Shown here piece by piece: positions 1 to 64,000 of a DNA stretch of 64,000 nucleotides. How positions within the stretch are numbered: position 1 is the first letter of the stretch; each line of letters opens with the position of its first letter. Source of the DNA: Sipunculus nudus (taxonomy: Eukaryota; Annelida; Sipuncula; Golfingiida; Sipunculidae); contig CM049319.1 in the NCBI GenBank assembly GCA_026874595.1, positions 39,563,473-39,627,472 of the forward strand. Direction: 5' to 3'. Made by a program: the position numbers and the translations under genes. The notes under the pieces are model-generated. The model ran no database searches, was not told where the DNA came from, and worked only from the letters and a program-made list of their open reading frames with translations.

Positions 1-3000
1 TTCTGTACACATGGCTTACATACCTTGGTTTGTTCGGTACACATGGCTTACATACCTTGGTTTGTTCTGTACACATGGCTTACATACCTTGCTTTGATCG
101 GTACACATGGCTCACATACCTTGGTTTGTTCTGTACACATGGCTCACATACCTTGGTTTGTTCTGTACATAAGGCTTACATACCTTGGATTGTTCGGTAC
201 ACATGGCTTACATACCTTGGTTTGTTCGGTACACATGGCTTACATACCTTGGTTTGTTCTGTACACATGGCTTACATACCTTGCTTTGATCGGTACACAT
301 GGCTCACATACCTTGGTTTGTTCTGTACACATGGCTCACATACCTTGGTTTGTTCTGTACATAAGGCTTACATACCTTGGTTTGTTCGGTACACATGGCT
401 TACATACCTTGATTTATTCTGTACACATGGCTCACATAAATTGGTTTGTTCTGTACATAAGGCTTACATACCTTGGTTTGTTCGGTACACATGGCTTACA
501 TACCTTGGTTTGTTCTGTATTCATGCCTCACATACCTTGGTTTGTTCTGTACACATGGCTCACATACCTTGGTTGGTTCTGTACACATGGCTTACATACC
601 TTGGTTTGTTCTGTACACATGGCTTACATACCTTGGTTTGTTCTGAACACATGGCTTATATACCTTGGTTTGTTCTGTACATATGGCTTACATACCTTGG
701 TTTGTTCTGTACACATGGCTCACATACCTTGGTTTGTTCTGTACACATGGCTCACATACCTTGGTTTGTTCTGTACACATGGCTCACATACCTTGGTTTG
801 TTCTGTACACATGGCTTACATACCTTGGTTTGATCGGTACACATGGCTTACATACCTTGGTTTGTTCGGTACACCTGGCTCACATACCTTGGTTTGTTCT
901 GTACAAATGGCTTACATACCTTGGTTTGTTCTGTACACATGGCTTACATACCTTGGTTTGTTCTGTACACATGGCTTACATACCTTGGTTTGTTCTGTAC
1001 ACATGGCTTACATACCTTGGTTTGTTCTGTACACATGGCTTACATACCTTGGTTTTTTCGGTACACATGGCTTACATACCTTGGTTTGTTCTGTACACAT
1101 GGCTTACATACCTTGCTTTGATCGGTACACATGGCTCACATACCTTGGTTTGTTCTGTACACATGGCTCACATACCTTGGTTTGTTCTGTACATAAGGCT
1201 TACATACCTTGGTTTGTTCAGTACACATGGCTTACATACCTTGGTTTGTTCTGTACACATGGCTTACCTGCCTTGATTTGTTCTGTACACATGGCTTACA
1301 TACATTGGTTTGTTCTGTACACATGGTCTACATACCTTGGTTTGTTCTGTACACATGGCTTACATACTTTGGTTTGTTCGGTACACAGGGCTCACATACC
1401 TTGGTTTGTTCAGTATACATGGCTTACATACCTTGTTTTGATCGGTACACATGGCTCACATACCTTGGTTTGTTCTGTACACATGGCTTACATACCTTGG
1501 TTTGTTCTGTACACATGGCTTACATACCTTGGTTTGTTCTGTACACATGGCGTACATACCTTGGTTTGTTCTGTACACATGGCTCACATACCTTGGTTTG
1601 TTCTGTACACATGGCTCACATACATTGGTTTGTTCGGTACACGTGGCTCACATACCTTGGTTTGTTCGGTACACATGGCTCACATACCTTGGTTTGTTCG
1701 GTACACATGGTTCACATACCTTGGTTTGTTCGGTACACATGGCTCACATACCTTGGTTTGTTCGATAAACATGGCTTACATACCTTGGTTTGTTCTGTAT
1801 GAAAGGCTTACATACCTTGGTTTGTTCTGTACACATGGCTTACATACCTTGGTTTGTTCTGTACACATGGCTTACATACCTTGCTTTGATCGGTACACAT
1901 GGCTCACATACCTTGGTTTGTTCTGTACACATGGCTCACATACCTTGGTTTGTTCTGTACATAAGGCTTACATACCTTGGTTTGTTCGGTACACATGGCT
2001 TACATACCTTGATTTATTCTGTACACATGGCTCACATAAATTGGTTTGTTCTGTACATAAGGCTTACATACCTTGGTTTGTTCGGTACACATGGCTTACA
2101 TACCTTGGTTTGTTCTGTATTCATGGCTCACATACCTTGGTTTGTTCTGTACACATGGCTCACATACCTTGGTTGGTTCTGTACACATAGCTTACATACC
2201 TTGCTTTGACCGGTACACATGGCTCACATACCTTGGTTTATTCTGTACACATGGCTTACCTACCTTGGTTTGTTCTGTACACATGGCTAACATACCTTGG
2301 TTTGTTCTGTATACATGGCTCACATACCTTGGTTTGTTCTGTACACATGGCTCACATACCTTGGTTTGTTCTGTACACATGGCTTACATACCTTGCTTTC
2401 ATCGGTACACATGGCTCACATACCTTGGTTTGTTCTGTACACATGGCTCACATACCTTGGTTTGTTCTGTACATAAGGCTTACATACCTTGGTTTGTTCG
2501 GTACACATGGCTTACATACCTTGGTTTGTTCTGTATACCTGGCTCATATACCTTGGTTTGTTCTGTACACATGGCTCACATACCTTGGTTTGTTCTGTAT
2601 ATAAGGCTTCATTACCTTGGTTTGTTCGGTACACCTGGCTCACATACCTTGGTTTGTTATGTATACATGGCTCACATACTTGCTTTGTTCTGTACACATG
2701 GCTTACATACCTTGGTTTGTTCTGTACACATGGCTTACATACCTTGGTTTGTTCTGTACACATGGCTTACATACCTTGGTTTGTTCTGTACACATGGCTT
2801 ACATACCTTGGTTTGTTCTGTACACATGGCTTACATACCTTGGTTTGTTCTGTACACATGGCTCACATACCTTGGTTTGTTCTGAACACATGGCTCACAT
2901 ACCTTGGTTTGTTCGGTACACCTGGCTCACATACCTTGGTTTGTTCTGTACACATGGCTTACATACCTTGGTTTGTTCGGTACACATGGCTTACATACCT

Positions 3001-3545
3001 AGGTTTGTTCGGTACACATGGCTTACATACCTTGGTTTCTTCTGTACACATGGCTCACATACCTTGGTTTGTTCTGTACACATGGCTCACATACCTTGGT
3101 TTGTTCGGTACACCTGGCTCACATACCTTGGTTTGTTCTGTACACATGGCTTACATACCTTGGTTTGTTCTGTACACATGGCTTACATACCTTGGTTTGT
3201 TCTGTACACATGGCTTACATACCTTGGTTTGTTCGGTACACATGGCTTACATACCTTGGTTTGTTCTGTACACATGGCTTACATACCTTGCTTTGATCGG
3301 TACACATGGCTCACATACCTTGGTTTGTTCTGTACACATGGCTCACATACCTTGGTTTGTTCTGTACATAAGGCTTACATACCTTGGATTGTTCGGTACA
3401 CATGGCTTACATACCTTGGTTTGTTCTGTACACATGGCTTACATACCTTGGTTTGTTCGGTACACATGGCTTACATACCTTGGTTTGTTCTGTACACATG
3501 TTTTACATACCTTGCTTTGATCGGTACACATGGCTCACATACCTT
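1..3545 (+). repeat. Higher-order block P, copy 1
   Basis: The order of variant monomers here is repeated at 7712-11256 (shift 7711) and 19742-23286 (shift 19741). The shifts are whole numbers of monomers minus the single-base deletions that lie between the copies. Shared landmarks include TTCGATAAAC near 1764, GTATGAAAGG at 1797, CATAAATTGG near 435 and 2035, GCTTCATTACC near 2607, and a one-base deletion after 2679. The match to the 7712 copy breaks at about 3545, while the match to the 19742 copy continues to 4456. The breakpoint is known only to within about one monomer. Confidence 0.85.
2679..2680 (+). other. One-base deletion, class a (copy 1)
   Basis: CATACCTTGC has become CATACTTGC; the repeat phase shifts by one base. 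The same monomers also carry GCTTCATTACC about 70 bp upstream. Confidence 0.95.
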
Positions 3546-4456
3546 GGTTTGTTCTGTACACATGGCTCACATACCTTGGTTTGTTCTGTACATAAGGCTT
3601 ACATACCTTGGTTTGTTCGGTACACATGGCTTACATACCTTGATTTATTCTGTACACATGGCTCACATAAATTGGTTTGTTCTGTACATAAGGCTTACAT
3701 ACCTTGGTTTGTTCGGTACACATGGCTTACATACCTTGGTTTGTTCTGTATTCATGCCTCACATACCTTGGTTTGTTCTGTACACATGGCTCACATACCT
3801 TGGTTGGTTCTGTACACATGGCTTACATACCTTGGTTTGTTCTGTACACATGGCTTACATACCTTGGTTTGTTCTGTACACATGGCGTACATACCTTGGT
3901 TTGTTCTGTGCACATGGCTCACATACCTTGGTTTGTTCTGTACACATGGCTCACATACATTGGTTTGTTCGGTACACGTGGCTCACATACCTTGGTTTGT
4001 TCGGTACACATGGCTCACATACCTTGGTTTGTTCGGTACACATGGTTCACATACCTTGGTTTGTTCGGTACACATGGCTCACATACCTTGGTTTGTTCGG
4101 TAAACATGGCTTACATACCTTGGTTTGTTCTGTATGAAAGGCTTACATACTTTGGTTTGTTCTGTACACATGGCTTACATACCTTGGTTTGTTCTGTACA
4201 CATGGCTTACATACCTTGCTTTGATCGGTACACATGGCTCACATACCTTGGTTTGTTCTGTACACATGGCTCACATACCTCGGTTTGTTCTGTACATAAG
4301 GCTTACATACCTTGGTTTGTTCGGTACACTTGGCTTACATACCTTGATTTATTCTGTACACATGGCTCACATAAATTGGTTTGTTCTGTACATAAGGCTT
4401 ACATACCTTGGTTTGTTCTGTACACATGGCTTACATACCTTGGTTTGTTCGGTACA
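3546..4456 (+). repeat. Higher-order block Q, copy 1 (holds the long-repeat anchor)
   Basis: This stretch follows block P here and again at 23287-24197 and about 43348-44246, but not after the P copy ending at 11256. It contains the anchor GTATGAAAGG at 4132, which in this block is followed by CATACTTTGG instead of CATACCTTGG, and a GTGCACATGG variant near 3908. At 4457 it changes abruptly: this copy continues with a GTACACCTGG monomer where the later copies continue with ordinary monomers leading into block R. Confidence 0.8.
4132..4156 (+). other. Long-repeat anchor 1 (GTATGAAAGG then CATACTTTGG)
   Basis: Only four of the 22 anchors are followed by CATACTTTGG: this one and those at 23873, 43934 and 61660. 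The spacings are 19741, 20061 and 17726 bp, which defines the largest repeat period visible here. Confidence 0.9.
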
Positions 4457-5472
4457 CCTGGCTCACATACCTTGGTTTGTTATGTATACATGGCTCACAT
4501 ACCTTGGTTTGTTCGGTACACATGGCTTACATACCTTGGTTTGTTCTGTATACCTGGCTCATATACCTTGGTTTGTTCTGTACACATGGCTCACATACCT
4601 TGGTTTGTTCTGTATATAAGGCTTACATACCTTGGTTTGTTCGGTACACCTGGCTCACATACCTTGGTTTGTTATGTATACATGGCTCACATACCTTGCT
4701 TTGTTCTGTACACATGGCTTACATACCTTGGTTTGTTCTGTACACATGGCTTACATACCTTGGTTTGTTCTGTACACATGGCTTACATACCTTGGTTTGT
4801 TCTGTACACATGGCTTACATACCTTGGTTTGTTCTGTACACATGGCTTACATACCTTGGTTTGTTCTGTACACATGGCTCACATACCTTGGTTTGTTCTG
4901 AACACATGGCTCACATACCTTGGTTTGTTCGGTACACCTGGCTCACATACCTTGGTTTGTTCTGTACACATGGCTTACATACCTTGGTTTGTTCGGTACA
5001 CATGGCTTACATACCTAGGTTTGTTCGGTACACATGGCTTACATACCTTGGTTTCTTCTGTACACATGGCTCACATACCTTGGTTTGTTCTGTACACATG
5101 GCTCACATACCTTGGTTTGTTCGGTACACCTGGCTCACATACCTTGGTTTGTTCTGTACACATGGCTTACATACCTTGGTTTGTTCTGTACACATGGCTT
5201 ACATACCTTGGTTTGTTCTGTACACATGGCTTACATACCTTGGTTTGTTCGGTACACATGGCTTACATACCTTGGTTTGTTCTGTACACATGGTTTACAT
5301 ACCTTGCTTTGATCGGTACACATGGCTCACATACCTTGGTTTGTTCTGTACACATGGCTCACATACCTTGGTTTGTTCTGTACATAAGGCTTACATACCT
5401 TGGATTGTTCGGTACACATGGCTTACATACCTTGGTTTGTTCTGTACACATGGCTTACATACCTTGGTTTGT
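4457..5472 (+). repeat. Satellite segment matching 6996-7926
   Basis: From about 4500 to 5430 the variant order is the same as at 6996-7926 (shift 2496, exactly 78 monomers). Landmarks are GTATACCTGG near 4548, TTATGTATAC near 4672, CTGAACAC near 4898 and CCTAGGTTTG near 5015. The few monomers at 4457-4500 (an extra CCTGG and TTATGTATAC pair) do not fit that match and mark a junction where a block has been joined. Confidence 0.7.
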
Positions 5473-8400
5473 TCGGTACACATGGCTTACATACCTTGGT
5501 TTGTTCTGTACACATGGCTTACATACCTTGGTTTGTTCTGTACACATGGCTTACATACCTTGGTTTTTTCGGTACACATGGCTTACATACCTTGGTTTGT
5601 TCTGTACACATGGCTTACATACCTTGCTTTGATCGGTACACATGGCTCACATACCTTGGTTTGTTCTGTACACATGGCTCACATACCTTGGTTTGTTCTG
5701 TACATAAGGCTTACATACCTTGGTTTGTTCAGTACACATGGCTTACATACCTTGGTTTGTTCTGTACACATGGCTTACCTGCCTTGATTTGTTCTGTACA
5801 CATGGCTTACATACATTGGTTTGTTCTGTACACATGGTCTACATACCTTGGTTTGTTCTGTACACATGGCTTACATACTTTGGTTTGTTCGGTACACAGG
5901 GCTCACATACCTTGGTTTGTTCAGTATACATGGCTTACATACCTTGTTTTGATCGGTACACATGGCTCACATACCTTGGTTTGTTCTGTACACATGGCTT
6001 ACATACCTTGGTTTGTTCTGTACACATGGCTTACATACCTTGGTTTGTTCTGTACACATGGCGTACATACCTTGGTTTGTTCTGTACACATGGCTCACAT
6101 ACCTTGGTTTGTTCTGTACACATGGCTCACATACATTGGTTTGTTCGGTACACGTGGCTCACATACCTTGGTTTGTTCGGTACACATGGCTCACATACCT
6201 TGGTTTGTTCGGTACACATGGTTCACATACCTTGGTTTGTTCGGTACACATGGCTCACATACCTTGGTTTGTTCGATAAACATGGCTTACATACCTTGGT
6301 TTGTTCTGTATGAAAGGCTTACATACCTTGGTTTGTTCTGTACACATGGCTTACATACCTTGGTTTGTTCTGTACACATGGCTTACATACCTTGCTTTGA
6401 TCGGTACACATGGCTCACATACCTTGGTTTGTTCTGTACACATGGCTCACATACCTTGGTTTGTTCTGTACATAAGGCTTACATACCTTGGTTTGTTCGG
6501 TACACATGGCTTACATACCTTGATTTATTCTGTACACATGGCTCACATAAATTGGTTTGTTCTGTACATAAGGCTTACATACCTTGGTTTGTTCGGTACA
6601 CATGGCTTACATACCTTGGTTTGTTCTGTATTCATGGCTCACATACCTTGGTTTGTTCTGTACACATGGCTCACATACCTTGGTTGGTTCTGTACACATA
6701 GCTTACATACCTTGCTTTGACCGGTACACATGGCTCACATACCTTGGTTTATTCTGTACACATGGCTTACCTACCTTGGTTTGTTCTGTACACATGGCTA
6801 ACATACCTTGGTTTGTTCTGTATACATGGCTCACATACCTTGGTTTGTTCTGTACACATGGCTCACATACCTTGGTTTGTTCTGTACACATGGCTTACAT
6901 ACCTTGCTTTCATCGGTACACATGGCTCACATACCTTGGTTTGTTCTGTACACATGGCTCACATACCTTGGTTTGTTCTGTACATAAGGCTTACATACCT
7001 TGGTTTGTTCGGTACACATGGCTTACATACCTTGGTTTGTTCTGTATACCTGGCTCATATACCTTGGTTTGTTCTGTACACATGGCTCACATACCTTGGT
7101 TTGTTCTGTATATAAGGCTTACATACCTTGGTTTGTTCGGTACACCTGGCTCACATACCTTGGTTTGTTATGTATACATGGCTCACATACCTTGCTTTGT
7201 TCTGTACACATGGCTTACATACCTTGGTTTGTTCTGTACACATGGCTTACATACCTTGGTTTGTTCTGTACACATGGCTTACATACCTTGGTTTGTTCTG
7301 TACACATGGCTTACATACCTTGGTTTGTTCTGTACACATGGCTTACATACCTTGGTTTGTTCTGTACACATGGCTCACATACCTTGGTTTGTTCTGAACA
7401 CATGGCTCACATACCTTGGTTTGTTCGGTACACCTGGCTCACATACCTTGGTTTGTTCTGTACACATGGCTTACATACCTTGGTTTGTTCGGTACACATG
7501 GCTTACATACCTAGGTTTGTTCGGTACACATGGCTTACATACCTTGGTTTCTTCTGTACACATGGCTCACATACCTTGGTTTGTTCTGTACACATGGCTC
7601 ACATACCTTGGTTTGTTCGGTACACCTGGCTCACATACCTTGGTTTGTTCTGTACACATGGCTTACATACCTTGGTTTGTTCTGTACACATGGCTTACAT
7701 ACCTTGGTTTGTTCTGTACACATGGCTTACATACCTTGGTTTGTTCGGTACACATGGCTTACATACCTTGGTTTGTTCTGTACACATGGCTTACATACCT
7801 TGCTTTGATCGGTACACATGGCTCACATACCTTGGTTTGTTCTGTACACATGGCTCACATACCTTGGTTTGTTCTGTACATAAGGCTTACATACCTTGGA
7901 TTGTTCGGTACACATGGCTTACATACCTTGGTTTGTTCGGTACACATGGCTTACATACCTTGGTTTGTTCTGTACACATGGCTTACATACCTTGCTTTGA
8001 TCGGTACACATGGCTCACATACCTTGGTTTGTTCTGTACACATGGCTCACATACCTTGGTTTGTTCTGTACATAAGGCTTACATACCTTGGTTTGTTCGG
8101 TACACATGGCTTACATACCTTGATTTATTCTGTACACATGGCTCACATAAATTGGTTTGTTCTGTACATAAGGCTTACATACCTTGGTTTGTTCGGTACA
8201 CATGGCTTACATACCTTGGTTTGTTCTGTATTCATGCCTCACATACCTTGGTTTGTTCTGTACACATGGCTCACATACCTTGGTTGGTTCTGTACACATG
8301 GCTTACATACCTTGGTTTGTTCTGTACACATGGCTTACATACCTTGGTTTGTTCTGAACACATGGCTTATATACCTTGGTTTGTTCTGTACATATGGCTT

Positions 8401-8672
8401 ACATACCTTGGTTTGTTCTGTACACATGGCTCACATACCTTGGTTTGTTCTGTACACATGGCTCACATACCTTGGTTTGTTCTGTACACATGGCTCACAT
8501 ACCTTGGTTTGTTCTGTACACATGGCTTACATACCTTGGTTTGATCGGTACACATGGCTTACATACCTTGGTTTGTTCGGTACACCTGGCTCACATACCT
8601 TGGTTTGTTCTGTACAAATGGCTTACATACCTTGGTTTGTTCTGTACACATGGCTTACATACCTTGGTTTGT
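5473..8672 (+). repeat. 100-monomer tandem duplication, copy 1
   Basis: Landmarks recur exactly 3200 bp downstream: GTATGAAAGG at 6308 and 9508, TTCGATAAAC near 6275 and 9475, and CACATAGC near 6696 and 9896. The copies agree from about 5473 to 7930 (8673 to about 11130). They then differ by one whole monomer, and after about 11256 the second copy changes to unrelated variant order. The second copy also carries GCTTCATTACC and a one-base deletion that the first lacks. Confidence 0.8.
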
Positions 8673-11256
8673 TCTGTACACATGGCTTACATACCTTGGT
8701 TTGTTCTGTACACATGGCTTACATACCTTGGTTTGTTCTGTACACATGGCTTACATACCTTGGTTTTTTCGGTACACATGGCTTACATACCTTGGTTTGT
8801 TCTGTACACATGGCTTACATACCTTGCTTTGATCGGTACACATGGCTCACATACCTTGGTTTGTTCTGTACACATGGCTCACATACCTTGGTTTGTTCTG
8901 TACATAAGGCTTACATACCTTGGTTTGTTCAGTACACATGGCTTACATACCTTGGTTTGTTCTGTACACATGGCTTACCTGCCTTGATTTGTTCTGTACA
9001 CATGGCTTACATACATTGGTTTGTTCTGTACACATGGTCTACATACCTTGGTTTGTTCTGTACACATGGCTTACATACTTTGGTTTGTTCGGTACACAGG
9101 GCTCACATACCTTGGTTTGTTCAGTATACATGGCTTACATACCTTGTTTTGATCGGTACACATGGCTCACATACCTTGGTTTGTTCTGTACACATGGCTT
9201 ACATACCTTGGTTTGTTCTGTACACATGGCTTACATACCTTGGTTTGTTCTGTACACATGGCGTACATACCTTGGTTTGTTCTGTACACATGGCTCACAT
9301 ACCTTGGTTTGTTCTGTACACATGGCTCACATACATTGGTTTGTTCGGTACACGTGGCTCACATACCTTGGTTTGTTCGGTACACATGGCTCACATACCT
9401 TGGTTTGTTCGGTACACATGGTTCACATACCTTGGTTTGTTCGGTACACATGGCTCACATACCTTGGTTTGTTCGATAAACATGGCTTACATACCTTGGT
9501 TTGTTCTGTATGAAAGGCTTACATACCTTGGTTTGTTCTGTACACATGGCTTACATACCTTGGTTTGTTCTGTACACATGGCTTACATACCTTGCTTTGA
9601 TCGGTACACATGGCTCACATACCTTGGTTTGTTCTGTACACATGGCTCACATACCTTGGTTTGTTCTGTACATAAGGCTTACATACCTTGGTTTGTTCGG
9701 TACACATGGCTTACATACCTTGATTTATTCTGTACACATGGCTCACATAAATTGGTTTGTTCTGTACATAAGGCTTACATACCTTGGTTTGTTCGGTACA
9801 CATGGCTTACATACCTTGGTTTGTTCTGTATTCATGGCTCACATACCTTGGTTTGTTCTGTACACATGGCTCACATACCTTGGTTGGTTCTGTACACATA
9901 GCTTACATACCTTGCTTTGACCGGTACACATGGCTCACATACCTTGGTTTATTCTGTACACATGGCTTACCTACCTTGGTTTGTTCTGTACACATGGCTA
10001 ACATACCTTGGTTTGTTCTGTATACATGGCTCACATACCTTGGTTTGTTCTGTACACATGGCTCACATACCTTGGTTTGTTCTGTACACATGGCTTACAT
10101 ACCTTGCTTTCATCGGTACACATGGCTCACATACCTTGGTTTGTTCTGTACACATGGCTCACATACCTTGGTTTGTTCTGTACATAAGGCTTACATACCT
10201 TGGTTTGTTCGGTACACATGGCTTACATACCTTGGTTTGTTCTGTATACCTGGCTCATATACCTTGGTTTGTTCTGTACACATGGCTCACATACCTTGGT
10301 TTGTTCTGTATATAAGGCTTCATTACCTTGGTTTGTTCGGTACACCTGGCTCACATACCTTGGTTTGTTATGTATACATGGCTCACATACTTGCTTTGTT
10401 CTGTACACATGGCTTACATACCTTGGTTTGTTCTGTACACATGGCTTACATACCTTGGTTTGTTCTGTACACATGGCTTACATACCTTGGTTTGTTCTGT
10501 ACACATGGCTTACATACCTTGGTTTGTTCTGTACACATGGCTTACATACCTTGGTTTGTTCTGTACACATGGCTCACATACCTTGGTTTGTTCTGAACAC
10601 ATGGCTCACATACCTTGGTTTGTTCGGTACACCTGGCTCACATACCTTGGTTTGTTCTGTACACATGGCTTACATACCTTGGTTTGTTCGGTACACATGG
10701 CTTACATACCTAGGTTTGTTCGGTACACATGGCTTACATACCTTGGTTTCTTCTGTACACATGGCTCACATACCTTGGTTTGTTCTGTACACATGGCTCA
10801 CATACCTTGGTTTGTTCGGTACACCTGGCTCACATACCTTGGTTTGTTCTGTACACATGGCTTACATACCTTGGTTTGTTCTGTACACATGGCTTACATA
10901 CCTTGGTTTGTTCTGTACACATGGCTTACATACCTTGGTTTGTTCGGTACACATGGCTTACATACCTTGGTTTGTTCTGTACACATGGCTTACATACCTT
11001 GCTTTGATCGGTACACATGGCTCACATACCTTGGTTTGTTCTGTACACATGGCTCACATACCTTGGTTTGTTCTGTACATAAGGCTTACATACCTTGGAT
11101 TGTTCGGTACACATGGCTTACATACCTTGGTTTGTTCTGTACACATGGCTTACATACCTTGGTTTGTTCGGTACACATGGCTTACATACCTTGGTTTGTT
11201 CTGTACACATGGCTTACATACCTTGCTTTGATCGGTACACATGGCTCACATACCTT
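8673..11256 (+). repeat. 100-monomer tandem duplication, copy 2 (also block P, copy 2)
   Basis: This is the downstream partner of 5473-8672 and forms most of the P copy at 7712-11256. It carries the linked pair of private changes seen only in P copies: GCTTCATTACC near 10318 and the one-base deletion after 10390. The sequence switches at about 11257, where a GTTCACATGG monomer replaces the expected one. Confidence 0.8.
10390..10391 (+). other. One-base deletion, class a (copy 2)
   Basis: Identical change to that at 2679, 7711 bp downstream, with the same linked GCTTCATTACC. Confidence 0.95.
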
Positions 11257-12764
11257 GGTTTGTTCTGTTCACATGGCTTACATACATTGGTTTGTTCTGT
11301 ACACATGGTCTACATACCTTGGTTTGTTCTGTACACATGGCTTACATACTTTGGTTTGTTCGGTACACAGGGCACACATACCTTGGTTTGTTCTGTATAC
11401 ATGGCTTACATACCTTGCTTTGATCGGTACACATGGCTCACATACCTTGGTTTGTTCTGTACACATGGCTAACAAACCTTGGTTTGTTCTGTACACATGG
11501 CTTACATACCTTGATTTGTTCAGTACACATGGCTTACATACCTTGGTTTGTTCTGTACACATGGCTTACCTGCCTTGGTTTGTTCTGTACACATGGCTTA
11601 CATACATTGGTTTGTTCTGTACACATGGTCTACATACCTTGGTTTCTTCTGTACACATGGCTTACATACTTTGGTTTGTTCGGTACACAGGGCTCACATA
11701 CCTTGGTTTGTTCTGTATACATGGCTTACATACCTTGTTTTGATCGGTACACATGGCTCACATACCTTGGTTTGTTCTGTACACATGGCTTACATACCTT
11801 GGTTTGTTCTGTACACATGGCTTACATACCTTGGTTTGTTCTGTACACATGGCGTACATACCTTGGTTTGTTCTGTACACATGGCTCACATACCTTGGTT
11901 TGTTCTGTACACATGGCTCACATACATTGGTTTGTTCGGTACACGTGGCTCACATACCTTGGTTTGTTCGGTACACATGGCTCACATACCTTGGTTTGTT
12001 CGGTACACATGGTTCACATACCTTGGTTTGTTCGGTACACATGGCTCACATACCTTGGTTTGTTCGGTAAACATGGCTTACATACCTTGGATTGTTCTGT
12101 ATGAAAGGCTTACATACCTTGGTTTGTTCTGTACACATGGCTTACATACCTTGGTTTGTTCTGTACACATGGCTTACATACCTTGCTTTGATCGGTACAC
12201 ATGGCTCACATACCTTGGTTTGTTCTGTACACATGGCTCACATACCTTGGTTTGTTCTGTACATAAGGCTTACATACCTTGGTTTGTTCGGTACACATGG
12301 CTTACATACCTTGATTTATTCTGTACACATGGCTCACATAAATTGGTTTGTTCTGTACATAAGGCTTACATACCTTGGTTTGTTCGGTACACATGGCTTA
12401 CATACCTTGGTTTGTTCTGTATTCATGGCTCACATACCTTGGTTTGTTCTGTACACATGGCTCACATACCTTGGTTGGTTCTGTACACATAGCTTACATA
12501 CCTTGCTTTGACCGGTACACATGGCTCACATACCTTGGTTTATTCTGTACACATGGCTTACCTACCTTGGTTTGTTCTGTACACATGGCTAACATACCTT
12601 GGTTTGTTCTGTATACATGGCTCACATACCTTGGTTTGTTCTGTACACATGGCTCACATACCTTGGTTTGTTCTGTACACATGGCTTACATACCTTGCTT
12701 TCATCGGTACACATGGCTCACATACCTTGGTTTGTTCTGTACACATGGCTTACATACCTTGGTT
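11257..12764 (+). repeat. Satellite segment with a local 10-monomer duplication
   Basis: A run of five variant monomers (CATACATTGG, then ATGGTCTAC, CATACTTTGG, CACAGGG, and GTATACATGG) occurs at about 11265-11424 and again 320 bp later at about 11585-11744. The copies have separated slightly: the first has GGGCACAC where the second has GGGCTCAC, and the second has a TTTCTTCTG. A GCTAACAAACC monomer near 11468 is rare. The rest, including the anchor at 12099, is the ordinary block core. Confidence 0.7.
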
Positions 12765-14428
12765 TGTTCTGTACACATGGCTTACATACCTTGGTTTGTT
12801 CTGTACATATGGCTTACATACCTTGGTTTGTTCTGTACACATGGCTTACATACCTTGGTTTGTTCTGTACACATGGCTTACATACCTTGGTTTGTTCTGT
12901 ACACATGGCTCACATACCTTGGTTTGTTCTGAACACATGGCTCACATACCTTGGTTTGTTCGGTACACCTGGCTCACATACCTTGGTTTGTTCTGTACAC
13001 ATGGCTTACATACCTTGGTTTGTTCGGTACACATGGCTTACATACCTAGGTTTGTTCGGTACACATGGCTTACATACCTTGGTTTCTTCTGTACACATGG
13101 CTCACATACCTTGGTTTGTTCTGTACACATGGCTCACATACCTTGGTTTGTTCGGTACACCTGGCTCACATACCTTGGTTTGTTCTGTACACATGGCTTA
13201 CATACCTTGGTTTGTTCTGTACACATGGCTTACATACCTTGGTTTGTTCTGTACACATGGCTTACATACCTTGGTTTGTTCGGTACACATGGCTTACATA
13301 CCTTGGTTTGTTCTGTACACATGGCTTACATACCTTGCTTTGATCGGTACACATGGCTCACATACCTTGGTTTGTTCTGTACACATGGCTCACATACCTT
13401 GGTTTGTTCTGTACATAAGGCTTACATACCTTGGATTGTTCGGTACACATGGCTTACATACCTTGGTTTGTTCTGTACACATGGCTTACATACCTTGGTT
13501 TGTTCGGTACACATGGCTTACATACCTTGGTTTGTTCTGTACACATCGCTTACATACCTTGCTTTACTCGGTACACATGGCTCACATACCTAGGTTTGTT
13601 CTGTACACATGGCTCACATACCTTGGTTTGTTCTGTGCATAAGGCTTACATACCTTGGTTTGTTCAGTACACATGGCTTACATACCTTGGTTTGTTCTGT
13701 ACACATGGCTTACCTGCCTTGGTTTGTTCTGTACACATGGCTTACATACATTGGTTTGTTCTGTACACATGGTCTACATACCTTGGTTTGTTATGTACAC
13801 ATGGCTTACATACATTGGTTTGTTCTGTACACATGGTCTACATACCTTGGTTTGTTCTGTACACATGGCTTACATACTTTGGTTTGTTCGGTACACAGGG
13901 CACACATACCTTGGTTTGTTCTGTATACATGGCTTACATACCTTGCTTTGATCGGTACACATGGCTCACATACCTTGGTTTGTTCTGTACACATGGCTTA
14001 CAAACCTTGGTTTGTTCTGTACACATGGCTTACATACCTTGGTTTGTTCTGTACACATGGCGTACATACCTTGGTTTGTTCTGTACACATGGCTCACATA
14101 CCTTGGTTTGTTCTGTACACATGGCTCACATACCTTGGTTTGTTCGGTACACATGGCTCACATACCTTGGTTTGTTCGGTACACATGGCTCACATACCTT
14201 GGTTTGTTCGGTACACATGGCTCACATACCTTGGTTTGTTCGGTACACATGGCTCACATACCTTGGTTTGTTCGGTAAACATGGCTTACATACCTTGGTT
14301 TGTTCTGTATGAAAGGCTTACATAACTTGGTTTGTTCTGTACACATGGCTTACATACCTTGGTTTGTTCTGTACACATGGCTTACATACCTTGCTTTGAT
14401 CGGTACACATGGCTCACATACCTTGGTT
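12765..14428 (+). repeat. 52-monomer tandem duplication, copy 1
   Basis: Landmarks recur 1664 bp downstream (exactly 52 monomers): CTGTACATAT at 12801 and 14465, CTGTGCATAAGG near 13631 and 15295, TTATGTACAC near 13791 and 15455, and the anchor at 14307 and 15971. The first copy differs by CATAACTTGG after its anchor. Inside each copy is a two-monomer duplication of the CATACATTGG plus GGTCTAC pair, 64 bp apart (CATACA at about 13745 and 13809). Confidence 0.8.
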
Positions 14429-16092
14429 TGTTCTGTACACATGGCTTACATACCTTGGTTTGTTCTGTACATATGGCTTACATACCTTGGTTTGTTCTGT
14501 ACACATGGCTTACATACCTTGGTTTGTTCTGTACACATGGCTTACATACCTTGGTTTGTTCTGTACACATGGCTCACATACCTTGGTTTGTTCTGAACAC
14601 ATGGCTCACATACCTTGGTTTGTTCGGTACACCTGGCTCACATACCTTGGTTTGTTCTGTACACATGGCTTACATACCTTGGTTTGTTCGGTACACATGG
14701 CTTACATACCTAGGTTTGTTCGGTACACATGGCTTACATACCTTGGTTTCTTCTGTACACATGGCTCACATACCTTGGTTTGTTCTGTACACATGGCTCA
14801 CATACCTTGGTTTGTTCGGTACACCTGGCTCACATACCTTGGTTTGTTCTGTACACATGGCTTACATACCTTGGTTTGTTCTGTACACATGGCTTACATA
14901 CCTTGGTTTGTTCTGTACACATGGCTTACATACCTTGGTTTGTTCGGTACACATGGCTTACATACCTTGGTTTGTTCTGTACACATGGCTTACATACCTT
15001 GCTTTGATCGGTACACATGGCTCACATACCTTGGTTTGTTCTGTACACATGGCTCACATACCTTGGTTTGTTCTGTACATAAGGCTTACATACCTTGGAT
15101 TGTTCGGTACACATGGCTTACATACCTTGGTTTGTTCTGTACACATGGCTTACATACCTTGGTCTGTTCGGTACACATGGCTTACATACCTTGGTTTGTT
15201 CTGTTCACATCGCTTACATACCTTGCTTTACTCGGTACACATGGCTCACATACCTAGGTTTGTTCTGTACACATGGCTCACATACCTTGGTTTGTTCTGT
15301 GCATAAGGCTTACATACCTTGGTTTGTTCAGTACACATGGCTTACATACCTTGGTTTGTTCTGTACACATGGCTTACCTGCCTTGGTTTGTTCTGTACAC
15401 ATGGCTTACATACATTGGTTTGTTCTGTACACATGGTCTACATACCTTGGTTTGTTATGTACACATGGCTTACATACATTGGTTTGTTCTGTACACATGG
15501 TCTACATACCTTGGTTTGTTCTGTACACATGGCTTACATACTTTGGTTTGTTCGGTACACAGGGCACACATACCTTGGTTTGTTCTGTATACATGGCTTA
15601 CATACCTTGCTTTGATCGGTACACATGGCTCACATACCTTGGTTTGTTCTGTACACATGGCTTACAAACCTTGGTTTGTTCTGTACACATGGCTTACATA
15701 CCTTGGTTTGTTCTGTACACATGGCGTACATACCTTGGTTTGTTCTGTACACATGGCTCACATACCTTGGTTTGTTCTGTACACATGGCTCACATACCTT
15801 GGTTTGTTCGGTACACATGGCTCACATACCTTGGTTTGTTCGGTACACATGGCTCACATACCTTGGTTTGTTCGGTACACATGGCTCACATACCTTGGTT
15901 TGTTCGGTACACATGGCTCACATACCTTGGTTTGTTCGGTAAACATGGCTTACATACCTTGGTTTGTTCTGTATGAAAGGCTTACATACCTTGGTTTGTT
16001 CTGTACACATGGCTTACATACCTTGGTTTGTTCTGTACACATGGCTTACATACCTTGCTTTGATCGGTACACATGGCTCACATACCTTGGTT
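14429..16092 (+). repeat. 52-monomer tandem duplication, copy 2
   Basis: This is the downstream partner of 12765-14428. It has the same CTGTGCATAAGG and paired GGTCTAC monomers. The copies part at about 14428/16092, where a GCTTAC monomer in the first corresponds to a GCTCAC monomer here. Its sequence also forms the left part of the longer block S that returns near 30 kb and 35 kb. Confidence 0.8.
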
Positions 16093-18970
16093 TGTTCTGT
16101 ACACATGGCTCACATACCTTGGTTTGTTCTGTACACAAGGCTTACATACCTTGGTTTGTTCGGTACACATGGCTTACATTCCTTGATTTATTCTGTACAC
16201 ATGGCTCACATACCTTGGTTTGTTCTGTACATAGGCTTACATACCTTGGTTTCTTCGGTACACATTGCTTACTTACCTTGGTTTGTTCTGTATTCATGGC
16301 TCACATACCTTGGTTTGTTCTGTACACATGGCTCACATACCTTGGTTGGTTCTGTACACATGGCTTACATACCTTGCTTTGACCGGTACACATGGCTCAC
16401 ATACCTTGGTTTATTCTGTACACATGGCTTACATACCTTGGTTTGTTCTGTACACATGGCTAACATACCTTGGTTTGTTCTGTACACATGGCTCACATAC
16501 CTTGGTTTGTTCGGTACACATTGCTTACATACCTTGGTTTGTTCTGTATTCATGGCTCACATACCTTGGTTTGTTCTGTACACATGGCTCACATACCTTG
16601 GTTGGTTCTGTACACATGGCTTACATACCTTGCTTTGACCGGTACACATGGCTCACATACCTTGGTTTATTCTGTACACATGGCTTACATACCTTGGTTT
16701 GTTCTGTACACATGGCTAACATACCTTGGTTTGTTCTGTATACATGGCTCACATACCTTGGTTTGTTCTGTACACATGGCTCACATACCTTGGTTTGTTC
16801 TGTACATAAGGCTTACATACCTTGGTTTGTTCGGTACACATGGCTTACATACCTTGGTTTGTTCTGTATACATGGCTTACATACCTTGCTTTGATCGGTA
16901 CACATGGCTCACATACCTTGGTTTGTTCTGTACACATGGCTCACATACCTTGGTTTGTTCTGTACATAAGGTTTACATACCTTGGTTTGTTCGGTACACA
17001 TGGCTTACATACCTTGGTTTGTTCTGTATACATGGCTCACATACCTTGGTTTGTTCTGTACACATGGCTCACATACCTTGGTTTGTTCTGTATATAAGGC
17101 TTACATACCTTGGTTTGTTCGGTACACATGGCCCACATATCTTGGTTTGTTCTGTACACATGGCTTACATACCTTGGTTTGTTCTGAACACATGGCTTAT
17201 ATACCTTGGTTTGTTCTGTACATATGGCTTACATACCTTGGTTTGTTCTGTACACATGGCTCACATACCTTGGTTTGTTCTGTACACATGGCTCACATAC
17301 CTTGGTTTGTTCTGTACACATGGCTCACATACCTTGGTTTGTTCTGTACACATGGCTTACATACCTTGGTTTGATCGGTACACATGGCTTACATACCTTG
17401 GTTTGTTCGGTACACCTGGCTCACATACCTTGGTTTGTTCTGTACAAATGGCTTACATACCTTGGTTTGTTCTGTACACATGGCTTACATACCTTGGTTT
17501 GTTCTGTACACATGGCTTACATACCTTGGTTTGTTCTGTACACATGGCTTACATACCTTGGTTTGTTCTGTACACATGGCTTACATACCTTGGTTTTTTC
17601 GGTACACATGGCTTACATACCTTGGTTTGTTCTGTACACATGGCTTACATACCTTGCTTTGATCGGTACACATGGCTCACATACCTTGGTTTGTTCTGTA
17701 CACATGGCTCACATACCTTGGTTTGTTCTGTACATAAGGCTTACATACCTTGGTTTGTTCAGTACACATGGCTTACATACCTTGGTTTGTTCTGTACACA
17801 TGGCTTACCTGCCTTGATTTGTTCTGTACACATGGCTTACATACATTGGTTTGTTCTGTACACATGGTCTACATACCTTGGTTTGTTCTGTACACATGGC
17901 TTACATACTTTGGTTTGTTCGGTACACAGGGCTCACATACCTTGGTTTGTTCAGTATACATGGCTTACATACCTTGTTTTGATCGGTACACATGGCTCAC
18001 ATACCTTGGTTTGTTCTGTACACATGGCTTACATACCTTGGTTTGTTCTGTACACATGGCTTACATACCTTGGTTTGTTCTGTACACATGGCGTACATAC
18101 CTTGGTTTGTTCTGTACACATGGCTCACATACCTTGGTTTGTTCTGTACACATGGCTCACATACATTGGTTTGTTCGGTACACGTGGCTCACATACCTTG
18201 GTTTGTTCGGTACACATGGCTCACATACCTTGGTTTGTTCGGTACACATGGTTCACATACCTTGGTTTGTTCGGTACACATGGCTCACATACCTTGGTTT
18301 GTTCGATAAACATGGCTTACATACCTTGGTTTGTTCTGTATGAAAGGCTTACATACCTTGGTTTGTTCTGTACACATGGCTTACATACCTTGGTTTGTTC
18401 TGTACACATGGCTTACATACCTTGCTTTGATCGGTACACATGGCTCACATACCTTGGTTTGTTCTGTACACATGGCTCACATACCTTGGTTTGTTCTGTA
18501 CATAAGGCTTACATACCTTGGTTTGTTCGGTACACATGGCTTACATACCTTGATTTATTCTGTACACATGGCTCACATAAATTGGTTTGTTCTGTACATA
18601 AGGCTTACATACCTTGGTTTGTTCGGTACACATGGCTTACATACCTTGGTTTGTTCTGTATTCATGGCTCACATACCTTGGTTTGTTCTGTACACATGGC
18701 TCACATACCTTGGTTGGTTCTGTACACATAGCTTACATACCTTGCTTTGACCGGTACACATGGCTCACATACCTTGGTTTATTCTGTACACATGGCTTAC
18801 CTACCTTGGTTTGTTCTGTACACATGGCTAACATACCTTGGTTTGTTCTGTATACATGGCTCACATACCTTGGTTTGTTCTGTACACATGGCTCACATAC
18901 CTTGGTTTGTTCTGTACACATGGCTTACATACCTTGCTTTCATCGGTACACATGGCTCACATACCTTGGT
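14433..18970 (+). repeat. Higher-order block S, distant copy
   Basis: The variant order matches 30110-34720 (shift 15677, becoming 15709 after one inserted monomer near 17.6-17.75 kb) and 34781-39327 (shift 20316). Landmarks include the CATAGGC deletion monomer at 16233, CATTGCTTAC near 16263 and 16518, GGCCCACATAT near 17128, and the anchors at 15971 and 18338. This copy lies about 16 kb from the adjacent pair, so the block has been moved or copied over distance and not only amplified in place. Confidence 0.8.
16231..16234 (+). other. One-base deletion, class b (copy 1)
   Basis: ACATAAGGC has become ACATAGGC. The change is inside block S. Confidence 0.95.
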
Positions 18971-20702
18971 TTGTTCTGTACACATGGCTCACATACCTTG
19001 GTTTGTTCTGTACATAAGGCTTACATACCTTGGTTTGTTCGGTACACATGGCTTACATACCTTGGTTTGTTCTGTATACCTGGCTCATATACCTTGGTTT
19101 GTTCTGTACACATGGCTCACATACCTTGGTTTGTTCTGTATATAAGGCTTACATACCTTGGTTTGTTCGGTACACCTGGCTCACATACCTTGGTTTGTTA
19201 TGTATACATGGCTCACATACCTTGCTTTGTTCTGTACACATGGCTTACATACCTTGGTTTGTTCTGTACACATGGCTTACATACCTTGGTTTGTTCTGTA
19301 CACATGGCTTACATACCTTGGTTTGTTCTGTACACATGGCTTACATACCTTGGTTTGTTCTGTACACATGGCTTACATACCTTGGTTTGTTCTGTACACA
19401 TGGCTCACATACCTTGGTTTGTTCTGAACACATGGCTCACATACCTTGGTTTGTTCGGTACACCTGGCTCACATACCTTGGTTTGTTCTGTACACATGGC
19501 TTACATACCTTGGTTTGTTCGGTACACATGGCTTACATACCTAGGTTTGTTCGGTACACATGGCTTACATACCTTGGTTTCTTCTGTACACATGGCTCAC
19601 ATACCTTGGTTTGTTCTGTACACATGGCTCACATACCTTGGTTTGTTCGGTACACCTGGCTCACATACCTTGGTTTGTTCTGTACACATGGCTTACATAC
19701 CTTGGTTTGTTCTGTACACATGGCTTACATACCTTGGTTTGTTCTGTACACATGGCTTACATACCTTGGTTTGTTCGGTACACATGGCTTACATACCTTG
19801 GTTTGTTCTGTACACATGGCTTACATACCTTGCTTTGATCGGTACACATGGCTCACATACCTTGGTTTGTTCTGTACACATGGCTCACATACCTTGGTTT
19901 GTTCTGTACATAAGGCTTACATACCTTGGATTGTTCGGTACACATGGCTTACATACCTTGGTTTGTTCGGTACACATGGCTTACATACCTTGGTTTGTTC
20001 TGTACACATGGCTTACATACCTTGCTTTGATCGGTACACATGGCTCACATACCTTGGTTTGTTCTGTACACATGGCTCACATACCTTGGTTTGTTCTGTA
20101 CATAAGGCTTACATACCTTGGTTTGTTCGGTACACATGGCTTACATACCTTGATTTATTCTGTACACATGGCTCACATAAATTGGTTTGTTCTGTACATA
20201 AGGCTTACATACCTTGGTTTGTTCGGTACACATGGCTTACATACCTTGGTTTGTTCTGTATTCATGCCTCACATACCTTGGTTTGTTCTGTACACATGGC
20301 TCACATACCTTGGTTGGTTCTGTACACATGGCTTACATACCTTGGTTTGTTCTGTACACATGGCTTACATACCTTGGTTTGTTCTGAACACATGGCTTAT
20401 ATACCTTGGTTTGTTCTGTACATATGGCTTACATACCTTGGTTTGTTCTGTACACATGGCTCACATACCTTGGTTTGTTCTGTACACATGGCTCACATAC
20501 CTTGGTTTGTTCTGTACACATGGCTCACATACCTTGGTTTGTTCTGTACACATGGCTTACATACCTTGGTTTGATCGGTACACATGGCTTACATACCTTG
20601 GTTTGTTCGGTACACCTGGCTCACATACCTTGGTTTGTTCTGTACAAATGGCTTACATACCTTGGTTTGTTCTGTACACATGGCTTACATACCTTGGTTT
20701 GT
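17503..20702 (+). repeat. 100-monomer tandem duplication repeated in the second long repeat
   Basis: The 3200-bp spacing seen at 5473-11256 occurs again. Anchors at 18338 and 21538 are 3200 bp apart, as are TTTTTTCGG near 17593 and 20793. The whole stretch 5473-11256 matches 17503-23286 at a shift of 12030, so the tandem pair was copied as a unit. Confidence 0.78.
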
Positions 20703-22419
20703 TCTGTACACATGGCTTACATACCTTGGTTTGTTCTGTACACATGGCTTACATACCTTGGTTTGTTCTGTACACATGGCTTACATACCTTGGTTTTTTC
20801 GGTACACATGGCTTACATACCTTGGTTTGTTCTGTACACATGGCTTACATACCTTGCTTTGATCGGTACACATGGCTCACATACCTTGGTTTGTTCTGTA
20901 CACATGGCTCACATACCTTGGTTTGTTCTGTACATAAGGCTTACATACCTTGGTTTGTTCAGTACACATGGCTTACATACCTTGGTTTGTTCTGTACACA
21001 TGGCTTACCTGCCTTGATTTGTTCTGTACACATGGCTTACATACATTGGTTTGTTCTGTACACATGGTCTACATACCTTGGTTTGTTCTGTACACATGGC
21101 TTACATACTTTGGTTTGTTCGGTACACAGGGCTCACATACCTTGGTTTGTTCAGTATACATGGCTTACATACCTTGTTTTGATCGGTACACATGGCTCAC
21201 ATACCTTGGTTTGTTCTGTACACATGGCTTACATACCTTGGTTTGTTCTGTACACATGGCTTACATACCTTGGTTTGTTCTGTACACATGGCGTACATAC
21301 CTTGGTTTGTTCTGTACACATGGCTCACATACCTTGGTTTGTTCTGTACACATGGCTCACATACATTGGTTTGTTCGGTACACGTGGCTCACATACCTTG
21401 GTTTGTTCGGTACACATGGCTCACATACCTTGGTTTGTTCGGTACACATGGTTCACATACCTTGGTTTGTTCGGTACACATGGCTCACATACCTTGGTTT
21501 GTTCGATAAACATGGCTTACATACCTTGGTTTGTTCTGTATGAAAGGCTTACATACCTTGGTTTGTTCTGTACACATGGCTTACATACCTTGGTTTGTTC
21601 TGTACACATGGCTTACATACCTTGCTTTGATCGGTACACATGGCTCACATACCTTGGTTTGTTCTGTACACATGGCTCACATACCTTGGTTTGTTCTGTA
21701 CATAAGGCTTACATACCTTGGTTTGTTCGGTACACATGGCTTACATACCTTGATTTATTCTGTACACATGGCTCACATAAATTGGTTTGTTCTGTACATA
21801 AGGCTTACATACCTTGGTTTGTTCGGTACACATGGCTTACATACCTTGGTTTGTTCTGTATTCATGGCTCACATACCTTGGTTTGTTCTGTACACATGGC
21901 TCACATACCTTGGTTGGTTCTGTACACATAGCTTACATACCTTGCTTTGACCGGTACACATGGCTCACATACCTTGGTTTATTCTGTACACATGGCTTAC
22001 CTACCTTGGTTTGTTCTGTACACATGGCTAACATACCTTGGTTTGTTCTGTATACATGGCTCACATACCTTGGTTTGTTCTGTACACATGGCTCACATAC
22101 CTTGGTTTGTTCTGTACACATGGCTTACATACCTTGCTTTCATCGGTACACATGGCTCACATACCTTGGTTTGTTCTGTACACATGGCTCACATACCTTG
22201 GTTTGTTCTGTACATAAGGCTTACATACCTTGGTTTGTTCGGTACACATGGCTTACATACCTTGGTTTGTTCTGTATACCTGGCTCATATACCTTGGTTT
22301 GTTCTGTACACATGGCTCACATACCTTGGTTTGTTCTGTATATAAGGCTTCATTACCTTGGTTTGTTCGGTACACCTGGCTCACATACCTTGGTTTGTTA
22401 TGTATACATGGCTCACATA

Positions 22420-22421
22420 CT
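22420..22421 (+). other. One-base deletion, class a (copy 3)
   Basis: Identical change, 12030 bp after copy 2. The matching position in the third long repeat, near 42480, still has the full-length CATACCTTGC. Confidence 0.95.
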
Positions 22422-23872
22422 TGCTTTGTTCTGTACACATGGCTTACATACCTTGGTTTGTTCTGTACACATGGCTTACATACCTTGGTTTGTTCTGTAC
22501 ACATGGCTTACATACCTTGGTTTGTTCTGTACACATGGCTTACATACCTTGGTTTGTTCTGTACACATGGCTTACATACCTTGGTTTGTTCTGTACACAT
22601 GGCTCACATACCTTGGTTTGTTCTGAACACATGGCTCACATACCTTGGTTTGTTCGGTACACCTGGCTCACATACCTTGGTTTGTTCTGTACACATGGCT
22701 TACATACCTTGGTTTGTTCGGTACACATGGCTTACATACCTAGGTTTGTTCGGTACACATGGCTTACATACCTTGGTTTCTTCTGTACACATGGCTCACA
22801 TACCTTGGTTTGTTCTGTACACATGGCTCACATACCTTGGTTTGTTCGGTACACCTGGCTCACATACCTTGGTTTGTTCTGTACACATGGCTTACATACC
22901 TTGGTTTGTTCTGTACACATGGCTTACATACCTTGGTTTGTTCTGTACACATGGCTTACATACCTTGGTTTGTTCGGTACACATGGCTTACATACCTTGG
23001 TTTGTTCTGTACACATGGCTTACATACCTTGCTTTGATCGGTACACATGGCTCACATACCTTGGTTTGTTCTGTACACATGGCTCACATACCTTGGTTTG
23101 TTCTGTACATAAGGCTTACATACCTTGGATTGTTCGGTACACATGGCTTACATACCTTGGTTTGTTCTGTACACATGGCTTACATACCTTGGTTTGTTCG
23201 GTACACATGGCTTACATACCTTGGTTTGTTCTGTACACATGGCTTACATACCTTGCTTTGATCGGTACACATGGCTCACATACCTTGGTTTGTTCTGTAC
23301 ACATGGCTCACATACCTTGGTTTGTTCTGTACATAAGGCTTACATACCTTGGTTTGTTCGGTACACATGGCTTACATACCTTGATTTATTCTGTACACAT
23401 GGCTCACATAAATTGGTTTGTTCTGTACATAAGGCTTACATACCTTGGTTTGTTCGGTACACATGGCTTACATACCTTGGTTTGTTCTGTATTCATGCCT
23501 CACATACCTTGGTTTGTTCTGTACACATGGCTCACATACCTTGGTTGGTTCTGTACACATGGCTTACATACCTTGGTTTGTTCTGTACACATGGCTTACA
23601 TACCTTGGTTTGTTCTGTACACATGGCGTACATACCTTGGTTTGTTCTGTGCACATGGCTCACATACCTTGGTTTGTTCTGTACACATGGCTCACATACA
23701 TTGGTTTGTTCGGTACACGTGGCTCACATACCTTGGTTTGTTCGGTACACATGGCTCACATACCTTGGTTTGTTCGGTACACATGGTTCACATACCTTGG
23801 TTTGTTCGGTACACATGGCTCACATACCTTGGTTTGTTCGGTAAACATGGCTTACATACCTTGGTTTGTTCT

Positions 23873-23897
23873 GTATGAAAGGCTTACATACTTTGGT
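23873..23897 (+). other. Long-repeat anchor 2
   Basis: Same CATACTTTGG-type anchor as at 4132, 19741 bp later, and followed by block R, which the first one is not. Confidence 0.9.
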
Positions 23898-24728
23898 TTG
23901 TTCTGTACACATGGCTTACATACCTTGGTTTGTTCTGTACACATGGCTTACATACCTTGCTTTGATCGGTACACATGGCTCACATACCTTGGTTTGTTCT
24001 GTACACATGGCTCACATACCTCGGTTTGTTCTGTACATAAGGCTTACATACCTTGGTTTGTTCGGTACACTTGGCTTACATACCTTGATTTATTCTGTAC
24101 ACATGGCTCACATAAATTGGTTTGTTCTGTACATAAGGCTTACATACCTTGGTTTGTTCTGTACACATGGCTTACATACCTTGGTTTGTTCGGTACACAT
24201 GGCTTACATACCTTGGTTTGTTCTGTACACATGGCTTACATACCTTGGTTTGTTCTGTACACATGGCTCACATACCTTGGTTTGTTCTGTACACATGGCT
24301 CACATACCTTGGTTTGTTCGGTACACCTGGCTCACATACCTTGGTTTGTTCTGTACACATGGCTTACATATCTTGGTTTGTTCGGTACACATGGCTTACA
24401 TACCTAGGTTTGTTCGGTACACATGGCTTACATACCTTGGTTTGTTCTGTACACATGGCTCACATACCTTGGTTTGTTCTGTACACATGGCTCACATACC
24501 TTGGTTTGTTCGGTACACCTGGCTCACATACCTTGGTTTGTTCTGTACACATGGCTTACATACCTTGGTTTGTTCTGTACACATGGCTTACATACCTTGG
24601 TTTGTTCTGTACACATGGCTTACATACCTTGGTTTGTTCTGTACACATGGCTTACATACCTTGGTTTGTTCTGTACACATGGCTTACATACCTTGGTTTG
24701 TTCGGTACACATGGCTTACATACCTTGG

Positions 24729-24732
24729 TTTT
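24729..24732 (+). other. One-base insertion, class c (copy 1)
   Basis: GGTTTG has become GGTTTTG, directly before a CTGAACACATGACTT monomer found only in block R. Confidence 0.95.
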
Positions 24733-25120
24733 GTTCTGAACACATGACTTACATACCTTGGTTTGTTCGGTACACATGGCTTACATACCTTGGTTTGTTA
24801 TGTACACATGGCTTACATACCTTGCTTTACTCGGTACACATGGCTCACATACCTAGGTTTGTTCTACACACATGGCTCACATACCTTGATTTGTTCTGTA
24901 CATAAGGCTTACATACCTTGGTTTGTTCAGTACACATGGCTTACATACCTTGGTTTGTTCTGTACACATGGCTTACATACCTTGGTTTGTTCTGTACACA
25001 TGGCTTACATACCTTGCTTTGATCGGTACACATGGCTCACATACCTTGGTTTGTTCTGTACACATGGCTCACATACCTTGGTTTGTTCTGTACATAAGGC
25101 TCACATACCTTGGTTTGTTC

Positions 25121-25131
25121 GGTACCGTGGC
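25121..25131 (+). other. Singleton one-base deletion with GGTACC
   Basis: GGTACACATGGC has become GGTACCGTGGC: a net loss of one base plus a substitution, creating a GGTACC hexamer. It is the only indel class with one copy. The corresponding monomers are missing from R copy 2, and R copy 3 has a normal-length monomer at the equivalent point (about 62941). Confidence 0.9.
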
Positions 25132-28066
25132 TTACATACCTTGGTTTGTTCTGTATACATGGCTCACATACCTTGGTTTGTTCTGTACACATGGCTCACA
25201 TACCTTGGTTTGTTCTGTATATAAGGCTTACATACCTTGGTTTGTTCGGTACATCTGGCTCACATACCTTGGTTTGTTATGTATACATGGCTCACATACC
25301 TTGGTTTGTTCTGTACACATGGCTTACATACCTTGGTTTGTTCTGTACACATGGCTTACATACCTTGGTTTGATCGGTACACATAGCTTACATACCTTGG
25401 TTTGTTCTGTACATAAGGCTCACATACCTTGGTTTGTTCTGTACACATGGCTCACATACCTTGGTTTGTTCGGTACACAGGGCTCACATACCTTGGTTTG
25501 TTCTGTACACATGGCTTACATACCTTGGTTTGTTCTGTACACATGGCTTACATACCTTGGTTTGTTCGGTACACATGGCTTAAACACCTTGGTTTGTTCT
25601 GTACACATGGCTTACGTACCTTGGTTTGTTCTGTACACATGGCTTACATACCTTGGTTTGTTCTGTACACATGGCTTATATACCTTGGTTTGTTCTGTAC
25701 ACATGGCTTACATACCTTGGTTTGTTCGGTACACATGGCTTACATACCTTGGTTTGTTCTGTACACATGGCTTACATACCTTGGTTAGTTCGGGACACAT
25801 GGCTTACATGCCTTGGTTTGTTCTGTACACATGGCTTACATACCTTGCTTTGATCGGTACACATGGCTCACATACCTTGGTTTGTTCTGTACACATGGCT
25901 CACATACCTTGGTTTGTTCTGTACATAAGGCTTACATACCTTGGATTGTTCGGTATACATGGCTTACATACCTTGGTTTGTTCTGTACACATGGCTTACA
26001 TACCTTGGTTTGTTCGGTACACATGGCTTACATACCTTGGTTTGTTCTGTACACATGGCTTACATACCTTGCTTTACTCGGTACACATGGCTCACATACC
26101 TAGGTTTGTTCTGTACACATGGCTCACATACCTTGGTTTGTTCGGTACACATGGCTTACATACCTTGGTTTGTTCTGTACACATGGCTTACATACCTTGG
26201 TTTGACCGGTACACATGGCTTACATACCTTGGTTTGTTCTGTACATAAGGCTCACATACCTTGGTTTGTTCTGTACACATGGCTCACATACCTTGGTTTG
26301 TTCTGTACACATGGCTCACATACCTTGGTTTGTTCGGTACACAGGGCTCACATACCTTGGTTTGTTCTGTACACATGGCTTACGTACCTTGGTTTGTTCT
26401 GTACACATGGCTTACATACCTTGGTTTGTTCTGTACACATGGCTTACATACCTTGGTTTGTTCTGTACACATGGCTTACATACCTTGGTTTGTTCTGTAC
26501 ACATGGCTTACATACCTTGGTTTGTTTTGTACACATGGCTTACATACCTTGGTTTGTTCGGTACACATGGCTTACATACCTTGGTTTGTTCGGTACACAT
26601 GGCTTACATACCTTGGTTTATTCTATATACATGGCTTACATACCTTGGTTTGTTCTGTACACATGGCTTACATACCTTGGTTTGTTCTGTACACATGGCT
26701 TACATACCTTGGTTTGTTCGGTACACATGGCTTACATACCTTGGTTTGTTCTGTACACATGGCTTACATACCTTGCTTTGATCGGTACACATGGCTCACA
26801 TACCTTGGTTTGTTCTGTACACATGGCTCACATACCTTGGTTTGTTCTGTACATAAGGCTTACATACCTTGGATTGTTCGGTATACATGGCTTACATACC
26901 TTTGTTTGTTCTGTACACATGGTCTACATACCTTGGTTTGTTCTGTACACATGGCTTACATACTTTGGTTTGTTCGGTACACAGGGCTCACATACCTTGG
27001 TTTGTTCTGTATACATGGCTTACATACCTTGTTTTGATCGGTACACATGGCTCACATACCTTGGTTTGTTCTGTACACATGGCTTACATACCTTGGTTTG
27101 TTCTGTACACATGGCTTACATACCTTGGTTTGTTCTGTACACATGGCGTACATACCTTGGTTTGTTCTGTACACATGGCTCACATACCTTGGTTTGTTCT
27201 GTACACATGGCTCACATACCTTGGTTTGTTATGTACATAAGGCTTACATACCTTGGTTTGTTCGGTACACATGGCTTACATACCTTGGTTTGTTCTGTAT
27301 ACATGGCTCACATACCTTGGTTTGTTCTGTACACATGGCTCACATACCTTGGTTTGTTCTGTATATAAGGCTTACATACCTTGGTTTGTTCGGTACATCT
27401 GGCTCACATACCTTGGTTTGTTATGTATACATGGCTCACATACCTTGGTTTGTTCTGTACACATGGCTTACATACCTTGGTTTGTTCTGTACACATGGCT
27501 TACATACCTTGGTTTGATCGGTACACATGGCTTACATACCTTGGTTTGTTCTGGACATAAGGCTCACATACCTTGGTTTGTTCTGTACACATGGCTCACA
27601 TACCTTGGTTTGTTCTGTACACAGGGCTCACACACCTTGGTTTGTTCGGTACACAGGGCTCACATACCTAGGTTTGTTCTGTACACATGGCTTACATACC
27701 TTGGTTTGTTCTGTACACATGGCTTACATACCTTGGTTTGTTCGGTACACATGGCTTAAATACCTTGGTTTGTTCTGTACACATGGCTTACGTACCTTGG
27801 TTTGTTCTGTACACATGGCTTACATACCTTGGTTTGTTCTGTACACATGGCTTACATACCTTGGTTTGTTCTGTACACATGGCTTACATACCTTGGTTTG
27901 TTTTGTACACATGGCTTACATACCTTGGTTTGTTCGGTACACATGGCTTACATACCTTGGTCTGTTCGGTACACATGGCTTACATACCTTGGTTTATTCT
28001 ATATACATGGCTTACATACCTTGGTTTGTTCTGTACACATGGCTTACATACCTTGGTTTGTTCTGT

Positions 28067-28068
28067 AA
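28067..28068 (+). other. One-base deletion, class e (copy 1)
   Basis: CTGTACACATGG has become CTGTAACATGG near the right end of block R copy 1. Confidence 0.95.
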
Positions 28069-28560
28069 CATGGCTTACATACCTTGGTTTGTTCGGTACA
28101 CATGGCTTACATACCTTGGTTTGTTCTGTACACATGGCTTACATACCTTGCTTTGATCGGTACACATGGCTCACATACCTTGGTTTGTTCTGTACACATG
28201 GCTCACATACCTTGGTTTGTTCTGTACATAAGGCTTACATACCTTGGATTGTTCGGTATACATGGCTTACATACCTTGGTTTGTTCTGTACACATGGCTT
28301 ACATACCTTGGTTTGTTCGGTACACATGGCTTACATACCTTGGTTTGTTCTGTACACTTGGCTTACATACCTTGCTTTACTCGGTACACATGGCTCACAT
28401 ACCTAGGTTTGTTCTGTACACATGGCTCACATACCTTGGTTTGTTCTGTACATAAGGCTTACATACCTTGGTTTGTTCAGTACACATGGCTTACATACCT
28501 TGGTTTGTTCTGTACACATGGCTTACCTGCCTTGGTTTGTTCTGTACACATGGCTTACAT

Positions 28561-30109
28561 ACATTGGTTTGTTCTGTACACATGGTCTACATACCTTGGT
28601 TTGTTCTGTACACATGGCTTACATACTTTGGTTTGTTCGGTACACAGGGCTCACATACCTTGGTCTGTTCTGTATACATGGCTTACATACCTTGTTTTGA
28701 TCGGAACACATGGCTCACATACCTTGGTTTGTTCTGTACACATGGCTTACATACCTTGGTTTGTTCTGTACACATGGCTTACATACCTTGGTTTGTTCTG
28801 TACACATGGCTTACATACCTTGGTTTGTTCTGTACACATGGCTCACATACCTTGGTTTGTTCTGTACACATGGCTCACATACATTGGTTTGTTCGGTACA
28901 CGTGGCTCACATACCTTGGTTTGTTCGGTACACATGGCTCACATACCTTGGTTTGTTCGGTACACATGGTTCACATACCTTGGTTTGTTCGGTACACATG
29001 GCTCACATACCTTGGTTTGTTCGGTAAACATGGCTTACATACCTTGGTTTGTTCTGTATGAAAGGCTTACATACCTTGGTTTGTTCTGTACACATGGCTT
29101 ACATACCTTGGTTTGTTCTGTACACATGGCTTACATACCTTGCTTTGATCGGTACACATGGCTCACATACCTTGGTTTGTTCTGTACACATGGCTCACAT
29201 ACCTTGGTTTGTTCTGTACATAAGGCTTACATACCTTGGTTTGTTCGGTACACATGGCTTACATACCTTGATTTATTCTGTACACATGGCTCACATACCT
29301 TGGTTTGTTCTGTACACATGGCTCACATACCTTGGTTTGTTCTGTACATAAGGCTTACATACCTTGGTTTGTTCGGTACACATGGCTTACATACCTTGAT
29401 TTATTCTGTACACATGGCTCACATAAATTGGTTTGTTCTGTACATAAGGCTTACATACCTTGGTTTGTTCGGTACACATGGCTTACATACCTTGGTTTGT
29501 TCTGTATTCATGGCTCACATACCTTGGTTTGTTCTGTACACATGGCTCACATACCTTGGTTGGTTCTGTACACATAGCTTACATACCTTGCTTTGACCGG
29601 TACACATGGCTCACATACCTTGGTTTATTCTGTACACATGGCTTACCTACCTTGGTTTGTTCTGTACACATGGCTAACATACCTTGGTTTGTTCTGTATA
29701 CATGGCTCACATACCTTGGTTTGTTCTGTACACATGGCTCACATACCTTGGTTTGTTCTGTACACATGGCTTACATACCTTGCTTTCATCGGTACACATG
29801 GCTCACATACCTTGGTTTGTTCTGTACACATGGCTCACATACCTTGGTTTGTTCTGTACATAAGGCTTACATACCTTGGTTTGTTCGGTACACATGGCTT
29901 ACATACCTTGGTTTGTTCTGTATACCTGGCTCATATACCTTGGTTTGTTCTGTACACATGGCTCACATACCTTGGTTTGTTCTGTATATAAGGCTTACAT
30001 ACCTTGGTTTGTTCGGTACACCTGGCTCACATACCTTGGTTTGTTATGTATACATGGCTCACATACCTTGGTTTGTTCTGTACACATGGCTTACATACCT
30101 TGGTTTGTT
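28561..30109 (+). repeat. Block core between R copy 1 and block S
   Basis: This is ordinary higher-order core with the anchor at 29056, preceded by TTCGGTAAAC. The GATTTATTC monomer and its upstream neighbours occur twice close together (near 29271 and 29399), so part of the diverged cassette has been doubled here by four monomers. The stretch matches 48399-49800 at shifts of 19838 and then 19710; the change of 128 bp is those four monomers. Confidence 0.7.
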
Positions 30110-33100
30110 CTGTACACATGGCTTACATACCTTGGTTTGTTCTGTACATATGGCTTACATACCTTGGTTTGTTCTGTACACATGGCTTACATACCTTGGT
30201 TTGTTCTGTACACATGGCTTACATACCTTGGTTTGTTCTGTACACATGGCTCACATACCTTGGTTTGTTCTGAACACATGGCTCACATACCTTGGTTTGT
30301 TCGGTACACCTGGCTCACATACCTTGGTTTGTTCTGTACACATGGCTTACATACCTTGGTTTGTTCGGTACACATGGCTTACATACCTAGGTTTGTTCGG
30401 TACACATGGCTTACATACCTTGGTTTCTTCTGTACACATGGCTCACATACCTTGGTTTGTTCTGTACACATGGCTCACATACCTTGGTTTGTTCGGTACA
30501 CCTGGATCACATACCTTGGTTTGTTCTGTACACATGGCTTACATACCTTGGTTTGTTCTGTACACATGGCTTACATACCTTGGTTTGTTCTGTACACATG
30601 GCTTACATACCTTGGTTTGTTCGGTACACATGGCTTACATACCTTGGTTTGTTCTGTACACATGGCTTACATACCTTGCTTTGATCGGTACACATGGCTC
30701 ACATACCTTGGTTTGTTCTGTACACATGGCTCACATACCTTGGTTTGTTCTGTACATAAGGCTTACATACCTTGGATTGTTCGGTACACATGGCTTACAT
30801 ACCTTGGTTTGTTCTGTACACATGGCTTACATACCTTGGTTTGTTCGGTACACATGGCTTACATACCTTGGTTTGTTCTGTACACATCGCTTACATACCT
30901 TGCTTTACTCGGTACACATGGCTCACATACCTAGGTTTGTTCTGTACACATGGCTCACATACCTTGGTTTGTTCTGTGCATAAGGCTTACATACCTTGGT
31001 TTGTTCAGTACACATGGCTTACATACCTTGGTTTGTTCTGTACACATGGCTTACCTGCCTTGGTTTGTTCTGTACACATGGCTTACATACATTGGTTTGT
31101 TCTGTACACATGGTCTACATACCTTGGTTTGTTATGTACACATGGCTTACATACATTGGTTTGTTCTGTACACATGGTCTACATACCTTGGTTTGTTCTG
31201 TACACATGGCTTACATACTTTGGTTTGTTCGGTACACAGGGCACACATACCTTGGTTTGTTCTGTATACATGGCTTACATACCTTGCTTTGATCGGTACA
31301 CATGGCTCACATACCTTGGTTTGTTCTGTACACATGGCTTACAAACCTTGGTTTGTTCTGTACACATGGCTTACATACCTTGGTTTGTTCTGTACACATG
31401 GCGTACATACCTTGGTTTGTTCTGTACACATGGCTCACATACCTTGGTTTGTTCTGTACACATGGCTCACATACCTTGGTTTGTTCGGTACACATGGCTC
31501 ACATACCTTGGTTTGTTCGGTACACATGGCTCACATACCTTGGTTTGTTCGGTACACATGGCTCACATACCTTGGTTTGTTCGGTACACATGGCTCACAT
31601 ACCTTGGTTTGTTCGGTAAACATGGCTTACATACCTTGGTTTGTTCGGTATGAAAGGCTTACATACCTTGGTTTGTTCTGTACACATGGCTTACATACCT
31701 TGGTTTGTTCTGTACACATGGCTTACATACCTTGCTTTGATCGGTACACATGGCTCACATACCTTGGTTTGTTCTGTACACATGGCTCACATACCTTGGT
31801 TTGTTCTGTACACAAGGCTTACATACCTTGGTTTGTTCGGTACACATGGCTTACATTCCTTGATTTATTCTGTACACATGGCTCACATACCTTGGTTTGT
31901 TCTGTACATAGGCTTACATACCTTGGTTTCTTCGGTACACATTGCTTACTTACCTTGGTTTGTTCTGTATTCATGGCTCACATACCTTGGTTTGTTCTGT
32001 ACACATGGCTCACATACCTTGGTTGGTTCTGTACACATGGCTTACATACCTTGCTTTGACCGGTACACATGGCTCACATACCTTGGTTTATTCTGTACAC
32101 ATGGCTTACATACCTTGGTTTGTTCTGTACACATGGCTAACATACCTTGGTTTGTTCTGTACACATGGCTCACATACCTTGGTTTGTTCGGTACACATTG
32201 CTTACATACCTTGGTTTGTTCTGTATTCATGGCTCACATACCTTGGTTTGTTCTGTACACATGGCTCACATACCTTGGTTGGTTCTGTACACATGGCTTA
32301 CATACCTTGCTTTGACCGGTACACATGGCTCACATACCTTGGTTTATTCTGTACACATGGCTTACATACCTTGGTTTGTTCTGTACACATGGCTAACATA
32401 CCTTGGTTTGTTCTGTATACATGGCTCACATACCTTGGTTTGTTCTGTACACATGGCTCACATACCTTGGTTTGTTCTGTACATAAGGCTTACATACCTT
32501 GGTTTGTTCGGTACACATGGCTTACATACCTTGGTTTGTTCTGTATACATGGCTTACATACCTTGCTTTCATCGGTACACATGGCTCACATACCTTGGTT
32601 TGTTCTGTACACATGGCTCACATACCTTGGTTTGTTCTGTACATAAGGCTTACATACCTTGGTTTGTTCGGTACACATGGCTTACATACCTTGGTTTGTT
32701 CTGTATACATGGCTCACATACCTTGGTTTGTTCTGTACACATGGCTCACATACCTTGGTTTGTTCTGTATATAAGGCTTACATACCTTGGTTTGTTCGGT
32801 ACACATGGCCCACATATCTTGGTTTGTTCTGTACACATGGCTTACATACCTTGGTTTGTTCTGAACACATGGCTTATATACCTTGGTTTGTTCTGTACAC
32901 ATGGCTTACATACCTTGGTTTGTTCTGTACACATGGCTCACATACCTTGGTTTGTTCTGTACACATGGCTCACATACCTTGGTTTGTTCTGTACACATGG
33001 CTCACATACCTTGGTTTGTTCTGTACACATGGCTTACATACCTTGGTTTGATCGGTACACATGGCTTACATACCTTGGTTTGTTCGGTACACCTGGCTCA

Positions 33101-34720
33101 CATACCTTGGTTTGTTCTGTACAAATGGCTTACATACCTTGGTTTGTTCTGTACACATGGCTTACATACCTTGGTTTGTTCTGTACACATGGCTTACATA
33201 CCTTGGTTTGTTCTGTACACATGGCTTACATACCTTGGTTTGTTCTGTACACATGGCTTACATACCTTGGTTTGTTCTGTACACATGGCTTACATACCTT
33301 GGTTTTTTCGGTACACATGGCTTACATACCTTGGTTTGTTCTGTACACATGGCTTACATACCTTGCTTTGATCGGTACACATGGCTCACATACCTTGGTT
33401 TGTTCTGTACACATGGCTCACATACCTTGGTTTGTTCTGTACATAAGGCTTACATACCTTGGTTTGTTCAGTACACATGGCTTACATACCTTGGTTTGTT
33501 CTGTACACATGGCTTACCTGCCTTGGTTTGTTCTGTACACATGGCTTACATACATTGGTTTGTTCTGTACACATGGTCTACATACCTTGGTTTGTTCTGT
33601 ACACATGGCTTACATACTTTGGTTTGTTCGGTACACAGGGCTCACATACCTTGGTTTGTTCAGTATACATGGCTTACATACCTTGTTTTGATCGGTACAC
33701 ATGGCTCACATACCTTGGTTTGTTCTGTACACATGGCTTACATACCTTGGTTTGTTCTGTACACATGGCTTACATACCTTGGTTTGTTCTGTACACATGG
33801 CGTACATACCTTGGTTTGTTCTGTACACATGGCTCACATACCTTGGTTTGTTCTGTACACATGGCTCACATACATTGGTTTGTTCGGTACACGTGGCTCA
33901 CATACCTTGGTTTGTTCGGTACACATGGCTCACATACCTTGGTTTGTTCGGTACACATGGTTCACATACCTTGGTTTGTTCGGTACACATGGCTCACATA
34001 CCTTGGTTTGTTCGATAAACATGGCTTACATACCTTGGTTTGTTCTGTATGAAAGGCTTACATACCTTGGTTTGTTCTGTACACATGGCTTACATACCTT
34101 GGTTTGTTCTGTACACATGGCTTACATACCTTGCTTTGATCGGTACACATGGCTCACATACCTTGGTTTGTTCTGTACACATGGCTCACATACCTTGGTT
34201 TGTTCTGTACATAAGGCTTACATACCTTGGTTTGTTCGGTACACATGGCTTACATACCTTGATTTATTCTGTACACATGGCTCACATAAATTGGTTTGTT
34301 CTGTACATAAGGCTTACATACCTTGGTTTGTTCGGTACACATGGCTTACATACCTTGGTTTGTTCTGTATTCATGGCTCACATACCTTGGTTTGTTCTGT
34401 ACACATGGCTCACATACCTTGGTTGGTTCTGTACACATAGCTTACATACCTTGCTTTGACCGGTACACATGGCTCACATACCTTGGTTTATTCTGTACAC
34501 ATGGCTTACCTACCTTGGTTTGTTCTGTACACATGGCTAACATACCTTGGTTTGTTCTGTATACATGGCTCACATACCTTGGTTTGTTCTGTACACATGG
34601 CTCACATACCTTGGTTTGTTCTGTACACATGGCTTACATACCTTGCTTTCATCGGTACACATGGCTCACATACCTTGGTTTGTTCTGTACACATGGCTCA
34701 CATACCTTGGTTTGTTCTGT
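30110..34720 (+). repeat. Higher-order block S, tandem copy 1
   Basis: Adjacent to tandem copy 2, with landmarks 4639 bp downstream (145 monomers minus one deleted base), falling to 4607 after one monomer is lost in copy 2 near 37.9 kb. Shared landmarks are CTGTGCATAAGG near 30972, the deletion monomer at 31910, CATTGCTTAC near 31940, and the anchors at 31648 and 34047. The anchor at 31648 is unusual in reading TTCGGTATGAAAGG where the other 21 read TTCTGTATGAAAGG. Confidence 0.8.
31908..31911 (+). other. One-base deletion, class b (copy 2)
   Basis: Same ACATAGGC monomer, 15677 bp after copy 1, in block S tandem copy 1. Confidence 0.95.
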
Positions 34721-34780
34721 ACACATGGCTTACATACCTTGCTTTGATCGGTACACATGGCTCACATACCTTGGTTTGTT

Positions 34781-37700
34781 CTGTACACATGGCTTACATA
34801 CCTTGGTTTGTTCTGTACATATGGCTTACATACCTTGGTTTGTTCTGTACACATGGCTTACATACCTTGGTTTGTTCTGTACACATGGCTCACATACCTT
34901 GGTTTGTTCTGAACACATGGCTCACATACCTTGGTTTGTTCGGTACACCTGGCTCACATACCTTGGTTTGTTCTGTACACATGGCTTACATACCTTGGTT
35001 TGTTCGGTACACATGGCTTACATACCTAGGTTTGTTCGGTACACATGGCTTACATACCTTGGTTTCTTCTGTACACATGGCTCACATACCTTGGTTTGTT
35101 CTGTACACATGGCTCACATACCTTGGTTTGTTCGGTACACCTGGCTCACATACCTTGGTTTGTTCTGTACACATGGCTTACATACCTTGGTTTGTTCTGT
35201 ACACATGGCTTACATACCTTGGTTTGTTCTGTACACATGGCTTACATACCTTGGTTTGTTCGGTACACATGGCTTACATACCTTGGTTTGTTCTGTACAC
35301 ATGGCTTACATACCTTGCTTTGATCGGTACACATGGCTCACATACCTTGGTTTGTTCTGTACACATGGCTCACATACCTTGGTTTGTTCTGTACATAAGG
35401 CTTACATACCTTGGATTGTTCGGTACACATGGCTTACATACCTTGGTTTGTTCTGTACACATGGCTTACATACCTTGGTTTGTTCGGTACACATGGCTTA
35501 CATACCTTGGTTTGTTCTGTACACATCGCTTACATACCTTGCTTTACTCGGTACACATGGCTCACATACCTAGGTTTGTTCTGTACACATGGCTCACATA
35601 CCTTGGTTTGTTCTGTGCATAAGGCTTACATACCTTGGTTTGTTCAGTACACATGGCTTACATACCTTGGTTTGTTCTGTACACATGGCTTACCTGCCTT
35701 GGTTTGTTCTGTACACATGGCTTACATACATTGGTTTGTTCTGTACACATGGTCTACATACCTTGGTTTGTTATGTACACATGGCTTACATACATTGGTT
35801 TGTTCTGTACACATGGTCTACATACCTTGGTTTGTTCTGTACACATGGCTTACATACTTTGGTTTGTTCGGTACACAGGGCACACATACCTTGGTTTGTT
35901 CTGTATACATGGCTTACATACCTTGCTTTGATCGGTACACATGGCTCACATACCTTGGTTTGTTCTGTACACATGGCTTACAAACCTTGGTTTGTTCTGT
36001 ACACATGGCTTACATACCTTGGTTTGTTCTGTACACATGGCGTACATACCTTGGTTTGTTCTGTACACATGGCTCACATACCTTGGTTTGTTCTGTACAC
36101 ATGGCTCACATACCTTGGTTTGTTCGGTACACATGGCTCACATACCTTGGTTTGTTCGGTACACATGGCTCACATACCTTGGTTTGTTCGGTACACATGG
36201 CTCACATACCTTGGTTTGTTCGGTACACATGGCTCACATACCTTGGTTTGTTCGGTAAACATGGCTTACATACCTTGGTTTGTTCTGTATGAAAGGCTTA
36301 CATACCTTGGTTTGTTCTGTACACATGGCTTACATACCTTGGTTTGTTCTGTACACATGGCTTACATACCTTGCTTTGATCGGTACACATGGCTCACATA
36401 CCTTGGTTTGTTCTGTACACATGGCTCACATACCTTGGTTTGTTCTGTACACAAGGCTTACATACCTTGGTTTGTTCGGTACACATGGCTTACATTCCTT
36501 GATTTATTCTGTACACATGGCTCACATACCTTGGTTTGTTCTGTACATAGGCTTACATACCTTGGTTTCTTCGGTACACATTGCTTACTTACCTTGGTTT
36601 GTTCTGTATTCATGGCTCACATACCTTGGTTTGTTCTGTACACATGGCTCACATACCTTGGTTGGTTCTGTACACATGGCTTACATACCTTGCTTTGACC
36701 GGTACACATGGCTCACATACCTTGGTTTATTCTGTACACATGGCTTACATACCTTGGTTTGTTCTGTACACATGGCTAACATACCTTGGTTTGTTCTGTA
36801 CACATGGCTCACATACCTTGGTTTGTTCGGTACACATTGCTTACATACCTTGGTTTGTTCTGTATTCATGGCTCACATACCTTGGTTTGTTCTGTACACA
36901 TGGCTCACATACCTTGGTTGGTTCTGTACACATGGCTTACATACCTTGCTTTGACCGGTACACATGGCTCACATACCTTGGTTTATTCTGTACACATGGC
37001 TTACATACCTTGGTTTGTTCTGTACACATGGCTAACATACCTTGGTTTGTTCTGTATACATGGCTCACATACCTTGGTTTGTTCTGTACACATGGCTCAC
37101 ATACCTTGGTTTGTTCTGTACATAAGGCTTACATACCTTGGTTTGTTCGGTACACATGGCTTACATACCTTGGTTTGTTCTGTATACATGGCTTACATAC
37201 CTTGCTTTCATCGGTACACATGGCTCACATACCTTGGTTTGTTCTGTACACATGGCTCACATACCTTGGTTTGTTCTGTACATAAGGCTTACATACCTTG
37301 GTTTGTTCGGTACACATGGCTTACATACCTTGGTTTGTTCTGTATACATGGCTCACATACCTTGGTTTGTTCTGTACACATGGCTCACATACCTTGGTTT
37401 GTTCTGTATATAAGGCTTACATACCTTGGTTTGTTCGGTACACATGGCCCACATATCTTGGTTTGTTCTGTACACATGGCTTACATACCTTGGTTTGTTC
37501 TGAACACATGGCTTATATACCTTGGTTTGTTCTGTACACATGGCTTACATACCTTGGTTTGTTCTGTACACATGGCTCACATACCTTGGTTTGTTCTGTA
37601 CACATGGCTCACATACCTTGGTTTGTTCTGTACACATGGCTCACATACCTTGGTTTGTTCTGTACACATGGCTTACATACCTTGGTTTGATCGGTACACA

Positions 37701-39327
37701 TGGCTTACATACCTTGGTTTGTTCGGTACACCTGGCTCACATACCTTGGTTTGTTCTGTACAAATGGCTTACATACCTTGGTTTGTTCTGTACACATGGC
37801 TTACATACCTTGGTTTGTTCTGTACACATGGCTTACATACCTTGGTTTGTTCTGTACACATGGCTTACATACCTTGGTTTGTTCTGTACACATGGCTTAC
37901 ATACCTTGGTTTTTTCGGTACACATGGCTTACATACCTTGGTTTGTTCTGTACACATGGCTTACATACCTTGCTTTGATCGGTACACATGGCTCACATAC
38001 CTTGGTTTGTTCTGTACACATGGCTCACATACCTTGGTTTGTTCTGTACATAAGGCTTACATACCTTGGTTTGTTCAGTACACATGGCTTACATACCTTG
38101 GTTTGTTCTGTACACATGGCTTACCTGCCTTGGTTTGTTCTGTACACATGGCTTACATACATTGGTTTGTTCTGTACACATGGTCTACATACCTTGGTTT
38201 GTTCTGTACACATGGCTTACATACTTTGGTTTGTTCGGTACACAGGGCTCACATACCTTGGTTTGTTCAGTATACATGGCTTACATACCTTGTTTTGATC
38301 GGTACACATGGCTCACATACCTTGGTTTGTTCTGTACACATGGCTTACATACCTTGGTTTGTTCTGTACACATGGCTTACATACCTTGGTTTGTTCTGTA
38401 CACATGGCGTACATACCTTGGTTTGTTCTGTACACATGGCTCACATACCTTGGTTTGTTCTGTACACATGGCTCACATACATTGGTTTGTTCGGTACACG
38501 TGGCTCACATACCTTGGTTTGTTCGGTACACATGGCTCACATACCTTGGTTTGTTCGGTACACATGGTTCACATACCTTGGTTTGTTCGGTACACATGGC
38601 TCACATACCTTGGTTTGTTCGATAAACATGGCTTACATACCTTGGTTTGTTCTGTATGAAAGGCTTACATACCTTGGTTTGTTCTGTACACATGGCTTAC
38701 ATACCTTGGTTTGTTCTGTACACATGGCTTACATACCTTGCTTTGATCGGTACACATGGCTCACATACCTTGGTTTGTTCTGTACACATGGCTCACATAC
38801 CTTGGTTTGTTCTGTACATAAGGCTTACATACCTTGGTTTGTTCGGTACACATGGCTTACATACCTTGATTTATTCTGTACACATGGCTCACATAAATTG
38901 GTTTGTTCTGTACATAAGGCTTACATACCTTGGTTTGTTCGGTACACATGGCTTACATACCTTGGTTTGTTCTGTATTCATGGCTCACATACCTTGGTTT
39001 GTTCTGTACACATGGCTCACATACCTTGGTTGGTTCTGTACACATAGCTTACATACCTTGCTTTGACCGGTACACATGGCTCACATACCTTGGTTTATTC
39101 TGTACACATGGCTTACCTACCTTGGTTTGTTCTGTACACATGGCTAACATACCTTGGTTTGTTCTGTATACATGGCTCACATACCTTGGTTTGTTCTGTA
39201 CACATGGCTCACATACCTTGGTTTGTTCTGTACACATGGCTTACATACCTTGCTTTCATCGGTACACATGGCTCACATACCTTGGTTTGTTCTGTACACA
39301 TGGCTCACATACCTTGGTTTGTTCTGT
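34781..39327 (+). repeat. Higher-order block S, tandem copy 2
   Basis: This is the downstream partner of 30110-34720 and also aligns to 14433-18970 at a shift of 20316, an alignment that runs on to about 39991. Landmarks are CTGTACATAT at 34813, the deletion monomer at 36549, and the anchors at 36287 and 38654. It begins one monomer shorter than its partner between CTGTACATAT and CTGAACAC. Confidence 0.8.
36547..36550 (+). other. One-base deletion, class b (copy 3)
   Basis: Same ACATAGGC monomer, 4639 bp after copy 2, in block S tandem copy 2. Confidence 0.95.
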
Positions 39328-39996
39328 ACATAAGGCTTACATACCTTGGTTTGTTCGGTACACATGGCTTACATACCTTGGTTTGTTCTGTATACCTGGC
39401 TCATATACCTTGGTTTGTTCTGTACACATGGCTCACATACCTTGGTTTGTTCTGTATATAAGGCTTACATACCTTGGTTTGTTCGGTACACCTGGCTCAC
39501 ATACCTTGGTTTGTTATGTATACATGGCTCACATACCTTGCTTTGTTCTGTACACATGGCTTACATACCTTGGTTTGTTCTGTACACATGGCTTACATAC
39601 CTTGGTTTGTTCTGTACACATGGCTTACATACCTTGGTTTGTTCTGTACACATGGCTTACATACCTTGGTTTGTTCTGTACACATGGCTTACATACCTTG
39701 GTTTGTTCTGTACACATGGCTCACATACCTTGGTTTGTTCTGAACACATGGCTCACATACCTTGGTTTGTTCGGTACACCTGGCTCACATACCTTTGTTT
39801 GTTCTGTACACATGGCTTACATACCTTGGTTTGTTCGGTACACATGGCTTACATACCTAGGTTTGTTCGGTACACATGGCTTACATACCTTGGTTTCTTC
39901 TGTACACATGGCTCACATACCTTGGTTTGTTCTGTACACATGGCTCACATACCTTGGTTTGTTCGGTACACCTGGCTCACATACCTTGGTTTGTTC
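37053..39996 (+). repeat. 92-monomer tandem duplication, copy 1
   Basis: A TGTATACA monomer begins at 37053 and again at 39997, exactly 2944 bp (92 monomers) later, and variant order agrees between the two until 39996/42940. Anchors at 38654 and 41598, GGCCCACATAT near 37447 and 40391, and CTTTGTTTG near 39793 and 42737 all keep the 2944-bp spacing. I found no monomer gained or lost between the copies, so this looks like the youngest duplication in the window, or an assembly duplication. Confidence 0.85.
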
Positions 39997-42940
39997 TGTA
40001 TACATGGCTCACATACCTTGGTTTGTTCTGTACACATGGCTCACATACCTTGGTTTGTTCTGTACATAAGGCTTACATACCTTGGTTTGTTCGGTACACA
40101 TGGCTTACATACCTTGGTTTGTTCTGTATACATGGCTTACATACCTTGCTTTCATCGGTACACATGGCTCACATACCTTGGTTTGTTCTGTACACATGGC
40201 TCACATACCTTGGTTTGTTCTGTACATAAGGCTTACATACCTTGGTTTGTTCGGTACACATGGCTTACATACCTTGGTTTGTTCTGTATACATGGCTCAC
40301 ATACCTTGGTTTGTTCTGTACACATGGCTCACATACCTTGGTTTGTTCTGTATATAAGGCTTACATACCTTGGTTTGTTCGGTACACATGGCCCACATAT
40401 CTTGGTTTGTTCTGTACACATGGCTTACATACCTTGGTTTGTTCTGAACACATGGCTTATATACCTTGGTTTGTTCTGTACACATGGCTTACATACCTTG
40501 GTTTGTTCTGTACACATGGCTCACATACCTTGGTTTGTTCTGTACACATGGCTCACATACCTTGGTTTGTTCTGTACACATGGCTCACATACCTTGGTTT
40601 GTTCTGTACACATGGCTTACATACCTTGGTTTGATCGGTACACATGGCTTACATACCTTGGTTTGTTCGGTACACCTGGCTCACATACCTTGGTTTGTTC
40701 TGTACAAATGGCTTACATACCTTGGTTTGTTCTGTACACATGGCTTACATACCTTGGTTTGTTCTGTACACATGGCTTACATACCTTGGTTTGTTCTGTA
40801 CACATGGCTTACATACCTTGGTTTGTTCTGTACACATGGCTTACATACCTTGGTTTTTTCGGTACACATGGCTTACATACCTTGGTTTGTTCTGTACACA
40901 TGGCTTACATACCTTGCTTTGATCGGTACACATGGCTCACATACCTTGGTTTGTTCTGTACACATGGCTCACATACCTTGGTTTGTTCTGTACATAAGGC
41001 TTACATACCTTGGTTTGTTCAGTACACATGGCTTACATACCTTGGTTTGTTCTGTACACATGGCTTACCTGCCTTGGTTTGTTCTGTACACATGGCTTAC
41101 ATACATTGGTTTGTTCTGTACACATGGTCTACATACCTTGGTTTGTTCTGTACACATGGCTTACATACTTTGGTTTGTTCGGTACACAGGGCTCACATAC
41201 CTTGGTTTGTTCAGTATACATGGCTTACATACCTTGTTTTGATCGGTACACATGGCTCACATACCTTGGTTTGTTCTGTACACATGGCTTACATACCTTG
41301 GTTTGTTCTGTACACATGGCTTACATACCTTGGTTTGTTCTGTACACATGGCGTACATACCTTGGTTTGTTCTGTACACATGGCTCACATACCTTGGTTT
41401 GTTCTGTACACATGGCTCACATACATTGGTTTGTTCGGTACACGTGGCTCACATACCTTGGTTTGTTCGGTACACATGGCTCACATACCTTGGTTTGTTC
41501 GGTACACATGGTTCACATACCTTGGTTTGTTCGGTACACATGGCTCACATACCTTGGTTTGTTCGATAAACATGGCTTACATACCTTGGTTTGTTCTGTA
41601 TGAAAGGCTTACATACCTTGGTTTGTTCTGTACACATGGCTTACATACCTTGGTTTGTTCTGTACACATGGCTTACATACCTTGCTTTGATCGGTACACA
41701 TGGCTCACATACCTTGGTTTGTTCTGTACACATGGCTCACATACCTTGGTTTGTTCTGTACATAAGGCTTACATACCTTGGTTTGTTCGGTACACATGGC
41801 TTACATACCTTGATTTATTCTGTACACATGGCTCACATAAATTGGTTTGTTCTGTACATAAGGCTTACATACCTTGGTTTGTTCGGTACACATGGCTTAC
41901 ATACCTTGGTTTGTTCTGTATTCATGGCTCACATACCTTGGTTTGTTCTGTACACATGGCTCACATACCTTGGTTGGTTCTGTACACATAGCTTACATAC
42001 CTTGCTTTGACCGGTACACATGGCTCACATACCTTGGTTTATTCTGTACACATGGCTTACCTACCTTGGTTTGTTCTGTACACATGGCTAACATACCTTG
42101 GTTTGTTCTGTATACATGGCTCACATACCTTGGTTTGTTCTGTACACATGGCTCACATACCTTGGTTTGTTCTGTACACATGGCTTACATACCTTGCTTT
42201 CATCGGTACACATGGCTCACATACCTTGGTTTGTTCTGTACACATGGCTCACATACCTTGGTTTGTTCTGTACATAAGGCTTACATACCTTGGTTTGTTC
42301 GGTACACATGGCTTACATACCTTGGTTTGTTCTGTATACCTGGCTCATATACCTTGGTTTGTTCTGTACACATGGCTCACATACCTTGGTTTGTTCTGTA
42401 TATAAGGCTTACATACCTTGGTTTGTTCGGTACACCTGGCTCACATACCTTGGTTTGTTATGTATACATGGCTCACATACCTTGCTTTGTTCTGTACACA
42501 TGGCTTACATACCTTGGTTTGTTCTGTACACATGGCTTACATACCTTGGTTTGTTCTGTACACATGGCTTACATACCTTGGTTTGTTCTGTACACATGGC
42601 TTACATACCTTGGTTTGTTCTGTACACATGGCTTACATACCTTGGTTTGTTCTGTACACATGGCTCACATACCTTGGTTTGTTCTGAACACATGGCTCAC
42701 ATACCTTGGTTTGTTCGGTACACCTGGCTCACATACCTTTGTTTGTTCTGTACACATGGCTTACATACCTTGGTTTGTTCGGTACACATGGCTTACATAC
42801 CTAGGTTTGTTCGGTACACATGGCTTACATACCTTGGTTTCTTCTGTACACATGGCTCACATACCTTGGTTTGTTCTGTACACATGGCTCACATACCTTG
42901 GTTTGTTCGGTACACCTGGCTCACATACCTTGGTTTGTTC
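39997..42940 (+). repeat. 92-monomer tandem duplication, copy 2
   Basis: This is the direct downstream copy of 37053-39996. It ends where TGTACACATGG at 42941 replaces the TGTATACATGG that begins the unit. Its later part, from 40401, also belongs to the third instance of the P order (shift 20060 from 20341). Confidence 0.85.
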
Positions 42941-44246
42941 TGTACACATGGCTTACATACCTTGGTTTGTTCTGTACACATGGCTTACATACCTTGGTTT
43001 GTTCTGTACACATGGCTTACATACCTTGGTTTGTTCGGTACACATGGCTTACATACCTTGGTTTGTTCTGTACACATGGCTTACATACCTTGCTTTGATC
43101 GGTACACATGGCTCACATACCTTGGTTTGTTCTGTACACATGGCTCACATACCTTGGTTTGTTCTGTACATAAGGCTTACATACCTTGGATTGTTCGGTA
43201 CACATGGCTTACATACCTTGGTTTGTTCTGTACACATGGCTTACATACCTTGGTTTGTTCGGTACACATGGCTTACATACCTTGGTTTGTTCTGTACACA
43301 TGGCTTACATACCTTGCTTTGATCGGTACACATGGCTCACATACCTTGGTTTGTTCTGTACACATGGCTCACATACCTTGGTTTGTTCTGTACATAAGGC
43401 TTACATACCTTGGTTTGTTGGGTACACATGGCTTACATACCTTGATTTATTCTGTACACATGGCTCACATAAATTGGTTTGTTCTGTACACAAGGCTTAC
43501 ATACCTTGGTTTGTTCGGTACACATGGCTTACATACCTTGGTTTGTTCTGTATTCATGCCTCACATACCTTGGTTTGTTCTGTACACATGGCTCACATAC
43601 CTTGGTTGGTTCTGTACACATGGCTTACATACCTTGGTTTGTTCTGTACACATGGCTTACATACCTTGGTTTGTTCTGTACACATGGCGTACATACCTTG
43701 GTTTGTTCTGTGCACATGGCTCACATACCTTGGTTTGTTCTGTACACATGGCTCACATACATTGGTTTGTTCGGTACACGTGGCTCACATACCTTGGTTT
43801 GTTCGGTACACATGGCTCACATACCTTGGTTTGTTCGGTACACATGGTTCACATACCTTGGTTTGTTCGGTACACATGGCTCACATACCTTGGTTTGTTC
43901 GGTAAACATGGCTTACATACCTTGGTTTGTTCTGTATGAAAGGCTTACATACTTTGGTTTGTTCTGTACACATGGCTTACATACCTTGGTTTGTTCTGTA
44001 CACATGGCTTACATACCTTGCTTTGATCGGTACACATGGCTCACATACCTTGGTTTGTTCTGTACACATGGCTCACATACCTCGGTTTGTTCTGTACATA
44101 AGGCTTACATACCTTGGTTTGTTCGGTACACTTGGCTTACATACCTTGATTTATTCTGTACACATGGCTCACATAAATTGGTTTGTTCTGTACATAAGGC
44201 TTACATACCTTGGTTTGTTCTGTACACATGGCTTACATACCTTGGT
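42941..44246 (+). repeat. End of block P and block Q, copy 3 of the long repeat
   Basis: This aligns with 22880-24190 at a shift of 20061. It contains the third CATACTTTGG-type anchor at 43934 and the GTGCACATGG variant near 43710. Private changes are TTGGGTACAC near 43418 and ACACAAGG near 43488. Just past 44210 it is two monomers (64 bp) shorter than the second copy. Confidence 0.78.
43934..43958 (+). other. Long-repeat anchor 3
   Basis: Same anchor type, 20061 bp after the second and again followed by block R. The excess over the preceding interval is 320 bp, exactly ten monomers; three single-base deletions fall in each interval. Confidence 0.9.
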
Positions 44247-44725
44247 TTGTTCTGTACACATGGCTCACATACCTTGGTTTGTTCTGTACACATGGCTCAC
44301 ATACCTTGGTTTGTTCGGTACACCTGGCTCACATACCTTGGTTTGTTCTGTACACATGGCTTACATATCTTGGTTTGTTCGGTACACATGGCTTACATAC
44401 CTAGGTTTGTTCGGTACACATGGCTTACATACCTTGGTTTGTTCTGTACACATGGCTCACATACCTTGGTTTGTTCTGTACACATGGCTCACATACCTTG
44501 GTTTGTTCGGTACACCTGGCTCACATACCTTGGTTTGTTCTGTACACATGGCTTACATACCTTGGTTTGTTCTGTACACATGGCTTACATACCTTGGTTT
44601 GTTCTGTACACATGGCTTACATACCTTGGTTTGTTCTGTACACATGGCTTACATACCTTGGTTTGTTCTGTACACATGGCTTACATACCTTGGTTTGTTC
44701 GGTACACATGGCTTACATACCTTGG

Positions 44726-44729
44726 TTTT
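44726..44729 (+). other. One-base insertion, class c (copy 2)
   Basis: Same T insertion in R copy 2, 64 bp (two monomers) closer to its upstream anchor than in R copy 1. Confidence 0.95.
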
Positions 44730-46310
44730 GTTCTGAACACATGACTTACATACCTTGGTTTGTTCGGTACACATGGCTTACATACCTTGGTTTGTTATGT
44801 ACACATGGCTTACATACCTTGCTTTACTCGGTACACATGGCTCACATACCTAGGTTTGTTCTACACACATGGCTCACATACCTTGATTTGTTCTGTACAT
44901 AAGGCTTACATACCTTGGTTTGTTCAGTACACATGGCTTACATACCTTGGTTTGTTCTGTACACATGGCTTACATACCTTGGTTTGTTCTGTATACATGG
45001 CTCACATACCTTGGTTTGTTCTGTACACATGGCTCACATACCTTGGTTTGTTCTGTATATAAGGCTTACATACCTTGGTTTGTTCGGTACATCTGGCTCA
45101 CATACCTTGGTTTGTTATGTATACATGGCTCACATACCTTGGTTTGTTCTGTACACATGGCTTACATACCTTGGTTTGTTCTGTACACATGGCTTACATA
45201 CCTTGGTTTGATCGGTACACATAGCTTACATACCTTGGTTTGTTCTGTACATAAGGCTCACATACCTTGGTTTGTTCTGTACACATGGCTCACATACCTT
45301 CGTTTGTTCTGTACACATGGCTCACATACCTTGGTTTGTTCGGTACACAGGGCTCACATACCTTGGTTTGTTCTGTACACATGGCTTACATACCTTGGTT
45401 TGTTCTGTACACATGGCTTACATACCTTGGTTTGTTCGGTACACATGGCTTAAATACCTTGGTTTGTTCTGTACACATGGCTTACGTACCTTGGTTTGTT
45501 CTGTACACATGGCTTACATACCTTGGTTTGTTCTGTACACATGGCTTATATACCTTGGTTTGTTCTGTACACATGGCTTACATACCTTGGTTTGTTCGGT
45601 ACACATGGCTTACATACCTTGGTTTGTTCTGTACACATGGCTTACATACCTTGGTTAGTTCGGGACACATGGCTTACATGCCTTGGTTTGTTCTGTACAC
45701 ATGGCTTACATACCTTGCTTTGATCGGTACACATGGCTCACATACCTTGGTTTGTTCTGTACACATGGCTCACATACCTTGGTTTGTTCTGTACATAAGG
45801 CTTACATACCTTGGATTGTTCGGTATACATGGCTTACATACCTTGGTTTGTTCTGTACACATGGCTTACATACCTTGGTTTGTTCGGTACACATGGCTTA
45901 CATACCTTGGTTTGTTCTGTACACATGGCTTACATACCTTGCTTTACTCGGTACACATGGCTCACATACCTAGGTTTGTTCTGTACACATGGCTCACATA
46001 CCTTGGTTTGTTCGGTACACATGGCTTACATACCTTGGTTTGTTCTGTACACATGGCTTACATACCTTGGTTTGACCGGTACACATGGCTTACATACCTT
46101 GGTTTGTTCTGTACATAAGGCTCACATACCTTGGTTTGTTCTGTACACATGGCTCACATACCTTGGTTTGTTCTGTACACATGGCTCACATACCTTGGTT
46201 TGTTCGGTACACAGGGCTCACATACCTTGGTTTGTTCTGTACACATGGCTTACGTACCTTGGTTTGTTCTGTACACATGGCTTACATACCTTGGTTTGTT
46301 CTGTACACAT

Positions 46311-49300
46311 GGCTTACATACCTTGGTTTGTTCTGTACACATGGCTTACATACCTTGGTTTGTTCTGTACACATGGCTTACATACCTTGGTTTGTTTTGT
46401 ACACATGGCTTACATACCTTGGTTTGTTCGGTACACATGGCTTACATACCTTGGTTTGTTCGGTACACATGGCTTACATACCTTGGTTTATTCTATATAC
46501 ATGGCTTACATACCTTGGTTTGTTCTGTACACATGGCTTACATACCTTGGTTTGTTCTGTACACATGGCTTACATACCTTGGTTTGTTCGGTACACATGG
46601 CTTACATACCTTGGTTTGTTCTGTACACATGGCTTACATACCTTGCTTTGATCGGTACACATGGCTCACATACCTTGGTTTGTTCTGTACACATGGCTCA
46701 CATACCTTGGTTTGTTCTGTACATAAGGCTTACATACCTTGGATTGTTCGGTATACATGGCTTACATACCTTTGTTTGTTCTGTACACATGGTCTACATA
46801 CCTTGGTTTGTTCTGTACACATGGCTTACATACTTTGGTTTGTTCGGTACACAGGGCTCACATACCTTGGTTTGTTCTGTATACATGGCTTACATACCTT
46901 GTTTTGATCGGTACACATGGCTCACATACCTTGGTTTGTTCTGTACACATGGCTTACATACCTTGGTTTGTTCTGTACACATGGCTTACATACCTTGCTT
47001 TGTTCTGTACACATGGCGTACATACCTTGGTTTGTTCTGTACACATGGCTCACATACCTTGGTTTGTTCTGTACACATGGCTCACATACCTTGGTTTGTT
47101 ATGTACATAAGGCTTACATACCTTGGTTTGTTCGGTACACATGGCTTACATACCTTGGTTTGTTCTGTATACATGGCTCACATACCTTGGTTTGTTCTGT
47201 ACACATGGCTCACATACCTTGGTTTGTTCTGTATATAAGGCTTACATACCTTGGTTTGTTCGGTACATCTGGCTCACATACCTTGGTTTGTTATGTATAC
47301 ATGGCTCACATACCTTGGTTTGTTCTGTACACATGGCTTACATACCTTGGTTTGTTCTGTACACATGGCTTACATACCTTGGTTTGATCGGTACACATGG
47401 CTTACATACCTTGGTTTGTTCTGGACATAAGGCTCACATACCTTGGTTTGTTCTGTACACATGGCTCACATACCTTGGTTTGTTCTGTACACAGGGCTCA
47501 CACACCTTGGTTTGTTCGGTACACAGGGCTCACATACCTTGGTTTGTTCTGTACACATGGCTTACATACCTTGGTTTGTTCTGTACACATGGCTTACATA
47601 CCTTGGTTTGTTCGGTACACATGGCTTAAATACCTTGGTTTGTTCTGTACACATGGCTTACGTACCTTGGTTTGTTCTGTACACATGGCTTACATACCTT
47701 GGTTTGTTCTGTACACATGGCTTACATACCTTGGTTTGTTCTGTACACATGGCTTACATACCTTGGTTTGTTCGGTACACATGGCTTACATACCTTGGTT
47801 TGTTCGGTACACATGGCTTACATACCTTGGTTTATTCTATATACATGGCTTACATACCTTGGTTTGTTCTGTACACATGGCTTACATACCTTGGTTTGTT
47901 CTGTAACATGGCTTACATACCTTGGTTTGTTCGGTACACATGGCTTACATACCTTGGTTTGTTCTGTACACATGGCTTACATACCTTGCTTTGATCGGTA
48001 CACATGGCTCACATACCTTGGTTTGTTCTGTACACATGGCTCACATACCTTGGTTTGTTCTGTACATAAGGCTTACATACCTTGGATTGTTCGGTATACA
48101 TGGCTTACATACCTTGGTTTGTTCTGTACACATGGCTTACATACCTTGGTTTGTTCGGTACACATGGCTTACATACCTTGGTTTGTTCTGTACACATGGC
48201 TTACATACCTTGCTTTACTCGGTACACATGGCTCACATACCTAGGTTTGTTCTGTACACATGGCTCACATACCTTGGTTTGTTCTGTACATAAGGCTTAC
48301 ATACCTTGGTTTGTTCAGTACACATGGCTTACATACCTTGGTTTGTTCTGTACACATGGCTTACCTGCCTTGGTTTGTTCTGCACACATGGCTTACATAC
48401 ATTGGTTTGTTCTGTACACATGGTCTACATACCTTGGTTTGTTCTGTACACATGGCTTACATACTTTGGTTTGTTCGGTACACAGGGCTCACATACCTTG
48501 GTCTGTTCTGTATACATGGCTTACATACCTTGTTTTGATCGGTACACATGGCTCACATACCTTGGTTTGTTCTGTACACATGGCTTACATACCTTGGTTT
48601 GTTCTGTACACATGGCTTACATACCTTGGTTTGTTCTGTACACATGGCTTACATACCTTGGTTTGTTCTGTACACATGGCTCACATACCTTGGTTTGTTC
48701 TGTACACATGGCTCACATACATTGGTTTGTTCGGTACACGTGGCTCACATACCTTGGTTTGTTCGGTACACATGGCTCACATACCTTGGTTTGTTCGGTA
48801 CACATGGTTCACATACCTTGGTTTGTTCGGTACACATGGCTCACATACCTTGGTTTGTTCGGTAAACATGGCTTACATACCTTGGTTTCTTCTGTATGAA
48901 AGGCTTACATACCTTGGTTTGTTCTGTACACATGGCTTACATACCTTGGTTTGTTCTGTACACATGGCTTACATACCTTGCTTTGATCGGTACACATGGC
49001 TCACATACCTTGGTTTGTTCTGTACACATGGCTCACATACCTTGGTTTGTTCTGTACATAAGGCTTACATACCTTGGTTTGTTCGGTACACATGGCTTAC
49101 ATACCTTGATTTATTCTGTACACATGGCTCACATAAATTGGTTTGTTCTGTACATAAGGCTTACATACCTTGGTTTGTTCGGTACACATGGCTTACATAC
49201 CTTGGTTTGTTCTGTATTCATGGCTCACATACCTTGGTTTGTTCTGTACACATGGCTCACATACCTTGGTTGGTTCTGTACACATAGCTTACATACCTTG

Positions 49301-50021
49301 CTTTGACCGGTACACATGGCTCACATACCTTGGTTTATTCTGTACACATGGCTTACCTACCTTGGTTTGTTCTGTACACATGGCTAACATACCTTGGTTT
49401 GTTCTGTATAAATGGCTCACATACCTTGGTTTGTTCTGTACACATGGCTCACATACCTTGGTTTGTTCTGTACACATGGCTTACATACCTTGCTTTCATC
49501 GGTACACATGGCTCACATACCTTTGTTTGTTCTGTACACATGGCTCACATACCTTGGTTTGTTCTGTACATAAGGCTTACATACCTTGGTTTGTTCGGTA
49601 CACATGGCTTACATACCTTGGTTTGTTCTGTATACCTGGCTCATATACCTTGGTTTGTTCTGTACACATGGCTCACATACCTTGGTTTGTTCTGTATATA
49701 AGGCTTACATACCTTGGTTTGTTCGGTACACCTGGCTAACATACCTTGGTTTGTTATGTATACATGGCTCACATACCTTGCTTTGTTCTGTACACATGGC
49801 TTACATACCTTGGTTTGTTCTGTACACATGGCTTACATACATTGGTTTGTTCTGTACACATGGCTTACATACCTTGGTTTGTTCTGTACACATGGCTTAC
49901 ATACCTTGGTTTGTTCTGTACACATGGCTTACATACCTTGGTTTGTTCTGTACACATGGCTCACATACCTAGGTTTGTTCGGTACACATGGCTTACATAC
50001 ATTGGTTTCTTCTGTACACAT
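46311..50021 (+). repeat. 115-monomer tandem duplication, copy 1
   Basis: Landmarks recur 3679 bp downstream (115 monomers minus the deletion after 47905): anchors at 48894 and 52573, and the deletions after 47905 and 51584. The first monomers are 3711 bp from their partners (TTTTG at 46395 and 50106) because this copy has one more monomer before the CTTTGATCGG unit near 46647. The anchor here is preceded by TTTCTTCTG, a private change. Confidence 0.8.
47905..47906 (+). other. One-base deletion, class e (copy 2)
   Basis: Same CTGTAACATGG monomer in R copy 2, 19838 bp after copy 1. Confidence 0.95.
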
Positions 50022-53000
50022 GGCTCACATACCTTGGTTTGTTCTGTACACATGGCTTACATACCTTGGTTTGTTCTGTACACATGGCTTACATACCTTG
50101 GTTTGTTTTGTACACATGGCTTACATACCTTGGTTTGTTCGGTACACATGGCTTACATACCTTGGTTTGTTCGGTACACATGGCTTACATACCTTGGTTT
50201 ATTCTATATACATGGCTTACATACCTTGGTTTGTTCTGTACACATGGCTTACATACCTTGGTTTGTTCGGTACACATGGCTTACATACCTTGGTTTGTTC
50301 TGTACACATGGCTTACATACCTTGCTTTGATCGGTACACATGGCTCACATACCTTGGTTTGTTCTGTACACATGGCTCACATACCTTGGTTTGTTCTGTA
50401 CATAAGGCTTACATACCTTGGATTGTTCGGTATACATGGCTTACATACCTTTGTTTGTTCTGTACACATGGTCTACATACCTTGGTTTGTTCTGTACACA
50501 TGGCTTACATACTTTGGTTTGTTCGGTACACAGGGCTCACATACCTTGGTTTGTTCTGTATACATGGCTTACATACCTTGTTTTGATCGGTACACATGGC
50601 TCACATACCTTGGTTTGTTCTGTACACATGGCTTACATACCTTGGTTTGTTCTGTACACATGGCTTACATACCTTGCTTTGTTCTGTACACATGGCGTAC
50701 ATACCTTGGTTTGTTCTGTACACATGGCTCACATACCTTGGTTTGTTCTGTACACATGGCTCACATACCTTGGTTTGTTATGTACATAAGGCTTACATAC
50801 CTTGGTTTGTTCGGTACACATGGCTTACATACCTTGGTTTGTTCTGTATACATGGCTCACATACCTTGGTTTGTTCTGTACACATGGCTCACATACCTTG
50901 GTTTGTTCTGTATATAAGGCTTACATACCTTGGTTTGTTCGGTACATCTGGCTCACATACCTTGGTTTGTTATGTATACATGGCTCACATACCTTGGTTT
51001 GTTCTGTACACATGGCTTACATACCTTGGTTTGTTCTGTACACATGGCTTACATACCTTGGTTTGATCGGTACACATGGCTTACATACCTTGGTTTGTTC
51101 TGGACATAAGGCTCACATACCTTGGTTTGTTCTGTACACATGGCTCACATACCTTGGTTTGTTCTGTACACAGGGCTCACACACCTTGGTTTGTTCGGTA
51201 CACAGGGCTCACATACCTTGGTTTGTTCTGTACACATGGCTTACATACCTTGGTTTGTTCTGTACACATGGCTTACATACCTTGGTTTGTTCGGTACACA
51301 TGGCTTAAATACCTTGGTTTGTTCTGTACACATGGCTTACGTACCTTGGTTTGTTCTGTACACATGGCTTACATACCTTGGTTTGTTCTGTACACATGGC
51401 TTACATACCTTGGTTTGTTCTGTACACATGGCTTACATACCTTGGTTTGTTCGGTACACATGGCTTACATACCTTGGTTTGTTCGGTACACATGGCTTAC
51501 ATACCTTGGTTTATTCTATATACATGGCTTACATACCTTGGTTTGTTCTGTACACATGGCTTACATACCTTGGTTTGTTCTCTAACATGGCTTACATACC
51601 TTGGTTTGTTCGGTACACATGGCTTACATACCTTGGTTTGTTCTGTACACATGGCTTACATACCTTGCTTTGATCGGTACACATGGCTCACATACCTTGG
51701 TTTGTTCTGTACACATGGCTCACATACCTTGGTTTGTTCTGTACATAAGGCTTACATACCTTGGATTGTTCGGTATACATGGCTTACATACCTTGGTTTG
51801 TTCTGTACACATGGCTTACATACCTTGGTTTGTTCGGTACACATGGCTTACATACCTTGGTTTGTTCTGTACACATGGCTTACATACCTTGCTTTACTCG
51901 GTACACATGGCTCACATACCTAGGTTTGTTCTGTACACATGGCTCACATACCTTGGTTTGTTCTGTACATAAGGCTTACATACCTTGGTTTGTTCAGTAC
52001 ACATGGCTTACATACCTTGGTTTGTTCTGTACACATGGCTTACCTGCCTTGGTTTGTTCTGCACACATGGCTTACATACATTGGTTTGTTCTGTACACAT
52101 GGTCTACATACCTTGGTTTGTTCTGTACACATGGCTTACATACTTTGGTTTGTTCGGTACACAGGGCTCACATACCTTGGTCTGTTCTGTATACATGGCT
52201 TACATACCTTGTTTTGATCGGTACACATGGCTCACATACCTTGGTTTGTTCTGTACACATGGCTTACATACCTTGGTTTGTTCTGTACACATGGCTTACA
52301 TACCTTGGTTTGTTCTGTACACATGGCTTACATACCTTGGTTTGTTCTGTACACATGGCTCACATACCTTGGTTTGTTCTGTACACATGGCTCACATACA
52401 TTGGTTTGTTCGGTACACGTGGCTCACATACCTTGGTTTGTTCGGTACACATGGCTCACATACCTTGGTTTGTTCGGTACACATGGTTCACATACCTTGG
52501 TTTGTTCGGTACACATGGCTCACATACCTTGGTTTGTTCGGTAAACATGGCTTACATACCTTGGTTTGTTCTGTATGAAAGGCTTACATACCTTGGTTTG
52601 TTCTGTACACATGGCTTACATACCTTGGTTTGTTCTGTACACATGGCTTACATACCTTGCTTTGATCGGTACACATGGCTCACATACCTTGGTTTGTTCT
52701 GTACACATGGCTCACATACCTTGGTTTGTTCTGTACATAAGGCTTACATACCTTGGTTTGTTCGGTACACATGGCTTACATACCTTGATTTATTCTGTAC
52801 ACATGGCTCACATAAATTGGTTTGTTCTGTACATAAGGCTTACATACCTTGGTTTGTTCGGTACACATGGCTTACATACCTTGGTTTGTTCTGTATTCAT
52901 GGCTCACATACCTTGGTTTGTTCTGTACACATGGCTCACATACCTTGGTTGGTTCTGTACACATAGCTTACATACCTTGCTTTGACCGGTACACATGGCT

Positions 53001-53700
53001 CACATACCTTGGTTTATTCTGTACACATGGCTTACCTACCTTGGTTTGTTCTGTACACATGGCTAACATACCTTGGTTTGTTCTGTATAAATGGCTCACA
53101 TACCTTGGTTTGTTCTGTACACATGGCTCACATACCTTGGTTTGTTCTGTACACATGGCTTACATACCTTGCTTTCATCGGTACACATGGCTCACATACC
53201 TTTGTTTGTTCTGTACACATGGCTCACATACCTTGGTTTGTTCTGTACATAAGGCTTACATACCTTGGTTTGTTCGGTACACATGGCTTACATACCTTGG
53301 TTTGTTCTGTATACCTGGCTCATATACCTTGGTTTGTTCTGTACACATGGCTCACATACCTTGGTTTGTTCTGTATATAAGGCTTACATACCTTGGTTTG
53401 TTCGGTACACCTGGCTAACATACCTTGGTTTGTTATGTATACATGGCTCACATACCTTGCTTTGTTCTGTACACATGGCTTACATACCTTGGTTTGTTCT
53501 GTACACATGGCTTACATACATTGGTTTGTTCTGTACACATGGCTTACATACCTTGGTTTGTTCTGTACACATGGCTTACATACCTTGGTTTGTTCTGTAC
53601 ACATGGCTTACATACCTTGGTTTGTTCTGTACACATGGCTCACATACCTAGGTTTGTTCGGTACACATGGCTGACATACATTGGTTTCTTCTGTACACAT
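50022..53700 (+). repeat. 115-monomer tandem duplication, copy 2
   Basis: This is the downstream partner of 46311-50021, one monomer shorter. Its deletion monomer at 51584 has acquired CTCTAACATGG in place of CTGTAACATGG. The right part also forms the first copy of the 122-monomer duplication, so the two events overlap. Confidence 0.8.
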
Positions 53701-55287
53701 GGCTCACATACCTTGGTTTGTTCTGTACACATGGCTTACATACCTTGGTTTGTTCTGTACACATGGCTTACATACCTTGGTTTGTTTTGTACACATGGCT
53801 TACATACCTTGGTTTGTTCGGTACACATGGCTTACATACCTTGGTTTGTTCGGTACACATGGCTTACATACCTTGGTTTATTCTATATACATGGCTTACA
53901 TACCTTGGTTTGTTCTGTACACATGGCTTACATACCTTGGTTTGTTCTGTACACATGGCTTACATACCTTGGTTTGTTCGGTACACATGGCTTACATACC
54001 TTGGTTTGTTCTGTACACATGGCTTACATACCTTGGTTTGTTCTGTATAAATGGCTCACATACCTTGGTTTGTTCTGTACACATGGCTCACATACCTTGG
54101 TTTGTTCTGTACACATGGCTTACATACCTTGCTTTCATCGGTACACATGGCTCACATACCTTTGTTTGTTCTGTACACATGGCTCACATACCTTGGTTTG
54201 TTCTGTACATAAGGCTTACATACCTTGGTTTGTTCGGTACACATGGCTTACATACCTTGATTTATTCTGTACACATGGCTCACATAAATTGGTTTGTTCG
54301 GTACACATGGCTTACATACCTTGGTTTGTTCTGTATTCATGGCTCACATACCTTGGTTTGTTCTGTACACATGGCTCACATACCTTGGTTGGTTCTGTAC
54401 ACATAGCTTACATACCTTGCTTTGACCGGTACACATGGCTCACATACCTTGGTTTATTCTGTACACATGGCTTACCTACCTTGGTTTGTTCTGTACACAT
54501 GGCTAACATACCTTGGTTTGTTCTGTATAAATGGCTCACATACCTTGGTTTGTTCTGTACACATGGCTCACATACCTTGGTTTGTTCTGTACACATGGCT
54601 TACATACCTTGCTTTCATCGGTACACATGGCTCACATACCTTTGTTTGTTCTGTACACATGGCTCACATACCTTGGTTTGTTCTGTACATAAGGCTTACA
54701 TACCTTGGTTTGTTCGGTACACATGGCTTACATACCTTGGTTTGTTCTGTATACCTGGCTCATATACCTTGGTTTGTTCTGTACACATGGCTCACATACC
54801 TTGGTTTGTTCTGTATATAAGGCTTACATACCTTGGTTTGTTCGGTACACCTGGCTAACATACCTTGGTTTGTTATGTATACATGGCTCACATACCTTGC
54901 TTTGTTCTGTACACATGGCTTACATACCTTGGTTTGTTCTGTACACATGGCTTACATACATTGGTTTGTTCTGTACACATGGCTTACATACCTTGGTTTG
55001 TTCTGTACACATGGCTTACATACCTTGGTTTGTTCTGTACACATGGCTTACATACCTTGGTTTGTTCTGTACACATGGCTCACATACCTAGGTTTGTTCG
55101 GTACACATGGCTTACATACATTGGTTTCTTCTGTACACATGGCTCACATACCTTGGTTTGTTCTGTACACATGGCTTACATACCTTGGTTTGTTCTGTAC
55201 ACATGGCTTACATACCTTGGTTTGTTTTGTACACATGGCTTACATACCTTGGTTTGTTCGGTACACATGGCTTACATACCTTGGTTT
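51390..55287 (+). repeat. 122-monomer tandem duplication, copy 1
   Basis: Landmarks recur 3903 bp downstream (122 monomers minus one base): deletions after 51584 and 55487, anchors at 52573 and 56476, and TTTTG at 53785 and 57688. A shorter repeat is nested inside: about 1.02 kb at 52850-53870 and again at 54290-55310, 1440 bp (45 monomers) apart. A private GGCTGACATACATTGG occurs near 53669. Confidence 0.78.
51584..51585 (+). other. One-base deletion, class e (copy 3)
   Basis: Same deletion, 3679 bp after copy 2, with one later substitution (CTCTAACATGG). Confidence 0.95.
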
Positions 55288-58200
55288 GTTCGGTACACAT
55301 GGCTTACATACCTTGGTTTGTTCTGTACACATGGCTTACATACCTTGGTTTGTTCGGTACACATGGCTTACATACCTTGGTTTGTTCGGTACACATGGCT
55401 TACATACCTTGGTTTATTCTATATACATGGCTTACATACCTTGGTTTGTTCTGTACACATGGCTTACATACCTTGGTTTGTTCTGTAACATGGCTTACAT
55501 ACCTTGGTTTGTTCGGTACACATGGCTTACATACCTTGGTTTGTTCTGTACACATGGCTTACATACCTTGCTTTGATCGGTACACATGGCTCACATACCT
55601 TGGTTTGTTCTGTACACATGGCTCACATACCTTGGTTTGTTCTGTACATAAGGCTTACATACCTTGGATTGTTCGGTATACATGGCTTACATACCTTGGT
55701 TTGTTCTGTACACATGGCTTACATACCTTGGTTTGTTCGGTACACATGGCTTACATACCTTGGTTTGTTCTGTACACATGGCTTACATACCTTGCTTTAC
55801 TCGGTACACATGGCTCACATACCTAGGTTTGTTCTGTACACATGGCTCACATACCTTGGTTTGTTCTGTACATAAGGCTTACATACCTTGGTTTGTTCAG
55901 TACACATGGCTTACATACCTTGGTTTGTTCTGTACACATGGCTTACCTGCCTTGGTTTGTTCTGCACACATGGCTTACATACATTGGTTTGTTCTGTACA
56001 CATGGTCTACATACCTTGGTTTGTTCTGTACACATGGCTTACATACTTTGGTTTGTTCGGTACACAGGGCTCACATACCTTGGTCTGTTCTGTATACATG
56101 GCTTACATACCTTGTTTTGATCGGTACACATGGCTCACATACCTTGGTTTGTTCTGTACACATGGCTTACATACCTTGGTTTGTTCTGTACACATGGCTT
56201 ACATACCTTGGTTTGTTCTGTACACATGGCTTACATACCTTGGTTTGTTCTGTACACATGGCTCACATACCTTGGTTTGTTCTGTACACATGGCTCACAT
56301 ACATTGGTTTGTTCGGTACACGTGGCTCACATACCTTGATTTGTTCGGTACACATGGCTCACATACCTTGGTTTGTTCGGTACACATGGTTCACATACCT
56401 TGGTTTGTTCGGTACACATGGCTCACATACCTTGGTTTGTTCGGTAAACATGGCTTACATACCTTGGTTTGTTCTGTATGAAAGGCTTACATACCTTGGT
56501 TTGTTCTGTACACATGGCTTACATACCTTGGTTTGTTCTGTACACATGGCTTACATACCTTGCTTTGATCGGTACACATGGCTCACATACCTTGGTTTGT
56601 TCTGTACACATGGCTCACATACCTTGGTTTGTTCTGTACATAAGGCTTACATACCTTGGTTTGTTCGGTACACATGGCTTACATACCTTGATTTATTCTG
56701 TACACATGGCTCACATAAATTGGTTTGTTCTGTACATAAGGCTTACATACCTTGGTTTGTTCGGTACACATGGCTTACATACCTTGGTTTGTTCTGTATT
56801 CATGGCTCACATACCTTGGTTTGTTCTGTACACATGGCTCACATACCTTGGTTGGTTCTGTACACATAGCTTACATACCTTGCTTTGACCGGTACACATG
56901 GCTCACATACCTTGGTTTATTCTGTACACATGGCTTACCTACCTTGGTTTGTTCTGTACACATGGCTAACATACCTTGGTTTGTTCTGTATAAATGGCTC
57001 ACATACCTTGGTTTGTTCTGTACACATGGCTCACATACCTTGGTTTGTTCTGTACACATGGCTTACATACCTTGCTTTCATCGGTACACATGGCTCACAT
57101 ACCTTTGTTTGTTCTGTACACATGGCTCACATACCTTGGTTTGTTCTGTACATAAGGCTTACATACCTTGGTTTGTTCGGTACACATGGCTTACATACCT
57201 TGGTTTGTTCTGTATACCTGGCTCATATACCTTGGTTTGTTCTGTACACATGGCTCACATACCTTGGTTTGTTCTGTATATAAGGCTTACATACCTTGGT
57301 TTGTTCGGTACACCTGGCTAACATACCTTGGTTTGTTATGTATACATGGCTCACATACCTTGCTTTGTTCTGTACACATGGCTTACATACCTTGGTTTGT
57401 TCTGTACACATGGCTTACATACATTGGTTTGTTCTGTACACATGGCTTACATACCTTGGTTTGTTCTGTACACATGGCTTACATACCTTGGTTTGTTCTG
57501 TACACATGGCTTACATACCTTGGTTTGTTCTGTACACATGGCTCACATACCTAGGTTTGTTCGGTACACATGGCTTACATACATTGGTTTCTTCTGTACA
57601 CATGGCTCACATACCTTGGTTTGTTCTGTACACATGGCTTACATACCTTGGTTTGTTCTGTACACATGGCTTACATACCTTGGTTTGTTTTGTACACATG
57701 GCTTACATACCTTGGTTTGTTCGGTACACATGGCTTACATACCTTGGTTTGTTCGGTACACATGGCTTACATACCTTGGTTTATTCTATATACATGGCTT
57801 ACATACCTTGGTTTGTTCTGTACACATGGCTTACATACCTTGGTTTGTTCTGTACACATGGCTTACATACCTTGGTTTGTTCGGTACACATGGCTTACAT
57901 ACCTTGGTTTGTTCTGTACACATGGCTTACATACCTTGGTTTGTTCTGTATAAATGGCTCACATACCTTGGTTTGTTCTGTACACATGGCTCACATACCT
58001 TGGTTTGTTCTGTACACATGGCTTACATACCTTGCTTTCATCGGTACACATGGCTCACATACCTTTGTTTGTTCTGTACACATGGCTCACATACCTTGGT
58101 TTGTTCTGTACATAAGGCTTACATACCTTGGTTTGTTCGGTACACATGGCTTACATACCTTGATTTATTCTGTACACATGGCTCACATAAATTGGTTTGT

Positions 58201-59200
58201 TCGGTACACATGGCTTACATACCTTGGTTTGTTCTGTATTCATGGCTCACATACCTTGGTTTGTTCTGTACACATGGCTCACATACCTTGGTTGGTTCTG
58301 TACACATAGCTTACATACCTTGCTTTGACCGGTACACATGGCTCACATACCTTGGTTTATTCTGTACACATGGCTTACCTACCTTGGTTTGTTCTGTACA
58401 CATGGCTAACATACCTTGGTTTGTTCTGTATAAATGGCTCACATACCTTGGTTTGTTCTGTACACATGGCTCACATACCTTGGTTTGTTCTGTACACATG
58501 GCTTACATACCTTGCTTTCATCGGTACACATGGCTCACATACCTTTGTTTGTTCTGTACACATGGCTCACATACCTTGGTTTGTTCTGTACATAAGGCTT
58601 ACATACCTTGGTTTGTTCGGTACACATGGCTTACATACCTTGGTTTGTTCTGTATACCTGGCTCATATACCTTGGTTTGTTCTGTACACATGGCTCACAT
58701 ACCTTGGTTTGTTCTGTATATAAGGCTTACATACCTTGGTGTGTTCGGTACACCTGGCTAACATACCTTGGTTTGTTATGTATACATGGCTCACATACCT
58801 TGGTTTGTTCTGTACACATGGCTTACATACCTTGGTTTGTTCTGTACACATGGCTTACATACATTGGTTTGTTCTGTACACATGGCTTACATACCTTGGT
58901 TTGTTCTGTACACATGGCTTACATACCTTGGTTTGTTCTGTACACATGGCTTACATACCTTGGTTTGTTCTGTACACATGGCTCACATACCTAGGTTTGT
59001 TCGGTACACATGGCTTACATACATTGGTTTCTTCTGTACACATGGCTCACATACCTTGGTTTGTTCTGTACACATGGCTTACATACCTTGGTTTGTTCTG
59101 TACACATGGCTTACATACCTTGGTTTGTTTTGTACACATGGCTTACATACCTTGGTTTGTTCGGTACACATGGCTTACATACCTTGGTTTGTTCGGTACA
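55288..59200 (+). repeat. 122-monomer tandem duplication, copy 2
   Basis: This is the downstream partner of 51390-55287. The nested 45-monomer repeat was copied with it: TTTTG at 57688 and 59128 and CACATAGC near 56864 and 58304 are each 1440 bp apart. The inner duplication therefore came first and the outer one second. CTTGGTGTG near 58736 is a private change. Confidence 0.78.
55487..55488 (+). other. One-base deletion, class e (copy 4)
   Basis: Same CTGTAACATGG monomer, 3903 bp after copy 3 but without the CTCT change. The substitution at 51584 therefore arose after the 122-monomer duplication, or was reverted by exchange. Confidence 0.95.
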
Positions 59201-60690
59201 CATGGCTTACATACCTTGGTTTATTCTATATACATGGCTTACATACCTTGGTTTGTTCTGTACACATGGCTTACATACCTTGGTTTGTTCTGTACACATG
59301 GCTTACATACCTTGGTTTGTTCGGTACACATGGCTTACATACCTTGGTTTGTTCTGTACACATGGCTTACATACCTTGCTTTGATCGGTACACATGGCTC
59401 ACATACCTTGGTTTGTTCTGTACACATGGCTCACATACCTTGGTTTTTTCTGTACATAAGGCTTACATACCTTGGATTGTTCGGTATACATGGCTTACAT
59501 ACCTTTGTTTGTTCTGTACATATGGCTTACATACCTTGGTTTGTTCGCTACACATGGCTTACATACCTTGGTTTGTTCTGTACACATGGCTTACATACCT
59601 TGCTTTACTCGGTACACATGGCTCACATACCTAGGTTTGTTCTGTACACATGGCTCACATACCTTGGTTTGTTCTGTACATAAGGCTTACATACCTTGGT
59701 TTGTTCAGTACACATGGCTTACATACCTTGGTTTGTTCTGTACACATGGCTTACCTGCCTTGGTTTGTTCTGTACACATGGCTTACATACATTGGTTTGT
59801 TCTGTACACATGGTCTACATACCTTGGTTTGTTCTGTACACATGGCTTACATACTTTGGTTTGTTCGGTACACAGGGCTCACATACCTTGGTTTGTTCTG
59901 TATACATGGCTTACATACCTTGTTTTGATCGGTACACATGGCTCACATACCTTGGTTTGTTCTGTACACATGGCTTACATACCTTGGTTTGTTCTGTACA
60001 CATGGCTTACATACCTTGGTTTGTTCTGTACACATGGCTTACATACCTTGGTTTGTTCTGTACACATGGCTCACATACCTTGGTTTGTTCTGTACACATG
60101 GCTCACATACATTGGTTTGTTCGGTACACGTGGCTCACATACCTTGGTTTGTTCGGTACACATGGCTCACATACCTTGGTTTGTTCGGTACACATGGTTC
60201 ACATACCTTGGTTTGTTCGGTACACATGGCTCACATACCTTGGTTTGTTCGGTAAACATGGCTTACATACCTTGGTTTGTTCTGTATGAAAGGCTTACAT
60301 ACCTTGGTTTGTTCTGTACACATGGCTTACATACCTTGGTTTGTTCTGTACACATGGCTTACATACCTTGCTTTGATCGGTACACATGGCTCACATACCT
60401 TGGTTTGTTCTGTACACATGGCTCACATACCTTGGTTTGTTCTGTACATAAGGCTTACATACCTTGGTTTGTTCGGTACACATGGCTTACATACCTTGAT
60501 TTATTCTGTACACATGGCTCACATAAATTGGTTTGTTCTGTACATAAGGCTTACATACCTTGGTTTCTTCGGTACACATGGCTTACATACCTTGGTTTGT
60601 TCTGTATTCATGGCTCACATACCTTGGTTTGTTCTGTACACATGGCTCACATACCTTGGTTGGTTCTGTACACATAGCTTACATACCTTG
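59201..60690 (+). repeat. Block core after the nested duplications
   Basis: This core carries the anchor at 60284, 3808 bp (119 monomers) after the one at 56476. Private changes are TTTTTTCTG near 59443, TTCGCTACAC near 59544 and TTTCTTCGG near 60564. It continues the same variant order as 48260-49480 and 51939-53160. Confidence 0.7.
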
Positions 60691-61660
60691 CTTTGACCGG
60701 TACACATGGCTCACATACCTTGGTTTATTCTGTACACATGGCTTACCTACCTTGGTTTGTTCTGTACACATGGCTCACATACCTTGGTTTGTTCTGTACA
60801 TAAGGCTTACATACCTTGGTTTGTTCGGTACACATGGCTTACATACCTTGGTTTGTTCTGTATACCTGGCTCATATACCTTGGTTTGTTCTTTACACATG
60901 GCTCACATACCTTGGTTTGTTCTGTACATAAGGCTTACATACCTTGGATTGTTCGGTACACATGGCTTACATACCTTGGTTTGTTCGGTACACATGGCTT
61001 ACATACCTTGGTTTGTTCTGTACACATGGCTTACATACCTTGCTTTACTCGGTACACATGGCTCACATACCTAGGTTTGTTCTGTACACATGGCTCACAT
61101 ACCTTGGTTTGTTCTGTACATAAGGCTTACATACCTTGGTTTGTTCAGTACACATGGCTTACATACCTTGGTTTGTTCTGTACACATGGCTTACCTGCCT
61201 TGGTTTGTTCTGTACACATGGCTTACATACATTGGTTTGTTCTGTACACATGGTCTACATACCTTGGTTTGTTCTGTACACATGGCTTAAATACTTTGGT
61301 TTGTTCGGTACACAGGGCTCACATACAATGGTTTGTTCTGTATACATGGCTCACATACCTTGTTTTGATCGGTACACATGGCTCACATACCTTGGTTTGT
61401 TCTGTACACATGGCTTACATACCTTGGTTTGTTCTGTACACATGGCTTACATACCTTGGTTTGTTCTGTACACATGGCTCACATACATTGGTTTGTTCGG
61501 TACACGTGGCTCACATACCTTGGTTTGTTCGGTACACATGGCTCACATACCTTGGTTTGTTCGGTACACATGGTTCACATACCTTGGTTTGTTCGGTACA
61601 CATGGCTCACATACCTTGGTTTGTTCGGTAAACATGGCTTACATACCTTGGTTTGTTCTG
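60691..61660 (+). repeat. Shortest higher-order block (43 monomers between anchors)
   Basis: Only 1376 bp separate the anchors at 60284 and 61660, against 68 to 162 monomers elsewhere apart from the 52-monomer unit. Compared with its relatives it lacks many monomers after GGCTTACCTACC near 60740: the GCTAAC, GTATACATGG and CTTTCATCGG monomers are absent. CATACAATGG near 61323 and CTTTACACATGG near 60890 are private. This is the best candidate in the window for a large internal loss. Confidence 0.7.
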
Positions 61661-61684
61661 TATGAAAGGCTTACATACTTTGGT
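61660..61684 (+). other. Long-repeat anchor 4
   Basis: Same anchor type, 17726 bp after the third and again followed by block R. The shorter interval goes with the different set of tandem duplications between 46 and 60 kb. Confidence 0.9.
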
Positions 61685-61936
61685 TTGTTCTGTACACATG
61701 GCTTACATACCTTGGTTTGTTCTGTACACATGGCTGACATACCTTGCTTTGATCGGTACACATGGCTCACATACCTTGGTTTGTTCTGTACACATGGCTC
61801 ACATACCTTGGTTTGTTCTGTACATAAGGCTTACATACCTTGGTTTGTTCGGTACACATGGCTTACATACCTTGATTTATTCTGTACACATGGCTCACAT
61901 AAATTGGTTTGTTCTGTTCATAAGGCTTACATACCT

Positions 61937-64000
61937 TGGTTTGTTCTGTACACATGGCTTACATACCTTGGTTTGTTCGGTACACATGGCTTACATACCT
62001 TGGTTTGTTCTGTACACATGGCTTACATACCTTGGTTTGTTCTGTACACATGGCTCACATACCTTGGTTTGTTCTGTACACATGGCTCACATACCTTGGT
62101 TTGTTCGGTACACCTGGCTCACATACCTTGGTTTGTTCTGTACACATGGCTTACATATCTTGGTTTGTTCGGTACACATGGCTTACATACCTAGGTTTGT
62201 TCGGTACACATGGCTTACATACCTTGGTTTGTTCTGTACACATGGCTCACATACCTTGGTTTGTTCTGTACACATGGCTCACATACCTTGGTTTGTTCGG
62301 TACACCTGGCTCACATACCTTGGTTTGTTCTGTACACATGGCTCACATACCTTGGTTTGTTCTGCACACATGGCTTCCATACCTTGGTTTGTTCTGTACA
62401 CATGGCTTACATACCTTGGTTTGTTCTGTACACATGGCTTACATACCTTGGTTTGTTCTGTACACATGGCTTACATACCTTGGTTTGTTCTGTACACATG
62501 GCTTACATACCTTGGTTTGTTCGGTACACATGGCTTACATACCTTGGTTTTGTTCTGAACACATGACTTACATACCTTGGTTTGTTCGGTACACATGGCT
62601 TACATACCTTGGTTTGTTATGTACACATGGCTTACATACCTTGCTTTACTCGGTACACATGGCTCACATACCTAGGTTTGTTCTACACACATGGCTCACA
62701 TACCTTGATTTGTTCTGTACATAAGGCTTACATACCTTGGTTTGTTCAGTACACATGGCTTAGATACCTTGGTTTGTTCTGTACACATGGCTTACATACC
62801 TTGGTTTGTTCTGTACACATGGCTTACATACCTTGCTTTGATCGGTACACATGGCTCACATACCTTGGTTTGTTCTGTACACATGGCTCACATACCTTGG
62901 TTTGTTCTGTACATAAGGCTTACATACCTTGGTTTGTTCGGTACACATGGCTTACATACCTTGGTTTGTTCTGTATACATGGCTCACATACCTTGGTTTG
63001 TTCTGTACACATGGCTCACATACCTTGGTTTGTTCTGTATATAAGGCTTACATACCTTGGTTTGTTCGGTACATCTGGCTCACATACCTTGGTTTGTTAT
63101 GTATACATGGCTCACATACCTTGGTTTGTTCTGTACACATAGCTTACATACCTTGATTTGTTCTGTACACATGGCTTACATACCTTGGTTTGATCGGTAC
63201 ACATGGCTTACATACCTTGGTTTGTTCTGTACATAAGGCTCACATACCTTGGTTTGTTCTGTACACATGGCTCACATACCTTGGTTTGTTCTGTACACAT
63301 GGCTCACATACCTTGGTTTGTTCGGTACACAGGGCTCACATACCTTGGTTTTTTCTGTACACATGGCTTATATACCTTGGTTTGTTCTGTACACATGGCT
63401 TACATACCTTGGTTTGTTCGGTACACATGGCTTAAATACCTTGGTTTGTTCTATACACATGGCTTACGTACCTTGGTTTGTTCTGTACACATGGCTTACA
63501 TACCTTGGTTTGTTCTGTACACATGGCTTACATACCTTGGTTTGTTCTGTACACATGGCTTACATACCTTGGTTTGTTTTGTACACATGGCTTACATACC
63601 TTGGTTTGTTCGGTACACATGGCTTACATACCTTGGTTTGTTCGGTACACATGGCTTACATACCTTGGTTTATTCTATACACATGGCTTACATACCTTGG
63701 TTTGTTCTGTACACATGGCTTACATACCTTGGTTTGTTCTGTACACATGGCTTACATACCTTGGTTTGTTCGGTACACATGGCTTACATACCTTGGTTTG
63801 TTCTGTACACATGGCTTACATACCTTGCTTTGATCGGTACACATGGCTCACATACCTTGGTTTGTTCTGTACACATGGCTCACATACCTTGGTTTGTTCT
63901 GTACATAAGGCTTACATACCTTGGATTGTTCGGTATACATGGCTTACATACCTTGGTTTGTTCTGTACACATGGCTTACATACCTTGGTTTGTTCGGTAC
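61937..64000 (+). repeat. Marker-free block R, copy 3 (cut by window end)
   Basis: Same order as R copies 1 and 2: CATATCTTGG near 62156, TTTT insertion at 62548, CTACACAC near 62683, ACATCTGG near 63073, ACAGGG near 63327, TTTTGTACAC near 63578. It has one more monomer than R copy 1 before the insertion. Private changes are GCTTCCATACC near 62374 and GCTTAGATACC near 62759. Past about 63.1 kb it follows the ATAAGGCTCAC module of R and runs off the window. Confidence 0.75.
62548..62551 (+). other. One-base insertion, class c (copy 3)
   Basis: Same T insertion in R copy 3, 32 bp (one monomer) farther from its upstream anchor than in R copy 1. Confidence 0.95.

Follow-up and report, generated by a model that had tools for sequence, protein, structure and literature searches.

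A local ~20-kb repeat in a 32-bp satellite array of Sipunculus nudus and its probable origin in ordinary repeat-array growth

The stretch of DNA analyzed here, hereafter the window, covers 64 kb of the 1.43-Gb Sipunculus nudus assembly (C14:39563473-39627472) and consists wholly of a single tandem repeat whose monomer is 32 bp long (window 1-64000, + strand; consensus TTCTGTACACATGGCTTACATACCTTGGTTTG). Reading into both flanks revealed that the window is the middle third of a complete array at C14:39497850-39688573 (window coordinates -65622 to 125101), which is gap-free, lies on a single strand, and holds about 5,962 monomers in 190.7 kb. Neighboring monomer copies match at 91% of positions with a period of 32, while monomers drawn at random from the array are 8.7% divergent. 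Head-to-tail monomers on one strand over tens of kilobases or more place the array among satellite DNAs or giant minisatellites. Split into 5,963 monomer segments, the full array contains only 280 monomer types; in the window we distinguished 142 types. Types that occur once (n = 106) are concentrated toward the ends, with 42 among the first 600 monomers and 38 among the last ~360, but few mid-array. Indels inside monomers are rare and small across the full array: of 58 events (47 deletions and 11 insertions), just two exceed 1 bp, and both are deletions of 8 bp. This means that the joins between copies stay in the 32-bp register, and it argues for homology-guided events over end joining.

The array lies roughly in the middle of its chromosome, at 39.5 of 68.3 Mb, and gives way to non-satellite sequence at both ends. 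To the left lies an old dispersed repeat with 28 matches, most of them ~70-76% identical; no second match to the right flank was found in the assembly, and neither flank matched Rfam. Three exact monomer variants, from which we judged the presence of the satellite elsewhere in the genome, are all confined to this array and were found on no other contig. Many other small minisatellites surround the array, and no 32-bp minisatellite from a mollusc turned up in the literature searched. Matches to COX1 in the assembly fell on bacterial contigs, a GTDB scan reached 58% identity at most, and a mollusc haemocyanin model, run with no positive control, had no match. Frames on the + strand reach 1,105 amino acids; we considered and rejected a coding function, as the 32-mer consensus is stop-free on the + strand in any phase and so explains them, and the frames have irregular ends and mostly TTG starts.

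The original prediction was that a repeat of about 18-20 kb lies above the ordinary higher-order level, and it was drawn from the recurrence of a rare anchor in the window. The anchor, GTATGAAAGG-CTTA-CATACTTTGG within one monomer, does occur exactly at window positions 4132, 23873, 43934, and 61660 and nowhere else in the window, and it is absent from shuffled sequence. Its two motifs occur singly 22 and 26 times in the window and come together in just these four monomers. In the whole assembly there are nine anchors, all inside this array, at -55.6, -16.6, 4.1, 23.9, 43.9, 61.7, 94.1, 107.4, and 114.8 kb in window coordinates. Copies three to six of the nine are the + strand monomers (TTCTGTATGAAAGGCTTACATACTTTGGTTTG) at 4128-4159, 23869-23900, 43930-43961, and 61656-61687, and the copies to the right of the window lie 32.4, 45.7, and 53.1 kb beyond copy six. 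From left to right, the spacings are thus 39.0, 20.8, 19.7, 20.1, 17.7, 32.4, 13.3, and 7.4 kb. The ~20-kb series therefore runs for four intervals in succession and is then broken: the recurrence at about 20 kb expected in the flanks is found once on the left (20.8 kb), before the leftmost spacing, which is about twice 19.5 kb, and is lost on the right.

The agreement in monomer order reported around these anchors is genuine and in many places exact to the letter. Between 1-4456 and 19742-24197, positions 1-3487 equal 19742-23228 (109 monomers) and 3520-4447 equal 23261-24188 (29 monomers), both at a shift of 19,741 bp. The agreement placed at ~20.3-30 kb and 40.4-49.8 kb is a match of 20,446-30,011 to 40,506-49,721, along which the shift moves from 20,060 through 19,838/19,870 to 19,710. 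Comparison of whole anchor-to-anchor units gave a more uneven picture. Between successive units, 85% (U1-U2), 67% (U2-U3), and 63% (U3-U4) of monomers agree, compared to 51% ± 9% (SD; 95th percentile 70%) for random 20-kb pairs within the array, a control that is conservative in that it takes in pairs at strong shifts. Of the successive units, only U1-U2 clearly exceeds random 20-kb pairs.

Order above the level of 2-5 kb units is nonetheless real. The longest exact run of monomers in the window is 180, compared to at most six after monomer shuffling, and 382 monomers are chained at shifts of at least 15 kb, compared to a mean of 157 and a maximum of 299 when blocks of 2-5 kb were shuffled (0 of 20 shuffles reached the observed value). 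These block shuffles rule out chance, or carry-over from the 2-5 kb units, as the source of the long order. The best partners of 40-monomer windows fall at discrete shifts of 2-7, 12, 17, 19, 28, 31-32, 37, and 40 kb, with 5.4% of windows at 17 kb, 9.8% at 19 kb, 12.2% at 28 kb, 15.3% at 31-32 kb, and about 17% at 2-4 kb. Such a spectrum, together with the anchor positions over the whole array, rules out a fixed ~20-kb period. Two parts of the original prediction stand, namely that the array is ordered beyond the 2-5 kb level and that about five consecutive units measure 17.5-20.8 kb; a constant period does not. The ~20-kb repeat is thus a quasi-period confined to about five units in the mid-left of the array, with no fixed unit.

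The copies that produce this order are nested and vary widely in size. The 109-monomer block at 1-3487 (+ strand, as are all copies described here) has, besides its exact copy at 19742-23228, a further exact copy at 7712-11198, at a shift of 7,711, which had gone unremarked. The longest exact repeat wholly in the window is a 180-monomer block at 5504-11262 that is identical to 17534-23292, at a shift of 12,030. Since the 1-3487 block is found again at 7712 and at 19742, the 19,741-bp shift breaks down into 7,711 and 12,030, and larger shifts are additive in the same manner (17,567 + 19,741 = 37,308; 37,308 + 20,316 = 57,624). A longer unit block at 14527-30779 matches 34843-50425 at shifts of 20,316 to 19,646; the two are separated by several indels of whole monomers, and their bases are 0.16% divergent where aligned. 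Units also adjoin their own copies directly: 37050-42937 comprises two identical copies of a 92-monomer (2,944-bp) unit, 46555-53912 two copies of a 115-monomer (3,679-bp) unit with 97% identical monomers, and 51386-59191 two copies of a 122-monomer (3,903-bp) unit with 95% identical monomers. At the right edge, the window portion 61784-64000 belongs to the first of two identical adjoining 121-monomer (3,873-bp) units (61784-65656 and 65657-69529). Adjoining tandem units in the array contain 14, 22, 32, 34, 44, 52, 67, 89, 92, 100, 115, 121, 122, 139, or 208 monomers. The longest tandem duplication is larger still, with a unit of 31,799 bp (994 monomers) at 46811-78609; the first half of this unit lies in the window (46811-64000), and its tandem copy starts outside, at 78610. 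The two are 0.05% divergent across long aligned parts, and 89423-107175 (17,753 bp) is letter-for-letter 56984-78609 minus one 3,873-bp unit. The array thus has higher-order repeat structure, with most adjacent units differing by 0-0.5%, compared to 8.7% between random monomers. Across the aligned parts of large copies, divergence is 0-0.2%, again far below the value for random monomers, so duplication has been rapid compared to base change.

A second array offers a local comparison. A 29-bp minisatellite of 28.6 kb (C14:39381500-39410053) lies 88 kb to the left of the 32-bp array and, like it, contains nested copies at many shifts, though at a smaller scale: exact copies reach 1,445 bp, and those of at least 500 bp lie at shifts of 1.2-9.7 kb. 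It differs in having an unrelated monomer, more divergence, a strong period of five to seven monomers (146/175/204 bp), and a longest exact copy of 1.4 kb. Nested copying is therefore not peculiar to the 32-bp monomer.

We consider it very probable, at roughly 0.87, that this is a single-locus array built by repeated in-register tandem duplication and loss, in which the ~20-kb repeat reflects a few events of 17.5-20.8 kb in a row. Stretches of the array as short as 14 and as long as about 1,000 monomers would duplicate in tandem, and some would later be lost; a few successive duplications of 17.5-20.8 kb would leave the ~20-kb repeat, and later gains and losses of 1-8 kb would alter its copies. 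As assembled, the array displays units within units, copies that adjoin perfectly, shifts that add up, joins in register, almost no divergence between large copies, and private variants concentrated at the edges. Copies that adjoin in register and private variants at the edges are what an array driven by unequal exchange should contain. Two processes may underlie this growth: unequal exchange, with sister chromatids or homologues as the partners, and break-induced replication that re-enters out of register. Both fit the array, both lead to the same kind of sequence here, and reviewed models of the two (PMC8997354, PMC8122249) match it in mechanism and predictions. No unit-specific function is needed to explain the array.

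We simulated random duplication and deletion with events of up to 1,000 monomers, a size range picked so as to cover the sizes seen in the array. A marker acquired four or more regular spacings of at least 10 kb in 7-9% of these runs and three or more in 24-32%; when events were capped at 300 monomers, the corresponding values were 0% and 1.3%. We conclude that large duplications did take place in register and that they need not have had a preferred length of 20 kb. Counting against the duplication-and-loss explanation are the choice of size range and the fact that the random model makes a set of four near-equal spacings moderately unusual (7-9%). A physically preferred duplication length of ~18-20 kb, set for instance by replicon, loop, or break-repair tract length and going beyond the luck of random events, would account for these spacings; we consider such a length quite unlikely, although a weak preference may exist.

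A true super-higher-order repeat, in which a ~20-kb unit of about 620 monomers was amplified and homogenized as a unit, would likewise produce the consecutive anchor spacings of 20.77, 19.74, 20.06, and 17.73 kb, and it finds further support in other rare monomers that follow the series (for example, at -16.86, 3.90, 23.64, and 43.71 kb) and in the 85% of monomers common to U1 and U2. However, this reading already loses ground in the right half of the array. Beyond about five units the spacing becomes 32.4, 13.3, 7.4, and 39.0 kb, shifts of 28-32 kb explain more of the array than shifts of 19-20 kb, and unit length varies by phase within the same copies (17,567 versus 20,766), because smaller units were gained or lost inside them. 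No one length is kept throughout, as it would be in a regular Willard-type higher-order repeat (HOR) with a ~20-kb unit. Monomer types are repeated within units, as in superHORs or cascading HORs, but those arrays also contain many near-identical copies, and here there are at most about five irregular ones, so the array does not belong to that class overall. Homogenization of a ~20-kb unit is thus quite improbable.

Alternatively, long exact repeats could have arisen during assembly, either created outright or copied wrongly. Those of 17,753 bp (after removal of one unit), 12,953 bp, and 8,673 bp have lengths that could confuse long-read assemblers, and the most recent exact copies, read as they are from the assembled sequence, could reflect assembly. 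Against this, substitutions (0.03-0.2%) are scattered through most large copies, which also have whole-monomer indels of their own, the array is gap-free with ordinary sequence at both ends, and the three searched variants are on no other contig. The nearby 29-bp array, moreover, is alike at 0.5-1.5 kb, a size normally spanned by single long reads. We regard an artifact as very unlikely. A centromere or other selected chromosomal element, whose long unit would have a role of its own, might be suggested by a large single-chromosome satellite at a roughly mid-chromosomal position. The array, however, has no regular unit, occupies only 0.19 Mb of a 68-Mb chromosome, adjoins non-array sequence and many small minisatellites, and has searched variants that are missing from all other contigs, making such a role extremely improbable. 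Repeated in-register duplication and loss at one locus remains the reading that we favor.

Comparison with known systems places this process in context. Units of hundreds of monomers were originally taken to be far beyond classic ones, a claim that was too strong: human HSat3 DYZ1 on Yq has a 3.6-kb unit of pentanucleotides (PMC4022460), which by our own arithmetic is about 700 monomers. DYZ1 resembles the 32-bp array in combining a short monomer with a higher-order unit that is very long in monomer count, but its unit is regular over many megabases, whereas the unit length here is not constant. Among primate alpha satellites, the orangutan has a 58mer HOR with canonical copies 0.25% divergent and an 84mer on chromosome 5 (PMC12428378). 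Like our array, primate alpha satellite HORs, including cascading HORs and superHORs, carry diverged monomers in large near-identical copies and reuse monomer types within the unit (PMC12428378). They differ in having 171-bp monomers and a single regular unit present in tens to hundreds of copies, in contrast to about five irregular ~20-kb units amid a mixture of unit sizes and 32-bp monomers at one 0.19-Mb locus. The array also resembles Smith-type unequal crossover and layered centromere array models (PMC8122249, PMC8997354), which share with it nested duplications, in-register joins, a younger and more uniform center, and a greater number of private variants at the edges; these models are general, and the sequence in this case is compatible with either exchange or break-induced replication. 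Higher-order units of hundreds of monomers are therefore already known, and it is the irregular mixture of unit sizes that sets the 32-bp array apart.

In sum, the ~20-kb repeat exists, but only locally, and is accounted for by the ordinary growth of a repeat array. Reading a short window alone can give the impression of a ‘super-repeat’ that the full array does not keep. Because the array is gap-free and its monomer variants are readable, the order and sizes of its self-duplications can be reconstructed, and single events as large as ~32 kb (994 monomers) can be made out, after which hardly any bases have changed. For one more genome, this makes the size spectrum of satellite turnover concrete.

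Only two monomers of the array, at C14:39633066 and C14:39661632 (C14 being contig CM049319.1), are 24 bp long, each carrying an 8-bp deletion, and they are separated by 28,566 bp. The deletion is therefore older than the large duplication and can be used as a time marker. Two 1,105-aa open frames (+ strand, window 6584-9901 and 18614-21931) are copies of each other at a shift of 12,030. Because the + strand of the 32-bp consensus is without stops in every phase, long frames are expected in the array; these two are probably not coding.

The eukaryote assembly additionally includes bacterial contigs (C60, C61, C62, C66, C72, C74, C75, C89 and C123), eight of which carry CoxA genes closely similar to one another, and C123 carries a ccoN cluster. 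Among the GTDB representatives recovered, none shares more than 58% identity with these CoxA sequences, which points to a bacterial lineage that has been poorly sampled, present either as a symbiont or as a contaminant.

Minisatellites with 22-44 bp units are abundant in the array's neighbourhood on C14 (39370000-39419999, 39440000-39449999 and 39483473-39493472), among them a 29-bp array of 28.6 kb and 977 copies, with periods of 146, 175 and 204 bp. Close to the array edge, the right flank (sequence piece L014, 5517-9760, - strand) bears integrase remnants from a retroelement (Pfam rve, E 1.8e-07, slightly below the curated cut-off), together with reverse-transcriptase-like frames. On the left, an old dispersed repeat adjoins the array start (C14:39497450-39497686), with 28 copies on many chromosomes, mostly at ~70-76% identity, and this repeat could be related to the site where the array began.
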